Shown here piece after piece: positions 1 to 64,000 of a stretch of 64,000 nt of DNA. The position numbers were made by a program, and so were the translations under genes. The first letter of the stretch is position 1, and each line of letters begins with the position of its first letter. The notes under the pieces were generated by a model. That model was not told where the DNA came from and did no database searches. It worked only from the letters and a program-made list of their open reading frames with translations. The stretch lies in the NCBI RefSeq assembly GCF_016623615.1, contig NZ_JAEHFX010000006.1, positions 124,001 through 188,000 on the forward strand, in the 5' to 3' direction. Source of the stretch: Adhaeribacter terrigena (GTDB lineage Bacteria > Bacteroidota > Bacteroidia > Cytophagales > Hymenobacteraceae).

Positions 1-1
1 A

Positions 2-52
2 GGAACGGTGCTGGTAAATGCGGATTTGTTTGTGGAATATTTAATTAAATAG
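2..52 (+). CDS. 3' end of an unidentified CDS (partial)
   Basis: Sixteen codons stay open from the window edge to a TAG at 50-52 (last residues LFVEYLIK). It could be the tail of a gene that starts outside the window, but the stretch is too short to assign a family or to be sure it is coding. Confidence 0.3.
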   Translation, partial: GTVLVNADLFVEYLIK

Positions 53-90
53 AATTCAAGCCGATTTATGAGTTAGAGCTTTTTGCTGAA

Positions 91-105
91 TTTGGGTAGC
101 GTTTT
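91..105 (-). repeat. dispersed element, degenerate
   Basis: TTTGGGTAGCGTTTT on plus. Confidence 0.4.
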
Positions 106-185
106 GCTTGAAAAATTCGTTTATAAATTGACATGCTTTTAAAGCCTGAAAATTATCGATAGATTGAATTTCGTTTTGAATTGCC

Positions 186-428
186 ATGAAAGATATAAAA
201 GATTACATCGCCACAGATCCGGAAGTTTTAGGTAGGCAGCCGGTCTTCAAAGGTACGCGGGTTCCAATAGAAACGATGTTTCTGCATTTGGAAAAAGGTG
301 TTTCATTGGATGAATTCCTGGAAGATTTCCCGAGTGTACAGAAAGAACAGGCTGTGGCGGTTTTAGGATTTGCAGAGAAAATAATGACTTCCAAGAATAT
401 CCTGAAACTTTATGAAACTGCTGCTTGA
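186..428 (+). CDS. DUF433 family antitoxin
   Basis: 80 aa, the usual length for DUF433 (COG2442) proteins, which are predicted antitoxins of a VapBC-like type II module. The hallmark segment PVFKGTRVPIETMFLHLEKG is present near residues 19-38, followed by a helical part with a DFP motif (about residues 48-50). The following toxin frame starts inside this gene (ATG at 412), the overlap typical of DUF433-DUF5615 pairs. In this family the antitoxin normally represses its own operon. The antitoxin looks intact while the toxin is broken. Family assignment is confident; its role as an antitoxin is inferred from the pairing. Confidence 0.85.
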   Translation: MKDIKDYIATDPEVLGRQPVFKGTRVPIETMFLHLEKGVSLDEFLEDFPSVQKEQAVAVLGFAEKIMTSKNILKLYETAA

Positions 429-732
429 CGAAAATCTTCCCTAGCGACTAAAACTCGATTTTCCAGAGCACGAAATTTACACCGTTTTTGAGAAAGGCTG
501 GGCTGGCAAGAAAGATGGCGAAATAATGGAATTGCTAAAAGCCGGGAACTTTGACGCCTTCCTTACTTTCGACCGGAATCTACAATATCAACAAAACTTC
601 AAAAAGTTTACTGTTCCGGTTTTGGTGCTGAGTGCGCCTGACAATACTTATCTGACCTTAAAAGAATTTGTTCCCAAGATCCAAATGATATTTAAAGGGA
701 AATTGATTTCAGGGGTAAACGTTATTTCATAA
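412..732 (+). pseudogene. DUF5615 (PIN-like) toxin, interrupted by an in-frame TAG
   Basis: From ATG 412 the frame reads MKLLLDENLP, the N-terminal acidic motif of DUF5615/Mut7-C PIN-like nucleases, then hits TAG at 442-444. The same frame then stays open to TAA at 730-732 and encodes the rest of the fold, including FDAFLTFDRNLQYQQ with its acidic residues. No frameshift is needed, so a single nonsense change explains it. Partner of the upstream DUF433 antitoxin. Internal initiation at 526 would yield 68 aa without the first catalytic acid, so the toxin is probably inactive unless the stop is read through. Confidence 0.8.
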
Positions 733-747
733 GAACGCTATCGTTTT
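732..747 (+). repeat. dispersed element (core AAAACGSTAKNNTTTT)
   Basis: AGAACGCTATCGTTTT directly after the toxin stop codon and 5 nt before its terminator hairpin. Confidence 0.8.
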
Positions 748-752
748 AAAGC

Positions 753-788
753 AAAAAAGTCAGGCTGGGTTTCCGGCCTGACTTTTTT
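753..788 (+). terminator. intrinsic terminator after the toxin-antitoxin pair
   Basis: AAAAAAGTCAGGC (753-765) pairs with GCCTGACTTTTTT (776-788). The stem is identical in sequence to the terminator at 2763-2794, on the other side of the OLD gene. Confidence 0.9.
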
Positions 789-899
789 GTTGGGTTCAGG
801 TAGCATTTATCAACACCAAGAATTGCTAACATAAAACATTAGAATATATCCAAAATTTCTTATATTGCTTTATAGTTTGGAAAGAAAACAATCATTCTA

Positions 900-2729
900 A
901 TGAATATTATTGATCAGATCGAAATAAAAAATTTCCGTTCTTTTGGAAATAGAAAGAAAGAATCTATTAAGGTAATTCGTTGTCAAGATCTTAATATTAT
1001 TTCAGGAGCAAATGACTCAGGTAAATCAAATATTCTAAGGGCTTTAAATTTATTTTTTAATAAAAAAACAGATTTAAACAGCTTTTTCAATTTTGAGAAG
1101 GACTTCTTTAAAAAGGAAGGATATGATGATAATGAGATAAAGGAGGAGTTAGTAACAATTAAAATATGGTTTGTTAACCCTAAGAATATTGGTAAGAATA
1201 ATGAGAAGAAAACCAACATTTACCTACCAGAAAAATTTTGGGTAAGCAGGAGATGGAAAAACACATCTGAATTTAGCCAATATGTTCAATTATCAAGTAT
1301 TGAAAGAGAATTTGAAGATGAAAAGGGAAATGATTTTAATTACTTTTTAGAAAACAAACCAGATGGCTCTAAATCTTTAAAATCTAATGCTAGAGCAAGT
1401 TTACAAAAACAATTAACAGACTTTATCAATTCAATCCAGTTTCACTATATACCAGCGATAAAGGATAACAATTACTTTTCTCACCTTTATGGTGAACTCC
1501 AGCAAACATTATGGAAGACAAAGATTTCTTCGGTAGAAGAAAGAAAAAATGAATTTGAAAAAGCAATCCAAGTTGAAACAGATCAACTGATGGAAGAATT
1601 TAAAAATTCAATAGATTCTAATGGTAACAACTTTATCGAACCAGTTTTTCAACTTCCTTCTGATCTAATTAATTTATTCCGGGCATTAGTGGTTCAAACA
1701 GGCAATGTGGATTTAACACTTAGAGGTGATGGATTCCAAGCAAAACTAATACCTGAAATTCTCAATTTTATTGCCATTAAAGAACTCTCATTTACTACAA
1801 AAAGTATTAAATCTGATTACAAGGCGAAGAAATATTTTATTTGGGGTTTCGAAGAACCAGAAAATTCTTACGAATACAGAAATGCCCAAATCCTTGCTCA
1901 AAAATTTAAATCAAAGTTCTCAAAAAACGCTCAAATTTTCATATCCACCCACTCATTCAACTTCTTAGCTTTAAGAGGGGATAATATTAGTTTTTATAGA
2001 GTTTGGAAAGACTTAAAGGTCAAAAGCTCTAAAATAACCAAACTTAGATTTGACTCTCAGGGAAAAATAAAATTTGATTCAACCACATTAAATTCTGATT
2101 GGGAATTACTTCAGGACGAATTAGGATTCTTTTATTTAAATGAGGAATTAAGTTTAATCTATGAAGAAAAAAGAAAACAACTTGATTTAATTAAAAAGAG
2201 AACAGAAGAAATCAATAAAGCAATTATTTACTCAGAAGGCCTTAACTATAAATACTTGGAAAAGGCCAAAAGTATTTTCACTCCTGATTTGGATATTGAA
2301 ATAAAGGATTGCGGTGGCAAAAATGAACTCCAAAAAATATTTAAATTATTTGCAAAAACTGGGTTTGATAGATTTAAAGTATTTTTTGTCTTCGATTGTG
2401 ATGCTAAAGCACCCTATTTAGATTGTAAGGATTCTAAAAGCCATAACCTAATTCCTTATATTTTTCCAATTAACAAAAAAAATACAACTCCAGAACTGCA
2501 ATGTGGTATTGAAAATATGTTTGATTCAGACATTATAGATTCTATTGAAGAAGAAAAACTATTTGATGTAACTGAGGTGAAAAGGAATAATCAAATAATT
2601 TCAAGAGAGAGAAAAATAAGAAAAGATTTTCTTCTTTCTCACATTATTAATGACCGTAAAGAAGAATCTGATTTTATAAATTTCGAGCATTTTTTCACTT
2701 CAGTCGAATCAGAACTATCCAATAATTAA
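900..2729 (+). CDS. OLD-family ATP-dependent endonuclease (AAA ATPase plus Toprim)
   Basis: 609 aa. An ABC/RecF-like ATPase half shows Walker A GANDSGKS (36-43), a GxG signature region at RGDG (275-278), Walker B FEEPENS (317-323) and the His switch STHS (349-352). The C-terminal half reads as a Toprim nuclease: SEG with E446, then FDCD with D499 and D501. OLD nucleases are DNA nucleases that often act in phage defence. No helicase neighbour (GajB) or other partner is present, so this is a solitary class 1-like gene. It is strikingly AT-rich, full of AAA/TTT codons, next to GC-richer housekeeping genes, which points to transfer. The defence role is inferred from family. Confidence 0.85.
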   Translation: MNIIDQIEIKNFRSFGNRKKESIKVIRCQDLNIISGANDSGKSNILRALNLFFNKKTDLNSFFNFEKDFFKKEGYDDNEIKEELVTIKIWFVNPKNIGKNNEKKTNIYLPEKFWVSRRWKNTSEFSQYVQLSSIEREFEDEKGNDFNYFLENKPDGSKSLKSNARASLQKQLTDFINSIQFHYIPAIKDNNYFSHLYGELQQTLWKTKISSVEERKNEFEKAIQVETDQLMEEFKNSIDSNGNNFIEPVFQLPSDLINLFRALVVQTGNVDLTLRGDGFQAKLIPEILNFIAIKELSFTTKSIKSDYKAKKYFIWGFEEPENSYEYRNAQILAQKFKSKFSKNAQIFISTHSFNFLALRGDNISFYRVWKDLKVKSSKITKLRFDSQGKIKFDSTTLNSDWELLQDELGFFYLNEELSLIYEEKRKQLDLIKKRTEEINKAIIYSEGLNYKYLEKAKSIFTPDLDIEIKDCGGKNELQKIFKLFAKTGFDRFKVFFVFDCDAKAPYLDCKDSKSHNLIPYIFPINKKNTTPELQCGIENMFDSDIIDSIEEEKLFDVTEVKRNNQIISRERKIRKDFLLSHIINDRKEESDFINFEHFFTSVESELSNN

Positions 2730-2762
2730 CATAATTTAAGAATAACTTTTCTCCCAAAACAT

Positions 2763-2794
2763 AAAAAAGTCAGGCCTTACAGCCTGACTTTTTT
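2763..2794. terminator. bidirectional intrinsic terminator
   Basis: AAAAAAGTCAGGC (2763-2775) pairs with GCCTGACTTTTTT (2782-2794). A- and T-runs flank both sides, so it can end both the OLD gene (+) and the bifunctional nuclease gene (-). Confidence 0.9.
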
Positions 2795-2799
2795 ATATC

Positions 2800-2815
2800 A
2801 AAACAATAGCGTTTT
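2800..2815 (-). repeat. dispersed element
   Basis: AAAACGCTATTGTTTT-type copy read on the minus strand; it begins at the last base of... the TAA stop region of the bifunctional nuclease gene (overlap of one base) and precedes its terminator. Confidence 0.85.
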
Positions 2816-3423
2816 TAACCGCGTTTTTGTATTTCATCCCGGATCTTGGCGGCTTTTTCGTAGTCTTCCTTGGCCAGGGCTTCTTCCAGCATCTTGTTCA
2901 GGTCTTCTACCGAGGTTTCGGTAATTTTCTCCTTCTTCTCGGCGGCTGGTTTGCTTTCGGCTTTGGTTTCCGAGGTTTCGTCTAATTCGCTGTCCTCGTC
3001 TTCGTCTTCCAGGTCGCTCAGAATAATGCCGGCTTCCGAAAGTACGGTTTCTACGGTGTAGATCGGTACATTAAAGCGCAGGCCAATGGCAATGGCATCG
3101 GAAGGGCGCGCATCGAGGTCGAATTGCTTGTCGCCGTCGTTACACACGATCTTGGAGTAGAATACGCCTTCTTTCAGGTCGGAGATCATTACTTCCTGCA
3201 CCGTTACTCCCACCTGCTCGGCAAAAGATTTGAACAGGTCGTGCGTGAGCGGACGGTTCGGGTTTATTTTTTCTATCTGGATCGCAATGCTTTGCGCCTC
3301 AAACATACCAATAATGATCGGTAACCGGCGGTTTCCGTCTTTCTCCCCCAGCACCAACGCGAACGAACCTGATTGGCTCTGGCTCGACGAAAGGCCTAAA
3401 ATTTCCAGCTGAATTTTTTTCAC
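2815..3423 (-). CDS. bifunctional nuclease (DUF151) with C-terminal UVR motif
   Basis: About 202 aa. The N-terminal BFN/DUF151 domain is recognisable from KIQLEILGLSSSQSQSGSF, LPIIIGMFEAQSIAI and ARPSDAIAIGLRFNVPIY. An acidic linker (EDEDEDSELDE) follows, and the protein ends in a UvrB/UvrC-type UVR motif (about the last 35 residues, NKMLEEALAKEDYEKAAKIRDEI split over one helix pair). BFN domain proteins are reported to degrade RNA and DNA. I place the start at GTG 3423-3421, giving the family-standard opening (M/V)KKIQLEILGL; a longer TTG-initiated version to 3468 would overlap etfA and has no family support. The GTG lies 19 nt after the etfA stop, so the two are probably co-transcribed. Confidence 0.85.
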   Translation of the reverse strand: MKKIQLEILGLSSSQSQSGSFALVLGEKDGNRRLPIIIGMFEAQSIAIQIEKINPNRPLTHDLFKSFAEQVGVTVQEVMISDLKEGVFYSKIVCNDGDKQFDLDARPSDAIAIGLRFNVPIYTVETVLSEAGIILSDLEDEDEDSELDETSETKAESKPAAEKKEKITETSVEDLNKMLEEALAKEDYEKAAKIRDEIQKRG

Positions 3424-3442
3424 AGTTTTTCTATCTTCTCTA

Positions 3443-4411
3443 CTAACGCAATTGTTTCGCTGCTTCAATTAACTTCGGAACTACCTCGAAGGCATCGCCC
3501 ACGATGCCGTAATCGGCTGCCTTAAAGAACGGCGCTTCCGGATCTTTGTTAATAACGACAATTACTTTAGAAGAGTTAACCCCGGCCAAATGCTGGATAG
3601 CACCCGAAATACCGATGGCAATGTAAAGGTTAGGCGAAACGGTGATTCCGGTCTGGCCCACGTGCTCATGATGCGGTCTCCAGTCTACGTCGGCAACCGG
3701 TTTAGAGCAGGCTGTAGCCGCGCCTAAAGCCTTCGCCAGGTCTTCTACCAAATGCCAGTTTTCCGGGCCTTTCAAACCACGGCCACCTGAAACTACGATG
3801 TCCGCTTCCGGCAATAAAATGTCGCCGGTCTGCTGGATCACCTCTTTCGGCGCAACCGCTACGTCGGCATCGGTAAGCGAGGCAGAGAAATTCTCTACCG
3901 TAGCTTCGCCGGTTTCGTGACCAACTTCGATGGTGTTTTTCTTAACAGCAATAATTTTTACGTCCGCCGTCAGGTTCACGTCCGCAAACGCTTTACCTGA
4001 ATAAACGCCGCGACGCACTTTAAAAGTATTACCAGAAATTTCCGGTAACGCTACCACGTTCGTAGCTAAAGAAGCGCCTAAACGCACCGCTAAACGCGAA
4101 CCAATGGCCGAACCGATATTGGTATTGGAAAGGATAATTACTTTGGAAGCCTCTTTCTGAGCCGCGGCCGCAATAACTTTTACGTACGCCAGGTTTACAA
4201 AATTCTTCAGGCGGGCATCGTTATCGAAAAGCACTTTTTTAATGCCCTGCGCGCCTAAATGCTTCAGGTTTTCTTCCGAAATATCGCCGATGGCAACCGC
4301 CGTTGCCGTGGTACCCATTTGCTGTGCTACTTTGCTGCCGTAGGTTGCCGCCTCTAAAGACGATTTTTTAACCTCGCCGTTCGCACATTCAATTACAACT
4401 AAAACTGACAT
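3443..4411 (-). CDS. etfA: electron transfer flavoprotein subunit alpha
   Basis: 322 aa, full length. The C-terminal FAD-binding domain carries the ETF-alpha signature ISGAIQHLAGVNSSKVIVVI and then NKDPEAPFFKAADYGIVGD. The N-terminal half is the usual Rossmann-like ETF domain. ETF accepts electrons from acyl-CoA dehydrogenases and passes them to ETF:quinone oxidoreductase. It starts 3 nt after the etfB stop, so the two subunits are one operon in the order etfB-etfA. Confidence 0.97.
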   Translation of the reverse strand: MSVLVVIECANGEVKKSSLEAATYGSKVAQQMGTTATAVAIGDISEENLKHLGAQGIKKVLFDNDARLKNFVNLAYVKVIAAAAQKEASKVIILSNTNIGSAIGSRLAVRLGASLATNVVALPEISGNTFKVRRGVYSGKAFADVNLTADVKIIAVKKNTIEVGHETGEATVENFSASLTDADVAVAPKEVIQQTGDILLPEADIVVSGGRGLKGPENWHLVEDLAKALGAATACSKPVADVDWRPHHEHVGQTGITVSPNLYIAIGISGAIQHLAGVNSSKVIVVINKDPEAPFFKAADYGIVGDAFEVVPKLIEAAKQLR

Positions 4412-4414
4412 ATA

Positions 4415-5152
4415 TTATATAACTTTAGCTTCGTTTCTTAATAAGGTTATCAATTCGCCGGCATTTTCCGGAGCGATCATCTTCACGCCGGTTTTCTGCG
4501 GAGGCAGGGCGAATGTTTCGATCTCGGTTTTGGTCTCGGAGCCGGTTGGTTCTACCACTTTCAAAGGCTTGGTACGGGCCGTCATGATGCCGCGCATGTT
4601 CGGAATTCTTGGCTCCGTCATCGGCTGCTGCGCCGAAACCACAATTGGCAACTGCGCATCGATAATCTCATGACCACCTTCAATTTCGCGCTGAACCGTG
4701 GCCGTGTTGCCGTTTACATCAAGCTTCACGCCCGGGGTAATAGAAGGAATGCCTAACATTTCAGCCACCATACCGTGCACCTGGAAACCGTTGTAGTCAA
4801 CAGATTCTTTTCCCATCAGGATCAGGTCGAAGTTTTCGGCTTTGGCGTAGTTAGCAATTTGGGTAGCTACAAAGAAAGCATCGGTTGGTTTGGCGTTGAT
4901 GCGAACCGCATCGTCGGCGCCAATGGCCAGGGCTTTACGGATGTTGGCTTCGGTATCGGCTTCGCCTACGTTCAGAACGGTAACGGTGCCGCCCTGGGCT
5001 TCTTTCAGCTCAATAGCACGGGTTAACGCGTATTCGTCGTAAGGGTTTATTACAAATTGCACGCCGGCCGTGTTGAACTGCTTATTATCGGGCGTGAACG
5101 TTATTTTGGTAGTAGTATCGGGTACGTTGCTGATGCAAACTAAAATCTTCAT
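4415..5152 (-). CDS. etfB: electron transfer flavoprotein subunit beta
   Basis: 245 aa, normal for ETF-beta. The N-terminus MKILVCISNVPDTT and the conserved segment VINPYDEYALTRAIELKE are diagnostic; the beta signature region LMGKESVDYNG...VAEMLGIP lies mid-protein and ALPPQKTGVKMI near the end. It binds AMP structurally and forms the heterodimer with EtfA. First gene of the etfB-etfA(-bfn) minus-strand unit; divergent from the TPR gene at 5215. Confidence 0.97.
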   Translation of the reverse strand: MKILVCISNVPDTTTKITFTPDNKQFNTAGVQFVINPYDEYALTRAIELKEAQGGTVTVLNVGEADTEANIRKALAIGADDAVRINAKPTDAFFVATQIANYAKAENFDLILMGKESVDYNGFQVHGMVAEMLGIPSITPGVKLDVNGNTATVQREIEGGHEIIDAQLPIVVSAQQPMTEPRIPNMRGIMTARTKPLKVVEPTGSETKTEIETFALPPQKTGVKMIAPENAGELITLLRNEAKVI

Positions 5153-5179
5153 TTTTCGCTCTGTATGCTTAAGAAGGTT

Positions 5180-5187
5180 TAACTTTG
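5180..5187 (+). promoter_or_regulatory. -7 box, Bacteroidota type
   Basis: TAACTTTG fits the TAnnTTTG consensus, 28 nt upstream of the TPR gene start. No clear -33 TTTG box was identified. Confidence 0.5.
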
Positions 5188-5214
5188 GGGCGAAGTTAGC
5201 AATTATTTAAAATA

Positions 5215-5556
5215 ATGGAAACCAACAACGCGCGATTAACCCAACTTTTAGCTTTTTATCAGGAAGACCCGACCGATGCTTTCACCATTTATGCCCTGGC
5301 TACCGAATACCTGAAGCTGGATCTTGCCGAATCGCGGAAATATTACGAATTGCTGCTAGCCGATCATCCGAATTACGTGGGCACGTATTATCATGCTGCC
5401 AAGCTTTACGATGAGCTGGGTTTGAAAGACAAAGCCGAGGAAACATATCAGAAAGGGTTGAAAATAAGCCGCCAGGAAGGAAACATGCACGCTTTTTCGG
5501 AATTGCAGCAGGCTTATAATAAGTTTAGGGGCTTGGATTATGAGGATGAGGATTAA
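5215..5556 (+). CDS. small tetratricopeptide-repeat protein
   Basis: 113 aa with about two and a half TPR units: residues near 12-45 (DPTDAFTIYALATEYLKLDLAESRKYYELLL), 46-80 (HPNYVGTYYHAAKLYDELGLKDKAEETYQKGL), and a partial third. The C-terminus is acidic (DYEDED). There is no signal peptide, so it is a cytoplasmic scaffold-type protein of unknown partner. Similar short TPR proteins are common in Cytophagales. It is divergent from etfB and followed within 10 nt by a large non-coding repeat. Confidence 0.8.
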   Translation: METNNARLTQLLAFYQEDPTDAFTIYALATEYLKLDLAESRKYYELLLADHPNYVGTYYHAAKLYDELGLKDKAEETYQKGLKISRQEGNMHAFSELQQAYNKFRGLDYEDED

Positions 5557-5564
5557 TGAGGTGA

Positions 5565-6033
5565 TTTTATTCGGTCATCTCGACGTCAGGAGAGATCTCA
5601 TCGGGTTGGTTAAATGTTTGCTATTGAGTTTTTATGCCTGAAAGGATACCGTTTTTATAGCTTGCTTCTTTTTAAAGCTTTCAACTTTCAATTAAGCTTT
5701 TCCCCTCCAGCCGGGAGGCTTCGTTTAGCTACGCTGAATCTCCGATTTCTGCGTTCGCGGCTGCAACCCTTCCTGCCCTACCGGGCTGCCTCGTTCCTCG
5801 GCACCGGAAGTCTTGGAGGCCGCTCTCACAGAAACTGGTGTCAGCTTTCCTTCGTAGCTTGCTTCTTTTTAGTTTAGTTTTCCGGATAACGTGATTTTCA
5901 GGTTACGCTGCGCTGGCGATAGGCGTGAAATCAAACTAAAAATAATCCTGTCTATCCTTTAATCTTGAAAATCGTGTTCAGACAAGAATTCTTTAATCTC
6001 CTAATCTGATAAATCCAAATTCAGACAAATATT
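5565..6033. repeat. ~450-bp non-coding dispersed repeat, copy 1
   Basis: Closely similar to 41421-41857. It begins in both copies with TTTTATTCGGTCATCTCGA and ends near CTGATAAATCCAAATTCAGACA. It contains a long hairpin: TTTCTGCGTTCGCGGC (5746-5761) against 5819-5835, where the second arm has decayed. One copy of the 16-bp dispersed element is embedded (5640-5655). No credible reading frame. The remaining 300 bp up to the KaiB terminator show nothing I recognise. Confidence 0.85.
5640..5655 (-). repeat. dispersed element (inside large repeat copy 1)
   Basis: GAAAGGATACCGTTTT; the large repeat copy 2 has GAAAGCATAGCGTTTT at the same place, so the inner bases have diverged between copies. Confidence 0.75.
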
Positions 6034-6274
6034 CATTCCCGTCTGCTTTAGCTGACAGTATATACTTCCTTCCTGGATAGTCGCAGATTCAGGAGATTTT
6101 GGGAGAGGGTTGGGTTAATTGAGTTCTCGTTTGCTGATCAAAGTCCGTCCCTGTTTTTGAGGGAGGATTTAAATGGGGTAAATTCTGATTCAGACCGCTA
6201 TCCGGAAAACGAAGAAATGTTTGGTAAGCAATTAATTTCCCGGAATCAGGATATTATCCTGAACCCATAAAAAC

Positions 6275-6315
6275 AAAAAAGCCGGAAACCTTTATGCAAA
6301 GCTTTCCGACTTTTT
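6275..6315 (-). terminator. intrinsic terminator of kaiB
   Basis: AAAAAAGCCGGAAA near 6275-6288 pairs with GCTTTCCGACTTTTT (6301-6315), with runs of A and T at either end; on the minus strand it follows kaiB. Confidence 0.75.
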
Positions 6316-6321
6316 GTTTGC

Positions 6322-6336
6322 CAAACCATAGCTTTT
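6322..6336 (-). repeat. dispersed element, degenerate
   Basis: Read on minus: AAAAGCTATGGTTTG, missing the C of the AAAAC block, between the kaiB stop and its terminator. Confidence 0.6.
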
Positions 6337-6617
6337 CAGCTTTTATCTGACGCAATTCCAAGCCCCGTGAGTACGCGCGTTTTAACCGATAAAGCCCCGA
6401 TGATACGGGTTTCGGGTAAAGGCCATTTTCTTACCAGCGTAGGTATAGCCAGAATACCGGCTTCTTCGGCCCTTTGCGGTTCTACCTGAATGTCAACAAT
6501 TTCGAGCTCGCAATTTCCTTTCAGGTTTTCTTTGCAAATAGCCTGCAGCATTTCAACCGCCTCCATAGATGTAAGACTGTTGCCGTTAATAAAAAGCTGT
6601 AAAACGTATTTGTTCAT
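6336..6617 (-). CDS. kaiB: KaiB-family protein
   Basis: About 93 aa from ATG 6617, which has a good AAAGGAAAT ribosome site just upstream; a longer frame to 6665 is not needed. KaiB is a small thioredoxin-like, fold-switching protein that binds the CI ring of KaiC. Matches to the family are YVLQLFINGNSLTSMEAVEML at the N-terminus, CELEIVDIQVEPQRAEEAGILAIPTLVRKWP in the middle (with the conserved IPTLV-P stretch) and IIGALS near the end. It lies 90 nt downstream of kaiC on the same strand, so it is probably co-transcribed with it. No KaiA is found in the window, so its role is likely redox/stress or timing signalling through KaiC rather than a canonical three-protein clock. Confidence 0.9.
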   Translation of the reverse strand: MNKYVLQLFINGNSLTSMEAVEMLQAICKENLKGNCELEIVDIQVEPQRAEEAGILAIPTLVRKWPLPETRIIGALSVKTRVLTGLGIASDKS

Positions 6618-6706
6618 ATTTCCTTTAAAAGCCGAAAACCTGCTCCATTCTTTTATTTCTTTCAAATTTTTCTTTCCTCGAATTCTTATCCCTTTTTTGC
6701 CTTTTT

Positions 6707-8167
6707 TTAATTCTGTTTAATAACTACGGGGTTGCCGGTTAAAATGCCGCTTACGCCCACAAACGGGTCACCAATGTTCATGCCCTGGCTGTCTATGGTA
6801 AACCGGCGGATGGCTGCATCGTGGCGGGAACCGCGCATTTTCAGTACGGTTATGCTGCGTTGCATCTCCCCGGAAACCTCCACGTAACGTAGCAGGATTA
6901 TGGTATCCGTAATGGTAGAAATATTGCCTTCGGTAACCGAAGAGCCGCCGGTTAACAGCGGCGTGGTAGCAGTAAACATGCCCGTAATTTCCTCGTGTTT
7001 CAGGAACGAAGTAAGGGCAATGATAAATTCGCGGAAACCTTTTTCGGTAGACGTGCGCGTTAAAGCCGAGAGGCTGTCGATGGCAATTCTGTCGGGCTTA
7101 AAATCCTTTACAATTTCCTGAATATTAACAAAATGATCTTCCAGGGAAGAAACTTCCGGATAAATGCAGACTACTTTCAGCAGACCGTCTTTTTCGAGTT
7201 GCTCAAAATCCTGGCCCCAGCCTCTGGCATTGCGGAATAACTGTTCGCGGCTTTCTTCGAAGGCCATCAGCAGGCAGCGTCCTTTTTTTTCGCGGATGCC
7301 GTTAATAAAGTTGGCCACCAAAAGCGTTTTGCCCGCCCCGGTAGCGCCCGAAACCAGGATGATGGAGTCGCGGTAAAATCCGCCGCCGCACATTTCGTCG
7401 AGTTTGGCCACGCCGGAACTTACCCGCGCAGTAGACGAACGCTGATTCAGTTCCATGGCCGAAAGCGGAATAATTACGATGGCCTGGCCGGGAATAATGG
7501 TGAACGGATGCTCGCCTTTTACGTGGTTACTGCCCCGGAATTTCAGAATTTCAATCGTCCGGCGGCGCTTTTCCTTATTCAGTACATTGCGCAGAATAAT
7601 TACGTTATCGGTCAGGAATTCTTCCACGCCAAACCGGGAAATGTCGCCGTATTCTTCGGTGCGTTCGGCGGTAATAATGGAAGTAGTCTGGAGGCGGCGC
7701 AGCGTCATGGCAACTTTAAAAAGCTCGCGCCTGATGGTGTGCATTTCCGGAAATTGTGAAAACACGCTGCCGATTGAATCGATCACCACCCGTTTGGCTT
7801 TGCTTTTGGTTATGGCATGCTCCAGGCGCACCCGGAAAGCACTCAGGTCATATTCCCCGATCGTTACCGATTCTTCATCTTTAGGCGAGCCGTCCAGAAA
7901 TACCCATTTACCTTCTTTTTCCCATTTGTCTATATCCCAGTTAAAGCTGCGCAGGTTCTGACGGATATCGTTTACCTGTTCTTCGAACGTAACAAACACG
8001 CCCGGCTGGTCGAAAAGCGCAATGCCCATAGCAAGGTACTGGGCCCCAAACAACGTTTTGGCGCTGCCCGAAGTACCGGCAATCAGAGTAGTTCTTCCTT
8101 CGGGCAAACCACCATCGGAAATATGATCGAAAGCCGGAATGCCGGTTAGTATTTTTTTAATATTCAT
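6707..8167 (-). CDS. kaiC: KaiC-family double-RecA ATPase/autokinase
   Basis: 486 aa with two RecA-like KaiC domains. CI has Walker A GTSGSAKT (31-38) and the catalytic Glu pair FEEQ (E62, E63). CII has Walker A GATGAGKT (274-281) and FEES (E304, E305). The phospho-region VTEGNISTIT (411-420) keeps residues that align with cyanobacterial KaiC T426, S431 and T432 (here T412, S417, T418), followed by DTIILLRYVEVSGEM and KMRGSRHD. KaiC hexamers autophosphorylate in CII and hydrolyse ATP slowly in CI. The C-terminal tail that binds KaiA is short and diverged. kaiB follows it. A 498-bp gap separates it from the PAS/B12 genes upstream. Confidence 0.95.
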   Translation of the reverse strand: MNIKKILTGIPAFDHISDGGLPEGRTTLIAGTSGSAKTLFGAQYLAMGIALFDQPGVFVTFEEQVNDIRQNLRSFNWDIDKWEKEGKWVFLDGSPKDEESVTIGEYDLSAFRVRLEHAITKSKAKRVVIDSIGSVFSQFPEMHTIRRELFKVAMTLRRLQTTSIITAERTEEYGDISRFGVEEFLTDNVIILRNVLNKEKRRRTIEILKFRGSNHVKGEHPFTIIPGQAIVIIPLSAMELNQRSSTARVSSGVAKLDEMCGGGFYRDSIILVSGATGAGKTLLVANFINGIREKKGRCLLMAFEESREQLFRNARGWGQDFEQLEKDGLLKVVCIYPEVSSLEDHFVNIQEIVKDFKPDRIAIDSLSALTRTSTEKGFREFIIALTSFLKHEEITGMFTATTPLLTGGSSVTEGNISTITDTIILLRYVEVSGEMQRSITVLKMRGSRHDAAIRRFTIDSQGMNIGDPFVGVSGILTGNPVVIKQN

Positions 8168-8659
8168 GAATAATAGGTAGCACTGTTTAATACAACAAAT
8201 ACAACACTAACCTTGCCGGGGGAAGTTTTGCTTAAGGGTAAGCGGGGCCGGAAACAGCTGTTTCCAGGAGAAAATAAAAAAAAATATACTGCTGCCTTCG
8301 GGGAAACAGCGTCTTTTGACGTTGGAATTTATTAAAGATAACAGATATTCTGAATATATTGTTTTTTCCGAAAAATTACTTGAAAAAAAATCGAGAAAGA
8401 GCAGCTAATAACCCGGCAAAGATATGCAGATAAATTGAAAAGATAAAATACGGAAACATTCGCTCCCTGCTGCGAAACAGGCGCGGCATCGGGTTTATGC
8501 CTGCAAAACCTTACCGTTTTTTAAGTACCGAAACTGTTCCGGGCACCAGGAATTTGGAAGTAAATTAAAAGGGCACTAACTAAAACGCAGGTAACAAGCC
8601 GGTTATTGAAACGAAAAACCGTAACCAAAGAATATTGTTAAAAAGTAGTTTTGGAGATT
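8168..8659. other. 492-bp gap upstream of kaiC
   Basis: No gene-like frame. It is AT-rich near the kaiC start and must carry the kaiC promoter if kaiBC is not transcribed from the upstream PAS gene. I see no clear promoter box or long hairpin. Confidence 0.5.
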
Positions 8660-8675
8660 TAAACCCTAGCGTTTT
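8660..8675 (-). repeat. dispersed element overlapping a stop codon
   Basis: Minus strand AAAACGCTAGGGTTTA; the TAG of CGCTAG is the stop codon of the PAS-like gene. Confidence 0.85.
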
Positions 8676-9187
8676 TTAAGTTGCTCCTGCAACCGCTCCA
8701 GTTCCATACTCTTTCTTACCAGGTCGCGTTTGGTGTTTATCAGTTCGTTATTCAGGCGGCTCATTTCTTCCAGCAGTTCCCAAACGGTAACTTCGGCCTC
8801 GTTTTCAGTTTGGGTCATTTCTGCCGGTTCAGCCAGGGTGTTTTCTACTTCTTCGGCCACCAATTGGGTAACCGGCAATTCTGGATTTTCTTTTGGAAGA
8901 GCCCGCTGCGCTACCAGGATAATATGATCGCGAAGCAAAACGCCGGAAAAGGTAAAGAGATGTTTTTCATCGTTCAGCAGTATTTCAAGATCGAAATACT
9001 GGGCTTTGCCAGACCAGCGGATAGCTTCCACAAAGCGTCTGCCGGCTTCCAGGTATTCCGGGCTGATGCAAAATAAAAGCGGCTGATTCACCAGGCTTCG
9101 TACATCGAGCTTTTCGCGGACATACATAACTTCCTCGATAAAGCTGTTTTGGTTGCATTGCAGAATAAATTCAGGTCCCGCTTTCAT
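8666..9187 (-). CDS. PAS-like sensory protein with C-terminal coiled coil
   Basis: 173 aa. The first ~115 residues look like a PAS fold (VNQPLLFCISPEYLEAGRRF, then strands FDLEILLNDEKHLFTFSGVLLRDHIILVAQR). An acidic, TE-rich linker (about 116-138) leads to a coiled coil in the last 40 residues (WELLEEMSRLNNELINTKRDL...LERLQEQLKKR). There is no kinase or HTH domain. It begins 4 nt after the B12-binding gene, so it is probably translationally coupled to it and may relay its signal. The family call is tentative because PAS domains have little sequence identity. Confidence 0.65.
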   Translation of the reverse strand: MKAGPEFILQCNQNSFIEEVMYVREKLDVRSLVNQPLLFCISPEYLEAGRRFVEAIRWSGKAQYFDLEILLNDEKHLFTFSGVLLRDHIILVAQRALPKENPELPVTQLVAEEVENTLAEPAEMTQTENEAEVTVWELLEEMSRLNNELINTKRDLVRKSMELERLQEQLKKR

Positions 9188-9191
9188 CAGA

Positions 9192-10259
9192 TCATTTTAA
9201 AGGCAGTGCGCGCAGCAAGTCGTTCGCTTTTTCTATGGCCGCAGCGGCATTATTAGCAAAAGCATCGGCGCCAATGGCCTGCCATAATTCCGGGGCTACG
9301 TTAAACGGGTAACCGCCAACCATTATTTTAACGCTTTTCAGGGTTGTATCGCGGCGTATGGCTTCAATTAAATCAGAAACAGCACGCACGTGATAAGCCA
9401 TGGTAGCCGAAACAATGAGCAGATTGGCTTCCTGCTCGCGCAAGGTACGAATAATGCTTTCAATCGGCGTATTGGCTCCCAGGTAAAATGTATCCCAGCC
9501 TTCCATTTCAAAAAAGTCGGCCACCATCCGGATGCCAACTTCGTGCAGGTCGCCGGAAATGCAGGTCGCCACCAGCCGGTACCCGTTGCGTTCGGAATTG
9601 AAAATATGCTCGTAGAGCTGCGACATGATCATTTGGGTGGCAGCGGTGCAATAATGTTCCTGCGCTACCGAAACTTTATTGAGCTGCCAGAGCCTGCCTA
9701 TTTCGTGCTGCACCGGCTGAAAAACCTCCAGGTAAAGCTCTTTTACGGCAACACCCTTTTCTACTTCCTGCAGAATTAACTGGCTGGCCTGATTACGTTT
9801 GCCGTTCAGCAGCAGCTGCAAATATTTTTCTGCGGTGGCTTTTAAGGTATGGTCGCTTTTCAGAAAACTTTCGATGGGTTCAAAAGCCGATTCCAGCTGG
9901 TTCATGGCGCTGTTCATATATTTGGCAGCAACCACAAAACTTTCGATGGGCAACCGCTGCGCCAGCGCTTCCTTAATGCAATTCAGGTTTACGGCCAGGT
10001 CTTTGGCCGGAATGTTGCGCGCGCTCAGCATTTGCTGGGCCCAGCCAATATAATCGCGGAACAATAAGGGGCTTTCCGATAAAATGGCTTCGGCCAGGTA
10101 CGACAAATGGTATCCGGCATCCTGCAGGCATTTTTCGCGGCCAGTTTTTCCATAGCGGGATTCTAGTTCCGGCATGCGTTTGTATTGCAGCGTGGTAGCT
10201 ACCTCTGCTATTTCTGCGGCATGATTATAAACCAGCTCAGCTGTTCTTTTATTTGCCAT
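9192..10259 (-). CDS. CarH-like cobalamin-binding photosensory protein lacking a DNA-binding domain
   Basis: 355 aa. Residues ~145-225 form the four-helix cap of B12 sensors and include W-x9-EH (W191, E201, H202), the motif that shields the adenosyl group in CarH-type photoreceptors. Residues ~228-350 are the Rossmann-like B12 domain, with DLHEVG (D237, H239, G242) as the DxHxxG motif, whose His is the lower Co ligand, and later SAT and VGG loops. Residues 1-140 are helical and not a MerR HTH, unlike CarH/LitR. The protein is therefore likely a light- or B12-responsive sensor acting by protein contact. Neighbours are PAS, KaiC and KaiB downstream and an ABM protein upstream. Light sensing is inferred from motifs. 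Confidence 0.85.
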   Translation of the reverse strand: MANKRTAELVYNHAAEIAEVATTLQYKRMPELESRYGKTGREKCLQDAGYHLSYLAEAILSESPLLFRDYIGWAQQMLSARNIPAKDLAVNLNCIKEALAQRLPIESFVVAAKYMNSAMNQLESAFEPIESFLKSDHTLKATAEKYLQLLLNGKRNQASQLILQEVEKGVAVKELYLEVFQPVQHEIGRLWQLNKVSVAQEHYCTAATQMIMSQLYEHIFNSERNGYRLVATCISGDLHEVGIRMVADFFEMEGWDTFYLGANTPIESIIRTLREQEANLLIVSATMAYHVRAVSDLIEAIRRDTTLKSVKIMVGGYPFNVAPELWQAIGADAFANNAAAAIEKANDLLRALPLK

Positions 10260-10274
10260 TTCTTCTCTCCTGAA

Positions 10275-10571
10275 TTATTTACTGATATGCGAGAAAAAAC
10301 GGACTTTGGCGCTACGGGGAACAAGTTTCAATCCTTTCGGAATTTGGGAATGCGATTCTTTCAGATGGTTTTTATGCCAGACCTGGTAGCTTTCCTGGTC
10401 GGTCCAGTAAGTAATAAGCCAGATCTCGTTGGGTTCGTCGTGCGGGCAGATAACTTCCATGCGCTCAAAACCGGGGGCATTGTCAACCAGGTGCGGACGA
10501 TCGCGAAAAGCCTGTTTCACTTCCGGCGCCATATCGTTGGCAATAATAAACGTACTTAATGCAATAAACAT
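10275..10571 (-). CDS. antibiotic biosynthesis monooxygenase (ABM) domain protein
   Basis: 98 aa, one ferredoxin-like ABM domain: N-terminal strand MFIALSTFIIAND, helix VKQAFRDRPHLVDNAPGFERMEV, then NEIWLITYWTDQESYQVWHKN, the conserved YWxDQESYxxWHxN-type segment. Such proteins include quinol monooxygenases and haem-degrading enzymes; the substrate here cannot be read. First gene of the run that continues with the B12 sensor 15 nt downstream, suggesting a shared transcript. Confidence 0.8.
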   Translation of the reverse strand: MFIALSTFIIANDMAPEVKQAFRDRPHLVDNAPGFERMEVICPHDEPNEIWLITYWTDQESYQVWHKNHLKESHSQIPKGLKLVPRSAKVRFFSHISK

Positions 10572-11173
10572 AAAAACAAACTTAAACCGGACCGCGTGGC
10601 ACTTCAGCCCCTGAGCGATTTCACAACTCCAATTCCGGCATTAAAAAATCTTATATAAACGGATTTAAATGCGACAGGTTACAAAAATTTTAATAAATCC
10701 ATAAAACATTCATAACCAGACACATAAACACTTAGCATATTATAAAGTAAATCATTTTCCGTGAAAAGAACTAAATTTTATCCGAATCGATCAAAAAAAG
10801 CAGGTACCTGATACCTGATTCTTACACTTCCTCTCTGCCTCTGGTACTTTACAAATTTAAATGCCGCCGCTTCCCAAGCAGAAAACAGATTCTAACCAAG
10901 GAAGTTTAATTTCCTGACCTGAAGCCATCTCAGAATTACTGCCATGGTAAGCCTTATCAAACAAACTCATGGACTTTTATAGAACAGTTGAACCCTAAGG
11001 CTCTGAAGTCCTTCACCCGCGTTCTATAAAATACTTGGAACAGGCCGCCTTGCATCGCATTTGTGAAATAGCTTTTCATAAGCCGGAAAAAATAAAAACC
11101 GCGATCAATTGCCCCTCACAGGCTTTTTGCGTAAGCAATTTCTGAAAACTTATGAAAAACGCTATTCCTTATC
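10572..11173. other. 602-bp gap between divergent genes
   Basis: AT-rich with no gene-like frame. It must hold the promoters of the ABM-B12-PAS unit (-) and of the outer-membrane gene (+). It contains a perfect 11-bp inverted repeat, listed separately; I see nothing else to name. Confidence 0.5.
10975..11031. repeat. perfect 11-bp inverted repeat with 35-nt loop
   Basis: TTTTATAGAAC (10975-10985) and GTTCTATAAAA (11021-11031). It is not followed by a T-run, so it is not a normal terminator. It lies between divergent genes and could be an operator or an RNA hairpin. Confidence 0.6.
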
Positions 11174-11992
11174 ATGAAAAAACTAATACTTGCTCTGCTG
11201 GCCCTTTTTACCCTGGAAACGGCTTTTGCGCAAACCGAAACGACTCCTGAGTATGAAGAGATAGAAACCGACCGACCCGGCGTGGGTAATGCGGCCACAG
11301 TGGTTCCGCAAGGTGCCTTACAGGCCGAAATTGGCCTGCAATTCCAAAACGACGAAACCAATTTTTACTCAGATAAAGAATACCTGTTGCCCGAAGTCTT
11401 GATCCGCTACGGACTTCTAAATTTCCTGGAGCTACGCTTACGCGGGCAACTTACTCACCGGGTTTTAGATTTAACCGGCCCGGCATTGCCGGAAAACCGC
11501 TTTACCGATACCGGTCTGAACAGAGTGATGCTGGGCACTAAGGTCCAGTTCCTGAAAAACCAGGGTGCCCGGCCGGATTTAGCTTTACAAGCCGATTTTG
11601 AATTGCCAGCCGGCGACGAAACCTTAAAAGCAGATCAGGTTCAACCCAAGCTGCGCCTCAACTTTAAAAACAGGCTTTCCCAAGCTTTATCTTTAAACTA
11701 CAACGTAGGCGTGGAATGGGAAGAAAACTTTAATACTAAAACCGGCGAAAATTATAAGCGGTTTGGTTTATATACCCTGGGGTTAGGATATAAAATAACA
11801 GAAACGTTCCAGATCTTCGGCGAAGCTTTTGGCGAACTGCACCAAAACGATATGCAGCAAAGTTTTGACGCCGGCCTGGCTTATAAATTAAAACCGAATT
11901 TTCAACTGGACGCTTACGGCGGCGTAGGCCTCAGCGAGGAAGCGCCGGATTACTTTGTTTCGGCCGGGGTAAGCTACCGGTTACCAAAGTAA
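11174..11992 (+). CDS. outer-membrane beta-barrel protein, phenol-degradation MetA-like family
   Basis: 272 aa with a signal peptide cleaved about residue 20 (LALLALFTLETAFA-QT). The mature N-terminus IETDRPGVGNAATVVPQGALQ is the typical opening of Phenol_MetA_deg-type transporter barrels, and the body shows alternating beta strands ending in an aromatic strand (DYFVSAGVSYRLPK). Members are annotated as putative outer-membrane transporters, and their substrates are mostly unknown. It is a monocistron: stop, dispersed element and terminator follow directly. Confidence 0.8.
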   Translation: MKKLILALLALFTLETAFAQTETTPEYEEIETDRPGVGNAATVVPQGALQAEIGLQFQNDETNFYSDKEYLLPEVLIRYGLLNFLELRLRGQLTHRVLDLTGPALPENRFTDTGLNRVMLGTKVQFLKNQGARPDLALQADFELPAGDETLKADQVQPKLRLNFKNRLSQALSLNYNVGVEWEENFNTKTGENYKRFGLYTLGLGYKITETFQIFGEAFGELHQNDMQQSFDAGLAYKLKPNFQLDAYGGVGLSEEAPDYFVSAGVSYRLPK

Positions 11993-11996
11993 ACAG

Positions 11997-12012
11997 AAAA
12001 CGGTATGCTTTT
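11997..12012 (+). repeat. dispersed element
   Basis: AAAACGGTATGCTTTT, 4 nt after a stop codon and 6 nt before the terminator stem. Confidence 0.9.
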
Positions 12013-12018
12013 AACGCT

Positions 12019-12054
12019 AAAAACTCACAGCCTTTAAAAGGAGTGAGTTTTTTT
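12019..12054 (+). terminator. intrinsic terminator of the outer-membrane gene
   Basis: AAAAACTCAC (12019-12028) pairs with GTGAGTTTTT (12043-12053), with a T-run. Confidence 0.85.
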
Positions 12055-12109
12055 GTTTTCAAGAAGAAATACAAATGGCTGAAATTTATTTCCGGCAGTT
12101 TTATAGTCT

Positions 12110-12125
12110 AAAACCATAGCGTTTT
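12110..12125 (-). repeat. dispersed element
   Basis: AAAACCATAGCGTTTT on plus; intergenic, not attached to a minus-strand gene end. Confidence 0.9.
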
Positions 12126-12357
12126 TCCTTCAGTTCTGGCTGGCTGATTAGAATTAGCGACCCGCCTTTTCCGGGCTGCGCGCTTTTGAAATCGTGGTAA
12201 TCAGCCCAAATAATAACAGCAATTTGCCAGGTATTAAAATTAAAAAGCGTGTTTCTTTACAATGCCCTGAAAGCAGATTTCTTAAAACCTCAAAAAGCCA
12301 TTCAATAAATTTGCTGCTAAAAACTACTTCCATTTACTCCATTCGGCATTTTTAAAA

Positions 12358-12413
12358 TTCTAATCTTATTCTAATCTCCTTCTAACGCCGCTCTAATACC
12401 GCCGCTATACTTT
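12358..12413 (+). promoter_or_regulatory. tandem operator (four heptamers, 11-bp period) and -7 region of the czc operon
   Basis: TTCTAAT (12358-12364), TTCTAAT (12369-12375), TTCTAAC (12380-12386) and CTCTAAT (12391-12397) repeat exactly every 11 bp. This is the PhoB/OmpR-type layout of head-to-tail winged-helix dimers. A TATACTTTT -7-like sequence at 12406-12414 follows, 23 nt before the first start codon. The likely binder is the CzcR-like regulator at 19508-20194. Confidence 0.75.
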
Positions 12414-12436
12414 TACAGCATTACTACTGAAAAGCT

Positions 12437-13729
12437 ATGCGGATATTCCTTTTATTAACCTTTCTGTTTTACCTCCGGCTGTCAACCGGCTTTGCCCAAC
12501 CAGCGCTTGCGTTAACTTCCCCAACCGATACCGTTAAAATAACCCTGGCCGAAGCCGAAAACCTTTTCCAGGAACGCAACCTGCCGTTGCTGCAGCAAAA
12601 AACTTCCATCGAATCGGCCCGGGCGGCCATTATTCAGGCGCGCTTGTTCGAAAATCCGGTTCTTTCGCTGGAGCAGAACATCTATAATTCCAAAAACGGC
12701 AAATACTTCGATGCTTCCCGGACCGGGCAGCAGATCGTGGCGGTGGAGCAATTGATTACCCTGGCCGGCAAACGGAAAAAACGCGTGCGGGTGGAGGAAT
12801 ACAACGCCCAGCTTACCGAAGCCGAATATTTTGATCTGCTGCGGGCATTGCGTTTTAACCTGCGTTCCTCTTTTGCCGAATTACATTTCCAGCTCCAGAT
12901 AAATAAAAGTTTGACGGAACGCGTGGCGGTGGTGCAAAAACTGGTTACCGCTTTCGAAGGCCAGTACAAAAAAGGCAACGTACCGCTGAAAGAAATCACC
13001 CGCCTGAAAGCGCTGCTCATTTCTTTGGATAACCAACAGCTGAAACTGCAGGCCGAAATTCAGGAAAATCAAAGCGAACTCCGCCTGCTTACCCATTCGC
13101 CGGTTACCACTTTTCTGGTTCCCCAACCCGACCAAGCCACAATTCAGACCCTGAATTTAACCAACCTGACCTATCCGGAACTGGTGGAAACTGCCAAGGA
13201 AAACCGCTACGACCTGAAAGGCGCAAATACCAACGTGAACCTGCACCAGGCCAACCTGAAATTGCAAAAATCCTTGGCCGTGCCCGATGTAACGCTGGGC
13301 GGACTTTACGACCGCGACGGTAGTTTTATAAGAAATTATACCGGGGTAACGCTGCAAATGCCGCTGCCGCTCTGGAACCGCAACCAGGGCAATATCAAAA
13401 TCGCCCGCCACGAACTGGAACGCAGCCAACTGGGCCTGCAGTACCAGGAACAGGTAGTAGAAAACGAAGTGATGGAAGCCTATCAGAAAGCCCTGAAAGC
13501 CCAGCAGCTGCACGCGGGTTTTGACCCCAATTTCCATAGCGATTTCAACAAATTATTCGACGGCGTGGCTGCCAGTTTTGCGCGCCGCAACCTCAGTTTG
13601 CTCGAATTCCTGGATTACTTCGAAGCCTATTCCGACAGCCTGGAACAAGGCCTGGAACTAGAAAACACCCGGCTGCGCACGCTGGAAGAAATAAATTACG
13701 CGGTCGGAAAACCGGTCTTCTCTTATTAA
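12437..13729 (+). CDS. czcC: TolC-family outer membrane efflux protein (CzcC/CusC-like)
   Basis: 430 aa with a signal peptide (cleavage near GFA-QP, residue ~20). Two OEP repeats: one begins at ITLAEAENLFQERNLPLLQQKTSIESARAAIIQARL, with VEQLITLAGKRKKRV characteristic of the CusC/CzcC branch; the second begins near YPELVETAKENRYDLKGA. It forms the outer-membrane channel of the tripartite metal exporter. First gene of a three-gene operon; 16 nt separate it from the adaptor gene. Confidence 0.9.
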   Translation: MRIFLLLTFLFYLRLSTGFAQPALALTSPTDTVKITLAEAENLFQERNLPLLQQKTSIESARAAIIQARLFENPVLSLEQNIYNSKNGKYFDASRTGQQIVAVEQLITLAGKRKKRVRVEEYNAQLTEAEYFDLLRALRFNLRSSFAELHFQLQINKSLTERVAVVQKLVTAFEGQYKKGNVPLKEITRLKALLISLDNQQLKLQAEIQENQSELRLLTHSPVTTFLVPQPDQATIQTLNLTNLTYPELVETAKENRYDLKGANTNVNLHQANLKLQKSLAVPDVTLGGLYDRDGSFIRNYTGVTLQMPLPLWNRNQGNIKIARHELERSQLGLQYQEQVVENEVMEAYQKALKAQQLHAGFDPNFHSDFNKLFDGVAASFARRNLSLLEFLDYFEAYSDSLEQGLELENTRLRTLEEINYAVGKPVFSY

Positions 13730-13745
13730 ACTTAACCCTATAGCC

Positions 13746-14861
13746 ATGACCTCAACATTTAAAAGATCAAGTCTATTTTTCGCCTTTTTCGCCTCGGTTC
13801 CTTTTTTCTTAGGCAGTTGCAGCCAAACATCGGCTAACCGCGAAGTACCGCTGAACCACGAAGATTTCTGCCTGACCGATACCATTGCCAGCATGATAAA
13901 AGTGGAAAAAGCCCAGCTCCAGCCGGTTGAAAACCAATTACCACTTTCGGGCAAAATTACCTTCGATGAACAGAAAGTATTCAAGGTTTTTCCGTTGGTG
14001 GGCGGTTACGTGCAGCAGGTAAAAGTGGAACTCGGCGATTACGTGCAGAAAGGCCAAACCCTGGCGGTGCTTAAAAGCGGCGAAGTGGCCGACCTGAAAC
14101 AGGAACTCATCCAGACCCAGGCCAAAGTGCAGCTGGCTGATAAAAACCTGGACGTAACCGAAGAAATGTTTAAAGCCGGATTGGCCTCCCAAAAAGATTT
14201 TCTGGCCGCCCAGCAGGAACACAAAAGGGCCCAGGCCGAGCTGAATCGCATGAAGGAAATGTTCCAGATCTACAGCGTGGGCCACGGTTCGGAATACATT
14301 GTAAAAGCGCCGGCTTCGGGTTTTATCGTGGAGAAAAAGATCAACGCCGATACCCAGGTCCGCTCCGACAACGATGACAACCTGTTCACCATTTCCAGCA
14401 TGAACGAGATATGGGTGATGGCCAACGTTTATGAGAGCGACATTGCCAAAATAAAAGACGGCTACGAAGCCGAGGTAACCACCCTCTCCTATCCGGACAA
14501 GATTCTGAAGGGCAAAGTAGATAAAATTTACAACGTGCTGGACCCCACCACCCGCGTGATGAAAGTCCGGATCAAGCTCGAAAACCCGGGGTATGAATTA
14601 AAGCCCGAAATGTTTGCCAACGTGCTGGTAAAATACCAGGAAGACAAAGAACTCATCGCCGTGCCGGCTACCGCCATCATCTTCGACCAGAACAAAACCT
14701 TTGCCATGGTTTACCGCAAAAACTGCGATCTGGCGCCGCGGGAAGTGGCCGTTTACCAGACCGTAGGCAAAACCGCTTACCTGAATTCCGGGGTGAAAGC
14801 CGGCGAAAATGTGATCTCCGGCCACCAGCTGCTGGTTTACGATGCTTACAAGACCAACTAA
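13746..14861 (+). CDS. czcB: RND efflux periplasmic adaptor (CzcB/CusB-like lipoprotein)
   Basis: 371 aa. Lipobox FFLGSC puts the lipidated Cys near residue 26. Barrel-sandwich/lipoyl half-motifs are VFPLVGGYVQQVKVELGDYVQKGQTLAVL (about 80-108) and IVKAPASGFIVEKKINADTQV, flanking a coiled coil. Then come beta-barrel and membrane-proximal domains, with LDPTTRVMKVRIKLEN. It links the inner-membrane pump to the TolC-like channel and may pass metal to the pump. A His/Cys/Asp-rich stretch after the lipid anchor (NHEDFCLTDT) could bind metal, which is my inference. The next gene begins 3 nt downstream. Confidence 0.92.
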   Translation: MTSTFKRSSLFFAFFASVPFFLGSCSQTSANREVPLNHEDFCLTDTIASMIKVEKAQLQPVENQLPLSGKITFDEQKVFKVFPLVGGYVQQVKVELGDYVQKGQTLAVLKSGEVADLKQELIQTQAKVQLADKNLDVTEEMFKAGLASQKDFLAAQQEHKRAQAELNRMKEMFQIYSVGHGSEYIVKAPASGFIVEKKINADTQVRSDNDDNLFTISSMNEIWVMANVYESDIAKIKDGYEAEVTTLSYPDKILKGKVDKIYNVLDPTTRVMKVRIKLENPGYELKPEMFANVLVKYQEDKELIAVPATAIIFDQNKTFAMVYRKNCDLAPREVAVYQTVGKTAYLNSGVKAGENVISGHQLLVYDAYKTN

Positions 14862-14864
14862 AAT

Positions 14865-17800
14865 TTGCCTATGAATTCCTTTATCAGAAATATAATTGCC
14901 TTTTCGCTCAAGAACCGGTTCCTGATTTTCTTCGCCACCTTTATCATTATTGTGGCCGGGGTGATCAGCTATAAAAATACGCCCATAGAAGCGTTTCCGG
15001 ACGTAACCAATACCCGCGTGCAGATCATTACCCAGTGGCCGGGCCGCAGCGCGGAAGAAGTGGAAAAATTCGTAACCATTCCGCTGGAAGTGGAGATGAA
15101 CGTGGTGCCGAAAAAAACCAGCCTCCGCTCCATTTCCCTGTTCGGGCTTTCGGTGGTAACCATGATCTTCGACGATGAAGTAGATGAATTTACGGCCCGC
15201 CAACTGGTAGCCAACCAATTAGCCGCCGTGAACCTGCCCGACGGCGTGGATGCAGCCATGCAACCTTCATCCGGCCCCACCGGCGAAATTTTCCGCTACA
15301 CCCTGGAAAGCAGCAGCAAAGACGTGCGTGAACTGAAAACCATCCAGGATTGGGTGATTGATAGGCAACTAAAAAGCGTGCCGGGCATAGCCGATGTGGT
15401 TAGTTTTGGCGGTGAAGTGAAAACCTATGAAGTGCGGGTAGACCCGAGCTTGTTGGCAAAATACGGCATTTCCGCGCTGGAAGTGTACGAAGCCCTTGCC
15501 AAAAGCAATATCAACGTGGGTGGCGACGTGATCGAGAAAAGTTCGCAGGCCTATGTGGTGCGCGGTATTGGTTTGCTCAACAACATTCCGGAGATCGAAA
15601 ATGTAATTGTCGATAACCGCGATGGCGTGCCGGTTTTGGTCCGCCACATCGGCGAAGTGCAGGAATCGCATTTGCCGAGTCTGGGCTACGTGGGCCGCGA
15701 TAACGAAACCAACCTGGTGGAAGGCATTGTGGTGATGCGCAAAAATGAAAATCCTTCCGAGGTTCTTTTCGCGCTGAAACTAAAGATCGTAGAACTGAAC
15801 GACGAAGTTTTGCCGGAAGATGTAAAGATCAAAACGTTTTACGACCGCTCTACGCTCATCGGGTTTACCACCAGCACCGTAACCAAAAACCTGCTGGAAG
15901 GCATTATTCTGGTAACGGCCATTGTGTTCCTTTTCATGGCGGATTGGCGCACCACTCTCATCGTTTCCATCATCATTCCGCTGGCCTTGCTCTTTGCGTT
16001 CGTTTGTATGCGCATGAAAGGCATGTCCGCCAACCTCCTTTCCATGGGCGCCATCGACTTTGGCATTATCATAGACGGGGCGGTGGTGATGGTGGAAGGC
16101 TTGTTTGTGGTGCTCGATAAAAAAGCGCACCAGCTGGGCATGAAACGCTTCAACAAGCTTTCCAAACAGGGCATGATCAAGAATACCGCAACGGATCTGG
16201 GCAAGTCGATCTTCTTTTCCAAACTGATCATCATTACCGCGCTGCTGCCCATCTTTGCTTTCCAGAAAGTGGAAGGAAAAATGTTTTCTCCGTTGGCTTA
16301 CACATTGGGTTTTGCCTTGCTGGGCGCTTTGATCTTTACGCTTACGCTGGTGCCGGTGCTGGCCAGCATGCTGTTGAATAGGAACGTGCGGGAAAAGCAC
16401 AACCCGATCGTGAATTTCATGAACAACTCGGTTTTCAAGGCTTTCAGCTTTACTTATAAATACAAGAAAGCCAGTTTGCTGGGAGCGCTGGGAGCCGTGG
16501 TCATTGGCATATATTGTTTCCGCTTTCTGGGTTCGGAATTTTTGCCGCAGTTGAATGAAGGCGCGGTGTACGTGCGGGCCAGCATGCCGATGAGCACTTC
16601 CCTGGATCAATCCATTGACATGGCCGAAAAGATCCGGAAAAAGATATTGCAGTTCGATGAAGTAAACCAGGTTTTATCGCAGACCGGCCGGCCCAACGAT
16701 GGCACCGACCCGACCGGCTTTTTCAACATCGAATTTCACGTGGACCTGAAACCGAAAGACGACTGGAATCGCAAAATAACGCAGCAGGAATTGATCTCCG
16801 AGATCAGCAATTCGCTGGGCATTTACCAGGGCATAAAATTCAACTTTTCGCAGCCCATCATGGACAACGTGGAAGAAGCGGTTTCCGGGGTGAAAGGCTC
16901 GATGGCGGTGAAAATTTTCGGCAATGATCTGAATAAACTGGAAGTGCTGGGCGATTCGGTTTACAACATCCTGAATAAAGTGGAAGGCATCGATGATCTG
17001 GGCGTGATCAGATTGGTCGGCCAACCGGAACTCCAGATCCAGTTAGACCAAAGCCGGATGGCGGCTTACGGCGTAAATACCGCCGATTGTCAGGCCGTGA
17101 TTGAGATGGCCATTGGCGGCAAAGCAGCTACCAAAATGTACGAAGGGGAACGCAACTTCGACATCCGCTTGCGCTACCAACCCCAATTCCGGCAAAATGA
17201 AGCGCAATTAGGAAACCTGTTGGTACCTACCAGTTACGGCAGCCAGATCCCGCTGAAGGAAATTGCCAAGATCGGAACGGTAACCGGACCGGCCTTTGTG
17301 TACCGCGAAGAGAACGCCCGCTTTATTGCCATCAAATTCTCGGTGCGCGGCCGCGACCTGGGCAGCACCATTAAAGAAGCGCAGGATAAAGTGGCTGGTG
17401 CTATTCAGCTGGACAAAGGCATGAAACTGGAATGGAAAGGCGAATTCGAAAACCAGATCCGGGCTACGGAACGGCTTTCGCAGGTTGCCCCAATCAGTCT
17501 GGTGCTGATCTTCCTGATCTTGTTTGTAACGTTTGGTAACGTGCGCGATGCTGGCCTGGTAATTCTGAACGTACCATTTGCCCTCATTGGCGGAATCCTG
17601 GCCTTGCTCATTACCCAAACCAATTTCAGTATTTCAGCCGGCGTAGGTTTCATTGCCCTTTTCGGGATCTGTATTCAGAATGGGGTGATATTGATCTCAG
17701 TATTTAAGAAGAACGTGGAAGAAGGAATTCCGCTCATACAGGCCATTAAGGAAGGCGTAGCTGAACGAACCCGCCCGGTTCTCATGACAGCCATGATGGC

Positions 17801-18017
17801 GGCCCTGGGATTATTGCCGGCCGCGCTTTCCACCGGAATCGGTTCGGAAACGCAGAAGCCGCTGGCCATTGTAGTAATTGGAGGTTTGATTACCGGTACC
17901 ATCTTAACCTTGCTGGTTTTCCCGCTGATCGTGGACCTGGTTTATAAACGTTCTATTGAAAAAGCGGAAAATAAACGCCTTAAAAAAATACTCTCTCCTG
18001 AAATTTCTTTGGCTTAA
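14865..18017 (+). CDS. czcA: heavy-metal efflux RND permease, CzcA/CusA family
   Basis: 1050 aa, normal for HME-RND pumps. Opening helix then FPDVTNTRVQIITQWPGRSAEEVEKF region of the porter domain; large periplasmic loops; TM4 carries DFGIIIDGAVVMVE (about residues 395-410), the D-D-E charge relay of the CzcA branch (Zn/Co/Cd) rather than the CusA form. The protein ends with a short cytoplasmic tail. It exports divalent cations using proton motive force. Third gene of the operon. Metal identity is inferred from that motif; Zn/Co/Cd is favoured but Cu or Ni is not excluded. Confidence 0.93.
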   Translation: MPMNSFIRNIIAFSLKNRFLIFFATFIIIVAGVISYKNTPIEAFPDVTNTRVQIITQWPGRSAEEVEKFVTIPLEVEMNVVPKKTSLRSISLFGLSVVTMIFDDEVDEFTARQLVANQLAAVNLPDGVDAAMQPSSGPTGEIFRYTLESSSKDVRELKTIQDWVIDRQLKSVPGIADVVSFGGEVKTYEVRVDPSLLAKYGISALEVYEALAKSNINVGGDVIEKSSQAYVVRGIGLLNNIPEIENVIVDNRDGVPVLVRHIGEVQESHLPSLGYVGRDNETNLVEGIVVMRKNENPSEVLFALKLKIVELNDEVLPEDVKIKTFYDRSTLIGFTTSTVTKNLLEGIILVTAIVFLFMADWRTTLIVSIIIPLALLFAFVCMRMKGMSANLLSMGAIDFGIIIDGAVVMVEGLFVVLDKKAHQLGMKRFNKLSKQGMIKNTATDLGKSIFFSKLIIITALLPIFAFQKVEGKMFSPLAYTLGFALLGALIFTLTLVPVLASMLLNRNVREKHNPIVNFMNNSVFKAFSFTYKYKKASLLGALGAVVIGIYCFRFLGSEFLPQLNEGAVYVRASMPMSTSLDQSIDMAEKIRKKILQFDEVNQVLSQTGRPNDGTDPTGFFNIEFHVDLKPKDDWNRKITQQELISEISNSLGIYQGIKFNFSQPIMDNVEEAVSGVKGSMAVKIFGNDLNKLEVLGDSVYNILNKVEGIDDLGVIRLVGQPELQIQLDQSRMAAYGVNTADCQAVIEMAIGGKAATKMYEGERNFDIRLRYQPQFRQNEAQLGNLLVPTSYGSQIPLKEIAKIGTVTGPAFVYREENARFIAIKFSVRGRDLGSTIKEAQDKVAGAIQLDKGMKLEWKGEFENQIRATERLSQVAPISLVLIFLILFVTFGNVRDAGLVILNVPFALIGGILALLITQTNFSISAGVGFIALFGICIQNGVILISVFKKNVEEGIPLIQAIKEGVAERTRPVLMTAMMAALGLLPAALSTGIGSETQKPLAIVVIGGLITGTILTLLVFPLIVDLVYKRSIEKAENKRLKKILSPEISLA

Positions 18018-18060
18018 CATTGATGTTTGTTTGGGAATGCAATTTTGCAGCATTCACTTT

Positions 18061-18093
18061 TTGAAAAGGCGGCTTCTGGCTGCCTTTACTTTT
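18061..18093. terminator. bidirectional terminator between czcA and the sensor kinase
   Basis: AAAGGCGGCT (about 18065-18074) pairs with GGCTGCCTTT (18078-18087) with one G-T mismatch, with an A-run before and a T-run after. Confidence 0.6.
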
Positions 18094-18121
18094 TCCCGGT
18101 TATTCCTGACTTTTTAGGGTG

Positions 18122-18137
18122 AAAAGCATAGCGTTTT
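18122..18137 (-). repeat. dispersed element
   Basis: Minus strand AAAACGCTATGCTTTT, 9 nt past the sensor kinase stop and before the shared terminator. Confidence 0.9.
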
Positions 18138-18146
18138 TTAAGGTAA

Positions 18147-19511
18147 TCAGCTTTTAAACTTTACCGTAACGGTAGTGCCTTTATGCTGGTGCGATTCTAT
18201 GGTTATCTGGCCGTGATGCAGTTTCATGATCTTGTCAGTGAGCGATAAGCCGATGCCGGTTCCTTGCCGGGAACGGGCGTTTTGGGCGCGGTAAAAAGGC
18301 TGAAACACGTAAGAAATTTCTTCAGCCGGAATACCTATGCCGGAATCTTTTACTGTGATGGAGATGCCGGAGTTCTGGTACGAAAAAGTTACCGCCACCG
18401 GCGCCTGATCGGAGAATTTCAGGGCGTTTTCCAGAATGTTTTGCAGCGCAATTTTGAGGAGATTCCTGTTCCCGGGTACAGTCAATTTCTCGGGAAAATC
18501 GGGCAGGTTTTCCAAGTGTAAACGAATGCGGGAATTGCCCGTTTGTGGACTTTCCAGTTCCTGTTTCACTTCCAGCAGCAGTTCATCCAGGCGCACGCTT
18601 TCCCTTTGAATTTCCTGTTCGTCGAAACCGGTTTGGGCTAAGGTGATGAGGTCAGAAGTAAGTTTTTGTAAGCGGTTGGTTTCGTTTTGCAAGGTTTGCA
18701 ACGAGGTTTTATATTCAGGCACCGAACGGTCTTTCAGCAAGGCTACTTCAATTTCGCCGCTGATGGCCGTAAGCGGATTCCGGAGTTCATGAGAAGCGTT
18801 GGCAATAAAACTCTTCTGCATTTCGAACGACAATTCCAGCCGTTCCAGCATCTGGTTAAAAGTCTGGGTCAGTTCCGCAATTTCATCTTTGGAACTCCGT
18901 CCCTTTACCCGCAAATGCAGGTTCGAGGCCCGGATCTTATTTACTTCCGATACGATTTCCCGGATAGGCCTTAGCACCTGCTGCGAGAGGAAATAACCTA
19001 AGGTGAGAACCAAAAGCAAACTACCCAGCACGCTGAATATCATTGCGTTCTTCAGATTAGCCAGTTTCTCTAAACCGGTAGCGTCTTTGGCCGAAGCAAT
19101 GATGAAAAAATTTCCTTCGTTGTCGTGGTAAAAGAAACCGACTACCTGCCGGTCGCCTTCCCAGAATTCCACGTACTTATCTTTCCTGATCTGTTCCAGC
19201 AATTGCGTTGGGGCGCCGGCATTGGAAGAATCCAGTAAGAAACGGGGCTGCAGATCGGAATTGTAAACGGTAAGCACCTCTTCGTTTAATTTATTCAGGT
19301 ATTTCTGCCGGACCTTGTCCATCGATTTGGCGCTCAACTCATCGCGTTCCAGAAACAACTGCCCGGTAATTAAACCCCGTTCGTACAATCGCTGAAAGAA
19401 CTGCCGGTGCGTAAAATCTTTCGCCTGGAAATAAACGAAGGTGCATACTGCAATTAAAACGGCCGCAATAAGCAGGGAAAACGCAAGGGTAAGCCGGCTG
19501 CGAAACGTCAT
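18147..19511 (-). CDS. sensor histidine kinase, CzcS/CusS-like
   Basis: 454 aa. TM1 about residues 8-28, a periplasmic sensor of about 125 residues, TM2 about 155-176, then HAMP (RPIREIVSEVNKIRASNLHLRV). HisKA has the phospho-accepting H241 in NASHELRNPL; the HATPase domain has N-box NILENALKF, G1 KDSGIGIP and G2 GTGIGLSL. It is an inner-membrane kinase for the overlapping response regulator gene. Its position, tail to tail with the metal exporter operon, suggests it senses periplasmic metal. The sensor domain itself is not diagnostic. Confidence 0.93.
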   Translation of the reverse strand: MTFRSRLTLAFSLLIAAVLIAVCTFVYFQAKDFTHRQFFQRLYERGLITGQLFLERDELSAKSMDKVRQKYLNKLNEEVLTVYNSDLQPRFLLDSSNAGAPTQLLEQIRKDKYVEFWEGDRQVVGFFYHDNEGNFFIIASAKDATGLEKLANLKNAMIFSVLGSLLLVLTLGYFLSQQVLRPIREIVSEVNKIRASNLHLRVKGRSSKDEIAELTQTFNQMLERLELSFEMQKSFIANASHELRNPLTAISGEIEVALLKDRSVPEYKTSLQTLQNETNRLQKLTSDLITLAQTGFDEQEIQRESVRLDELLLEVKQELESPQTGNSRIRLHLENLPDFPEKLTVPGNRNLLKIALQNILENALKFSDQAPVAVTFSYQNSGISITVKDSGIGIPAEEISYVFQPFYRAQNARSRQGTGIGLSLTDKIMKLHHGQITIESHQHKGTTVTVKFKS

Positions 19512-20194
19512 GCGGTTTCCGGGGTTTTTAATGCGTAACCCATCCCGATCACGGTGTGAATAAGCTTAACCGGAAATTCTTTATCGATCTTATTCCGAAG
19601 GTAATTCACGTATACATCTACCACGTTCGAGCCCAGGTCGTAATTCAGTTCCCATACGTTTTCCAGCAGATCGATCCGGCCCAGAACTTTGCCCGGGTTT
19701 TTCATAAAATACTCCAGCAAGGCAAATTCCCGGGCAGTAAGGTTAATGTTTTTCCCACCCCGGGAAACCACTTTGGTATCGAGGTCCAGCTCCAGGTCGG
19801 CAAAGGTTAGTTTGCTACCAGTGAGATTTTGTAAATTTTTACGCCGGGTTAAAGCCCGGACCCGCGCCAGCAGTTCTTTAAATTTGAAAGGTTTGGCCAG
19901 GTAATCGTCGGCGCCGGCTTCCAGCCCGGTAACTACATCGTCGGTGGTTCCTAAGGCCGTCAGCATCAGGATAGGCAAAGAAGCATCCCAATTACGCAGC
20001 TGTCTGCAAACTTCCAGCCCGTTCAGTCCCGGCATGATCACGTCCAGAATAGCCAGGTGGTATTCTTTCTGCCGTGCCAGTAAAAGGCCGGTATTGCCAT
20101 CGTACGCTACATCCACTTCAAAGGAATTTTCTTCCAGGCCACGCTTGATAAATGCCGCCACGTTCAGCTCGTCTTCCACTACCAGAATATTCAT
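19508..20194 (-). CDS. OmpR-family response regulator, CzcR/CusR-like
   Basis: 228 aa from ATG 20194, which gives the standard start MNILVVEDE; the frame is open further up to 20245 but that lead-in has no family match. Receiver: acidic pocket E7/D8, phospho-acceptor D51 in AILDVIMPGLNG, switch T and K in the usual places. C-terminal winged helix (trans_reg_C) from about 130, with LTAREFALLEYFMKNPGKVLGR and SNVVDVYVNYLRNKID. It overlaps the kinase start by ATGA. The four 11-bp-spaced heptamers before czcC are its probable target. Confidence 0.95.
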   Translation of the reverse strand: MNILVVEDELNVAAFIKRGLEENSFEVDVAYDGNTGLLLARQKEYHLAILDVIMPGLNGLEVCRQLRNWDASLPILMLTALGTTDDVVTGLEAGADDYLAKPFKFKELLARVRALTRRKNLQNLTGSKLTFADLELDLDTKVVSRGGKNINLTAREFALLEYFMKNPGKVLGRIDLLENVWELNYDLGSNVVDVYVNYLRNKIDKEFPVKLIHTVIGMGYALKTPETA

Positions 20195-20243
20195 ACAATC
20201 AGGAATATGGCTAAAATTACGAAAATGGTTCTGAAAAAGCAGC

Positions 20244-20281
20244 ATAAAAAAACCTCACCGGTTTTAAAAACCGGTGAGGTT
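20244..20281 (-). terminator. strong intrinsic terminator of pyc
   Basis: AACCTCACCGGTTTT (20251-20265) pairs perfectly with the complementary arm at 20266-20281; the A-run before it is a T-run on the minus strand. It separates pyc from the czcR start. Confidence 0.9.
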
Positions 20282-20301
20282 AGCCCATACTTTTCAGCCT
20301 T

Positions 20302-20317
20302 AAAACCCTAGCGTTTT
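20302..20317 (-). repeat. dispersed element
   Basis: AAAACGCTAGGGTTTT on minus, beginning at the very next base after the pyc stop codon. Confidence 0.92.
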
Positions 20318-23300
20318 TCAGGCTTCCGCTTCGGCCGTTTCAGTGGCAGTTTCTATGGCATTTACCATAGCGTTTTCCGAAGGTTTACCGGTTGAAAGCA
20401 CCAGATCGTCGGCACTTACGAGCGAAGTTTCCGGCAAATGAATTCCGGTAACCACCAGGTCTTCGGCGGCGGTTATGGTGGTTTCCATTTTCATGGCTTC
20501 TATAATGAACAGCGGCGCATTTTTCTTTACCTGTTGTCCTTCTTTTACCAGCACTTTGGAAAGCATGCCTTGCAGCGGCGCCGAAATTTGTTTCGGATCG
20601 GCTTTGTCGGCTTTGCGGTTTTCCTTTTTGGTAATTTTCACCGATTTATCGAGCACGTCGATGTTGCGGGTCTGGCCGTTCATTTTGAAGAAAACCGTGC
20701 GGGTGCCGTCGTCGTTGGCCGGGCCCATGCTCTGGTATTTTATAATGATGGATTTCCCTTTGGCAATATCAATAATAGCTTCTTCGCCCTGTTTCATGCC
20801 GTAGAAAAAGATGCGCGTCGGGATCACCGAAACATCGCCGTAGGTTTGCACGTGTTTGTAATATTGCTCAAAAACCTTCGGGTAAAGCAAATAGGAAAGC
20901 AGGTCGGTGAATTTTACATTTTGTCCGAATTTCGCTTTCAGATCATCCCATTCCTTTTCGAAATCGATCGGTTCCAGATGTTCGTTCGGGCGGTCGGTAT
21001 ATGGTTCTACGTCTTTTAAAACGATCTTCTGCAGCTTTTTCGGGAACCCGCCCACCGGCTGGCCAATGTCGCCTTTAAAGAATTGCTGCACCGATTCCGG
21101 GAAGGAAATAGTTTCGCCTTTTTCCAGTACATCTACCGTGGTCAGGTTATTCGACACTAAATAAAGCGCCATATCACCTACTACTTTGGAGCTTGGCGTA
21201 ACTTTCACCACATCACCGAAAAGCGTGTTTACATCCGTGAAAGTGGTTTTGATCTGCTCCCATTTATCGCCCAAACCCAAAGCCTGCGCCTGGGGCCGTA
21301 GATTGGAATATTGCCCGCCCGGAATTTCGTGCTGAAACACTTCCGAAGTTCCCGCTTTCAAACCCGATTCGAATGGATAATAATACTCGCGTACGGTTTC
21401 CCAATAGCTCGAATATTCGTTCAGGCTTTTCTGGTCGAATTCGCGGTGGCGGTCCTGGAAGCGCATCATTTCCACCATGGAATTGAAATTCGGCTGCGAG
21501 GTTAAACCGGACAGCGAACCCAGGGCTACGTCTACCACATCTACGCCTGCTTCAATGGCTTTTAAATACGTAGCGCTTTGAATGGAAGAGGTATCGTGGG
21601 TGTGCAGGTGAATAGGGAGCTTTACGGTTTCCCGCAGTGCGGTGATTAATTCGGTGGCGGCGTATGGCTTTAATAAACCGGCCATGTCTTTGATGCACAA
21701 GATATGCGCGCCGGCGTCTTCCAGGTTTTTAGCCAGGTCGAGGTAATAGTTTAAATTATACTTGGTGCGGGCCGGGTCCAGAATATCGCCGGTATAGCAG
21801 ATGGAAGCTTCGGCCAGGCCGCCGGTCCGTTTCCGAACAAAGTTGATGCAGCTTTCCATGCCTTTCATCCAGTTCAGTGAATCGAAAATGCGGAAAATAT
21901 CTACGCCGGTTTCCCAGCTTTTCTCTACGAAAGCCTCAATTAAATTATCCGGGTAAGCTTTATAACCTACGCCGTTAGCCCCGCGAATGAGCATTTGCAG
22001 CAGAATATTCGGAACCGCTTTTCTGATTTTGGCCAGCCGGTCCCAGGGATCTTCGTGCAGGAAACGCAGGCTTACATCGAAGGTCGCACCGCCCCACACT
22101 TCCATGCTGAACGTTTGCGGGTGGTTTTTAGCGTAGCTTTCGGCTACTTTCAGCATATCGAAGGTGCGCATGCGGGTGGCCAGTAGGCTCTGGTGCGCGT
22201 CGCGGAAAGTGGTATCGGTGTAGTGAATCTGTTTATCGTTTCGGAGCCATTGAGCAAATTTTTCCGGCCCGAGTTCGGTGAGCAGGTCTTTTGTGCCCTT
22301 TTCGTAGGTTTTCTTCGGATCAAGCAATGGAAGGTGGGGTTTTTCCAGGAGCTTGTTCGGGTCGGTAAAAGTAATATCCGGATTACCGTTCACGATGGTA
22401 TCGGCAATGTAGCTGAGGAATTTGGTGCCCCGGTCCTGCCGCTTTTCGAACTTGAGTAAGGCCGGGTGCTCTCTTACAAAATCGACGGTGGCATTACCGG
22501 AAATAAATTCTTCGTGGCCGATGATGTTCTGCAAAAACTGGATGTTGTTTTTTACGCCCCGGATCCGGAATTCTTCCAGCGTGCGCTGCATTTTTTTGGC
22601 CGCATCTTTTAAAGTAGTGGAATGCGCTGAAACTTTAACCAGCAGCGAATCGAAGAACGGGCTGATCTTGGCGCCCTGATACACGCTGCCCTGGTCTAAA
22701 CGAATGCCAAAACCACCGGCGCTGCGATAGGCAATGATGGTTCCGTAATCGGGTTTGAATTCGTTTTCAGGATCTTCGGTGGTAATGCGGCACTGAATGG
22801 CAAAACCGTTGTTGAAACGGGCGTGGTTCTCACCCAAAGAAATTTCATCGTCAGAAAGCTTGTAGCCGTCTGCTATATAGATCTGGGTTTTGATCAGGTC
22901 GATGCCGGTAATCATTTCGGTAACCGTGTGCTCTACCTGGATCCGGGGGTTCACTTCTATAAAGAAGATCGCATCGTTTTCGGGCTGCACCAGAAATTCT
23001 ACCGTGCCTACGTTATTGTAATTTACCGCCGAGCAGATCTTGAGTGCATAATCGTAGAGTTTGCGACGCAGTTCTTCTTTCAGATTCAGGGCCGGCGCTA
23101 CTTCTACCACTTTCTGGAAGCGGCGTTGTACCGAACAGTCGCGTTCAAATAAATGGGTGATGTTGCCATGATTATCGGCTACGATCTGCACTTCGATGTG
23201 CTTGGGACGCTCCACAAATTTTTCGAGGAAAACCGTGGCATCGCCAAAGGCTTTCAGGGCTTCGTTACGGGCTTCAAAAAATCCTTTTTCCAGTTCTTCG

Positions 23301-23827
23301 TCCGTCCGGATCACGCGCATGCCTCGTCCGCCGCCGCCGGAAGCCGCTTTCAGCATGACCGGATAACCAATTCTGCTGGCTTCAATTTTAGCGACCTCAA
23401 AATCTGTCAGATCATTTTCATTGCTTTCAATGATAGGAACGTTGCAGGCTTTGGCTACTTTTTTAGCGGCAATTTTATCGCCCAACGCTTCCATAACTTC
23501 CGGCCGGGGGCCGATGAAAACAATGCCGTTGTCTTTACACTTCTGCGAAAATTCTTTGTTTTCGGATAGGAAACCGTAACCGGGGTGAATGGCATCTACA
23601 CTGTTATCTTTGGCTATGGCAATAATTGCTTCCATATCCAGGTAAGGCTGCAGCGGTTGGTGATCTTTGCCGATCTGGTAAGCCTCGTCGGCTTTGTAGC
23701 GATGGTGCGAATAACGGTCTTCGTAGGTGTAAATGGCTACGGTCTGGATGTCCAGCTCGGTACAGGCGCGCAGAACCCGGATCGCGATCTCGCCGCGGTT
23801 CGCTACCAATACTTTCTTGATGTTCAT
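20318..23827 (-). CDS. pyc: pyruvate carboxylase
   Basis: 1169 aa single-chain enzyme (pyruvate + HCO3- + ATP to oxaloacetate), replenishing the TCA cycle. Order: biotin carboxylase (1-~450; MLKAASGGGGRGMRV ATP loop, EVNPRIQVEHTVTE), carboxyltransferase from ~535 (TTFRDAHQSLLATRMRT), the PC/OADA region, then the biotinyl domain with AMKME, biotin Lys K1113. After the biotin domain there is an extra alanine/glutamate-rich tail ENAMVNAIETATETAEAEA (1151-1169), and its first codons overlap a dispersed element. The enzyme is otherwise complete. Confidence 0.97.
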   Translation of the reverse strand: MNIKKVLVANRGEIAIRVLRACTELDIQTVAIYTYEDRYSHHRYKADEAYQIGKDHQPLQPYLDMEAIIAIAKDNSVDAIHPGYGFLSENKEFSQKCKDNGIVFIGPRPEVMEALGDKIAAKKVAKACNVPIIESNENDLTDFEVAKIEASRIGYPVMLKAASGGGGRGMRVIRTDEELEKGFFEARNEALKAFGDATVFLEKFVERPKHIEVQIVADNHGNITHLFERDCSVQRRFQKVVEVAPALNLKEELRRKLYDYALKICSAVNYNNVGTVEFLVQPENDAIFFIEVNPRIQVEHTVTEMITGIDLIKTQIYIADGYKLSDDEISLGENHARFNNGFAIQCRITTEDPENEFKPDYGTIIAYRSAGGFGIRLDQGSVYQGAKISPFFDSLLVKVSAHSTTLKDAAKKMQRTLEEFRIRGVKNNIQFLQNIIGHEEFISGNATVDFVREHPALLKFEKRQDRGTKFLSYIADTIVNGNPDITFTDPNKLLEKPHLPLLDPKKTYEKGTKDLLTELGPEKFAQWLRNDKQIHYTDTTFRDAHQSLLATRMRTFDMLKVAESYAKNHPQTFSMEVWGGATFDVSLRFLHEDPWDRLAKIRKAVPNILLQMLIRGANGVGYKAYPDNLIEAFVEKSWETGVDIFRIFDSLNWMKGMESCINFVRKRTGGLAEASICYTGDILDPARTKYNLNYYLDLAKNLEDAGAHILCIKDMAGLLKPYAATELITALRETVKLPIHLHTHDTSSIQSATYLKAIEAGVDVVDVALGSLSGLTSQPNFNSMVEMMRFQDRHREFDQKSLNEYSSYWETVREYYYPFESGLKAGTSEVFQHEIPGGQYSNLRPQAQALGLGDKWEQIKTTFTDVNTLFGDVVKVTPSSKVVGDMALYLVSNNLTTVDVLEKGETISFPESVQQFFKGDIGQPVGGFPKKLQKIVLKDVEPYTDRPNEHLEPIDFEKEWDDLKAKFGQNVKFTDLLSYLLYPKVFEQYYKHVQTYGDVSVIPTRIFFYGMKQGEEAIIDIAKGKSIIIKYQSMGPANDDGTRTVFFKMNGQTRNIDVLDKSVKITKKENRKADKADPKQISAPLQGMLSKVLVKEGQQVKKNAPLFIIEAMKMETTITAAEDLVVTGIHLPETSLVSADDLVLSTGKPSENAMVNAIETATETAEAEA
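20361..20376 (-). repeat. dispersed element inside the pyc 3' end
   Basis: Minus strand AAAACGCTATGGTAAA, codes part of the pyc tail (ENAMVN); 45 bp upstream of the copy that follows the stop codon. Confidence 0.7.
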
Positions 23828-24474
23828 AAAGAATTTGATGTACGGTTGGGAAGATAATTTAAGCTAACAAAGATCACAAAATATATAGTTTTCTGTATAT
23901 AAAATAGCCGAAAAACTGGACGTAATCTGCTAACTGGAGTTATGCGCTCTTACTGAATTTGAGTTTTGAGGTTACGGACCTTCCCAATTTTCTGAGTCAT
24001 TAACCGGAATTTAAGGGTTTACAGGGGTATATTTCCCGCGGCCGCTAACAACTCTATACCCAATTGTTGGCATATGCCCTCCAAATCTGGTAATACACGA
24101 AAGAAAAAAAGCAGCGGAGAATTTAAAAATCGAGTGGAAAAAGCTGAGGGTACTTTGCTGGAAAATCCGGCAGACTGAGATTAGTTTGGATAAAAACTTC
24201 CAGGAATAATGGGTTTGCGCTGCTCCTGTGACCATATCCACAAGCAAATGCAGCAGCTTGCTGAAAGCCGCAAAGCACTTTTATAGGCCAAAAGCATAGC
24301 GTTTTTCAGGAATTTAAATACCGGCTGCTTTACAGATCACACCCTTTACTCGTGATGGTGGTAATGCAGCTTATGAAAAAGGTTTTGCAGAAAAACGTTG
24401 GCTTGCTGATTAAATATAGAAAATATCGTATCTTTTTGGCGTCAAAAACTCTTAAACCAAATTCAAATTTTAAC
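23828..24474. other. 647-bp gap between divergent pyc and dienelactone hydrolase genes
   Basis: No gene-like frame. It holds one dispersed element (24290-24305) and, at 24429-24436, TATCTTTT resembling a -7 box 38 nt before the hydrolase start. Confidence 0.5.
24290..24305 (-). repeat. dispersed element
   Basis: Plus strand AAAAGCATAGCGTTTT, followed by TCAGG; intergenic. Confidence 0.9.
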
Positions 24475-25329
24475 ATGAAAAAACTTTTATTCTCAGTGCT
24501 TTGCTGGCTGGCTTTTATGCCTTTTGCCTTCGCGCAAACCAAAACTTCCTGTTGCACCAAAACGGCTCCGGAACAATTTGCGGTATTTGCTTCTAACCTG
24601 GAATTCCAGGCGATGCATGCCAGTCCGCTGCCGTTTACCCTCGAAGATCCGGCCGGCGAAATGGTTAATTTCCCGGTTGCCGGGGGCGAGGAAGGCCGCG
24701 CTTACCTGGTAAAAGCCACGAAACCATCTGACAATTACCTGATCGTGGTACACGAATGGTGGGGCCTGAACGATTATATTAAACAGGAAGCCGACAAATT
24801 TGCCAAAGCCATGCCGCACGTAAACGTAATTGCCGTAGACCTTTATGATGGCCGGATAGCAGACAGTGCCAGCACCGCCGCCGAATACATGAAGGAAGTT
24901 AGCGACGAGCGCGCCACCGGAATTCTGAAAGGCGCGATGGCCTTTGCCGGCAAGAAAGCAAAATTTGCGACCATTGGCTGGTGCTTTGGCGGAAGCTGGT
25001 CGTTGCAGGCAGCTATCCTGGCCGGTAAAAATGCGCTGGGCTGCGTAATGTATTACGGCATGCCGGAAACCGACGTAAAAAAACTCAAAAGCCTGAAATG
25101 CGATGTACTGGGTATTTTCGCGAAGAAAGATCAGAATATCACGCCTAAAGTGGTAAGCGAATTCCAGAAGAAAATGAAAGAAGCCGGAAAAGTATTATCG
25201 GTTAAAACCTTCGATGCCGACCACGCTTTTGCAAACCCGAGCAGCCCAACCTACAACAACACGTTCTCGAAACAAGCCGATAAAATGGCGCTCGATTACC
25301 TGAAACGCAAATTTGCGGTGAAGAAATAA
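24475..25329 (+). CDS. secreted dienelactone hydrolase family protein
   Basis: 284 aa from ATG 24475, giving a clear signal peptide (MKKLLFSVLCWLAFMPFAFA-Q); the upstream open frame has no family features. Alpha/beta hydrolase with the DLH triad: C170 in GWCFGG, D219 in KKDQN, H250 in DADHAF; also VVHEWWGLND at ~91-100. DLH enzymes open lactone rings of chloroaromatic breakdown, but many homologues act on other esters and the substrate is unknown. A CC pair near the mature N-terminus (C26, C27) is unusual. Export to the periplasm is inferred. It is followed by a dispersed element and terminator. Confidence 0.9.
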   Translation: MKKLLFSVLCWLAFMPFAFAQTKTSCCTKTAPEQFAVFASNLEFQAMHASPLPFTLEDPAGEMVNFPVAGGEEGRAYLVKATKPSDNYLIVVHEWWGLNDYIKQEADKFAKAMPHVNVIAVDLYDGRIADSASTAAEYMKEVSDERATGILKGAMAFAGKKAKFATIGWCFGGSWSLQAAILAGKNALGCVMYYGMPETDVKKLKSLKCDVLGIFAKKDQNITPKVVSEFQKKMKEAGKVLSVKTFDADHAFANPSSPTYNNTFSKQADKMALDYLKRKFAVKK

Positions 25330-25345
25330 GCTGCTGCTTTTGCTG

Positions 25346-25361
25346 AAAACGGTATCCTTTT
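25346..25361 (+). repeat. dispersed element
   Basis: AAAACGGTATCCTTTT, 16 nt after the hydrolase stop and 22 nt before the terminator. Confidence 0.92.
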
Positions 25362-25383
25362 TCAGGCAAAAACCCGATTTACC

Positions 25384-25414
25384 AAAAGCCTTTCCGCCTT
25401 GGAAAGGCTTTTTT
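25384..25414 (+). terminator. intrinsic terminator of the dienelactone hydrolase gene
   Basis: AAAAGCCTTTCC, loop GCCTT, GGAAAGGCTTTTTT. Confidence 0.92.
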
Positions 25415-25452
25415 ATTGCCCGGCCTTTCCCGTATCTTTCGCTTTTTAAGGC

Positions 25453-26394
25453 TTGGTTTTGAAGATTCTTCCGAAATTATTTTTACTGATTTGTTTTCTG
25501 GCGCTGGCATTGCAAGCATCGGCCGGCACTTTACTGGTACCTGCAGATACCGTTTCAGGGAAGATTCCGAATAAAAAAGTGGCGCTTTACAGTGCGGGGA
25601 TCGGGGCGGTTTACGTAGGCGGTTTGGTGGTTTTAAGCCAGGCCTGGTACGATAAAAATACCCAAACCAGTTTCCACTTTTTTAACGATAATGCCGAATG
25701 GAAGCAAATGGACAAAGCCGGGCATTTCTGGGGGGCGTTTCAGGAAAGCAAAGGCGGCGTAGATGCTTTAAAAAAAACCGGATTATCGGAAAAACAAGCC
25801 ATCTGGCTCGGGAGTTTAACCGGAATTTTGCTGCAAACCCCCATCGAACTTTTAGACGGTTACCAGGAAAGTTACGGGGCTTCGCCCGGCGATCTGATCG
25901 CCAACACGGCCGGTTCGGCAGCGGTTCTAGCGCAGCAACTGGCCTGGCGAGAAATTAGAATTCAGCCGAAATTCTCTTTCCATAAAACCCGCTATGCCGC
26001 ACTCCGGCCCGATGTTTTAGGCAATAGTTTAGCCGAACGCGCTTTAAAAGATTATAACGGGCAAACCTACTGGCTCAGCGTAGACGTGGCGAAATTTCTG
26101 CCAGAAGAAAGAAAATATCCGAAATGGCTGAACCTGGCCGTGGGCTATGGCGCGGAAGAAATGGTTTACAACGATCCGGACGCAAACAGTCAGATCGGTA
26201 TTGAGAAATTCGGAACTCCGCTAAAGCCCTACCGGCAATATTATTTAACTGTAGACCTGAATTTACGCGCCATAAAAACCCGTAGTAAAGTGCTTAAAAC
26301 CGCTTTCTACATTCTGGATATCTTTCATTTACCGGCACCGGCTTTGGAATATAATAACCGGAAAAAACTGCGGTTTCACGGCCTGTATTACTGA
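25453..26394 (+). CDS. DUF2279 family exported protein
   Basis: Up to 313 aa; a signal-like hydrophobic N-terminus (LPKLFLLICFLALALQASA). DUF2279 features: AGIGAVYVGGLVVLSQAWY, FHFFNDNAEWKQMDKAGHFWGAFQ, AIWLGSLTGILLQTPIELLDGYQESYGASPGDLIANTAGSA. These proteins are membrane-associated, of unknown function, and related to YfiM. No ATG lies near the start; TTG at 25453 or 25459 is used here, and a TATCTTTC -7-like box at 25433-25440 is so close that the transcript could be leaderless. Start is uncertain. Confidence 0.75.
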   Translation: MVLKILPKLFLLICFLALALQASAGTLLVPADTVSGKIPNKKVALYSAGIGAVYVGGLVVLSQAWYDKNTQTSFHFFNDNAEWKQMDKAGHFWGAFQESKGGVDALKKTGLSEKQAIWLGSLTGILLQTPIELLDGYQESYGASPGDLIANTAGSAAVLAQQLAWREIRIQPKFSFHKTRYAALRPDVLGNSLAERALKDYNGQTYWLSVDVAKFLPEERKYPKWLNLAVGYGAEEMVYNDPDANSQIGIEKFGTPLKPYRQYYLTVDLNLRAIKTRSKVLKTAFYILDIFHLPAPALEYNNRKKLRFHGLYY

Positions 26395-26398
26395 GTTA

Positions 26399-26413
26399 AA
26401 AACGGTAGGTTTT
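26399..26413 (+). repeat. dispersed element
   Basis: AAAACGGTAGGTTTT (one base shorter inside), 4 nt after the DUF2279 stop. Confidence 0.9.
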
Positions 26414-26632
26414 TCTTAAAGAAAACTGCCGGCCAGGTTGTTTCCCGTTACCTATCTGAAACAAAAAGCAGGTTTGCCGGTTAGCAAACAGCAAACCTGA
26501 GGCGCAAACTTCTCGAGCTAAAAAACAGATTATCAACGCTGTCTTAACCTAAAAAAAGCTTTTAAGCCCAGCCAAAACGATGTAACTTCGTAGTTTTACG
26601 CCGGTAAATTAACCCAGGCCCTCCGTTTATCT

Positions 26633-27931
26633 ATGAAAATTTTACAGCATTGGTTGGAGCAGCTTTTAAGCAACAGCGGTATGGCTCCCGCCCTGATTCC
26701 CGGCGTTACTGCCTTTATTTTGTTTATCGCGCTTCTGCTGGTGGCGGTGGTTTCATATCAGTTAACCCGTTTGCTGCTGGTAAAAACGCTGCACGCTTTT
26801 TTTGCCCGCACCACAGCCAAATGGGACGATCTTTTTGTAGAGCATAAACTCTTCGAAAACCTGGCGCACATCGTACCGGTATTAATTTTCCGAATTCTCA
26901 CCCCGGTGGTTTTTGCCGATTATCCGGAGCTGCTGGCCGCCATCCTGAAAGCCATCGATGTGTATATCATTTTGGTGATCATGCGCATCTTCACGTCGTT
27001 CCTCACGGGCATGGAAGCTTTCCTGGTTGCTTCGCCGGTCTTTAAAAACAAACCCCTTGCCAGCTATTTCCAGCTCACGCGAATCATCCTTTACATTGCC
27101 GCCGCCATTCTGGCGCTTTCCATTTTGCTGGGCCGCTCACCGGTTTATTTTCTGAGTGCGTTCGGCGCCATGACGGCTATTTTTCTGCTCATTTTCAAAG
27201 ACACGATTTTAGGTTTGGTGGCCAGCGTGCAGATCTCAGCCAACGACATGGTGCGCGTAGGCGATTGGGTAGAAATGCCGAAATTCAACGCCGACGGCGA
27301 CGTAATTGCCATAAACCTGAACACGGTAAAGATCCGCAACTGGGACAAAACCATAACTGCCGTGCCTACATACTATTTTATAACCGATAGCTTTAAAAAC
27401 TGGCGCGGCATGCAGGAAAGCGGCGGCCGCCGTATTAAAAGAGCAATTTTTCTTAACCAACGCTCCGTAAAATTCGTGGACCCGGAATTGCGCGAACGCT
27501 TTAAAAAATATTACCTCATTACCGAATACGTGAACTGCCGGCAGCAGGAAATAGAGACCTTTAACCGCGAAAATGCCATCGATACCAGCACCCTGATCAA
27601 CGGCCGCCGCATGACCAACATCGGGGTTTTCCGGCACTATACCGAAGCTTTTTTGCGCGCTCACAAACGCATCAACCCGGAAATGACGCTGATCGTGCGC
27701 CAGCTTGCTCCCACCGATCACGGCCTTCCTATCGAGATCTACTGTTTTACCAATACGGTGGCTTTTGCCGAATATGAAGGCATTCAAAGCGATATTTTCG
27801 ACCATTTGCTGGCAGCCGCTTCCCACTTCGACCTCGAGATTTTCCAGAGCCCGAGCGGCAACGACATTGTATTGGCCGGCGAAAAATTAAGCCAGGTGCT
27901 GTCTGAAAAAAACGCGCCGCGGCAGGTATAA
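26633..27931 (+). CDS. small-conductance mechanosensitive channel family protein (MscS/YbdG type)
   Basis: 432 aa. Four to five TM helices in the first ~190 residues; the pore helix and beta domain follow at FGAMTAIFLLIFKDTILGLVASVQISANDMVRVGDWVEMP, then GDVIAINLNTVKIRNWDKTITAVPTYYFITDSFKNWRGM, which matches the YbdG/MscM branch rather than E. coli MscS. The C-terminus is a cytoplasmic alpha/beta vestibule. It opens under membrane tension at hypo-osmotic shock. Stand-alone gene. Confidence 0.92.
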   Translation: MKILQHWLEQLLSNSGMAPALIPGVTAFILFIALLLVAVVSYQLTRLLLVKTLHAFFARTTAKWDDLFVEHKLFENLAHIVPVLIFRILTPVVFADYPELLAAILKAIDVYIILVIMRIFTSFLTGMEAFLVASPVFKNKPLASYFQLTRIILYIAAAILALSILLGRSPVYFLSAFGAMTAIFLLIFKDTILGLVASVQISANDMVRVGDWVEMPKFNADGDVIAINLNTVKIRNWDKTITAVPTYYFITDSFKNWRGMQESGGRRIKRAIFLNQRSVKFVDPELRERFKKYYLITEYVNCRQQEIETFNRENAIDTSTLINGRRMTNIGVFRHYTEAFLRAHKRINPEMTLIVRQLAPTDHGLPIEIYCFTNTVAFAEYEGIQSDIFDHLLAAASHFDLEIFQSPSGNDIVLAGEKLSQVLSEKNAPRQV

Positions 27932-27968
27932 CCGCAATTGTTCTTCCAAAGGACCTGCCGAAAAGTAG

Positions 27969-27984
27969 AAAACGCTATGGTTTT
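27969..27984 (+). repeat. dispersed element
   Basis: AAAACGCTATGGTTTT, 37 nt after the channel stop; followed by CAGCCTGGAAA, the common right-hand extension. Confidence 0.92.
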
Positions 27985-28139
27985 CAGCCTGGAAACCGGG
28001 ATACGAGCCGAAAAAACGGCAGGGAATTTTATTAAAAAAACCCGGCTGCATTTGCGTAACTTTGAAAACAAAAGCCGGTGTTTACTTCTGTAAAGAAAAA
28101 CAACCCATCAGCACAATAAATAATCAGCAGATAAACGAA

Positions 28140-29114
28140 ATGAATATAGGAGACCGCGTGCGCCTGATGCACGGCCGCGAAGAAGGCATAATTACCCGTT
28201 TTATTGGTACCGACCAGGTTGAAATTGCCATAGACGGCGATTTTACGATACCGGTAATGCGCCGCGAAGTGGTGGTGATCGCCGCCGAAGAAGCCAAGTT
28301 TTTAGGCACCGAACCAACTGCCCCAACTCAGGCCCAGAAAAGCCAGCAGGCCTTTATAAATCCGGTTTCGCCGGTGCTTTCAGGTTCGGGTATTTACGTG
28401 GCGCTGGTGCACCAAAGTCCGGAATTGCTGGCCGTAAATGTGGTAAATAATACCGATTACGACCTGCTGTTTACGTACGGCGAAGAGCGCGATGCTAAAT
28501 ACAAAGGCATACTGAACGATAAAATAAATGCGCGCGGCAGCAAAGCCGTTTCGCACCTGCACCTGAAAGATTTTGATAAATGGCCCGACGTGATCATGCA
28601 GTTTTTGCTGCACCGCGCCGGTTCAACTTCGCTTTTACAGCCCGAGCTGAAACGTCTGAAGTTTAAAGCTTCGTCGTTTTACAAAAGCAAAAATATGGTG
28701 CCGGTGCTTAAAAAAGAAGGTTATCTGTTCCAGGTAGATAATAAACCGCAAACTTTAAATGCCGATAAAATTCTGGAACATCTGAGCGAAAATCCGCAGC
28801 CGGTTGCCGACAATTACAAACTAAAAACGCCAGCTTCGGAAATTGACCTGCACATCGAAAAAATTACCGAAGACGATATTACGACCATGAGTAATTCGGA
28901 GATCCTGCGCCGCCAACTGGCCGTTTTTCAGGATAATTTAGACCGGGCGCTCGCTGCAAACCTACCGGAGATCACCTTTATTCATGGCAGCGGCAACGGC
29001 GTTCTGAAAAAAGAGATCCAGAAAATACTGAGCCGTAATAAAGAAATAAAATATTTTGAAGATGCTAAAAAAGAGAAATTTGGCTACGGCGCTACCAAAG
29101 TAAAACTGAAATAG
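28140..29114 (+). CDS. DUF2027 and Smr domain protein (MutS2-like C-terminus)
   Basis: 324 aa from ATG 28140 (MNIGDRVRLMHGREEGIITRF); the frame is open upstream but lacks family features. N-terminal beta-barrel-like region with DGDFTIPVMRREVV, a central DUF2027 domain, and a C-terminal Smr domain with EIDLHIEKI (the LDxH motif) and FIHGSGNGVLKKEI (HGxGxGxLK). Smr domains are nucleases/nucleic-acid binders; stand-alone Smr proteins of this type are widespread in Bacteroidota and not characterised in detail. Confidence 0.88.
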   Translation: MNIGDRVRLMHGREEGIITRFIGTDQVEIAIDGDFTIPVMRREVVVIAAEEAKFLGTEPTAPTQAQKSQQAFINPVSPVLSGSGIYVALVHQSPELLAVNVVNNTDYDLLFTYGEERDAKYKGILNDKINARGSKAVSHLHLKDFDKWPDVIMQFLLHRAGSTSLLQPELKRLKFKASSFYKSKNMVPVLKKEGYLFQVDNKPQTLNADKILEHLSENPQPVADNYKLKTPASEIDLHIEKITEDDITTMSNSEILRRQLAVFQDNLDRALAANLPEITFIHGSGNGVLKKEIQKILSRNKEIKYFEDAKKEKFGYGATKVKLK

Positions 29115-29127
29115 ACTTTTTCGGGAT

Positions 29128-29143
29128 TAAAGCATAGCGTTTT
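29128..29143 (-). repeat. dispersed element
   Basis: AAAACGCTATGCTTTA on minus, 12 nt past the stop of the minus-strand CheY-like gene and between convergent gene ends. Confidence 0.9.
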
Positions 29144-29155
29144 TTCAGAAAGAGA

Positions 29156-29533
29156 TCAGCCGATCATGAGCGTTTCAATTTCTTTTAAAAGGTCGTCTTC
29201 GCGGAAAGGTTTTTTGAGGTAGCTGTTGGCGCCGGTAAGCAAACTTTTGGTTGCATGCACCGGATGCTCGTGACTCGTGATCATGATGATAGGGATATGC
29301 TGGGCGTGCGGCATTTGGCGGCGAATAAATTCCGTTGCTTCGTAGCCATCCATTTCCGGCATTTCCACATCCATTAAAATCAGGTTGAATTGGTGCTGCT
29401 GCAGTTTCTGGATGGCAACTTTACCGTTTTCGGCGATTTGCAGATCGAAGCCATGGAATTCCGCAAAATCAGAAATCAGCTTCTGAAAGAAACGATTATC
29501 TTCTACGAGTAATATTTGCAACGGATCATCCAT
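29156..29533 (-). CDS. single-domain CheY-like response regulator
   Basis: 125 aa receiver only: acidic pair E11/D12, phospho-acceptor D55 in LILMDVEMPEMDG, T/S in MITSHE, K in YLKKPF. There is no output domain, so it must act by protein contact, e.g. in a phosphorelay or on a hybrid kinase. No kinase gene adjoins it. Confidence 0.93.
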   Translation of the reverse strand: MDDPLQILLVEDNRFFQKLISDFAEFHGFDLQIAENGKVAIQKLQQHQFNLILMDVEMPEMDGYEATEFIRRQMPHAQHIPIIMITSHEHPVHATKSLLTGANSYLKKPFREDDLLKEIETLMIG

Positions 29534-29641
29534 CTGAATTGCTTGAAATTTAATAATATTGCAAGGGCAAACTCTCTTGGGGTCTGGCAGCGGATTTGGA
29601 ACGAGTAATTTACAATGCTTGTTTTAAAAAAACCAAAGTTC

Positions 29642-29670
29642 TTGTTCTTTGAAAACTAATTCTTTATAAC
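29642..29670 (+). promoter_or_regulatory. putative rnpB promoter
   Basis: TTG at 29642-29644, 20 nt, then TATAAC at 29665-29670; the RNA starts about 12 nt downstream. Spacing is plausible for a primary sigma factor of this phylum. Confidence 0.4.
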
Positions 29671-29681
29671 ATAAAAAAAAC

Positions 29682-30079
29682 AACAAGCCGGCTTATCGCT
29701 GCGAATTCGTTCGGAGAGGAAAGTCCGGGCAACACAGAGCATCCTGCTTCCTAACGGGAAGGGGCTTTCCGGGCGACGGGAAAGTTACAGACAGGGCCAC
29801 AGAAAATAACCGCCCGTTTTTTTAATTAAAAAACGGGTAAGGGTGAAAAGGTGCGGTAAGAGCGCACCAGTGCTTTGGGTGACCAGGGCAGCTGGGTAAA
29901 CCTCAGGAGTTGAAAGACCAAATAGGTCCCGGAAGTGGAGTTGCTCGCTCCCTGGTTGCTTCGGCAGCCTGTCGGGATGGGTAGGTTGATGGAGCCTTGC
30001 CGCGAGGCCTGGCCTAGATAAATGATAAGCCGTTGCGGATTCTTTCCGGAGCGACAGAACCCGGCTTACAGGCTTGTTG
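29682..30079 (+). ncRNA. rnpB: RNase P RNA (type A)
   Basis: Core motifs are present: GAGGAAAGTCCGGGC (P3/P4 5' side, about 29714-29729), ACAGAGCATCC, GGGAAAGTTACAGACAGGGCC, the GGGTAAGGGTGAAAAGGTGCGGTAAGAGCGCACC helix region (split over two stems) and, at the 3' end, GATAAATGATAAGCCG with GACAGAACCCGGCTTA (P4 3' side). The ends pair as P1: AACAAGCC (29682-29689) with GGCTTGTT. It processes the 5' ends of tRNAs. A T-run at 30081-30088 serves as the terminator. Confidence 0.97.
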
Positions 30080-30319
30080 CTTTTTTTTGTTATATTTTTT
30101 TTCTAACTGGCAGCTATAAATTTTCAGATTTAAGGCTGCCTTTTTTGTTTATAATCCGCGCTTCAGCCCTTTCAGGCAACATTTAATTTTGTTTCTGATT
30201 TCTTAACTTTCAGGATTTGAAACCCATGGCACTTAAAATCAATATAATTGGTTAAATTTCTGGGTTCGAAGGAAAAACAGTAAATTCCCATAACCTTTAG
30301 CCGTTTAACCGAACCACCT

Positions 30320-31432
30320 ATGCAGCCGAATAACAAAGTAAAATTTGTAAGTGCCAACCGGAACGAATTCTTTGCCACCGCCCGTAAACGCGTAGATAAT
30401 TATTTTGCGGAAAACAAGCTCTCAAAGCACGCCAACGGCACCATGATCCTGAAAACGGTGATCTTGCTAAGCGCTTATATTGTGCCCTTTATCATTCTTT
30501 TAATGTTTCAACCGGCGTTTCCGGCAAGTCTTATTTTGTGGTTTATTATGGGCATGGGCGTAGCCGGCATTGGCATGAGCATTATGCACGATGCCAACCA
30601 CGGCGCCTATTCCAAAAGCAGCAAACTCAATTATTTAATGGGCCATACCTTGAATTTGGTCGGCGGTTCGGCATTTAACTGGAAACTGCAACACAACATT
30701 CTGCACCACACCTATACCAACATTGCCACCATAGATGAAGACATAAAAGACCGGTTGGTTTTGCGTTTTTCGCCGCACACCAACGTAAAATCTTTTCACC
30801 AGCTGCAATACGTTTACGCCTTCTTTTTCTACGGTTTGCTTACGCTGTATTGGGTTTTGGCGAAAGACCTGGTACAGTTCCCGATGTTCATTAAAAACGG
30901 CACCAATGCGAATACCCGCAAAGAAAACGTAATTACGCTAACCAAATTAATTGCGGCCAAAGCCATCTATTTCTTCATGATCCTGGTAGTGCCGGTGGTG
31001 TTTTTCAACATTGCTTTCGGGCAGGTTTTGGCAGGTTTTCTGGTTATGCATTTTGTGGCCGGCATTATTCTTACGGTGGTTTTTCAGCTGGCACATACCG
31101 TAGAAGGCACAGCGCACCCGCTGCCGAACGACAAGAATATTATTGAAAACGACTGGGCCATTCACCAGATGGAAACTACGGTAAATTTTGCCCGCAAAAA
31201 CAAGCTGCTTTCGTGGTACGTGGGTGGTTTGAATTTCCAGGTCGAGCACCATCTTTTTCCGCGCATTTGCCACGTACATTACCCGCAGATAGCCGAAATT
31301 GTAAAAGCTACCGCCGAAGAATTCAATGTACCTTACCTGGAAAATGAAACTTTCGGTCAGGCCATTCAATCGCACATCAATACCTTGCACCGGTTCGGGC
31401 GTTTGCCTGGCTGGAACGAAGCAATCGGATAA
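30320..31432 (+). CDS. membrane fatty acid (acyl-CoA) desaturase
   Basis: 370 aa. Three His boxes of the FADS superfamily: HDANH (90-94), HNILHH (125-130) and QVEHH (307-311), between four predicted TM segments (about 45-62, 68-88, ~165-185, ~215-255). The Q-form of the third box is typical of front-end/linoleoyl-CoA desaturases, but no cytochrome b5 domain is fused. The enzyme would introduce double bonds into membrane acyl chains. Stand-alone gene. Confidence 0.92.
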   Translation: MQPNNKVKFVSANRNEFFATARKRVDNYFAENKLSKHANGTMILKTVILLSAYIVPFIILLMFQPAFPASLILWFIMGMGVAGIGMSIMHDANHGAYSKSSKLNYLMGHTLNLVGGSAFNWKLQHNILHHTYTNIATIDEDIKDRLVLRFSPHTNVKSFHQLQYVYAFFFYGLLTLYWVLAKDLVQFPMFIKNGTNANTRKENVITLTKLIAAKAIYFFMILVVPVVFFNIAFGQVLAGFLVMHFVAGIILTVVFQLAHTVEGTAHPLPNDKNIIENDWAIHQMETTVNFARKNKLLSWYVGGLNFQVEHHLFPRICHVHYPQIAEIVKATAEEFNVPYLENETFGQAIQSHINTLHRFGRLPGWNEAIG

Positions 31433-31447
31433 GCACTTTTTTACCCT

Positions 31448-31463
31448 GAAAGCATAGCGTTTT
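31448..31463 (-). repeat. dispersed element
   Basis: GAAAGCATAGCGTTTT on plus, between two plus-strand genes, so here it is antisense to the preceding transcript. Confidence 0.88.
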
Positions 31464-31527
31464 TATTTTCTTTCTGCCTTACGGGCCGTAAATTTCCGGC
31501 AAAAGCCGCACCTAAACCTGTGAAACG

Positions 31528-32076
31528 ATGAACCCGAAAATTCAGCTCTGGGAAAAAGAGCTCAACGAAATTACCGCGCAATTTAAAAGCCATTTCGGGC
31601 ATTTAACGCCGGAAGAACTGAACCGTAAACCAGACGCCAAAACCTGGAGCATTGCCGAAAACATGGCGCACCTGATCAAAATAAACGAAAGCTATTATCC
31701 GGTGGTTAAAGCGGCGCGGGAAGGACATTTAAAACTGCCTTTTATTGCCAGGTTTTCGTTTTTTACCAACCGCCTCGGTAAATTCATTCTGAAATCGGTA
31801 GAACCAGAGCGGAAAAAGAAAGTGAAGACCTTCCCGATCTGGGAGCCAAATGCAAGCCAGCTCAGCGGTAATATCCTGCAGCAATTCGAAAAGCACCAGC
31901 GGGAATTTATCAGTTTTATGAAAGGCACCGAAGGTTTGCTAAGCAAACAAACCATTATCAGTTCGCCGGCCAATAACATGATCGTGTATAAACTGGAAAC
32001 GGCATACGACATTATTGTTTCGCACGAAAAAAGGCACCTGAACCAGGCGCTGGAAGTATTGCAGCAGCAACAATAA
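31528..32076 (+). CDS. DinB family protein
   Basis: 182 aa four-helix bundle of the DinB/YfiT superfamily: LTPEELNRKPDAKTWSIAENMAHLIKINESYY contains the conserved first metal His (H48 region), and SHEKRHLNQALEVL near the C-terminus holds the other His residues. Many members are metal-dependent thiol S-transferases (bacillithiol or similar); the reaction of this one is unknown. The stop codon TAA merges with a dispersed element. Confidence 0.88.
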   Translation: MNPKIQLWEKELNEITAQFKSHFGHLTPEELNRKPDAKTWSIAENMAHLIKINESYYPVVKAAREGHLKLPFIARFSFFTNRLGKFILKSVEPERKKKVKTFPIWEPNASQLSGNILQQFEKHQREFISFMKGTEGLLSKQTIISSPANNMIVYKLETAYDIIVSHEKRHLNQALEVLQQQQ

Positions 32077-32089
32077 AACGGTAGGTTTT
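32075..32089 (+). repeat. dispersed element overlapping a stop codon
   Basis: AAAACGGTAGGTTTT; its first two A's complete the TAA stop of the DinB gene. It is followed by AAAAACCGGCCTTCGG, a weak hairpin. Confidence 0.9.
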
Positions 32090-32119
32090 TCGTATTAAAA
32101 ACCGGCCTTCGGTCCCGAA

Positions 32120-32135
32120 AAAACGCTATCCTTTT
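32120..32135 (+). repeat. dispersed element
   Basis: AAAACGCTATCCTTTT then ACGCCTGAAAAC, 31 nt after the previous copy and 19 nt before the ABC permease start. Confidence 0.92.
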
Positions 32136-32154
32136 ACGCCTGAAAACTAAAGCC

Positions 32155-33099
32155 TTGCCTCCTAACCTGCTCCGCGTACGTTTCCTGCAATTTCGGCGTG
32201 AATGGCGAACGCTGGGGCTTTTGCACAAAGGTTTGTTTTGCCTGCTTTTCCTGACGCTAACGGCCATTTCTTACAGCAATTTTCAGGAGCAGCCTAATTG
32301 CTGGTTCTTAGTGGGCGGGCTTTGGATGGCCGCTGTTTTTACGCAGCTTTTCCGGCCCGATAAAAGTTTTGTTTTGCTGCACCTGGCCAAACCGCACCAA
32401 GCCATTTTTTTGGAATACGCGGTTATTTCCTTGCCCTTTATTTTGCCGGCTTTGTTTTCGCCAAACTGGTTTTGCCTGTTCATTTTTCTGGCTGGCCTGT
32501 TCCCCATCACTTTTCTCCGGACCTCATTTCAAATCCAGACGCGGTTCGTTTTTCTTGGCAAGATACTTCCGCCTACTGCTTTTGAATGGATCGCCGGTTT
32601 CCGGAAAAATTTCCCGCTGCTGGTTGTGGTTTATGCGCTGGCCCTGGCTCTTAGCTGGGTTAAAATGCTGCCCCTATTGCTGCTCTGGCTTTTCTGCGGC
32701 ATTATTCTGGGTTTCTACCAGTTTTCAGAACCGTTGCTGCTTTTGCGCACCTGCGGCCAAAACCCGGCAACTTTACTAAAAAAGAAACTTCTTGAAATGG
32801 GAGAATTGCTGCTGTTTATTTGCCTGCCCGTAATCTTTTTACATGCCGTATTTCACCCGTGGCTGGGTTTGGCCGGACTGGCTTTTTTAATGCTTCAGTT
32901 TTGCGTGCTGGCTTTCGCAATTTTATTAAAATACAGCACTTACGAACCAAATAAAACCCTGAACAGCAACCTGCTTTTACTCACCTTTGCGCAAATGAGC
33001 GTGGTGCTGCCTTTTTTTATACTACTGCCCATAGCCTTGGTTTTCAGACAATACCGCAAGGCAAAACAGAATTTAACGCTTTATCTGCCGCCATGTTAG
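32155..33099 (+). CDS. multi-pass membrane protein, probable ABC-2-type permease
   Basis: 314 aa with about eight hydrophobic segments (e.g. KGLFCLLFLTLTAI, LVVVYALALALSWV, LLLLWLFCGIILGFY, AFLMLQFCVLAFAILL). Sequence alone does not name a family. It overlaps by 7 nt the start of an ABC ATPase gene, so it is most likely the membrane half of a small exporter. The start is TTG 32155, as no ATG lies near; a weakly supported choice. Confidence 0.65.
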   Translation: MPPNLLRVRFLQFRREWRTLGLLHKGLFCLLFLTLTAISYSNFQEQPNCWFLVGGLWMAAVFTQLFRPDKSFVLLHLAKPHQAIFLEYAVISLPFILPALFSPNWFCLFIFLAGLFPITFLRTSFQIQTRFVFLGKILPPTAFEWIAGFRKNFPLLVVVYALALALSWVKMLPLLLLWLFCGIILGFYQFSEPLLLLRTCGQNPATLLKKKLLEMGELLLFICLPVIFLHAVFHPWLGLAGLAFLMLQFCVLAFAILLKYSTYEPNKTLNSNLLLLTFAQMSVVLPFFILLPIALVFRQYRKAKQNLTLYLPPC

Positions 33100-33779
33100 C
33101 AATAAAAGACCTGCAGGTTTCATTCTCCGGCCGCGCCGTTTTGCAGGTAACGGATCTGAAGCTTGCCGGCGGAAAAGTTCACGGCATCATCGGGCTGAAC
33201 GGCGCCGGTAAATCGACTTTTTTTAACGTGTTGTCGGAAGTGGTAAATGCTGAAAAAGGGGAAATAATTCATGACGGGAAACCACTGAAATACCCTGACA
33301 TTGCCTACCTGGAAACCAGCAATTTCTTTTACGCCAGCCTAACGGGCCGCGAATACCTGAACATCTTCCCGAAAACCAATCCGGATTTTAAGCTGCATGT
33401 TTTCCGGGATATTCTGCAACTGCCGCTCGATCAGCTGATCGAAACGTATTCAACGGGTATGAAAAAAAAGCTGGCACTGCTGGCGATCCTGCAACAAAAC
33501 AAACCGGTTTATATGCTCGATGAACCGTTCAACGGGCTGGACCTGGAATCGAACCGGGCGCTGGAAATGATCATGGATCTGCTGCGAAAAAAAGGCAAAA
33601 CCGTATTGGTCTCGGCGCATATTTTGGAACCGCTTCTGCATACCTGCGACCAGATCCATTTATTGCAAAACGGCCGTTTCATCCAGACTTTCGAAGAAGC
33701 GGCGTTTCCGGAGATCCGGGAAAAACTTTTTGCGCAACTAAACCAGGATCTGCAAAATAAGTTAGGCCAGGCGTTTTAG
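33093..33779 (+). CDS. ABC transporter ATP-binding protein
   Basis: 228 aa. Walker A GLNGAGKS (about 34-41), Walker B VYMLDEP followed by FNGLDLES, H-loop SAHI. The signature helix reads YSTGMKKKLALL rather than LSGGQ, which is common in ABC-2-type exporters' ATPases. It overlaps the upstream membrane gene, so the two form an export or membrane-remodelling pair. The substrate is unknown. Confidence 0.88.
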   Translation: MLAIKDLQVSFSGRAVLQVTDLKLAGGKVHGIIGLNGAGKSTFFNVLSEVVNAEKGEIIHDGKPLKYPDIAYLETSNFFYASLTGREYLNIFPKTNPDFKLHVFRDILQLPLDQLIETYSTGMKKKLALLAILQQNKPVYMLDEPFNGLDLESNRALEMIMDLLRKKGKTVLVSAHILEPLLHTCDQIHLLQNGRFIQTFEEAAFPEIREKLFAQLNQDLQNKLGQAF

Positions 33780-33790
33780 TTTTGCCCGCT

Positions 33791-33806
33791 GAAAGCGTAG
33801 CGTTTT
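33791..33806 (-). repeat. dispersed element
   Basis: GAAAGCGTAGCGTTTT on plus, 11 nt after the ABC ATPase stop, antisense to it. Confidence 0.85.
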
Positions 33807-33884
33807 AAAGCCCAACTTTGCTTTCTGATTTTCCTGCAAAATCCGGAAAAAAGCCGTTAAATTCACCCCCGGAAAAACTGTTTC

Positions 33885-33899
33885 AAAACGCTACCTTTT
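33885..33899 (+). repeat. dispersed element next to a start codon
   Basis: AAAACGCTACCTTTT ends 4 nt before the ATG of the YCII-like lipoprotein, in the space normally used for ribosome binding. Confidence 0.85.
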
Positions 33900-33903
33900 T
33901 GCT

Positions 33904-34410
33904 ATGAAAAACTGCTTTACCTGGTTTCTGACCGGCCTTACGGTTACTCTCTTGAGTACCTCGTGCACTTCAACTTCTAAAACCGTTTCTAAGCCTGCTA
34001 CAACCGTAACGCAGAACTCCGGTTACGATGCAGGCCTTGCGCAACAACTCGGCGCCGATGAATATGGCATGAAGCAATACGTAATGGCTTTTCTGAAAAC
34101 CGGCCCTAACCGCAGTAAAGATGCTGCCGTGGCCCAGGCGCTGCAAAAAGCGCATCTGCAAAATATTATGCGTATGGCCGAAGCGGGAGAACTTCTGGTT
34201 GCCGGTCCGTTCCTGGATAAAGGTGATATCCGCGGTATTTACATTTTTAACGTAAGCACCGTAGAGGAAGCAAAAAAACTAACCGAAACCGATCCGGCCA
34301 TTCAGGCGGGAAGCCTGGTGATGGAATTACACCCCTGGTATGGTTCGGCAGCCCTGATGCAGGTAAACGCTCTGCACAGGAAACTGGAAAAGAAAAACGT
34401 TGCAGACTAA
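33904..34410 (+). CDS. YCII-related lipoprotein
   Basis: 168 aa. Lipobox LLSTSC puts the lipidated Cys near residue 21, then a Ser/Thr-rich linker. From ~55 a YCII-like ferredoxin fold: QYVMAFLKTGPNRSKD, LQNIMRMAEAGELLVAGPFLDKGDIRGIYIFNV, EEAKKLTETDPAIQAGSLVMELHPWYGSAAL. The D-H pattern of YciI (here H128-region in ELHPWYG and D in LDKGD) is retained. YCII proteins are small putative enzymes; export as a lipoprotein is notable but not rare in Bacteroidota. Confidence 0.88.
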   Translation: MKNCFTWFLTGLTVTLLSTSCTSTSKTVSKPATTVTQNSGYDAGLAQQLGADEYGMKQYVMAFLKTGPNRSKDAAVAQALQKAHLQNIMRMAEAGELLVAGPFLDKGDIRGIYIFNVSTVEEAKKLTETDPAIQAGSLVMELHPWYGSAALMQVNALHRKLEKKNVAD

Positions 34411-34433
34411 ACTTAACCCGACTTTTTTTGCAA

Positions 34434-34449
34434 TTTACCCTACCGTTTT
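34434..34449 (-). repeat. dispersed element
   Basis: TTTACCCTACCGTTTT then TCAGG on plus; intergenic, 24 nt after the lipoprotein stop. Confidence 0.8.
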
Positions 34450-34520
34450 TCAGGCCTTCATTCAAGGTTATGCGTAAACGGTTCTTTTAAAACAAAGGCT
34501 TTCTGAATAAACCTAAAACT

Positions 34521-35687
34521 ATGCCTAAAATCCTGATCATAGACGACGAACGCGGCATCCGCAGTACCCTGAAAGAAATTCTGGAATACGAAAATTATAC
34601 CGTAGAAGAAGCCGAGGACGGCGAAAAAGGCCTCGACCTGCTTTCTAAAAACAAGTACGACGTAGTGCTCTGCGACATAAAAATGCCCAAAATAGACGGC
34701 ATGGAAGTGCTGGACCGTTCCCGCGAACTCAATCCCGACGTGCCTTTTATCATGATCTCGGCGCACGGCACCATCGATACGGCCGTGGAAGCTACTAAGA
34801 AAGGCGCTTACGATTTCCTGGTTAAACCACCCGACCTGAACCGGTTACTCGTTTCAGTACGCAATGCTTTAGACAAATCGAACCTGGTAACGGAGATCAA
34901 GAAGGTTAAAAAGAAGATCTCGAAAAATTACGAAATGGTGGGTACTTCCGAAGCTCTGGACCGCGTGCGCAAAGCCATCGATAAAGTAGCTTTAACCGAT
35001 GCCCGCGTCTTGATTACCGGACCCAACGGTGCGGGGAAAGAAATGGTAGCCCGCCAGCTGCACGAAAAAAGCAATCGCGCCTCCGGCCCCATGGTAGAAG
35101 TGAACTGCGCTGCCATTCCGGGCGAACTGATAGAAAGCGAATTGTTCGGCCATGAAAAAGGCTCGTTTACGTCGGCAGTAAAACAACGTATCGGAAAGTT
35201 TGAGCAGGCCAACGGCGGCACCCTGTTTCTGGATGAGATCGGCGATATGAGCCTTTCGGCGCAGGCCAAAGTATTGCGTGCGCTACAGGAAAACAAAATT
35301 ACCCGCGTGGGCGGCGAAAAAGAAATTCCGGTGGATGTGCGCGTGGTAGCGGCTACAAATAAAGATCTGCTGAAAGAAATAGAAGCCAAGAATTTCCGCG
35401 AAGATCTCTACCACCGTTTAGGCGTAATTCTGATCCACGTGCCGCCGTTAAACGAACGCCGTGACGATATTCCCGCATTGGTAGAAAAATTCCTGCAGGA
35501 TATAGCCCAGGATCACGGAACCAAGCCCAAAACCGTAGCCAAAAACGCGATGGAATACCTTCAAAAACTCGACTGGCGCGGCAACATCCGCGAGCTCCGC
35601 AACGTGGTAGAGCGCCTGGTAATTATGAGCGACGCGGAAATTACCGAAGACGATGTAAAAATGTATGCCGGGAAAGCGGCGGTTTAA
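34521..35687 (+). CDS. NtrC-like response regulator with degenerate GAFTGA and no HTH
   Basis: 388 aa. Receiver 1-~120 with D52 (CDIKMPKIDG). AAA+ sigma-54 activator domain from ~138: Walker A GPNGAGKE (167-174), Walker B LFLDE (235-239), sensor regions AATNKDL and NFREDLYHRL, arginine-finger region kept. The sigma-54 contact loop reads GSFTSA (214-219) instead of GAFTGA, and the protein stops at 388 right after the lid helices, with no Fis-type HTH. It may therefore not activate sigma-54 from a DNA site. No kinase gene adjoins it. Confidence 0.93.
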   Translation: MPKILIIDDERGIRSTLKEILEYENYTVEEAEDGEKGLDLLSKNKYDVVLCDIKMPKIDGMEVLDRSRELNPDVPFIMISAHGTIDTAVEATKKGAYDFLVKPPDLNRLLVSVRNALDKSNLVTEIKKVKKKISKNYEMVGTSEALDRVRKAIDKVALTDARVLITGPNGAGKEMVARQLHEKSNRASGPMVEVNCAAIPGELIESELFGHEKGSFTSAVKQRIGKFEQANGGTLFLDEIGDMSLSAQAKVLRALQENKITRVGGEKEIPVDVRVVAATNKDLLKEIEAKNFREDLYHRLGVILIHVPPLNERRDDIPALVEKFLQDIAQDHGTKPKTVAKNAMEYLQKLDWRGNIRELRNVVERLVIMSDAEITEDDVKMYAGKAAV

Positions 35688-35729
35688 ATTGATGATTGTT
35701 AAATGGCTTAATTGTTAAATGGTTGTTTC

Positions 35730-35771
35730 AAAAACGGTAGGATTTTGCTTTTAAAAACCTACCGTTTTTTT
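35730..35771 (+). terminator. terminator built from two facing dispersed elements
   Basis: AAAACGGTAGGATTTT (35731-35746, plus) faces AAAACCTACCGTTTT (35754-35768, minus copy). They form a 12-bp perfect stem, AAAAACGGTAGG with CCTACCGTTTTT, ending in a T-run, downstream of the NtrC-like gene. Confidence 0.88.
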
Positions 35772-35783
35772 ATTTCTGATAAG

Positions 35784-36164
35784 ATGCATAGACCTTACAA
35801 AGAAGTTTTTAACCGGCCAGCAGATTTCAGAATTTCTTACCGGATTTACACACAAGAAGAAGACGGAAGGTATCCTTTACCATTTCAGGGAATAAGATGG
35901 AATTTCTGGTATGATCATCCTGAACATAAAAAAGGACAATTATTTATGATCTATCCGGAATTTGAAGATGAAAATGAACAGCCAATAACAGACTTAAATT
36001 TACCAATTAATCGACAAGGTTTTGCTAAAATGTGGATCTTAAATGATGATTACATCAACTATCACAAAGGCAAAATGAAAAATGGGACCATTGGATATTT
36101 TATGGAAGGCAACCGAAAGGTAGGCGAATGTGAAGTAATTGAATTGCTAAACCTAAAAAGCTAG
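35784..36164 (+). CDS. small protein of unknown function, possible EF-Tu-like beta barrel
   Basis: 126 aa from ATG 35784 (MHRPYKEVF); the frame is open upstream but that part overlaps the terminator. Beta-rich: FRISYRIYTQEEDGRYPLPFQGIRWNFWYD, KKGQLFMIYPEFEDE, GFAKMWILNDDYIN, IGYFMEGNRKVGECEVIEL. The last strands resemble the beta-barrel seen in EF-Tu-like small proteins, but I cannot name a family with confidence. Codon use is more AT-rich than in neighbours, so it may be acquired. Confidence 0.6.
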   Translation: MHRPYKEVFNRPADFRISYRIYTQEEDGRYPLPFQGIRWNFWYDHPEHKKGQLFMIYPEFEDENEQPITDLNLPINRQGFAKMWILNDDYINYHKGKMKNGTIGYFMEGNRKVGECEVIELLNLKS

Positions 36165-36204
36165 CTATTTAAGTAACCATTTAACAATTCAGCCATTAAA
36201 CAAT

Positions 36205-37200
36205 TTAAGAAACCAGAAGATTACATCCCCTGATATCCGAATTATCGAACCGTCCTAGTACTTCAAAAGTACCATCCGGATGCAATTTTCCAATATCCTT
36301 GGTTTCAATGAAAGCACAGGAATCGATGTTAGCGAGGTCTATCACGTTCATGCCGCCGCTGCGCAGGTTTGGGTTAATTTCGAAAGGATCGTTCAGGTCG
36401 CGGAGCAGGATCTTCATGGTTTTAGGTGCCTGAAAGATACCGTTTCCGGAAGAGTAGGCCTGCGATAGAAGTTCGGTCATGCCGTATTCGGAATGAATAT
36501 TTTCGACTTTGAAAGCCGCTTTTAAAATGGCGTGCAGTTCTTCGCGGATCATTTCACGGCGCCTGCCTTTCATGCCGCCGGTTTCCATGATGATCACATT
36601 TGCAAAGTCGCTGTTTCCCATATTTTCTGCCAGATCGAGTAAAGCATAGGTTACCCCAAAGAGCATTACTTTTTTACCGGTTTTCTGTGCGTTATCAATA
36701 GCGTTTTTCAGTTCTTCAAACTGGTTCAAAAAGAAGCCCTGCTCCTGCTGCTTGCTGCGCTTAATAAAATGGTCTACCATGGCCACCAGCGAAGATTCGC
36801 CTTGTTCCAGGTAAGAAGGCAGTAAAGCCAGGAATACAAAATCAGTTAACTTCCCGTAGAATTGCTCAAAAATGCGTTCAGCGTTTTGCAGGTAGAAATG
36901 CAGATCGGCTACAAAATGACGGCTCCGCTCCTGCTGCGTCGTACCGCTGCTTTTAAAAATGGTTTCCGCTTCGAACTTCCCGGTCTTTACTTCCTGCGTT
37001 TTAAAAAATTCGATGGGCAAAAACGGTATCTTTTCAAGGGTAAAAACTGCTTCGGGATCAATTCCCAGGTATTGAAGATACTTCCGGTAAACCGCATTCT
37101 CCTGCGCCTGAAAGCGAAATATTTCCAGTGCCAGCGTTTCAAAACCGAAACTTTGCGGTCCGGTTAGCAGTTCTTTAAAAAGATGTTTATTATTGCTCAA
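36205..37200 (-). CDS. LuxE-like acyl-protein synthetase / acyl-adenylate family protein
   Basis: 331 aa. Matches to the LuxE/PaaK-like ANL group: IPFLPIEFFKTQEV, IFKSSGTTQQERSRHFV (the S-S-G-T-T phosphate loop), IIMETGGMKGRRREMIREEL, HSEYGMTELLSQAYS (adenine/acyl pocket) and the C-terminal GRFDNSDIRGCNLLV. LuxE activates a fatty acid and transfers it to a protein; stand-alone homologues in Bacteroidota likely adenylate an acid for an unknown transfer. Two sequences like the dispersed element occur within it, one at a conserved motif and so probably by chance. Confidence 0.85.
   Translation of the reverse strand: MSNNKHLFKELLTGPQSFGFETLALEIFRFQAQENAVYRKYLQYLGIDPEAVFTLEKIPFLPIEFFKTQEVKTGKFEAETIFKSSGTTQQERSRHFVADLHFYLQNAERIFEQFYGKLTDFVFLALLPSYLEQGESSLVAMVDHFIKRSKQQEQGFFLNQFEELKNAIDNAQKTGKKVMLFGVTYALLDLAENMGNSDFANVIIMETGGMKGRRREMIREELHAILKAAFKVENIHSEYGMTELLSQAYSSGNGIFQAPKTMKILLRDLNDPFEINPNLRSGGMNVIDLANIDSCAFIETKDIGKLHPDGTFEVLGRFDNSDIRGCNLLVS
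36692..36707 (-). repeat. possible dispersed element inside a CDS
   Basis: AAAACGCTATTGATAA on minus, codes KNAIDN in the LuxE-like protein; right half degenerate. Confidence 0.5.
37020..37034 (+). repeat. element-like sequence inside a CDS
   Basis: AAAACGGTATCTTTT; on the minus strand it codes EKIPFLP, a conserved LuxE-family motif, so the match is likely chance. Confidence 0.25.
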
Positions 37201-37267
37201 TGCTGAAGGATAACAATTGCAGGTTTACTGCGTTAATTTTGTAAAAATAGTTCCTAATTTGCTTTCC

Positions 37268-37819
37268 ATGAAACCCTTATTCTTAAAATATAGCTGGTTG
37301 CCGTTTTTACTGCTTTTCAGCGCCTGCATGAAGGAGCCGGTTTACCCATCGGAACCGCAGATCGAGTTTAAAAGTATTACCGGAAAAACGATTTTTGATG
37401 AATTCCGGCAAACCGAGATCGCTGAAATAAAGATCACTATAAATTTTAAGGATGGTGATGGCAACCTGGGGATCGATAATGCAAACCCGGCCGATTCTTT
37501 AGCCCCTTTCGATTATGCAAATGGGTTCAATAAGTTTCACCATAATTATTTTATCGAGGCTTTTATTGAAAATAATGGCAAGTTTGAGCCGCTGAATTTT
37601 CCGATAAGTCTGAACGGACGCTACCCGCTACTTAATCCGGATGGGGAAAAACGTGCTCTGGAAGGCGAATTGCTTTATACCATTGACGACCTGATCATCT
37701 CGTATTTACCGCTTAGTTTTAAATCGGGCGACCGGATGAAATTTAGAGTAAGCATTGCCGACCGGAGTTTAAACGTAAGCAATACCATAGAAACCGATCC
37801 GGTACAGATATTTTTCTAA
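37268..37819 (+). CDS. lipoprotein of unknown function
   Basis: 183 aa from ATG 37268. Lipobox LLFSAC places the lipidated Cys near residue 20. The mature part resembles a beta sandwich: IEFKSITGKTIFD, EIAEIKITINFKDGDGNLGIDNA (a Ca-loop-like DGDGNLG), MKFRVSIADRSLNVSNTIETDPVQIFF. Similar lipoproteins with a DGDGNLG segment occur widely in Bacteroidota with no known function. Divergent from the LuxE-like gene. Confidence 0.75.
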   Translation: MKPLFLKYSWLPFLLLFSACMKEPVYPSEPQIEFKSITGKTIFDEFRQTEIAEIKITINFKDGDGNLGIDNANPADSLAPFDYANGFNKFHHNYFIEAFIENNGKFEPLNFPISLNGRYPLLNPDGEKRALEGELLYTIDDLIISYLPLSFKSGDRMKFRVSIADRSLNVSNTIETDPVQIFF

Positions 37820-37843
37820 CGAAGCTATAAAACTTAATTTATG

Positions 37844-37874
37844 TAAAAAGCCCCGGCATAAAACCGGGGCTTTT
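37844..37874. terminator. bidirectional terminator between lipoprotein and E1 genes
   Basis: TAAAAAGCCCCGG, loop, CCGGGGCTTTTA; lies between convergent gene ends. Confidence 0.9.
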
Positions 37875-37887
37875 ACTTTTTCAGGCT

Positions 37888-37903
37888 GAAACAATACCGT
37901 TTT
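37888..37903 (-). repeat. dispersed element overlapping a stop codon
   Basis: AAAACGGTATTGTTTC on minus; its first A is the last base of the E1 TAA stop, and the terminator follows 14 nt later. Confidence 0.9.
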
Positions 37904-40317
37904 TAGTAGATCACCGGGAACCGTTTCGGCTCCGCTTCGTGCATCATTTCGTAAACCGTATCAAAAATATCTTCGGCGTTCGGCTTCGAGAAATAATCAC
38001 CGTCGGAACCGTATGGCGGACGGTGTTCGTGCGCGGCAATGGTGCGCGGCTGTGAATCTAACCAGCGGTATGCTTCCTGCTCTTCTACTACTTTCTGCAG
38101 CATAAACGCTGAAGCGCCACCCGGAACGTCTTCATCGGCAAAAATCACGCGGTTCGTTTTCTTGATCGATTCTACGATGGTGTGGTTAATATCGAACGGC
38201 AATAAGCTTTGCACGTCTATTACTTCCACGGAAATACCGAATTCCTCGAGTTGCTTGGCGGCATCCATCACAATGCGGCACATTGAGCCGTAGGTTACAA
38301 TGGTAACGTCCTCGCCTTTCTTTAGAATTTCCGGCTGGCCAAGCGGCACAGTGAATTCACCGATGTTGTTCGGAATCCGCTCTTTTAAACGGTAACCGTT
38401 CAGGCATTCAATGATCAAGGCCGGTTCATCAGATTTCAGCATGGTATTGTAGAAACCGGCGGCCTGGGTCATATCGCGTGGCACCAGTATGTGAATACCG
38501 CGGATGCTGTTCAGGATCATGCCAATTGGCGAACCGGAGTGCCAGATACCTTCCAGGCGGTGGCCGCGGGTACGGATAATTAACGGCGCTTTCTGGCCCC
38601 CTTTGGTGCGGTATTGTAAGCTGGCCAAATCATCGGAAAGGATCTGGATCGCATACAGTAAATAATCTAAATACTGAATTTCGGTGATCGGACGCAGACC
38701 ACGCAACGCTGCCCCAATGCCTTGCCCTACGATCGTACATTCGCGGATGCCGGTGTCGGTTACGCGCAGTTCGCCGTATTTTTCCTGCAAACCGGCAAAT
38801 GCCTGGTTCACATCCCCGATTTTCCCCACGTCTTCGCCAATGGCAAAAACTTCCGGATATTTCGCCAGGGCCGCATCGAAACAAGCTTGTAATACTTCCC
38901 GGCCGTCTACCATCGGGCTCTCTTCTGTAAATTCCGCTTTAATTTCTTCTACCAGTAAGGCAGCTTTTTCCGACTGGCTGTATAAATAAGAATTGTAACG
39001 ATCTGCATTTTCCCCAATGGCTTCTTCGAGCCAGTCTTTCAGGTTACGCTTCGCCGCAGATTTTTCATCGCGTACGTAACGCAGTGCTTTACGGGCTGCT
39101 TTTACCGCATCGGCACGAATCGGGTTCACGGTTTTGTGCAGTTCTTCGGCAATTTCGGCCAGTTTGGAGGCATGTTCGCTCTGGCTTTCACTTACAAGAT
39201 GGTTCAGCAGATCCTGACATTTGTCGTGGTCGCCTTTAATGCCTTCCATAAACGCGTTCCAGGCTGCAGCCCGGGCCTGCTTTACCGTTTCTTTAGCTTC
39301 GGTCTCAATTTTATCTAACAGATCGGTGGTAGCGAATTCATTTTCCAGGATCCACTCGCGCATTTTTTTAATGCAATCGAAATCGGCTTCCCAATCCAGG
39401 CGCTCTTTGGATTTATAACGCTCATGGGAACCAGAAGTGGAATGGCCCTGCGGTTGCGTAACTTCCTCTACGTGAATAAGTACCGGCACGTGTTCTTCGC
39501 GGCAAACGGCAACAGCTTTTTCGTACGTTTCGCAAAGCGTCTGGTAATCCCAGCCTTTCACCTTAAAGATCTCGTAGCCTTGCTCGCCTTTACATTCGCG
39601 CTGGAAGCCAGCCATAATTTCAGAAATACTGCCTTTGGTGGTCTGGTATTCGGCCGGCACAGAAATGCCGTAACGGTCGTCCCACACGGAAACCAGCATC
39701 GGAATTTGCAATACGCCGGCTGCATTAATGGCTTCGAAGAACATGCCTTCGGAAGTGGAAGCATTGCCGATGGTTCCAAAAGCTACTTCGTTTCCGTTTA
39801 CAGAGAAGTTCGTATTGTCTTTCAGGTCCGGATTCTGGCGGTATAATTTAGAAGCATACGCCAAACCAACCAGACGCGGCATCTGGCCACCGGTCGGGGA
39901 AATATCGGAAGATGAGTTTTTAATTTCGGTCAGGTTTTTCCAGTTGCCGTCGGCGTCTAAGGAGCGGGTACCAAAGTGGCCGTTCATGGCGCGGCCGGCC
40001 GTGGCGGGCTCGGCTTCTACATCAGTGTGGGCGTAAAGCTGGGCAAAATATTGTTGAATGGTCAGTTCGCCGGTGGCAAACATAAAGGTCTGGTCGCGGT
40101 AATAACCGGAACGAAAATCGCCGGGCTGGAAATATTTGGCCATGGCCAACTGGGCAACTTCCTTGCCATCGCCGAAAATCCCGAACTTGGCTTTGCCCAT
40201 GAAAACCTCTTTCCGGCCGGTTAAGCTGGCCTGGCGGCTTTCGAAAGCAATGCGGTAATCGTTTAGAATTTCTTCTTTGGTAAGCGTTGGAATTTTCGTG
40301 AGTTCTGCTGGCTGCAT
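37903..40317 (-). CDS. 2-oxoacid dehydrogenase E1, fused alpha and beta subunits
   Basis: 804 aa. The alpha part (1-~400) has the TPP-fold segments GYYRDQTFMFATGEL, MNGHFGTRS and GTIGNASTSEGMFFEAIN (G-D/N-x-N ThDP-binding region); the beta part (~455-804) has FAIGEDVGKIGDVNQAFAGL, DTGIRECTIVGQGIGAALRG, RTRGHRLEGIWHSGSP and the C-terminal transketolase domain VEVIDVQSLLPFD. It decarboxylates branched-chain 2-oxoacids or pyruvate; fused forms are usual in this phylum. E2 and E3 genes are not in the window, so the substrate is not settled. Confidence 0.92.
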   Translation of the reverse strand: MQPAELTKIPTLTKEEILNDYRIAFESRQASLTGRKEVFMGKAKFGIFGDGKEVAQLAMAKYFQPGDFRSGYYRDQTFMFATGELTIQQYFAQLYAHTDVEAEPATAGRAMNGHFGTRSLDADGNWKNLTEIKNSSSDISPTGGQMPRLVGLAYASKLYRQNPDLKDNTNFSVNGNEVAFGTIGNASTSEGMFFEAINAAGVLQIPMLVSVWDDRYGISVPAEYQTTKGSISEIMAGFQRECKGEQGYEIFKVKGWDYQTLCETYEKAVAVCREEHVPVLIHVEEVTQPQGHSTSGSHERYKSKERLDWEADFDCIKKMREWILENEFATTDLLDKIETEAKETVKQARAAAWNAFMEGIKGDHDKCQDLLNHLVSESQSEHASKLAEIAEELHKTVNPIRADAVKAARKALRYVRDEKSAAKRNLKDWLEEAIGENADRYNSYLYSQSEKAALLVEEIKAEFTEESPMVDGREVLQACFDAALAKYPEVFAIGEDVGKIGDVNQAFAGLQEKYGELRVTDTGIRECTIVGQGIGAALRGLRPITEIQYLDYLLYAIQILSDDLASLQYRTKGGQKAPLIIRTRGHRLEGIWHSGSPIGMILNSIRGIHILVPRDMTQAAGFYNTMLKSDEPALIIECLNGYRLKERIPNNIGEFTVPLGQPEILKKGEDVTIVTYGSMCRIVMDAAKQLEEFGISVEVIDVQSLLPFDINHTIVESIKKTNRVIFADEDVPGGASAFMLQKVVEEQEAYRWLDSQPRTIAAHEHRPPYGSDGDYFSKPNAEDIFDTVYEMMHEAEPKRFPVIY

Positions 40318-40446
40318 AATTTAGCGATTAGTGTTATAAAAATTCAGCACTACAAAATTACGAAAATTTAACCGGATTCAAAGATTATGCAAGCAGGGAA
40401 ACCAACCTGATTGAAAATTTGTAGTGCATTTAACTTCCGGTTTTTG

Positions 40447-40454
40447 TATATTTG
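40447..40454 (+). promoter_or_regulatory. -7 box of the DUF1573 gene
   Basis: TATATTTG, exact TAnnTTTG match, 46 nt before the start codon; a TTTG lies 25 nt further up, slightly too far for the usual -33. Confidence 0.6.
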
Positions 40455-40500
40455 CTTCCGGTAACGATTAACTCACGTAATAATTAAACTACGGTTAACC

Positions 40501-41286
40501 ATGAAAAAAATCTTTACAATTTTGCCAGCCCTGGCTTTCATGCTGGCTTCAGTTAACGCATTTGCGCAAGGCGTGCTGAAATTTGAATCTGAAACCCACG
40601 ACTTTGCCAAAATTACGGAAGGCGTGGTAGCCACGCACGAATTCAAATTCAAAAACACTGGCAATCAGCCCGTGATCATTTCGAACGTACAGGCTTCCTG
40701 CGGTTGCACTACGCCGGCCTGGTCTAAAGATCCGGTTTTGCCTGGTAAAACCGGTTTCATAAAAGCCGCTTATAACAGCAATGGCCGCCCGGGCGCTTTC
40801 AATAAAACCATTACGGTAACTTCTAATGGCTCAGAACCTACCAAAGTTTTAACCATTAAAGGTGACGTTATTACCCGCGCCGAAGCGGCTAAAAACTATA
40901 CGCCGGAGCAAAAAGCCAAGTCACCAAAACTGGTTGTAACCAATAATACCCACGATTTTGGTAAAGTTGAAACATATCGTCAGGCTACGGCTAAAATCAA
41001 AGTAAAAAATACCGGTAAAACGGACCTGGTGATCTCCGATGTGAAAACCAACTGCAACTGTGTAGCTCTGCAGCACATTCCGGAACCAATTAAACCAAAT
41101 AAAGAAGCAACGCTGGAACTTTCTTACAATCCCAATCTGTTAGGGAATAGAACGGAGGTTGTAGAAATTTATTCAAACGACATCGTTTCAGAACCGGCCA
41201 AGGTTAACCTGAAAGCACAGGTAGTAAAATCCTTAGCGCCAACCAGCGTAGTTAAAGAAGGAACCAACAGCGTTCCTTTTAAATAG
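40501..41286 (+). CDS. secreted protein with two DUF1573 domains
   Basis: 261 aa with a signal peptide (cleavage near NAFA-Q, residue ~23). Two DUF1573 immunoglobulin-like repeats: KFESETHDFAKITEGVVATHEFKFKNTGNQPVIISNVQASCGCTTPAW and VTNNTHDFGKVETYRQATAKIKVKNTGKTDLVISDVKTNCNCVAL. Both carry the paired cysteine C-x-C motif (CGC and CNC). Function unknown; ASPM-SPD-2-Hydin-like, probably a surface or periplasmic adhesion/scaffold protein. Confidence 0.9.
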   Translation: MKKIFTILPALAFMLASVNAFAQGVLKFESETHDFAKITEGVVATHEFKFKNTGNQPVIISNVQASCGCTTPAWSKDPVLPGKTGFIKAAYNSNGRPGAFNKTITVTSNGSEPTKVLTIKGDVITRAEAAKNYTPEQKAKSPKLVVTNNTHDFGKVETYRQATAKIKVKNTGKTDLVISDVKTNCNCVALQHIPEPIKPNKEATLELSYNPNLLGNRTEVVEIYSNDIVSEPAKVNLKAQVVKSLAPTSVVKEGTNSVPFK

Positions 41287-41313
41287 TTTTTTCATAGTTT
41301 TATTTTGACTAAT

Positions 41314-41340
41314 GGCAGTGATTTTTTCGCTGCCTTTTTT
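41314..41340 (+). terminator. intrinsic terminator of the DUF1573 gene
   Basis: GGCAGTG pairs with CGCTGCC (G-T pair) around an AT loop, then T7. Confidence 0.8.
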
Positions 41341-41420
41341 TATGTCTTTTCAGTTCGTGAAAGGTGTGTGTTTTTGGGATTTTTTTAAGGGAAAGAGTTT
41401 TTATTCAATAAAGGATAGTG

Positions 41421-41857
41421 TTTTATTCGGTCATCTCGAGGTCAGGAGAGATCTCATCAAATTGGTAGTTTATTTAACTATTGAGTTTTTGAGCCTGAAA
41501 GCATAGCGTTTTCATTGCTCGCTTCGGTTTTCAACCTTTAACTTTTACTTTCACCCTCAAGCCGGGTGGCTTCGTTTCTGCGTTCGCGGCTGCAACCCTT
41601 CCTGCCCTGGCGGGCTGCCTCGTACCTCAGCACCGGAAAGCTTGGAGGCCGCGAACGCAGAAACTGTTGTCAGTTTGCCTCCGTAGCTCGCTTCTTTTTA
41701 GTTTAGTTTTCCGGATAGCGTGATTCTCAGGTTACGCTGCGCTGGCGATAGGCGTGAATGGAACTTAGGAGTGTATTTCTGAAAATTCTGCAAATTCTGA
41801 TTCAGAAAAGAATCCTTAAATTCTCTAATCTGATAAATCCAAATTCAGACAGATATT
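41421..41857. repeat. ~450-bp non-coding dispersed repeat, copy 2
   Basis: Closely similar to 5565-6033. Here the central hairpin is intact: GTTTCTGCGTTCGCGGC (41574-41590) is perfectly complementary to 41648-41664. An embedded dispersed element lies at 41497-41512. The remaining gap to alanine dehydrogenase (41858-42140) shows one more element and the -7 box. Confidence 0.88.
41497..41512 (-). repeat. dispersed element (inside large repeat copy 2)
   Basis: GAAAGCATAGCGTTTT at the same relative place as in copy 1. Confidence 0.85.
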
Positions 41858-42042
41858 GATCAGGTAGCGTTCATACAGGTCAAGCCCTGACACTACTTCA
41901 TCGCGAAAATCATAAAAATCATAACTCAGTAGTTGTTCTGAAAATCCTGATTCTGATAAAATCATAAAACCAAATAAAGCCCGGTTGCAACAATCTGCCT
42001 CCTGGTTTAAGGCTAAATCTGAGTAAGGCACTTTTTCATGCT

Positions 42043-42058
42043 AAAACCATAGCATTTT
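42043..42058 (-). repeat. dispersed element
   Basis: AAAACCATAGCATTTT on plus (one core mismatch). Confidence 0.8.
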
Positions 42059-42145
42059 TATTTTTCTGAAAAACAAGGTTTTAGCTTTTCGCGGTTGGGG
42101 GAATTTTTCCCTTCTCATTTTCTATTTAATTATGAGAAACTAACT

Positions 42146-42153
42146 TATCTTTG
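42146..42153 (+). promoter_or_regulatory. -7 box of the alanine dehydrogenase gene
   Basis: TATCTTTG, exact TAnnTTTG match, 33 nt before the start codon. Confidence 0.65.
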
Positions 42154-42186
42154 CGCCATTAATTCACAACATTAATATATACTGAA

Positions 42187-43311
42187 ATGATAATTGGTGT
42201 TCCAAAGGAGATTAAAAATAACGAGAACCGCGTAGCGCTAACGCCAGGTGGCGTAGCAGAAATGAGAAAACATAACCACACGGTTTACGTGCAGGCAACT
42301 GCTGGTGTAGGTTCCGGTTTCAGCGACGAAGATTACGTAGCGGCTGGTGCAACAATTTTGCCTACCATCGAAGAAGTTTACGGCATTGCCGAAATGATCA
42401 TCAAGGTAAAGGAGCCGATCGCTTCTGAATATAACCTGGTTAAGGAAGGTCAGCTGATCTTTACATATTTCCACTTTGCTTCTTCCGAAGAATTGACCCG
42501 TGCCATGATCGAGCGCAAAGCCATTTGCCTTGCTTATGAGACCGTTGAGAAAAAAGACCGTTCCCTGCCGTTGCTGATCCCGATGAGCGAAGTGGCCGGC
42601 CGCATGGCTCCACAGGAAGGCGCAAAATACTTAGAGAAACCGTTGAAAGGCCGTGGTATTCTGCTTGGTGGCGTACCGGGTGTAAAACCTGCTGAAGTAT
42701 TGGTATTAGGGGGTGGTATTGTTGGTACCCAGGCTGCTAAAATTGCAGCTGGTTTTGGCGCGCGCGTAACCATCATGGATATTAACCTGACTCGTTTGCG
42801 CGAACTGGATGATATTATGCCGGCCAACGTAGTAACCCAAATGAGCAACCACTACAACATTAAAGAAGCAATTAAAACCGCCGATTTAATTATTGGTGCC
42901 GTATTGATTCCGGGGGCAAAAGCGCCGCATTTAATTACCCGCGATATGCTGAAAGACATGCGTCCGGGCACAGTTTTAGTGGACGTTGCCGTTGACCAAG
43001 GCGGTTGCATCGAGACCTGTAAACCAACTACCCACGAAAACCCTACATTTATCATCGACGATGTGGTGCACTACTGCGTAGCCAACATGCCGGGTGCGGT
43101 TCCTTTCACTTCTACCCTTGCTTTAACTAACGCTACCTTGCCATACGCGGTTCTGATCGCAAATAAAGGCTGGCAGGCGGCCTGCTCGCAAAACGATGAG
43201 CTGCGTTTAGGCTTGAACGTGGTGAACGGTGAAGTGGTATACAAAGGTGTAGCGGAAGCGTTTGACCTGCCTTATACCAACGTAAACAACGTTTTGGAAA
43301 CATACGCGTAA
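42187..43311 (+). CDS. ald: alanine dehydrogenase
   Basis: 374 aa, family length. N-terminal substrate domain opens MIIGVPKEIKNNENRVALTPGGV and holds IKVKEPIASEY and the catalytic His region IFTYFHFAS; the NAD Rossmann domain has VLVLGGGIVGTQAAKIAAGFGARVTIMD (GxGxxG, about 172-199) and the acidic D after it. ISAVLIPGAKAPHLIT-like (here GAVLIPGAKAPHLIT) and VDVAVDQGGCIETCKPTTHENP are strongly conserved. It interconverts L-alanine with pyruvate plus ammonia. Monocistronic. Confidence 0.97.
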   Translation: MIIGVPKEIKNNENRVALTPGGVAEMRKHNHTVYVQATAGVGSGFSDEDYVAAGATILPTIEEVYGIAEMIIKVKEPIASEYNLVKEGQLIFTYFHFASSEELTRAMIERKAICLAYETVEKKDRSLPLLIPMSEVAGRMAPQEGAKYLEKPLKGRGILLGGVPGVKPAEVLVLGGGIVGTQAAKIAAGFGARVTIMDINLTRLRELDDIMPANVVTQMSNHYNIKEAIKTADLIIGAVLIPGAKAPHLITRDMLKDMRPGTVLVDVAVDQGGCIETCKPTTHENPTFIIDDVVHYCVANMPGAVPFTSTLALTNATLPYAVLIANKGWQAACSQNDELRLGLNVVNGEVVYKGVAEAFDLPYTNVNNVLETYA

Positions 43312-43332
43312 TACTGTAAGTATTATTTCTTT

Positions 43333-43373
43333 CGAAAGCCTTTCTGAAATTTTTCGGAGAGGCTTTCGTTTTT
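43333..43373 (+). terminator. intrinsic terminator of ald
   Basis: CGAAAGCCT pairs with AGGCTTTCG with imperfect inner stem, then T5. No dispersed element here. Confidence 0.85.
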
Positions 43374-43405
43374 AGTGGCATAACCCCTACCCTTTTCTCA
43401 AACAC

Positions 43406-45301
43406 ATGTTCTGGCTTAAACTTGGAAATCTACTAAAACGCTTAGGCTTTTTGCTGATAATCTATACCTTGCTGCGATCTGCTTTTTTAACCCTGCATTT
43501 CGATACCTTCAGCCAGGCTACCAACGCGCAAATTGCCAAAGCTTTTGTTTTAGGAATCCGTTTCGATCTGGCCGCCATTTTCATGGTAAACCTGCCTTTT
43601 CTATTTTTCTGCCTGCTGCCTTTTGCTTTTACCGAGTGGAAACGCTACCAGTTGGGGCTGAAGATCTGGTTTGTATTTACCAATTTTCTGTTCCTTTGCC
43701 TGAACCTGATAGACCTCGAATATTTTAAATTCATTGGCCGCCGCACTTCCAACGAGCTTTTCACCATTACCCGCGACATCCAGGCCCAGGCCGGACAGTT
43801 GCTCAGCAATTATTGGTACTTCCCGCTCGCAGGCGCTTTATTGCTATTCCTTTTGATAAAATTGTATCCGAAAGAAAGGAAAAACCCGGACGCTAAGCCT
43901 TATTTGCTGGTAGAAATAATCGGCCTGATCGTGATGCTGGGCGCCGGTGTTTTGTTTATTCGTGGAGGAACTGCGCTAAAACCCTTACGACCGGCCAACG
44001 CCTTCGTACAGGAACCACCCATCCTGGGCCACGTTACTTTAAATACCACTTTTACTTTTATAAAAAGCATCAACAGCCCGGTTTTAGATCCGAAAGAATA
44101 TTTCGCTACCGAAGCAGAACTGCACCAAGCTCTAAACTATAACCCGGACCTACGACCGCAACTAACCGAAAAGCCGGTGCGCGATAACGTAGTGATCATC
44201 ATCCTGGAAAGCTTTGCTTCGGAATACACCGGCCTTGAAAACAACGGCAAAGGCTACACTCCTTTTTTCGATTCGTTGGCGGCGAGGGGCAATTTTTACC
44301 GTGAGCATTACGCCAATGGTCGAAAATCTATTGAAGCCTTGCCGCCGCTTTTTGCCGGATTGCCTTCGCTCATGAATCAACCTTATATCACTTCCAGTTT
44401 TCAGAGCAACAAACTGCACGGCATTGGCAGCATCGCCAAAGAAGCGGGCTACTCTACTTCCTTTTTTCACGGCGCCGAAAACGGTACGATGGGCTTTAAT
44501 ACTTTTGCCAGAATTGCCGGCTTCGAGCAGTATTACGGCTTGCGCGAATATCCGAAAAACCTGTTCAAAACTGATTTCGACGGGCATTGGGGCATTTTGG
44601 ACGAACCGTATCTGCAGTATTTTGCCCAGGAACTGAACAACCAGCAACAACCTTTTTTAACGACTGTTTTTACCCTGAGTTCGCACCAGCCTTACACCGT
44701 GCCTGCCAAATACCAAGGCCGCTTTCCGAAAGGACAATTGCCAATCCACGAGTCTATTGGTTACGCCGATTTTGCCCTGCGCCAGTTCTTTAAAACCGCT
44801 TCCAAACAACCCTGGTATAAGAATACCCTTTTCATTATAACCGCCGACCATACGCAGGAAAGCGTGGATGTTTCGTACCAGAATGACCTGGGCCGGTTTA
44901 AAATTCCTTTACTGCTTTTTCATCCAACCAAAATGCTGCCGGTCCGGAATTTCTTTAAAATCACGCAGCACGCCGATATTCCCGCTACCATTGCCCATTA
45001 CCTGAACCTGCCAGCGAACAAAATTTTACCATTCAGCAATTCGGTTTTAGATACTACCACTGCCGGCCGGGCCATTTTATATACCGATGATAATTACGTG
45101 CTGGTACACCCCGATCTGGTTACCAAAATGAACGAATACGACCAGGTAAATTTCTTTCAATATGCCCCTCACCAGTTAGAGCCGCAGATTGTGCCGAACC
45201 CGGAACTCGAAAAAAAATACACGCAGGAATTAAAGGCACTGGTGCAATACTACCGCAACGGCTTGATCGAAAACAATCTTTATTTCTGGCTGAAACGCTA
45301 G
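43406..45301 (+). CDS. LTA-synthase-like membrane sulfatase (phosphoglycerol transferase family)
   Basis: 631 aa. Five N-terminal TM segments (about 12-30, 48-72, 83-103, 128-148, 160-185), then an extracytoplasmic alkaline-phosphatase/sulfatase domain: VVIIILESFASEYTG (first metal Glu), GRKSIEALPPLFAGLPS (likely Ser/Thr nucleophile), FHGAENGTMGFNTFARIAGFEQYYG, TTVFTLSSHQPY, LFIITADHTQE (D-H metal ligands). Relatives transfer phosphoglycerol or phosphoethanolamine to envelope glycans; as Gram-negatives lack LTA, the acceptor is unknown. Its stop codon lies inside a dispersed element. Confidence 0.9.
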   Translation: MFWLKLGNLLKRLGFLLIIYTLLRSAFLTLHFDTFSQATNAQIAKAFVLGIRFDLAAIFMVNLPFLFFCLLPFAFTEWKRYQLGLKIWFVFTNFLFLCLNLIDLEYFKFIGRRTSNELFTITRDIQAQAGQLLSNYWYFPLAGALLLFLLIKLYPKERKNPDAKPYLLVEIIGLIVMLGAGVLFIRGGTALKPLRPANAFVQEPPILGHVTLNTTFTFIKSINSPVLDPKEYFATEAELHQALNYNPDLRPQLTEKPVRDNVVIIILESFASEYTGLENNGKGYTPFFDSLAARGNFYREHYANGRKSIEALPPLFAGLPSLMNQPYITSSFQSNKLHGIGSIAKEAGYSTSFFHGAENGTMGFNTFARIAGFEQYYGLREYPKNLFKTDFDGHWGILDEPYLQYFAQELNNQQQPFLTTVFTLSSHQPYTVPAKYQGRFPKGQLPIHESIGYADFALRQFFKTASKQPWYKNTLFIITADHTQESVDVSYQNDLGRFKIPLLLFHPTKMLPVRNFFKITQHADIPATIAHYLNLPANKILPFSNSVLDTTTAGRAILYTDDNYVLVHPDLVTKMNEYDQVNFFQYAPHQLEPQIVPNPELEKKYTQELKALVQYYRNGLIENNLYFWLKR

Positions 45302-45306
45302 GTTTT
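45292..45306 (+). repeat. dispersed element containing a stop codon
   Basis: GAAACGCTAGGTTTT; the TAG (45299-45301) ends the sulfatase (…LKR stop). Confidence 0.9.
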
Positions 45307-45412
45307 CCGGGCTAAAAACTATGCTCTATTCCCATGCCTGAGAATTCAATTTTTGATAATTAATTGAAACCTGTACTAGCATAACACCTGAACAATTTTG
45401 TATTTTGCTATG

Positions 45413-45425
45413 AAAAACGGTAGGG
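45413..45425 (+). repeat. half copy of the dispersed element
   Basis: AAAAACGGTAGGG without the T-run. Confidence 0.5.
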
Positions 45426-45499
45426 AAAACGGCTCCAAAACTGATAAATAAGTTTAGAAATAGAAAGTGTAAAAGTTTTGACTCAATGTCTGATTGGAT

Positions 45500-46054
45500 A
45501 TGAAAAACATAGATAAGGAAAGTTTAGAAAATGCTTATCGCTTATTTGATTCGGGCGATATTAATAAATGTGAAGTAGGTACCACTAAAGGATTGAAACA
45601 AATTCCCAACTATGTCTTTAGCGGATTGTATAATTTTGCAGGAGAAATACGAACAAAAAATATATCGAAAGGTGGTTTCAGATTTGCTAACGCGTTGTAC
45701 CTAAATGAAATTCTGGTGAAAATTGAGCAAATGCCTGAAAGCAATTTTGAAGAAATAATTGCCAAATACGTAGAAATGAATATTGCTCACCCTTTTATGG
45801 AAGGAAACGGCAGAACAATGCGCATTTGGCTGGATATGCTCCTGAAAACGAAACTTAAAAAAATGGTAAACTGGCAGTTCGTAGACAAAACGCTTTATTT
45901 ACAGGCTATGGAAAGAAGCCCCATTAACGATTTAGAATTAAGAACATTGCTAAATACCAACTTAACTGACGAAATAAATAACAGAGAAATTATTTTTAAG
46001 GGCATAGAGCAATCTTATTATTATGAAGGATACAAGAAAGAAGATGATGTATAA
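45500..46054 (+). CDS. Fic family AMP-transferase, class III (C-terminal inhibitory helix)
   Basis: 184 aa from ATG 45500. Fic motif [12 protein letters not shown] (H97-R108) matches HxFx(D/E)GNGRxxR exactly, so it should be catalytically competent to move AMP from ATP to a hydroxyl side chain. Near the C-terminus SYYYEG (172-177) fits the (S/T)xxxE(G/N) inhibition motif in the placement typical of class III enzymes such as NmFic; E176 would block productive ATP binding until oligomer dissociation or autoAMPylation. Known bacterial Fic toxins often target GyrB/ParE; the target here is not known. No separate antitoxin is seen. AT-rich and likely acquired. Confidence 0.92.
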
Positions 46055-46277
46055 TAATGTAAAACTTTATAATAGTTTCAAAACCAAATAAACAAGACCT
46101 ACAGGTAATAAAAGCGGTTTTTTTTTCAGTGGTTTTGGACTTTTATAAAAGTGAAGTCCTTTATATATTGCCCCAGTTTTATGTGGTATTTACTCATAAA
46201 AAAACCCGATTTCCCTAAGTCATAAACGTTACACGCATCCAAAACACGAAAAGGCTTTCTCAAACAATATCACAACA

Positions 46278-46724
46278 ATGAAAACGGACAACACTGAAGA
46301 AAAGTCAATAGCGCCTAATAACGACCTGAGTTCACAGAAGTTTTATCACGGCACCAAGAGCGACCTGCAATCAGGAGATCTGATCATACCCGGCTTTAAT
46401 TCAAACTACGGGAAGCAGAAGCAAGCCTCTTTTGTTTATTTAACTGCCACCCTCGATGCGGCAACCTGGGGAGCGGAACTTGCTTTGGGCGAAGGGCGGG
46501 GCAGAATTTACTTTGTAGAACCAACCGGCCCAATAGAAGATGATCCTAATTTAACGGACAAGAAATTCCCCGGGAATCCAACCAGATCATACCGTTCGCG
46601 GCATCCGCTTCGGGTAATTGGTGAAGTAAAAGATTGGCAGGGACATACCCCTGAACAGCTAAAAACCATGAGAGATCACCTGGAGCGGCTGAAGGAAATG
46701 GGCATTGAGGCAATTGAGGATTAA
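46278..46724 (+). CDS. arr: rifampin ADP-ribosyltransferase
   Basis: 148 aa, usual Arr length plus ~10. Diagnostic stretches are FYHGTKSDLQSGDLI (catalytic-region His), YLTATLDAATWGAELALGEGRGRIYFVEPTGP and DDPNLTDKKFPGNPTRSYRSRHPLRVIGEV. Arr inactivates rifamycins by ADP-ribosylating the C23 hydroxyl with NAD. It lies 223 nt after the Fic gene in the same AT-leaning patch, but has its own leader. Resistance is inferred from family. Confidence 0.95.
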   Translation: MKTDNTEEKSIAPNNDLSSQKFYHGTKSDLQSGDLIIPGFNSNYGKQKQASFVYLTATLDAATWGAELALGEGRGRIYFVEPTGPIEDDPNLTDKKFPGNPTRSYRSRHPLRVIGEVKDWQGHTPEQLKTMRDHLERLKEMGIEAIED

Positions 46725-46795
46725 GCAAATTTGCGAAACCAAAATCCCCCCCGGAAAAACCTTAAAAAAAGCATTACATATATTACCGCCTCCTG

Positions 46796-47248
46796 CTACC
46801 CTAACGCACTAAAAACCGGAATTTCCTGCAACGCCTCGTAGCGTGAATTTACAAAATCTACTTTCCAGCAATAATGCTCCAGGCCGTTGGTGAGCATTAC
46901 GTAAGGCGCGCGTAAGGTCTGATTATAAACCGAAGCCTGTTTTACGGTGTCGGCACAAATTTTCACCCCGGCCGCTTTGCATTCAATTAAAACCAAGGGA
47001 GTGCCTTCGGAAGAATACACGCGCAGGTCAGTGCGTTTCTGCAAACTATTGTAATGCATACCGCGCTCAATCGAGATCAGGCTTTTGGGGTATTGTAAAT
47101 GCAGCGTGAGATAATGCAGGAAATGCTGGCGCACCCATTCTTCCGGCGTAAGCAGCACAAACTTCTTCCTGACCGGGTCGAAAATAAAGGAATTCCCGCC
47201 TGTTTTTTTAAGTTTGTAATCGTAAGCCGGTAAATTTAACGCTTGCAT
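46796..47248 (-). CDS. stand-alone type I restriction HsdR N-terminal-like nuclease domain
   Basis: 150 aa, the HSDR_N_2 fold. KRTDLRVYSSEGTPLVLIECKAAGVKI has the D...ExK catalytic core of PD-(D/E)xK nucleases. No methylase, specificity subunit or helicase is near, so it is not a restriction system. Small orphan proteins of this family are common in Bacteroidota with unknown role. Divergent from the AMP nucleosidase gene. Confidence 0.88.
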   Translation of the reverse strand: MQALNLPAYDYKLKKTGGNSFIFDPVRKKFVLLTPEEWVRQHFLHYLTLHLQYPKSLISIERGMHYNSLQKRTDLRVYSSEGTPLVLIECKAAGVKICADTVKQASVYNQTLRAPYVMLTNGLEHYCWKVDFVNSRYEALQEIPVFSALG

Positions 47249-47321
47249 GCGTCAAAAATACGAAAATCCCCGTATATTACCGGGCTCTGGCTTTTGCAAG
47301 CCGGGGTTTTAAGCTAATTCT

Positions 47322-48095
47322 ATGAAGACCAAAGAAGAAATTGTAAACAATTGGCTGCCGCGATACACCGGTACGCCGCTGAATGAATTCGGCGAATATA
47401 TTCTGCTTACCAACTTTATTAATTACGTGGTGATGTTTGCCGAACAACATAACGTAGAAATTAAAGGGATGGATAAGCCCATGCAAACCGCCACAGCTAA
47501 CAATATCACCATCATCAACTTCGGGATGGGAAGCCCTATGGCTGCTACCGTTATGGATTGCCTTTCAGCCATTAAACCCAAAGCGGCTTTGTTTCTGGGT
47601 AAATGCGGTGGTCTGAAAAAGAAAACCAAACTCGGCGACCTGATCTTACCCATCGCTGCCATTCGCGGCGAAGGTACTTCCGACGATTATTTACCGCCCG
47701 AAATTCCGGCATTACCTTCGTTCCGTTTGCAGCGCGCCGTTTCTTCCATGATCAAAAAGCACGAGCTCGATTACTGGACCGGAACCGTTTATACCACCAA
47801 CCGCCGCGTGTGGGAGCACGACGAGGAATTCAAGGAATACCTGCGCAAAACCCGCATCATGGCCATCGACATGGAAACGGCTACGATCTTCGTGGTTGGT
47901 TTCATGAACGACATTCCGCACGGCGCCCTGCTGTTGGTTTCAGATAACCCGATGACCCCGGATGGCGTGAAAACGGCCGAAAGCGATTTAAAAGTAACTT
48001 CCAATTTTGTAAATAAACATTTGCAGATTGGTATCGATGCGCTTCTGGAGATCATGAATTCCGGCGAATCAGTAAAACACCTGCGCTTCGAATAG
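47322..48095 (+). CDS. amn: AMP nucleosidase (short form)
   Basis: 257 aa. A PNP/UDP phosphorylase-superfamily fold: ITIINFGMGSPMAATVMDCL, AALFLGKCGGL, GDLILPIAAIRGEGTSDDYLPPE and the catalytic acidic region IMAIDMETATIFVVGF, then LLVSDNPM (SDxP nucleoside site). It hydrolyses AMP to adenine and ribose 5-phosphate, controlling adenylate pools. The N-terminal regulatory domain of E. coli Amn is absent, as in other members from this phylum. Confidence 0.9.
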   Translation: MKTKEEIVNNWLPRYTGTPLNEFGEYILLTNFINYVVMFAEQHNVEIKGMDKPMQTATANNITIINFGMGSPMAATVMDCLSAIKPKAALFLGKCGGLKKKTKLGDLILPIAAIRGEGTSDDYLPPEIPALPSFRLQRAVSSMIKKHELDYWTGTVYTTNRRVWEHDEEFKEYLRKTRIMAIDMETATIFVVGFMNDIPHGALLLVSDNPMTPDGVKTAESDLKVTSNFVNKHLQIGIDALLEIMNSGESVKHLRFE

Positions 48096-48111
48096 AAAAC
48101 GCTATGCTTTG
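48096..48111 (+). repeat. dispersed element
   Basis: AAAACGCTATGCTTTG begins at the base after the amn stop codon and ends 5 nt before the terminator stem. Confidence 0.92.
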
Positions 48112-48116
48112 AAGGC

Positions 48117-48153
48117 AAAAAAGTCCGGTTCAGAAATGAGCCGGACTTTTTTT
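48117..48153 (+). terminator. intrinsic terminator of amn
   Basis: AAAAAAGTCCGG pairs with CCGGACTTTTTTT. Confidence 0.93.
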
Positions 48154-48626
48154 ATGGAGCTACTTCAGCTAAATGGTTAAAATAAGGAATGGTTTTTCTT
48201 CAGCAAATGTGATTCAACCACCCCCAGCCCCCGGTTCAGAAGAGGAGCTTGACCTCACCCCAATCCTTTCCTAAAAACAGGAGAGAAAGCTTAAAAACCG
48301 TCACCTAAAGTTGAACACGATTTCAGGGAATCATTTGATTTAAAGGATTATTTGTCTGAAACGTAGTTCGGCGAAGCCAATTGGGATTTGCAGGATTAGG
48401 GGATTAAAGGATTCAAAAAATCTGCGTGCTTCCCTCGAACGTATAAGCGGAGTTCGATCAACGAAAGCGATGAAAAGCAAGCAGAATTTGCGCTTACGGT
48501 AGCAAATTAAGCCGCCTGCATGATCAGAAAAGTTTTCTATCTAGGCACTGTTCCGTTTACTATGAAATGCAGAAAGTAAACGGGGTGCGCTTTTGTCAAG
48601 CGCACTGTTTGAGCGGTCAGCGCCTG

Positions 48627-48749
48627 TCCCGCAGGCTTGCGGGAAGTATGCCCTTGCTCCCGAAATGCTACGGGACGTGCCACTTGATTTTCGTTGGTTC
48701 TTTTTGTATCAAGTGGAACATCCCGAACCCTTTCGGGGACAAAAAGAAC
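48627..48749. repeat. cluster of inverted repeats
   Basis: Three arm pairs: TCCCGCA/TGCGGGA at 48627-48644; CACTTGAT (48681-48688) with ATCAAGTG (48708-48715); GTTCTTTTTGT (48697-48707) with ACAAAAAGAAC (48739-48749). The last two interlock, so only one can form at a time. Confidence 0.7.
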
Positions 48750-48807
48750 ACAGAAGTGAGTTAAAAGCTAATTCAGCTAATGATAAAAGGTAGAATATAG
48801 ACTATGA

Positions 48808-48823
48808 AAAACGGTATCATTTT
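48808..48823 (+). repeat. dispersed element
   Basis: AAAACGGTATCATTTT then GAGCTTCAAAAGTC. Confidence 0.9.
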
Positions 48824-48895
48824 GAGCTTCAAAAGTCAATAGCAAACCAAACTACCATCTGTAATAGATTCCTCCTATAGTCGGGATGACGGATT

Positions 48896-48911
48896 AAAAC
48901 GGTATGATTTG
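48896..48911 (+). repeat. dispersed element
   Basis: AAAACGGTATGATTTG then AGGCTGCAAAAC. Confidence 0.85.
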
Positions 48912-48981
48912 AGGCTGCAAAACTGCAATCCACCGACCAAGTCCCACATATTGTTCAGAATCCCAAGCTCTGCAAACCTTA

Positions 48982-50283
48982 TCAGGCAAACTGCGGTTGC
49001 GGTTCCGTTTTCTTACTCCGGATAGAAGCTAATACAATCAGGCCGAAAATGAAAAACACCGAAAGCACCAGCACGCTGTTGCGCATAGAACCAAACCACT
49101 GTTCCGTAATGCCAAACACCAGCGAACCGAGCGCCAATCCAACCTTATCGCAGATATCATAAAAGCTGAAAAAGGAGGCATGATCGGTTGTTTGCGGCAG
49201 CAGTTTACTATAAGTAGAACGTGAAAGCGCCTGGATGCCGCCCATCACGGCACCCACTACAAAAGCCAGCATGTAAAACTGGTTGCCGGTAGTAATAAAA
49301 TAAGCCGCAATGCTGATGCCTACCCAAACCAGTACCGCGATCATTAAAGAACGGATATTGCCCAGGCGGGAAGAAAGCCAGGCAAAGCCATACGCTCCAC
49401 CAATGGCTACGCCCTGAATAATTAGCAGCACCATGATCAGCGCGTCATCCGGCAGATGCAGTTCTTTCGAACCGAAAAGTGAAGCCACGTACATAACCGT
49501 CTGCACGCCCATGTTGTAAAAGAAGAAAGCCAGTAAAAAGCGCTTCAGAGCCGGTAAACTTTTTAACTGTTCCCAAACCTGGCGCAACTCTTTAAACCCA
49601 TTGAACAGGTAATCTCCTTCGGGCTTTTTATGATACGGGTTTTTAGGAAGGTACGCGAACGTATAATGCGCAAAGCCAAACCACCACAAACCGGTAAATA
49701 AAAACGACAACCGTGGTGCCATGCTTTTCTCGGTAATACCAAATGTTTCGGGCGTTAAAACCAGCGCTAATGAAAAAACAAGCAACAGCATACTGCCAAT
49801 ATAGCCCAGGGAAAATCCGCGCGCACTAAGTTTATCGAACTGATCTTCGGTGGCAATTTCGGGCAGATAAGCGTTGTAGAAAACGATGCTGCCGCTGTAA
49901 CCAATGGCCGCTACCATAAACAAAATCACCGAAACCGAAAACGTGTGCAGCTCGAAAAAATACAAACCCATGCAGGCGAAAGAACCCATGTAACAGAAAA
50001 ACCGCATAAAAGCTTTCTTGTTTCCACCGTAATCGGCAATAGCCGTGAGAATAGGACTCACCAGCGCAATGGCCAGAAAAGCACCCGTTAGCGCGTATTT
50101 ATAAAGCACCGAAGCCGAAACCTGCCAGCCCAGGAAATTTACCCAGTCGGTGCCGTTGGCCTGCGTGGTGATGGCCACATAGTAGATCGGGAAAATAGCC
50201 GTAGTAATTACAAGCGAATAAACCGAGTTTGCCCAGTCGTACATACACCAGGCGCGTGCCACTTTCGGATTGTTTTTTTCCAT
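48982..50283 (-). CDS. UMF1-family MFS transporter
   Basis: 433 aa with about twelve TM segments. The N-terminal signature KVARAWCMYDWANSVYSLVITTAIFPIYY is that of the UMF1/Atg22-like group of MFS carriers; later YNAYLPEI and QALSRSTYSKLLP (MFS-type loop) fit. UMF1 members in eukaryotes move amino acids out of the vacuole; the bacterial substrate is unknown. Stand-alone gene. Confidence 0.92.
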   Translation of the reverse strand: MEKNNPKVARAWCMYDWANSVYSLVITTAIFPIYYVAITTQANGTDWVNFLGWQVSASVLYKYALTGAFLAIALVSPILTAIADYGGNKKAFMRFFCYMGSFACMGLYFFELHTFSVSVILFMVAAIGYSGSIVFYNAYLPEIATEDQFDKLSARGFSLGYIGSMLLLVFSLALVLTPETFGITEKSMAPRLSFLFTGLWWFGFAHYTFAYLPKNPYHKKPEGDYLFNGFKELRQVWEQLKSLPALKRFLLAFFFYNMGVQTVMYVASLFGSKELHLPDDALIMVLLIIQGVAIGGAYGFAWLSSRLGNIRSLMIAVLVWVGISIAAYFITTGNQFYMLAFVVGAVMGGIQALSRSTYSKLLPQTTDHASFFSFYDICDKVGLALGSLVFGITEQWFGSMRNSVLVLSVFFIFGLIVLASIRSKKTEPQPQFA

Positions 50284-50356
50284 AGGAGGAAGCAGATTTT
50301 AATGCGGGTGGTAAGTTAAGTAAAATTAAGAATGCCAGAAAAAGAACTTTTTTAAC

Positions 50357-50372
50357 AAAACGCTATGGTTTT
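50357..50372 (+). repeat. dispersed element
   Basis: AAAACGCTATGGTTTT then TCAGCCAAAAACC, between divergent genes. Confidence 0.92.
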
Positions 50373-50456
50373 TCAGCCAAAAACCCGGTTACCTGAAAAA
50401 CTTGGAACGAATTTAGCGTAAGGCATTCAAAACAGCATTAAACTCCGAACACCTAT

Positions 50457-50891
50457 ATGAAAACGAAAAGCATCTTCTGGATCTCTTTTTTGGCTGGCCT
50501 CCTATTTTTATTCGCACAAGCGGTATATGCCCAGGAAACCACTACCAAAACCAAAGTAAAAACTGAAACGGTAAAAACCAAGACCGAAACCAAAACCGAA
50601 ACGTTAGCCAGCGAACCCGAAAGCCGCGTAGAAACCCTTTCCGGCATCAATCTTTTCCCCAACCGGCAAACCGGCAATTTTAGTTTACGTTTTACCCAGG
50701 CGCTGAAAGATACGGCAAACATGGAATTGAAAAACAATGCCGGTAAAGTGCTTTACGCCTTAGCCTTAACCCCCGAAGAAGCTCCTATGGCAAAGCCCGT
50801 GGACGTGGGTAAACTGAATGCCGGCATTTATCTCATCGAAGTAAAATCGGCTAATACTGTTTACTGGAAAAAAGTCCGGATCCGGAAGTAA
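50457..50891 (+). CDS. small exported protein with T9SS-tail-like C-terminus
   Basis: 144 aa. Signal peptide (cleavage near VYA-QE, residue ~24), then a Lys-Thr-Glu low-complexity run (TKTKVKTETVKTKTETKTET, about 28-48). The last ~80 residues resemble a type IX sorting tail: LFPNRQTGNFSLRF, then VDVGKLNAGIYLIEVKSANTVYWKKVRIRK, the usual ending of Por secretion tails. It may be almost only a sorting domain on a charged spacer. Function unknown. Confidence 0.7.
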   Translation: MKTKSIFWISFLAGLLFLFAQAVYAQETTTKTKVKTETVKTKTETKTETLASEPESRVETLSGINLFPNRQTGNFSLRFTQALKDTANMELKNNAGKVLYALALTPEEAPMAKPVDVGKLNAGIYLIEVKSANTVYWKKVRIRK

Positions 50892-50944
50892 GTTTCAATT
50901 TGGAAATTTGAAGATCTGAAGATTTTTGGTTTGAAGTAAAAGTT

Positions 50945-50980
50945 AAAAAGTCGCTGGAAATTATTTTTCCAGTGGCTTTT
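50945..50980. terminator. bidirectional terminator between convergent genes
   Basis: AAAAGTCGCTGGAAA pairs with TTTCCAGTGGCTTTT (two mismatches), with A- and T-runs. Confidence 0.75.
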
Positions 50981-50985
50981 CTGTT

Positions 50986-51906
50986 TTAAAATAATTTGGA
51001 AAGTACCTGTTCCAGAATCCGTGGAGGCGAAAGGGCAAAGAAATGCACGCACTTAAATTCCTTTTCATATAATTCACTGGCTTGTTCCACGGCCCAGTGT
51101 ATGCCCGTTTCTTCCAGTTCCGCTTTCCCGGTGCAATTATTTATTTGTCTTTGTAATGCTGCGGGCACCGAAACTTTAAAAAAGGCAGGCAGCTTTTGCA
51201 GCAAATTTAAAGAAACCAAAGGGCTGATGCCGGGAAAGATCGGAACGGAAATTCCGGCGTTGCGGCAGGCTTTTTCGAAAGCAAAAAAACGGGAATTATC
51301 GAAAAAAAACTGGGTGATGATAAAATCGGCGCCGGCTGCAACTTTCTGTTTCAGATATTGAACGGAAAGCTCAAAATTTTCTGCCGGTTCCGGATAACCT
51401 CCTACCCCAATACAGAAATCGGTTTTAAAAGCGCTTTTTTCATTCCGGAAATTGATGCCGTTATTCAGCTTTTTTACCTGTTCTACCAACTGATATGCAA
51501 AGGCATGCTGTCTAGGTTTTGGTGCCTTGTCCCCCGAAATATCCCCGCGTAAAAGCAGCAGATTCCGCACGCCGGTTTGGTGCAATTGCAGCAAAACAGT
51601 TTCCGTTTCTTCCGGTGTAAATCCGGTGCATAAAATATGCGGCTGCGGCATGAGCGCATACCTTCCGATTAGCGTTTCAGCCAGACTTTTCGTTTTGGGC
51701 CGGGCTTTCAAAACGCTATCCTTTTCCCCCGAAAAACCCGAATTGCTTCTGGCCGCATGGTACGGTACATCGACGAATAGCGGCTTACGCGCAAAAATTT
51801 TCTGGTATAGCAACAGGTTCTCTTCCGTGCTCATACCTGGTTTGGGTAAGATCTCCAGGGAAAATTGCCGACCGGTAGTTTGTTTTAAAAGCTCGGTAAT
51901 ATGCAT
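50986..51906 (-). CDS. metF: methylenetetrahydrofolate reductase
   Basis: 306 aa TIM barrel. FSLEILPKP (opening strand with the catalytic Glu), LCTGFTPEETETVLLQLHQTGVRNLLLLRGD (FAD/folate strand), IGVGGYPEPAEN (the xxGYPExH-like motif), AGADFIITQFFFDNSRFFAF, ISVPIFPGISP. It reduces methylene-THF to methyl-THF for methionine synthesis. The loop after YHAARSNSG is longer than usual and is coded by a dispersed element. Monocistronic. Confidence 0.95.
   Translation of the reverse strand: MHITELLKQTTGRQFSLEILPKPGMSTEENLLLYQKIFARKPLFVDVPYHAARSNSGFSGEKDSVLKARPKTKSLAETLIGRYALMPQPHILCTGFTPEETETVLLQLHQTGVRNLLLLRGDISGDKAPKPRQHAFAYQLVEQVKKLNNGINFRNEKSAFKTDFCIGVGGYPEPAENFELSVQYLKQKVAAGADFIITQFFFDNSRFFAFEKACRNAGISVPIFPGISPLVSLNLLQKLPAFFKVSVPAALQRQINNCTGKAELEETGIHWAVEQASELYEKEFKCVHFFALSPPRILEQVLSKLF
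51710..51725 (+). repeat. dispersed element inside metF
   Basis: AAAACGCTATCCTTTT with right-hand CCCCCGAAAAACCC extension, full consensus, translated in the metF frame (minus) as a loop around GEKDSVLK. Confidence 0.85.
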
Positions 51907-51982
51907 GTAATTTAAAATTGGCAGTGCAGGTTTTACGGTAATTTAACAGCTTCGCCTGCCCTACCCAAAAATATTTTATGCG

Positions 51983-51990
51983 TATATTTG
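51983..51990 (+). promoter_or_regulatory. -7 box of ppx
   Basis: TATATTTG, exact TAnnTTTG match, 28 nt before the TTG start. Confidence 0.6.
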
Positions 51991-52018
51991 TTTCAATCTT
52001 TTATAAAAATTACCCGGT

Positions 52019-52912
52019 TTGATAAAATTTGCTGCTATAGATATTGGTTCCAACGCCGTACGCTGCCAGATTTCAAGTGTACTCGAATACAACCAACACG
52101 TTACCTTCAAAAAAGTAGAATACATCCGCTACCCGATGCGCCTGGGCGAAGACGTTTTCGATACCGGCTACATCAGCGAACCGAAGCAGGAAAAATTCAT
52201 CAAATTCCTGCATGCCTTAAAACTGCTCCTGGAAGTACACGAAGTGCAGGCTTACCAGGTCTGTGCTACTTCGGCTATGCGTACAGCCAAAAATGCAGCC
52301 GAAATTATTCAGAAGGTGCAGGATAAACTGGGCATGCACATAGAAGTAATAGACGGGGTAGCCGAAGCGGAACTGATTAATAAAGTGATCCTGAATGTGC
52401 TCGACGATAAGAATTACCTGCACATAGACGTAGGTGGCGGCAGCACGGAATTCAACATTTATGTGGACCGCGAAAAAGTAGCTTCCCAGTCTTTCGAATC
52501 GGGCTCGATCCGCCACATGCAGGGCAACGAATCGGAAACCATCTGGACGAACATGAAGCGCTGGGTGAAGGAAAATGCCAAAAAATACCACGTAAACCGC
52601 GCTATTGGCACCGGCGGTAACATCAACAAAATTTACGATTTGGCGGGTAAAACTGCCGGCAAACCGATCTTTAAAAAGCAGATCGAAGAAATTGTGGAGC
52701 AAATGGCCGTAATGAAGCTCGAAGACCGGATCAACATCATGCTCCTGAACCCTGACCGGGCCGACGTAATTGTACCCGCCGCCGAAATTTACCTGGCTGC
52801 CATGCGCTGGAGCAAAGTAGAAAGCATGATCGTGCCTTCGGTAGGTCTGAAAGACGGCATGATGCAATCGCTTTACGAAAGATTTGCCGCCGAACGGGTT
52901 ACTAATAACTGA
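52019..52912 (+). CDS. ppx: exopolyphosphatase / Ppx-GppA family phosphatase
   Basis: 297 aa, the short Ppx form (Ppx1/2-like). Start is TTG 52019, giving IKFAAIDIGSNAVRCQIS, the phosphate-1 loop; then ATSAMRTAKNAAE, EVIDGVAEAELI, HIDVGGGSTEFNIY (phosphate-2), GTGGNINKIYDL (adenosine-like loop). It removes phosphate from polyphosphate ends or acts on pppGpp. It faces the ppk1 gene tail to tail, so synthesis and breakdown genes are paired. No ATG alternative nearby. Confidence 0.92.
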   Translation: MIKFAAIDIGSNAVRCQISSVLEYNQHVTFKKVEYIRYPMRLGEDVFDTGYISEPKQEKFIKFLHALKLLLEVHEVQAYQVCATSAMRTAKNAAEIIQKVQDKLGMHIEVIDGVAEAELINKVILNVLDDKNYLHIDVGGGSTEFNIYVDREKVASQSFESGSIRHMQGNESETIWTNMKRWVKENAKKYHVNRAIGTGGNINKIYDLAGKTAGKPIFKKQIEEIVEQMAVMKLEDRINIMLLNPDRADVIVPAAEIYLAAMRWSKVESMIVPSVGLKDGMMQSLYERFAAERVTNN

Positions 52913-52940
52913 AGGTTTACCAATAACCGATTATCCAATT

Positions 52941-52988
52941 AAAACGGTAGGATTTCAGCCGGGAAAAGTCAGGAAAACGGTATTAAAA
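52941..52988 (+). repeat. two tandem dispersed elements
   Basis: AAAACGGTAGGATTTC (52941-52956) and AAAACGGTATTAAAA (52974-52988), both sense, between the ppx stop and the terminator. Confidence 0.85.
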
Positions 52989-52995
52989 TTTGCAT

Positions 52996-53027
52996 AAAAA
53001 ATGCCCGGTAGTTTAACCGGGCATTTT
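52996..53027. terminator. bidirectional terminator between ppx and ppk1
   Basis: AAAAAATGCCCGG and CCGGGCATTTT around an 8-nt loop. Confidence 0.92.
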
Positions 53028-53049
53028 CATTTTCAGGCATCCTTAGTAA

Positions 53050-55233
53050 CTACAAAAGGTCTTCTTTCAGATTTTCCTGCATGGCCTTTTCCGTTTCCGG
53101 GTTCAGCCTTATTTCCGGATATAGTTCTTCAAATAGGCAGCTCCGGTCTATATCTTCTTCGTTTACCTTATAAAACTCTTTGTGTGCATTAAAAGCCGGT
53201 TCATCGCCAATTGGTTGTTTTTTCACATATGTACCATCTTCGCGCATGCTATAGCTGTTCTGATTGTCTTTCAGGTTGTAATACAGAATATTGATTGCTT
53301 CCTTTTTAAGGTCTTCGTTCACAATGTAGAACAAGGCTTCTATGCGACGCTCAAAACTGCGCACCATAATGTCGGCACTGCCTCCCAGCATTTTCGGGTC
53401 ACCGTTATTGTGGAAGTAAAATAAACGTGTGTGTTCCAGGTATTCGCCCACAATAGAGCTCACCGCAATGTTTTCGCTCAGGTCTTCGCGGCCCGGGCGC
53501 AAACAGCAAATTCCGCGCACAATCAGTTTTATAGGCACGCCCGCTTTCGAGGCCGCATAAAACTCATCGATCACTTCTTTGTCTTCCAGCGAGTTGATCT
53601 TGATCACAATCCCGCTCGGCAAACCGGCCTGGGCATTGCGGGCTTCGCCCCTGATCAGTTCGATCAGTTGCTGGCGCATATTCTTCGGAGCCGTGATCAG
53701 ATTCTGGTATTCATCCGGCATAGAATGCCCGGTAATTACGTTAAAGAATTCCGAAACGTCGTGCGCATAAACTTCATCGGTAGTTAATAAACTGACGTCG
53801 GTGTATTGGCGGGCGGTTTGTTCGTTGTAGTTTCCGCTGCCCAGGTGCACGTATTGCGTAACTTTTTCGCCTTCTTTGCGGATGATCATGAGCATTTTGG
53901 TGTGGGTTTTATATTTCCCGATGCCATAGATCACAAAACAACCGGCTTTTTCCAGCCTTTCGCCCTCTTTAATGTTGCGTTCTTCATCAAAACGGGCTTT
54001 CACTTCAAACAAAACCGAAACGTGCTTCCCGTTTTCCGCCGCTTTTAAAAGGGCCGCCGATACGCGCGACTGATCGGCCAAACGGTAAATGGTTTGCTTA
54101 ATTCCCAGCACGTAAGGGTCTTCGGCAGCTTTTTCCAGCAACCTGATCACCGGCTCCATATTGTTATAAGGGTGGTGCAGCAATACATCTTTTTTCTTCA
54201 GGTATTCGAAGAGGTTTTCCGTATTGTTATCGGGTAAACTCAGTGGCGCCACCGGGTTGGGTTGCTTGAACATGCGGTTCCGGAATTGCGGATGCTTAAG
54301 GATCTGCCAGAAACCTTTCATATCTACCAGCCCGGTGAGCGAAAAAATGTTCGCATTGTCGATCGTCCAGCGTTCGCGCAGCACCTTCATCATGAAAGAA
54401 GAATGATTCTTTTCAACTTCCAGGCGCACAACGCGGCCTTTTTTACGGGTTTTGAGCTTGATCTTGATCTCCTGAATAAAATCCGCTTCAATATCGTCGC
54501 TTTCCTCCAGGGTAAAATCACCGTTGCGAGTAATGCGGAATAAATTGGCCGAAACGATTTCCACGTTACGGAACAGCTTTTTGATCTTCCAGCGCACAAT
54601 TTCCTCGATCGGCACAAAAATTACCATATCCTTGCGCTGAATTTCGTAGAACCGGGCCAGGTTTTGCGGAATTTGTACAAATGTCAGGCGCTGGTTCTGT
54701 TTAATATCTTCGGCTGTTTTGGTTACTACCCCAAAGGTGAGCAACTGGTTCATGAGCAGCGGAAAACCGTGGTAGGTGTCATACACCATGGGCGTAAGCA
54801 GCGGGTAGATCGTTTTTTTGAAATACGTATCCACCTTCTTTCTTTCTACTTCCGAAAGCTCGGCCGGTTTCAGAATATTAAAGCCATTCTCCTCAAAATG
54901 CGGTTTCAGTTCGGTGCTGTAAACCAGGTATTGGTCATTTACAAAACGGTGGGCAAACTCCAGTAACTTCTTCCGGAAAGGCAGCTCGCGCAGACCCGAA
55001 TAATCTACCCGTTCTTTGCCGTAGTCGATATAATTATACAAACTACCTACCCGGATCATGAAAAATTCGTCGAGGTTGGAAGCTGTAATGGCCAAAAATT
55101 TAAGGCGGTCGAAAATGGATTTGCTTTCGTCTTTAGCCTGGTCCAGTACCCGGTAATTAAAACGCAGCCAACTCAGGTCGCGGCTTATATAACGGCTACT
55201 TCTAATTTGTTCGGAAACTTTATTGATCAACAT
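53050..55233 (-). CDS. ppk1: polyphosphate kinase 1
   Basis: 727 aa from ATG 55233 (MLINKVSEQIRSSRYISRDLSWLRFN); the frame is open to 55275 but the family starts here. N domain, head domain, then two catalytic PLD-like C domains: LLHHPYNNMEPVIRLL, DPYVLGIKQTIYRL, YVHLGSGNYNEQTARQYTDVSL (with the autophosphorylated His region before it), IKINSLEDKEVIDEFYAASKAGVPIKLIVRGICCLRPG. It makes polyphosphate from ATP reversibly. Convergent with ppx. Confidence 0.96.
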   Translation of the reverse strand: MLINKVSEQIRSSRYISRDLSWLRFNYRVLDQAKDESKSIFDRLKFLAITASNLDEFFMIRVGSLYNYIDYGKERVDYSGLRELPFRKKLLEFAHRFVNDQYLVYSTELKPHFEENGFNILKPAELSEVERKKVDTYFKKTIYPLLTPMVYDTYHGFPLLMNQLLTFGVVTKTAEDIKQNQRLTFVQIPQNLARFYEIQRKDMVIFVPIEEIVRWKIKKLFRNVEIVSANLFRITRNGDFTLEESDDIEADFIQEIKIKLKTRKKGRVVRLEVEKNHSSFMMKVLRERWTIDNANIFSLTGLVDMKGFWQILKHPQFRNRMFKQPNPVAPLSLPDNNTENLFEYLKKKDVLLHHPYNNMEPVIRLLEKAAEDPYVLGIKQTIYRLADQSRVSAALLKAAENGKHVSVLFEVKARFDEERNIKEGERLEKAGCFVIYGIGKYKTHTKMLMIIRKEGEKVTQYVHLGSGNYNEQTARQYTDVSLLTTDEVYAHDVSEFFNVITGHSMPDEYQNLITAPKNMRQQLIELIRGEARNAQAGLPSGIVIKINSLEDKEVIDEFYAASKAGVPIKLIVRGICCLRPGREDLSENIAVSSIVGEYLEHTRLFYFHNNGDPKMLGGSADIMVRSFERRIEALFYIVNEDLKKEAINILYYNLKDNQNSYSMREDGTYVKKQPIGDEPAFNAHKEFYKVNEEDIDRSCLFEELYPEIRLNPETEKAMQENLKEDLL

Positions 55234-55570
55234 ATTTAAATTCTCGGTAATCCCGCGAAGATTCTTCAACACCATTGCGAATAAACTTAATTTCTAAAAG
55301 CTAAACGAAAGCCCTGCGGCCGGGTTTGAGGCAAATTAACTTATTTATACGAGAAACGGTATATTTTCGGCCTAAAAAGCTTTGGATCAGCTATTTTTCA
55401 TTCTGCTCGTTACAACAAAAAAACGGTAGGGTTTTACCCTGAAAAAGTCTGCCGGAAGTTACCCGAAAATTCCCGGTAGAATTGCCGCAGATTTTCGCAG
55501 CAAATTTCAAACAAAAACCCTTACTCCTGTTTTAAGTAATAATACCTTACCGTTTTAACCGCTGCAATTT
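55234..55570. other. 337-bp gap between divergent ppk1 and DUF5996 genes
   Basis: No gene. Three dispersed elements (listed next) occupy much of it; promoters for both genes must lie here but no box is clear. Confidence 0.6.
55353..55556. repeat. three dispersed elements
   Basis: GAAACGGTATATTTT (55353-55367, +), AAAACGGTAGGGTTTT (55420-55435, +) and AATACCTTACCGTTTT (55541-55556, minus orientation), the last ending 14 nt before the DUF5996 ATG. Confidence 0.88.
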
Positions 55571-56503
55571 ATGCCCGTAACGCAAACCAGATCCGAAACT
55601 TTCCCTTCCTTGCCGCTTACCGATTGGGAAGAAACTAAAGACACGCTGCATTTATTTATACAGATCGTAGGCAAGATCCGGCTGAAACTGATGCCGCGTA
55701 AAAACCATTGGTGGCACGCTACCCTTTACGTTACGCCCCGCGGTTTAACTACCGGCGCCATGCCTTATCATAACCGCACGCTGGAACTCCAATTTAATTT
55801 TATAGAACACGTTTTAGAGGTAATTTCGAGCGAAGGCAAAAGCCGGCAGATCCCATTGCACGAAGGTTTAAGCGTTGCCCAATTTTACGACCAGGTTTTC
55901 AGCGCATTGCGCGAACTGCATTTTGAAATAAAGATCCAGGCCAAACCTTACGACAATAAAAGTAAAATTCCCTTTGCTGAAGACCGCGAACACCACCGCT
56001 ACGACGCTGAAATGGTGCAAAAATTCTGGTGCGTGCTTGCACAGATCGATCAGATATTTCAAGAATTCAGCGGCCGGTTTTACGGCAAAACCAGCCCTGT
56101 TCATTTATACTGGCACCACTTCGACCTTACGTTCTACCGCTTTTCCGGAAAAAAAGTACCCCTCGATCCTAAAATGAGCATCGTAGAAAAAGATGCATAC
56201 TCCCACGAAACAATCGCATTTGGTTTCTGGCCTGGCGATGACAAGGTCCGTGAACCAGCCTTCTATTCTTATACAGCACCTTTACCGCCCGGAATTGAAA
56301 AAGAAAAACTGGAACCCGCCACTGCCCAATGGGTAGATTCGAACGGCAGCCCGATGGCTTTTCTGGGCTATGAAAACCTGAGAAAAGAACCGGACCCCAA
56401 AAAAGCATTACTGGATTTTCTGGAAAGCGCTTACCAGGCCGGAGCAAAACTGGCCCACTGGCCCATAGAAGAATGGAAAGTGCCGGCGTTAAAAGATCTT
56501 TAA
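55571..56503 (+). CDS. DUF5996 family protein
   Basis: 310 aa. LPLTDWEETKDTLHLFIQIVGKIRL, PRKNHWWHATLYVTPRGLTTGAMPY, TFYRFSGKK, HETIAFGFWPGDDKVREPAFYSYTAP and AHWPIEEWKVPAL are the family blocks. Rich in His and Trp; function unknown. Stand-alone, cytoplasmic (no signal peptide). Confidence 0.88.
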   Translation: MPVTQTRSETFPSLPLTDWEETKDTLHLFIQIVGKIRLKLMPRKNHWWHATLYVTPRGLTTGAMPYHNRTLELQFNFIEHVLEVISSEGKSRQIPLHEGLSVAQFYDQVFSALRELHFEIKIQAKPYDNKSKIPFAEDREHHRYDAEMVQKFWCVLAQIDQIFQEFSGRFYGKTSPVHLYWHHFDLTFYRFSGKKVPLDPKMSIVEKDAYSHETIAFGFWPGDDKVREPAFYSYTAPLPPGIEKEKLEPATAQWVDSNGSPMAFLGYENLRKEPDPKKALLDFLESAYQAGAKLAHWPIEEWKVPALKDL

Positions 56504-56520
56504 AGCAGTTTTTCAGCTCT

Positions 56521-56536
56521 CAAACCATAGCGTTTT
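56521..56536 (-). repeat. dispersed element
   Basis: CAAACCATAGCGTTTT on plus, immediately before the terminator stem. Confidence 0.88.
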
Positions 56537-56579
56537 CAAATAAAAAGCCCGGCCAAAAAATGGCCGGGCTTTTTATTTG
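56537..56579. terminator. perfect 19-bp bidirectional terminator
   Basis: CAAATAAAAAGCCCGGCCA (56537-56555) with its exact complement at 56561-56579; between convergent DUF5996 and gyrB. Confidence 0.93.
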
Positions 56580-56619
56580 ATCCTGATACCAGATACCTGC
56601 TACAAGATACTTTTATAAA

Positions 56620-58905
<2,286 letters not shown>

Positions 58906-59406
58906 ATGGCCGAATTAAAAGATCTCACCGATCTGCTTCACCACGAAATACAGGTAATGTACGATGCTGAAAACCTGCTGCTGACCGCCATTCCGCGCAT
59001 GGCTGAAAAAGCCAACGATGCAGAACTGAAAGCCGCTTTTATGCAACACCTGGAAGAAACCAAAATGCATAAACAACGCCTGGAACAGGCTGCTAAACTG
59101 TTGGGCATAAAGCCTGACGGCCAGGATAACCTGGGAATGAAAGGATTGATTGCCGAAGGCGAAAAAGTAATGAAAACCAATCATTCGGCGGAAGCTCTGG
59201 ATGCCACTTTAATTGCCTGCGCCCAGAAAATAGAACACTACGAGATTTCAGCTTACGGCACCGCGTCGCATCTGGCCCTGGGCCTGGCACTGGATGATGT
59301 GCATGCGCTCCTGAAAAAGACTTTGGCCGAAGAGCAGGCGACTGACACGAAATTAAATAACCTGGCAAAAACAAACATTAACCGAAGAGCCGCGCGGGTT
59401 TCGTGA
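58906..59406 (+). CDS. DUF892 (YciE/YciF) ferritin-like protein
   Basis: 166 aa four-helix ferritin-like fold: LTDLLHHEIQVMYDAENLLLTAIPRMAEKANDAELKAAFMQHLEETKMHKQRLEQAAKLLG, with E and H residues (EIQ, E-xx-H) of the di-metal site, then IACAQKIEHYEISAYGTASHLAL. Members are stress-induced and bind metal; the reaction is not known. Stand-alone. Confidence 0.93.
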   Translation: MAELKDLTDLLHHEIQVMYDAENLLLTAIPRMAEKANDAELKAAFMQHLEETKMHKQRLEQAAKLLGIKPDGQDNLGMKGLIAEGEKVMKTNHSAEALDATLIACAQKIEHYEISAYGTASHLALGLALDDVHALLKKTLAEEQATDTKLNNLAKTNINRRAARVS

Positions 59407-59431
59407 TGCGCCGGAAGCAAAATTTATAAAC

Positions 59432-59465
59432 AAAAAAGCCTTTCTGTAAAAAAAAAGGCTTTTTT
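59432..59465 (+). terminator. intrinsic terminator of the DUF892 gene
   Basis: AAAAAAGCCTTT and AAAGGCTTTTTT. Here the dispersed element comes after the terminator (59485), not before. Confidence 0.88.
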
Positions 59466-59484
59466 GCTTTAATATAATCTGTTT

Positions 59485-59500
59485 AAAACGGTAGGGTTTT
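59485..59500 (+). repeat. dispersed element
   Basis: AAAACGGTAGGGTTTT then CAAAGAAAAAAC. Confidence 0.92.
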
Positions 59501-59540
59501 CAAAGAAAAAACTGCTTGTACCTTAAACAACAATCACTTT

Positions 59541-59720
59541 TCAGGAAGTTTTAACCGCCTCTTCGGCAACCAGATTCTTTACTTTGAAATGCATACTGCA
59601 ATTTCGGCCAACTACCAGCCATTCGCAAAGTGCCAGGTTATTTTCAATCGCTTTCACGGTCATGACGGGGCCGCCGGTAACCAGCCGAACTTTCGTGCCT
59701 GTTTTAATTTCTGCTTGCAT
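59541..59720 (-). CDS. DUF2158 (YodC-like) small protein
   Basis: 59 aa from ATG 59720 (MQAEIKTGTKVRLVTGGPVMTV); the frame extends three codons up, without support. KxGxxVRLxTGGPxMTV plus a C-terminal CEWxxxGRNCSMHFKV matches DUF2158. Function unknown. Confidence 0.88.
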   Translation of the reverse strand: MQAEIKTGTKVRLVTGGPVMTVKAIENNLALCEWLVVGRNCSMHFKVKNLVAEEAVKTS

Positions 59721-59823
59721 AAGTAACATTTTCAGGTGAAATAATTTTGCAGCAGCTCGTTCGAGAATGCCGTAAGCAGGCTGGATTTTTAGCGTAAAAA
59801 CCGAAAGGCCTCAGAACCGGGAA

Positions 59824-60336
59824 CTAATCGGCATTTTGTTTGCGCAGTATTTCTATGATCTCGTCTTTCAGGGCCAGAATGCGCTCCAGATTATCTTTTT
59901 CGGCCTGGCAAACCCGTAACTCCGAAAGCACCGAAGGTACGTTCATGAGCTGCTGCAGCGCCGTATTTTCGTGGGTAGAAGCCGGCGTTTTAGCATGCCA
60001 ATCGCCTTCAGAAACCGGGGCGTGCTGGTTGGGCGGCGCAGCCGGTACCGGAAGATTAACTACCGTACCAAAGGGCCGTAGCGGCTCCCCTTTTCCGGTA
60101 ATGAGCCAATCCATATTTACCCGCGGATACTTGGCGGCAATTTTCTGAAGCGTATCAAAACTTGGCTTCCCCATCCTGCCATAGGGGCTCATGATATTAT
60201 TCAGCACACTGGTATCAACTCCTATTTCGTTCGCAAAAGCGGCCACCGATCTTATCTTCAAAAGTTCCTGAATAACCCGTAACCGATGGGAAACCGTGAA
60301 CTCCGATATTCCAGCGATGTCATTTGATTTCTTCAT
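59824..60336 (-). CDS. XRE-type transcriptional regulator with C-terminal coiled coil
   Basis: 170 aa. HTH region ~15-75: RLRVIQELLKIRSVAAFANEIGVDTSVLNNIMSPYGRMGKPSFDTLQKIAAKYPRVNMDWLITGKG, the phage-repressor-like helix set including the WLITGKGEP ending. A Pro-rich linker (~85-105) leads to a coiled coil (LRVCQAEKDNLERILALKDEIIEILRKQN). There is no peptidase domain. Likely a dimeric repressor; repeated ACCGAYATATT sites lie upstream. Confidence 0.9.
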   Translation of the reverse strand: MKKSNDIAGISEFTVSHRLRVIQELLKIRSVAAFANEIGVDTSVLNNIMSPYGRMGKPSFDTLQKIAAKYPRVNMDWLITGKGEPLRPFGTVVNLPVPAAPPNQHAPVSEGDWHAKTPASTHENTALQQLMNVPSVLSELRVCQAEKDNLERILALKDEIIEILRKQNAD

Positions 60337-60351
60337 ACTCTAAATTCCCTA

Positions 60352-60471
60352 AACAATATGTTCATTTGCCTTCCTCAACCAATTAATATAATTAACTGCA
60401 CCAATTCGAAGCAACACTACACCGACATATTGGGGAGAAAAAAAGTTCGGAATATAGCATACCGATATATT
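60352..60471. promoter_or_regulatory. candidate operator sites of the XRE regulator
   Basis: ACCGACATATT (60421-60431) and ACCGATATATT (60461-60471) are 40 bp apart, and AACAATATGTT (60352-60362) is a near-palindrome sharing CAATATGT with the complement of the first. They lie in the leader of the XRE gene, fitting autoregulation. Confidence 0.4.
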
Positions 60472-60622
60472 TATTCTTATTAATATACATTTTAAAATCA
60501 GACCCTGCGCTTCCTTTTAAAATATTCACACAAAATATTCCTATTATTACAAAACAAAGACACCCGGCTTTCCAAAAAAAACCGGGTGCAAAGGAAAATA
60601 AAATTCAGGAAAACCGGCTTTA

Positions 60623-61867
60623 CTACCGCGGCGGGCTTGCTTCCTTTAACATCTGATAGGTCATATAACCCAGAAAAGCGATCACCAGCAACAAGGCGAT
60701 CCAGATCAGCGATTTATCCTGAAAAAACCGGTTAACGGCGCTTTTTCCAGCTTCGGGCATAGCGTTTTTGTTTACCGTGAGCGGTTCCAGAACCGGCAGA
60801 TTCTCCGGAAGTTTATCTTTGAAAAACGGCAGATCATAAGCCGGCGCAACCGCTTTTTCGTTTCCAAAATGCAATTCATAGCGGCGGTTCTTTTTTAACT
60901 CTGCGATCAGGCTGGTTTTCAACTGATAAGCTTTTACCGCCAAAATTTCCAGGGGCGGATTATCGGCATTCTCTATTTCCACGTAAAATTCCTTTGCCCG
61001 GAAACCACTGATCTGAAAGGAATTGGCAGCATCTGACCGGAGCTGAAAATGATGTACCGGTACCCACGTTTCCTGCTTTTTATTCCGGCGGCTATAAACG
61101 GTTTCCTTTACAAAAACGGTAGCATTCCGGAGGTAAAAAGTAGTTGAATCGATCTCAAATTCCAGCTTATCGATCAGCACCGGCCTTTCAGATGAAAACC
61201 ACAAAAAAGTTTTTTTCACCTGCGTGCTGTCGGTGCGGTCAAAAGTCAGATCCGGAATAATCTGGTACTGCCCTTTTTCGGCGTTAAAATCGTAAAAACC
61301 GGCGGCTAAAATATTGAGTGGCGCGCTGGCAGAATCGTTTATTTCCAGCTTGTAAAACTCGTAATCGGAAAGCGGAAAATGTAGCACTTTTACTTCCGAA
61401 GTTTCTTCCGTATTCGTAACTGACTGCAACACGTAATCGTCTTCCAGGGCAAACCAGTTTTGGGAATCGGAGCTGCCACTCAGGCTGGCTATTTTGCTTA
61501 CGTTCGTGTTTTTTATGACCAGCCCGAGGTTGTTTATTTTGCTTTTTCTCGGGTTCTGAATAATTAGCGTGGTATTAACTTTCGGAACGCTGTTTTTGCT
61601 GATCACCGGGTATTCGCGGAAGTAACGGGTTGTTTTTTCGGTAGCGGTCCGTTCCAGCAAATAAGGCAGCTCGCGGTTCTTATCGTCCAGGATCCGCAGG
61701 TCTGAAAAGTCTGCATTGGTGTAACTGATAATTTCGGGGCGCAGGTTTATTTTATAAAACCCGTTCTCCGAAACTGCGGGCAAGGGCGCTTTAAACAGTT
61801 TTTGCTGTCCGAACCCTAGCGTTTTCAAAGTCAGCAATATCCAGAAAATGGCTACGGCTTTTTTCAT
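60623..61867 (-). CDS. DUF3999 family protein
   Basis: 414 aa from ATG 61867, giving a signal peptide (MKKAVAIFWILLTLKTLGFG-QQ). Large periplasmic beta-rich region with two discoidin-like halves (ISYTNADFSDLRILDDKNRELPYLLE; IDKLEFEIDSTTFYLRNATVFV), then a TM near the C-terminus (about 385-407) and a cytoplasmic end. Two or three sequences like the dispersed element occur in it. It overlaps the DUF2339 gene by ATGA, a known pair; both are envelope proteins of unknown role. Confidence 0.88.
   Translation of the reverse strand: MKKAVAIFWILLTLKTLGFGQQKLFKAPLPAVSENGFYKINLRPEIISYTNADFSDLRILDDKNRELPYLLERTATEKTTRYFREYPVISKNSVPKVNTTLIIQNPRKSKINNLGLVIKNTNVSKIASLSGSSDSQNWFALEDDYVLQSVTNTEETSEVKVLHFPLSDYEFYKLEINDSASAPLNILAAGFYDFNAEKGQYQIIPDLTFDRTDSTQVKKTFLWFSSERPVLIDKLEFEIDSTTFYLRNATVFVKETVYSRRNKKQETWVPVHHFQLRSDAANSFQISGFRAKEFYVEIENADNPPLEILAVKAYQLKTSLIAELKKNRRYELHFGNEKAVAPAYDLPFFKDKLPENLPVLEPLTVNKNAMPEAGKSAVNRFFQDKSLIWIALLLVIAFLGYMTYQMLKEASPPR
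60754..60769 (-). repeat. possible dispersed element inside a CDS
   Basis: AAAACGCTATGCCCGA on minus, codes KNAMPE between the periplasmic part and the TM; only the left half matches. Confidence 0.45.
61112..61127 (+). repeat. possible dispersed element inside a CDS
   Basis: AAAAACGGTAGCATTC on plus, antisense to DUF3999 codons; may be chance. Confidence 0.3.
61811..61825 (-). repeat. dispersed element inside a signal peptide
   Basis: AAAACGCTAGGGTTC on minus, codes KTLGF in the DUF3999 leader. Confidence 0.5.
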
Positions 61868-64000
61868 GGCGTTCCGTCCTTTTGGTTTCCGGCTTCGTCT
61901 GCCAGGATCAGCTTTTTCAGATTCTGATACATAAACGAAATTATTAAAAGCAGCACGCCCAGGCAAATAAAGGCCGCAATTTTTCCGCCTTCCGAAATGC
62001 CGCGGATATCGAATAAAAAGAGTTTAAGCAGCGTAATGGCAAAAAGCGAAAGCGCAACAATGCGGAGTTGTTTATTCTTCTTTTTCAAGCCGATGAACAT
62101 GAACGTAAACGCGCAGATTCCCCACAAGATCGGGAAGCCGACTTTATAGGTCTGGTGCTGCAGTTCGTAAAAATAAGCAAATTTATCTGCTGCGAACTGA
62201 TCGCCTTTTAAGCCTGACGCGTTGGCAAATGGCAGGTTGAAATAAAGCACATGGTATAGTAGTTCGGAACTCGCCACAAACACAATTACCAGGCTTAAAC
62301 CCCACACCAGGACCTTGGTCATTTTTGGCCAATGTTCTTCCAAAACAAACCGGTTCCGGTAGATAAAATACAGCAAAACAACCAGCAGTGCCAGACTCAG
62401 GTAATGAAACCAGAAACCGGTAAACTCCTGTACATCGTAGAGAAAATGTGATTCGAGCAGTTTTCTTACCTGAATATTATAGAACAGGCAATAAAGCGCC
62501 ACCCCAAACATGCCCAGCAAAGTAATAGTCAGCGTAAGTTTGGGTTCATTTTTATGTTCCGCCAACCCGAATAAACCGGCTATAAAACCAAGGTTGTAAC
62601 AGCCCAGCATGATGGTGCGGCTCAGGTTCGAATCGAAGTAGAAATTAAGCTGGTAATTCAGTTCAAAAAGCAGCACCAGATAAAGGGTAATGACCGCGGC
62701 AAAACCAAGCAATTTCCGGTACACCAAAGGCTGAAAATCGAATTGCTTGAACACGACCGGTTCCGGTTCTTTTTGAAGCAGCCACCGCAATGCCACCAAA
62801 CTTAATATGCTGATCGCACCGGTAATAAAACCTTTGTTCAGCAGCACGTAATACGTTTCACCCGCCGGAAATCTCTGGTAAATATTCACCCAATCCATTG
62901 CCAGCGAAATCAGCATTAAACCGGTAATAATTACTGAACTGATAACGGCAAGTTTTATCCCCGTTTTCTGCGCAAACCACAGCAACAATACCGCTTCCAA
63001 GGCCCAGAACATGGTAATGTAATTGCCCTCCAGCTGAACCGGAATAGATAAACTTATAAAGGTGATCACCATACCGATAAGCAGGTAAACGAGGTTACGG
63101 TCTACCTGCCGGTTACGGAACAGCAAAAAGGCAAAAGCAAAATTAAAAACCGCCACGGCTGCCGTAAATAAACCTTGGTACATGCCCTGCTGAAATTCGT
63201 GCAAAATGGCCATGCCCGCCGAATAAAACAGGAAGGTATTGCTCACCAGGATCCCGATTTCGGAAGCCACGAAATGCGTACGTGCTTTTACATTGTTTAT
63301 GATGTTCATCAAAAAGAAAACGGTATAGAAAAGCACCGCAAAAGTCAGGGCTCCCAGATACGGCGCATTTGGCTGCCCCAGTACCCGCGAAGAAAGCCAG
63401 CCGCCGTAAAGTAAAATGGTAGCGCCGTAACAGATCCAGTTAATTATTTTCCAGTTTTTCAGGTAAGCCAGCACCAGCATGCCCACGTTCAGGATCAGGA
63501 TGTAGGTAAAAAGCACCACGTAATTTCCTTCGCCGGTGCTCACCATAAACGGTGTGGCAAATCCGCCCAGAATAGCCAATACCGCCAGTTCTACCCGGTT
63601 ATACGACACTGAAAGCAGCACCGAGAAAGCCGTAATGACTACCATCACCAGGAAAGCCGCCGTCTGGTTTAAAAGCTGGTATTCGTGAAAAGCAATGGCA
63701 ATGGTGAAATACAAAACGGCCAGACCACCGCCCACTAAAACCGAGCTGAAGGCCGAAAATGATTTCCGTAACCGGTGCGCCAGCCCGATCAGAACGCCGC
63801 CCGCCAGGATCCCGATGAACACCCTTCCTATCTCGTTGATCCAATCCTGATCGATGGCAAATTTCACAAAATAGCCGATGCCTAAAACCAGGATGGCGAT
63901 GCCGATTTTGTTGATCAGGTTTTCGCCGATGAATTTCTCCAGATCCGGATTGTTGTGCATAAAGCGCTCCATAAAACCGGGTTGCGGCTCTTCGTAAACC
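61864..64000 (-). CDS. DUF2339 multi-pass membrane protein (5' end outside window)
   Basis: At least 711 aa; the frame stays open to the window edge, so the start and N-terminal cytoplasmic part are missing. DLEKFIGENLINKIGIAILVLGIGYFVKFAIDQDWINEIGRVFIGI is the standard start of the membrane part; about 20 TM segments follow, and the C-terminus ends near a short soluble tail. Function unknown; overlaps and is probably co-translated with DUF3999. Confidence 0.92.
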   Translation of the reverse strand, partial: VYEEPQPGFMERFMHNNPDLEKFIGENLINKIGIAILVLGIGYFVKFAIDQDWINEIGRVFIGILAGGVLIGLAHRLRKSFSAFSSVLVGGGLAVLYFTIAIAFHEYQLLNQTAAFLVMVVITAFSVLLSVSYNRVELAVLAILGGFATPFMVSTGEGNYVVLFTYILILNVGMLVLAYLKNWKIINWICYGATILLYGGWLSSRVLGQPNAPYLGALTFAVLFYTVFFLMNIINNVKARTHFVASEIGILVSNTFLFYSAGMAILHEFQQGMYQGLFTAAVAVFNFAFAFLLFRNRQVDRNLVYLLIGMVITFISLSIPVQLEGNYITMFWALEAVLLLWFAQKTGIKLAVISSVIITGLMLISLAMDWVNIYQRFPAGETYYVLLNKGFITGAISILSLVALRWLLQKEPEPVVFKQFDFQPLVYRKLLGFAAVITLYLVLLFELNYQLNFYFDSNLSRTIMLGCYNLGFIAGLFGLAEHKNEPKLTLTITLLGMFGVALYCLFYNIQVRKLLESHFLYDVQEFTGFWFHYLSLALLVVLLYFIYRNRFVLEEHWPKMTKVLVWGLSLVIVFVASSELLYHVLYFNLPFANASGLKGDQFAADKFAYFYELQHQTYKVGFPILWGICAFTFMFIGLKKKNKQLRIVALSLFAITLLKLFLFDIRGISEGGKIAAFICLGVLLLIISFMYQNLKKLILADEAGNQKDGTP

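Follow-up and report, generated by a model that had tools for sequence, protein, structure and literature searches.

A genome-wide repeat of about 30 bp in Adhaeribacter terrigena as a probable DNA-uptake-type signal sequence

The window analyzed here, a 64-kb stretch of the Adhaeribacter terrigena genome, carries 56 sites of a dispersed motif at an extended PWM score above 15 (27 plus, 29 minus), of which 34 are intergenic, 12 lie across a gene edge, and 10 fall within called genes (Table 1). An Rfam scan of the window and of the stretch L037 placed RNase P in the former and two tRNAs in the latter. An earlier note on this DNA had described a 16-bp element in about 47 copies, split nearly evenly between the strands; the PWM count is slightly higher. 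Allowing no more than 1 mismatch, the window holds 35 matches to AAAACGSTAKNNTTTT, a list in which the near-palindromic sites at 20302 and 33885 are counted on both strands, against 0.68 expected from shuffles.

Table 1. Motif sites in the 64-kb window, with extended PWM scores (threshold, >15).
Position	Strand	PWM score	Remark
75-106	-	20.4	
731-762	+	33.5	
2785-2816	-	32.9	gene edge
5625-5656	-	37.0	
6307-6338	-	22.0	gene edge
8490-8521	-	22.2	
8645-8676	-	31.3	gene edge
11155-11186	+	26.3	gene edge
11996-12027	+	37.4	
12095-12126	-	36.4	
13515-13546	-	21.1	inside gene
18107-18138	-	39.7	best in window
20287-20318	-	35.9	gene edge
20346-20377	-	26.7	inside gene
24275-24306	-	36.3	
24421-24452	+	20.8	
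25345-25376	+	31.2	
26398-26429	+	25.9	
27968-27999	+	30.3	
28012-28043	+	17.5	weak
29113-29144	-	35.7	gene edge
31433-31464	-	37.3	
32074-32105	+	28.5	gene edge
32119-32150	+	36.3	
33776-33807	-	30.7	gene edge
33884-33915	+	27.5	gene edge
34419-34450	-	28.3	
35730-35761	+	26.7	inverted pair with 35738-35769; hairpin, then T-run
35738-35769	-	23.1	inverted pair with 35730-35761
36416-36447	-	20.7	inside gene
36677-36708	-	24.6	inside gene
37019-37050	+	33.1	inside gene
37873-37904	-	35.7	gene edge
41394-41425	-	24.2	
41482-41513	-	37.7	
42028-42059	-	34.1	
43366-43397	-	16.9	weak
45291-45322	+	30.9	gene edge
45413-45444	+	27.9	
48095-48126	+	34.7	gene edge
48807-48838	+	34.4	
48895-48926	+	30.5	
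50356-50387	+	33.2	
51709-51740	+	34.4	inside gene
52940-52971	+	32.4	
52973-53004	+	18.4	weak
55352-55383	+	22.2	
55419-55450	+	37.8	
55526-55557	-	17.3	weak
56506-56537	-	25.2	
58687-58718	-	16.8	weak
59484-59515	+	33.3	
60738-60769	-	20.1	inside gene
61112-61143	+	28.9	inside gene
61795-61826	-	27.5	inside gene
63316-63347	+	24.2	inside gene

The repeat is confirmed as genome-wide and as longer than first described. The exact 16-mer is present in 859 copies in the 4.43-Mb genome, 418 of them forward and 441 reverse, whereas its reversed control has 1; 771 of the 16-mer copies also carry AAAA 7 nt past the T-run. The full motif, about 30 bp long, consists of an AAAACGSTA core, an AT-rich tract (T/A, positions 11 to 14), and, about one helical turn downstream, AAAA[CG]T, whose A-tract (positions 21 to 25) is as conserved as the core. 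Spacer positions 15 to 20 carry little information, and the TTTTCA/TGAAAA hairpin suggested in the earlier note is weak, as that note had it. In an 864-kb sample, 768 PWM sites (398/370) give a density of 0.89 sites per kb over both strands; the tag frequency is about one per 1,100 nt of chromosome, and neither the exact nor the PWM counts show an orientation bias. Perfect AAAACGSTA cores number 514 in this sample versus 32 in a Markov-3 control. Single-mismatch cores number 1,088 versus 875, an excess of 213, and it is only after this background subtraction that perfect copies outnumber singly mismatched ones.

The motif favors non-coding DNA yet has many coding copies. Under the simple in-house gene caller on which these classes rest, the 768 sites of the sample, whose DNA is 80% coding, divide into 430 intergenic, 115 gene edge, and 223 inside genes, which contradicts the earlier statement that nearly all copies are non-coding. 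Nor is sense-strand placement at gene ends the rule that it had seemed to be: within 200 bp of gene 3′ ends, 243 sites are sense and 240 antisense. A sense excess appears within 30 bp of the stops (120 versus 80) and may reflect the letters that TAA and TGA share with the start of the motif. Convergent gaps are the densest in motifs, at 5.06 per kb versus 2.52 per kb in divergent gaps.

Among the genomes examined, the motif is restricted to the genus. The single congener compared, a distant one whose best protein match within 400 kb is 63.5%, has 70 exact copies of the 16-mer (control, 1), with a weaker consensus and an A-tract one base earlier. Re-iterated at a low threshold, the congener PWM drifted to a loose motif, with 510 matches versus 88 in the Markov control; the counts given here do not rest on it. 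Each of 198 other genomes of the family has 0 to 3 copies of the 16-mer, and the extended string occurs 0 to 1 times per genome among 290 genomes of the order; in one family member, 9 PWM sites were found in 800 kb at the cut-off used for Adhaeribacter terrigena. The strict extended pattern gave at least 2 isolated single matches (Acholeplasmataceae and a Bacteroidia MAG) in a genome collection from which the source genome may have been left out, and none in viral contigs. Among the open-licence papers listed for uptake sequences in Bacteroidota and in general, for the Riemerella machinery, and for dispersed repeats, no title or abstract describes the motif.

The genome encodes ComEC, DprA, a NamZ_N/DUF1343 protein, and a three-HHH protein of 308 aa with a hydrophobic N-terminal stretch. 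According to an excerpt of PMC8459023, transformation of Riemerella anatipestifer requires eight proteins, and all four of these kinds are represented among them. The likeness to the Riemerella machinery does not extend to DUF5689, a domain of an essential transformation protein there that is absent from this genome. ComEC, DprA, and HHH controls were positive in 10, 11, and 11 of 14 genomes, respectively, and proteins so widespread do not prove competence. The genome, a draft rated 100% complete, has no T2SSE ATPase above the cut-off and no secretin; the sole weak T2SSE match was rejected as a pilus ATPase, its ORF reading by eye as an ABC-transporter ATPase. The congener has both the T2SSE ATPase and the secretin, yet a weaker motif. 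Type IV pili serve uptake in Neisseria and Haemophilus, as excerpted from PMC7965970; lacking these markers, Adhaeribacter terrigena would need other machinery for uptake. Ten proteins in the 20 kb around comEC yielded no receptor candidate by Pfam.

We interpret the repeat as probably a signal sequence of the DNA-uptake type, functionally analogous to the Haemophilus USS, that would have evolved independently in one Bacteroidota genus. Six of the eight USS/DUS sequence hallmarks tested are found here, the other two being spacing and dialect; the correspondence breaks down at the type IV pilus. Of the meanings offered in the earlier note, uptake is the one that stands on its sequence side, and the interpretation given there is partly supported. 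The com genes that it had proposed to look for are represented by ComEC and DprA, and the RAYT transposase named beside them is not found (see below).

The Haemophilus Hin-USS of the Pasteurellaceae (AAGTGCGGT plus two AT-rich segments 3′ of it) likewise occurs about once per kb on both strands, with a strong consensus, a preference for non-coding DNA, and coding copies that are not insertions. Its layout is similar as well, with a 9-bp core in about 30 bp, two AT-rich segments on the 3′ side about a turn apart, and some inverted pairs. The AAAACGSTA core differs in having no GCGG inner core, the second tract here is an A-run followed by [CG]T and is conserved like the core, and the genome differs from that of Haemophilus in the missing T2SSE ATPase and secretin. 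For USS and DUS together, the excerpt of PMC1626085 gives a density close to one per kb without significant orientation bias. The DUS of Neisseria resembles the present motif in density, orientation neutrality, and inverted pairs and differs in being contiguous, up to about 13 nt long, with a CTG inner core and, in the excerpts of PMC1626085 and PMC12616744, without flanking motifs; the type IV pilin ComP is described there as the DUS receptor. Nearer in taxonomy, the putative uptake sequences listed for Riemerella in the excerpt of PMC7965970 are A-rich k-mers only, and R. columbina is reported there to prefer its own DNA.

From these features we infer a receptor, binding, uptake, and recombination along the following lines. 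A putative surface protein would bind double-stranded DNA outside the cell at its AAAACGSTA core, and the AT-rich tract and the A-tract, about one turn apart, would let the helix kink or open to cross the outer membrane. The DNA would then cross the periplasm with the help of the helix-hairpin-helix protein, and single strands would enter through ComEC to be recombined by DprA and RecA. We propose that, since fragments with a better motif would be taken up more often, recombination would swap weaker alleles for stronger ones, and the motif would accumulate where constraint permits, in gaps, at gene ends, and in tolerant codons.

A second explanation is that the motif is the chromosomal site of an intracellular protein, active in the nucleoid, in segregation, or in repair or recombination (Chi-like sites included), and selected at thousands of places. 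We regard this as unlikely, although such sites would also be found on both strands, genome-wide, and non-inserted, and the absence of type IV pilus markers, which weakens the uptake reading, speaks for it. The information in the motif, 28.6 bits against the 11.1 bits required to locate an equal number of sites, is ill-fitting for ordinary binding sites. The surplus of perfect cores over excess single mismatches is also unlike selected binding sites; in the excerpt of PMC1626085, it is a trait that USS and DUS share and that sets them apart from regulatory sites. The unbiased global strand counts argue in the same direction, as strand totals and not as polarity relative to the replication origin.

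That the motif is left over from an uptake or drive system now inactive in the strain appears improbable. Such a relic would account for the missing type IV pilus markers and for the weaker consensus of the congener, which is expected after loss. Against it, the consensus here is sharp and perfect copies outnumber the surplus of singly mismatched ones, so that any loss of an uptake system would have to be recent.

The earlier note also raised a REP-like mobile repeat; an origin of the REP/MITE kind, with copies made by RAYT or a similar transposase, is very improbable. REPs are palindromic. The repeat resembles REP/RAYT elements in being short and dispersed, and its high copy number, strong consensus, and occasional inverted pairs would suit such an origin. 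However, Y1_Tnp, the RAYT transposase domain, has 0 matches in this genome and 7 in the congener, which has fewer motifs, and many copies lie inside genes. The coding copies examined differ from the relative by substitution, not insertion. Among 43 coding sites with homologs at 40% identity or more, none overlaps a gap of at least 8 aa in the relative (the longest is 7 aa), which refutes a mobile-repeat origin for the coding copies tested. Any gap at all was seen at 7 of the 43, versus 5% of random windows in those genes, and at 12 of 64 alignable coding sites when no identity cut-off was applied; a smaller initial test had found 7 of 21 aligned sites gapped, mostly in alignments below 40% identity. 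A search for homologs at 65% identity and 80% cover found none. Over 30 gap-free sites (identity, ≥45%), the mean PWM score is 23.6 here versus −21.3 at the matching codons of the relative. In sampled pairs of intergenic copies, the likeness of the 3′ flanks averages 0.265, which does not exceed the 0.268 of random intergenic 30-mers. The most similar sampled pair is 93% alike, and a few copies may thus have been duplicated.

A 3′UTR RNA element or terminator component, the remaining suggestion of the earlier note, is hardly credible: the dense convergent gaps, the sense excess next to stops, and the T-run seen by eye after 7 of the 8 inspected inverted pairs at offset 9 (termination there being only predicted) would fit it, but the strand balance downstream of genes argues against a 3′UTR signal, the sites inside genes count further against it, Rfam has no family at any motif site in the window, and the offset-9 inverted pairs are few (12 in the 864-kb sample versus 768 sites).

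The excerpt of PMC12616744 has USS and DUS known only from Pasteurellaceae and Neisseriaceae. Such sequences let certain bacteria tell DNA of their own kind apart and import it, and both families belong to another phylum than Bacteroidota. We lean, narrowly, toward regarding the repeat as the first genome-saturating uptake sequence outside those two families, that is, a third independent origin, in Bacteroidota, without a type IV pilus and with a USS-like geometry of a core plus two AT tracts in about 30 bp. If this is true, the geometry would reflect the physical need of threading a kinked duplex through an outer-membrane pore and not the quirk of one receptor, and self-preferring DNA uptake would evolve repeatedly, through different machines. 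The motif would also offer a ready-made tag for transforming the genus and a pointer to a new receptor, and it makes testable the long argument over whether uptake bias by itself accounts for the spread of uptake sequences.

The sites may be spread slightly more evenly than in simulations, with a CV of 0.98 versus 1.063 ± 0.042 and 6 of 300 simulations equally even. The longest site-free stretch, 12.0 kb, is only slightly longer than the simulated mean maximum of 9.6 kb. Six site-poor stretches exceed 5.5 kb, and their gene content is only suggestive, as they were picked after the fact. Two lie within the ribosomal-protein/rpoA cluster, where a PHROGs scan of the ribosomal stretch added nothing further, and two carry ordinary genes. 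Two adjoining ones cover a region with a phage integrase, DUF3987, and DUF6371, which looks like an integrative element.

The dispersed repeat of the Adhaeribacter terrigena genome (G000) was confirmed and enlarged; it looks, and probably works, like a Haemophilus-type uptake sequence (USS). The 16-bp string described in the earlier note, AAAACGSTAKNNTTTT, occurs in 859 copies across the genome (4,434,170 bases, 24 contigs), while the same pattern read backward occurs once; the 418 forward and 441 reverse copies bear out the near-even strand use. Within the window, 35 matches with at most one mismatch were found, against 0.68 from shuffles. Alignment of copies from 464 kb revealed that 16 bp is too short a length: the T-run is followed by a loosely GC-rich spacer, an A-tract conserved to the same degree as the core and then [CG]T, giving the consensus AAAACGSTA K SS TTTT nnnnnnn AAAA[CG]T of about 30 bp, with flanks that are nearly information-free (mean, 0.01-0.02 bits/position). 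AAAA stands at exactly the consensus distance in 771 copies. Copies within genes have a weaker T-tract (T, 0.45-0.61 at positions 11-14 versus 0.64-0.85 between genes), and most of their core and A-tract positions remain sharp. Since T or A fills positions 11-13 in about nine-tenths of all aligned sites, the tract looks AT-rich rather than base specific.

The consensus is stronger than the number of sites calls for. In a count against a Markov model, a control that the earlier note had proposed, perfect AAAACGSTA was observed 514 times in 864 kb versus 32 in the Markov-3 control, and the version with one mismatch 1088 versus 875 times, so that perfect copies outnumber the near-miss excess. The motif carries 28.6 bits, where 11.1 bits suffices to mark that many sites; an over-strong consensus is named as a puzzle common to USS and the Neisseria uptake sequence (DUS) in the available text of PMC1626085.

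A weight matrix (PWM) trained on 464 kb of an 864-kb sample (∼19.5% of the genome, window included) placed 768 sites above a score of 15 (0.89/kb; 398 plus, 370 minus), which extrapolates to ∼3,900 sites genome-wide. The independent yardsticks yielded 0 such sites in 464 kb of Markov-3 sequence and 9 in 800 kb of G003, another family member. The near-confinement to noncoding DNA claimed earlier did not hold, as 223 sites lie within genes, 115 across a gene edge and 430 between genes; coding DNA makes up 80% of the sample (genes called with our own simple caller, which missed some small genes). Density in gaps is 5.06 per kb for convergent, 2.84 for tandem and 2.52 for divergent genes. The sense placement reported at gene ends survives within 30 bp of 3′ ends (120 sense versus 80 antisense) and vanishes within 200 bp (243 versus 240), each convergent-gap site being scored for both flanking genes. 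Within genes, 132 sites are co-directional and 91 opposed. Spacing is slightly more regular than simulated (coefficient of variation, 0.98 versus 1.063 ± 0.042; 6 of 300 simulations as even). Twelve inverted pairs occur at offset 9 in the 864 kb, and seven of the eight printed show, by eye, a hairpin and then a T-run; the 37 pairs at offset 14 are lone near-palindromic cores scored on both strands. Separately, the palindrome ATCCGGAT is enriched in the window and L031-L050 (92 versus 23 expected in 464 kb, both strands counted).

The comparison with relatives suggested earlier narrowed the range of the motif. The sole congener compared (G001) has 70 exact copies (control, 1) and 164 PWM sites above 15 in 400 kb, with a looser consensus in which the A-tract comes one base sooner. 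Each of the remaining 198 genomes in the family holds 0-3 copies, the same range as reversed controls (0-5), and the extended pattern gave a single match in 8 of 290 other genomes of the order sample, 44 of them family members. The simplest reading of these sequences is that the motif arose within Adhaeribacter and, from this one congener, that it is decaying or a dialect there. G001 has repeats of its own in 400 kb (L051-L070), TAGCGTAGGG (17 versus 0.2 expected) and AAAGGGGGAC (13 versus 0.2). In 1.6 Mb of G003 (L082-L181), overlapping 10-mers such as CGCACTATGT (55 versus 0.6 expected) suggest that a longer repeat is present, which may be a mobile element.

A gap test modeled on the Haemophilus analysis in the available text of PMC1626085 addressed the coding copies, with 1.6 Mb of the nearly motif-free G003 as the relative. 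Of the 223 coding sites, 93 lie in genes with a G003 homolog and 64 are alignable, 12 of these gapped. At homolog identity of at least 40%, 36 of 43 sites are ungapped and 7 gapped; none of the 43 has a gap of at least 8 amino acids in the relative (longest, 7; whole motif, ∼10). At identity of at least 50%, 4 of 33 are gapped, the longest gap in the relative being 3 amino acids. Random windows from the same genes are gapped in 5% and 3.5% at the two cutoffs, so small gaps are commoner at motif sites, which also lie in less conserved segments (amino acid identity, 0.50 versus 0.61 at the 40% cutoff). At the 30 gap-free sites with homolog identity of at least 45%, the mean PWM score is 23.6, versus -21.3 at the matching G003 codons. 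Several well-conserved proteins keep almost the same peptide in both genomes, with codons that differ and in G000 spell the motif. This comparison, of two genomes of which either may have changed, speaks against an insertion origin of the coding copies.

Eight sequence hallmarks known from USS and DUS were tested: six are present, and spacing and dialect point neither way. Markers of the type IV pilus associated with such sequences are lacking in G000, where neither a T2SSE ATPase over the cutoff nor a secretin was found in the draft; we therefore claim likeness and a probably similar function, not membership in the Pasteurellaceae USS family. If the motif is an uptake sequence, either uptake uses no type IV pilus, or it was lost recently, or the genes are missing from the draft. 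Of the com genes and RAYT transposase named earlier as worth seeking, ComEC and DprA occur in both species, and Y1_Tnp (RAYT/IS200-like) has 7 matches in G001 (L077-L079) and 0 in G000. According to the available text of PMC8459023, transformation of Riemerella anatipestifer needs ComEC, DprA, ComF, RecA, three-HHH, DUF1343, DUF5689 and predicted outer-membrane proteins, the last four unlike any well-known machinery. G000 shares ComEC, DprA, NamZ_N/DUF1343 and the three-HHH kind (308 amino acids, three HHH matches and a hydrophobic stretch at the N terminus) but has no DUF5689. Riemerella columbina prefers its own DNA, and the available text of PMC7965970 lists only A-rich k-mers as candidate uptake sequences. 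No report of the present motif was found in searches of open-licence papers. T9SS sorting domains are present in G000, consistent with Bacteroidota.

Coordinates of individual features in the two Adhaeribacter genomes
Feature	Genome	Position	Strand	Remarks
T2SSE ATPase and secretin	G001	C7:24035-27080 (L075, L189)		Close together
Coding motif site	G000	26375 of block C21a		10/11 residues identical in G003; PWM score 28.2 versus -1.1 in G003
Stretch with few motif sites	G000	L126:4535 to L127:1695 (C21, right of window)		Phage integrase, DUF3987, DUF6371; probable integrative element
RNase P class A RNA gene (bacterial)	G000	window 29680-30084	+

Follow-up and report, generated by a model that had tools for sequence, protein, structure and literature searches.

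We consider it likely that the locus described here, within a 64,000-nucleotide stretch of Adhaeribacter terrigena DNA (the window), is a photocobilin light-sensor operon that lies, in this one lineage, directly upstream of a kaiC-kaiB pair. Five minus-strand open reading frames make up the locus (Table 1), and all five were found where the first-pass annotation had placed them. Its picture of one tight five-gene operon was not borne out: a non-coding gap of 498 bp parts the ABM, B12 and PAS genes, spaced by 15 bp (ABM-B12) and 4 bp (B12-PAS), from kaiC and kaiB, which lie near each other, and the genes were therefore assigned to two units. The kaiCB pair is probably transcribed separately from ABM-B12-PAS. 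No recognisable open reading frame was found in the gap, and sigma-70 and terminator scans of it stayed close to background; the Bacteroidetes-type promoter pattern had one match in the whole window and none at this locus. The inverted repeat with a T-run directly 3' of kaiB is a possible intrinsic terminator and is absent from the list returned by the terminator scan. No clear insertion scar flanks kaiCB, and no step in GC content was seen.

Table 1. Features of the photocobilin-kaiCB locus (window positions).
Feature	Position	Strand	Size or remark
ABM gene	10275..10571	-	98 aa
B12 protein (photocobilin) gene	9192..10259	-	355 aa
Globin (phycobiliprotein-type) domain	9894..10247	-	residues 5-122
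B12 four-helix bundle and Rossmann domains	9249..9833	-	residues 143-337
PAS gene	8666..9187	-	173 aa
Non-coding gap, PAS gene to kaiC	8168..8665	none	498 bp
kaiC	6707..8167	-	486 aa
kaiB	6336..6665	-	ORF listed from TTG 6665; likelier start ATG 6617
Inverted repeat and T-run	6271..6319	-	directly 3' of kaiB; possible intrinsic terminator

The N-terminus of the B12 protein matches the phycobilisome/globin domain PF00502 over the Pfam cut-off (E 1e-7), and the B12-binding domains PF02607 and PF02310 lie C-terminal to it. The best PDB sequence matches were the photocobilins 8J2W, 8J2X and 8J2Y, in which both domains match in swapped order; the globin part of a 50-sequence profile also reaches allophycocyanins. 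The predicted structure (mean pLDDT 94.5) retrieved CarH-type B12 domains, photocobilins and AppA among its fold matches. Using the residue names of the photocobilin paper (PMC10979010) and a sequence alignment to the solved structures, W191, E201-H202 and H239 align with Trp61, Glu71-His72 and His108 of SasPcob, and D47 and W73 with its BV contacts Asp270 and Trp296. Across 77 homologues D47, W73, G188, W191, E201, H202, H239 and G242 are invariant and position D237 is E or D; the window protein and 20 of the 77 carry C44 in a C-x-x-D47 motif. From the N-terminal phycobiliprotein-type globin and the conserved cobalamin and biliverdin contact residues, the protein is identified at the sequence level as a photocobilin with swapped domain order; chromophore binding and photochemistry are predicted by homology. 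Its nearest named relatives are those of Adhaeribacter soli (75% identity) and then A. aquaticus (66%), and the genome encodes a PF01923 cobalamin adenosyltransferase.

Photocobilins are a family described in 2022-2024, marked by binding of AdoCbl and BV, by a response to green and red light and by the lack of a Cys that links the bilin; of the window protein the binding and the light response are predicted, and C44 is a candidate for such a link. The first-pass annotation had called the protein CarH-like; the residues that it named (W191, E201-H202, D237, H239 and G242) are all present and the B12 domain does belong to the light-responsive type found in CarH, but the globin domain had been missed, and the protein is a photocobilin and no unrecognised variant of CarH. 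Its view that a MerR HTH is lacking agrees with Pfam and NCBIfam searches, in which no HTH or MerR-type DNA-binding domain was found, ruling out a CarH-type repressor, and the protein-protein output that it expected is how standalone photocobilins are known to act (PMC10979010).

The PAS protein gave no match in Pfam. Its AlphaFold model (pLDDT 84.7) shows a PAS domain and, C-terminal to it, a long helix; the fold matches include ARNT and PpsR. A kinase-family gene occupies the +1 position of the photocobilin in 74 loci, and at some 70 other loci the photocobilin gene is followed by one for a PAS histidine kinase of roughly 400 aa or more; HisKA and HATPase domains are present in the homologues of L052, L090, L101 and L116. 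The proteins of the Hymenobacteraceae (the window, L037, L038, L039, L042, L167, L168 and L169) measure 164-200 aa and stop at the close of the signalling helix, short of HisKA; HisKA and HATPase are absent from the window protein. By this comparison the PAS protein is a histidine-kinase sensor region, and the photocobilin-PAS pair has lost its own kinase in the Hymenobacteraceae since the PAS proteins there stop before HisKA. The earlier description as a PAS-like coiled-coil protein is thus correct as to the fold, according to the model, and incomplete as to what the protein derives from.

The ABM protein matches PF03992 (Pfam) and is closest to the heme-degrading monooxygenases IsdG/MhuD; a profile of 21 photocobilin-linked homologues matches TT1380, HmoB, IsdI and MhuD. 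Catalysis in the IsdG family depends on an Asn-Trp-His triad (PMC5557675). W65, H74 and W56 are invariant and G34 nearly invariant in the 21 homologues, and the catalytic Asn position is Ser6 in 21/21, leaving the triad incomplete; because of this replacement heme cleavage by the ABM protein is doubtful and the protein was not filed as a heme oxygenase. No canonical heme oxygenase was found in a search of this genome. An ABM gene lies near the photocobilin in 25 of 72 loci, namely beside 17 of the 20 photocobilins with the Cys44 C-x-x-D motif versus 8 of the 52 that lack this Cys (Fisher p 6e-8, a value that ignores kinship). In four loci (L069, L073, L079 and L084) a canonical heme oxygenase adjoins the photocobilin and ABM is missing; because of this replacement the ABM protein may supply a bilin, perhaps one that Cys44 could hold. 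The ABM and heme-oxygenase neighbours suggest a bilin route for photocobilins where a canonical heme oxygenase is absent.

KaiC has two ATPase domains, matches TIGR02655 over the cut-off and keeps both the ATPase motifs and the phosphorylation sites S417-T418 (ISTITD). Its alignment stops near residue 497 of 519 of the S. elongatus protein, and the KaiA-binding tail is missing. KaiB matches PF07689 (Pfam). The kaiB gene likely starts at ATG 6617 (about 93 aa), which is favoured over TTG 6665 because KaiB homology begins there; matches to KaiB in the PDB begin at ORF residues 17-22.

Within the Hymenobacteraceae the photocobilin-kaiCB neighbourhood was found in the window alone. None of the 14 other photocobilin-carrying genomes of the family has kaiBC beside the photocobilin: five of them encode a close KaiC (67-75% identity), which lies 86 kb from the photocobilin in G016 and, in the other four, at a great distance or on a different contig; another five encode a KaiC of lower identity (37-38%), and KaiC is absent from four, A. 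soli included. In these relatives kaiC is a free pair, mostly with kaiB, and the photocobilin adjoins TPR-etfBA in most. A. aquaticus has both flanks of the window locus (Cus efflux genes and TPR-etfBA) around ABM-photocobilin-PAS with no kaiCB between them, its kaiCB being located elsewhere in the genome. The window KaiC groups with Hymenobacteraceae KaiCs (FastTree), and the photocobilin of the window likewise falls among those of the Hymenobacteraceae; on the photocobilin tree, four changes or more are needed to account for the Kai-adjacent state. The KaiC and photocobilin trees reject a mobile photocobilin-Kai unit common with Chloroflexota, and a five-gene operon conserved in Cytophagales was rejected as the order is missing in the 14 family members. 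The neighbourhood is probably a private juxtaposition in this species, and the tie between its two halves recent or fortuitous. The first-pass annotation had named a lack of conservation beyond this strain as a refutation of its proposal; the five-gene order is not kept in its own family, which amounts to that refutation, and the proposal regains some ground from the clusters of B12 sensor, PAS kinase, regulator, kaiB and kaiC, built of homologous genes, in other phyla.

Of 80 homologous loci, those with kaiB-kaiC no more than 10 kb from the photocobilin are L047, L052, L086 and L101 (Chloroflexota) and L090 (Bacteroidales), and L116 has kaiB only; with L175, the Kai-linked B12-sensor loci elsewhere number six. 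The usual cluster order is photocobilin, PAS kinase, regulator, kaiB, kaiC and a further kinase or regulator; in L047 and L086 the Kai genes lie on the opposite side of the photocobilin. A clock-type KaiC, defined by at least 60% identity over the full length, was found in 8 of the 59 carrier genomes searched: the five genomes with clusters and G825, G828 and G830. A sixth cluster, with a B12 sensor that has no globin, is present in G830 (Spirochaetales); in G825 the locus is cut by contig ends, and in G828 KaiC is not adjacent. A photocobilin-type protein and a clock-type KaiC are thus clustered in six of the eight genomes outside the Hymenobacteraceae that have both, in three phyla, for which the chance probability would be about 3e-11 at roughly 1% per genome in a sample dominated by Chloroflexota. 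The association of a B12 sensor, a PAS kinase and KaiBC is rare and recurrent. A search across Chloroflexota yielded few photocobilin carriers, and kaiBC generally does without a photocobilin since 0 of 32 further sampled Chloroflexota kaiBC loci have one nearby. The window locus differs from clusters of the L052/L090 type, in which a kinase and a regulator lie between the sensor and kaiB-kaiC and kaiB precedes kaiC; both intervening genes are missing here, and kaiC comes before kaiB.

With the photocobilins SasPcob and AbDPcob (8J2W, 8J2X, 8J2Y; PMC10979010) the window protein has in common a CarH-type B12 domain, a globin of the bilin-binding type, and the AdoCbl and BV contact residues, and its standalone form is that of photocobilins acting by protein contact. 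It differs from these two in its N-terminal globin, in C44 within C-x-x-D, which resembles the bilin-Cys motif of phycobiliproteins, and in the linkage to ABM and PAS genes; a photocobilin group whose B12 domain sits at the opposite end has been noted (PMC10979010). The W-x9-EH and DxHxxG motifs and the base-off His are common with CarH of Thermus, from which the window protein differs by the lack of a MerR HTH and by the extra globin. Photoglobin-B12 fusions were reportedly the subject of work by Schneider in 2022. In the BBAG-2/pre-PcyA cluster (PMC10151467) a photoglobin-related bilin-binding globin and a B12 protein lie near a heme oxygenase, but unlike here the globin is not fused to the B12 protein, and the cluster includes a bilin reductase. 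Non-cyanobacterial kaiBC loci with histidine kinase neighbours (PMC3164672) resemble the window in having kaiB-kaiC near PAS and kinase signalling genes and no kaiA beside them, as does the R. sphaeroides kaiBC operon with a PAS protein (PMC6627678); no B12 or bilin photoreceptor was reported for those loci, and the window has no kinase beside kaiCB. The first-pass annotation knew of no pairing of KaiBC with a B12 photoreceptor, and the literature searched, which did not extend to the photoglobin paper, describes neither such a pairing nor KaiC joined with a photocobilin or photoglobin. Light- or redox-responsive proteins of the B12 fold are paired with PAS proteins in purple bacteria (AppA-PpsR and AerR-CrtJ). 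The window locus has this B12-fold and PAS pairing in common with them, but PpsR/CrtJ is a DNA-binding repressor and the window PAS protein has no HTH.

In the mechanism that we propose, the ABM enzyme would open heme to a bilin, and the photocobilin, by homology, would bind adenosylcobalamin together with the ABM-made bilin. Light absorbed by either chromophore would then break the Co-C bond and alter the photocobilin dimer, and this change would be passed on to the PAS-coiled-coil protein, which, being kinase-less, would have to relay it as an adaptor to some other protein. KaiC and KaiB are uncertain candidates for that protein.

That the B12 protein is a corrinoid shuttle and no photoreceptor is very improbable. 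NCBIfam matches to methylamine and betaine corrinoid proteins might suggest an MtbC-like shuttle for methyl transfer, with the globin empty of ligand, but these matches are far under the cut-off, all 77 homologues keep the W and EH by which CarH and photocobilins retain the adenosyl group, and the neighbourhoods show no recurring methyltransferase gene family. For the Kai genes, the reading that we find somewhat the more probable is that kaiCB entered the photocobilin-etf site as a pair with no functional relation to the sensor; the A. aquaticus arrangement, with the same flanks and sensor genes and kaiCB elsewhere, speaks for it, although the clustering of both kinds of gene in other phyla, far above chance, speaks against mere coincidence.

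That photocobilin-PAS directly controls KaiC or KaiB by light, for example through KaiC autophosphorylation, appears unlikely in this species. The genes are adjacent on the same strand, the homologous sensor pair clusters with kaiBC in the six genomes above, and KaiC has retained its S/T sites and ATPase motifs; on this reading the absence of a KaiA tail would call for another input, and the loss of the kinase would free the PAS protein for another output. Against it stand the missing linkage in 14 photocobilin-carrying family members, five of which have a close KaiC elsewhere, the separate origin of the local pairing in the trees, the gap with its probable separate transcription, the reversed kaiC-kaiB order, and the missing kinase and regulator. 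For the clusters of the other phyla, control of a Kai switch by light is plausible, because the sensor pair, kinase, regulator and kaiB-kaiC share one cluster there; it is a weaker candidate in A. terrigena, where we prefer a sensor operon placed next to kaiCB.

In the model cyanobacterium no photoreceptor has been found in the clock input, and light is sensed via redox and the ATP/ADP ratio (PMC5520375). It is a tentative and rather doubtful suggestion that non-photosynthetic bacteria have put together, on more than one occasion, a dedicated light input to a Kai timer or switch in which a B12- and bilin-binding photoreceptor signals through a PAS protein to KaiBC, and that the route was rewired here, with the kinase-less PAS protein acting directly on KaiC or KaiB. 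A photoreceptor gene recurrently clustered with kaiBC would offer a concrete light input to the Kai proteins.

The neighbouring ABM gene, encoding an IsdG/MhuD-like monooxygenase relative and candidate bilin supplier, accompanied Cys44 of the photocobilin (17 of 20 copies with the cysteine versus 8 of 52 without). This residue lies in a C-x-x-D motif, the same arrangement as in phycobiliproteins. At four loci of other genomes (L069, L073, L079 and L084) a canonical heme oxygenase gene, on the opposite strand in three, adjoined the photocobilin in the position held elsewhere by the ABM gene. Orphan photocobilins were retained without ABM or PAS genes at Hymenobacteraceae loci L161–L166, L170 and L171; TPR-etfBA adjoined most of these, and some had diverged, with identities down to 35–41%.

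Coordinates of the features, by window or locus
Feature	Location	Remark
DUF433-like antitoxin-type protein	window:186-428	putative, judged by eye
OLD/ATP-dependent endonuclease-like protein	window:900-2729	putative, judged by eye
Codon of photocobilin C44	window:10128-10130	C-x-x-D motif
Heme oxygenase	L069:9141-9731	canonical
Heme oxygenase	L073:9138-9728	canonical
Heme oxygenase	L079:8867-9679	canonical
Heme oxygenase	L084:9138-9767	canonical
Photocobilin, PAS kinase, kaiB, receiver-PAS protein	L116:9923-14846	Bacteroidales
B12 light-sensor domain, then PAS kinase, regulator, kaiB, kaiC	L175:2211-9385	Spirochaetales contig (G830)

The L116 genome contained KaiB without KaiC, none being found in a search of that genome at 1e-30. 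The B12 light-sensor domain of L175 lacked the globin and retained the W, EH and axial H; it was the closest match to the CarH-like sensor without HTH proposed in the first-pass annotation.
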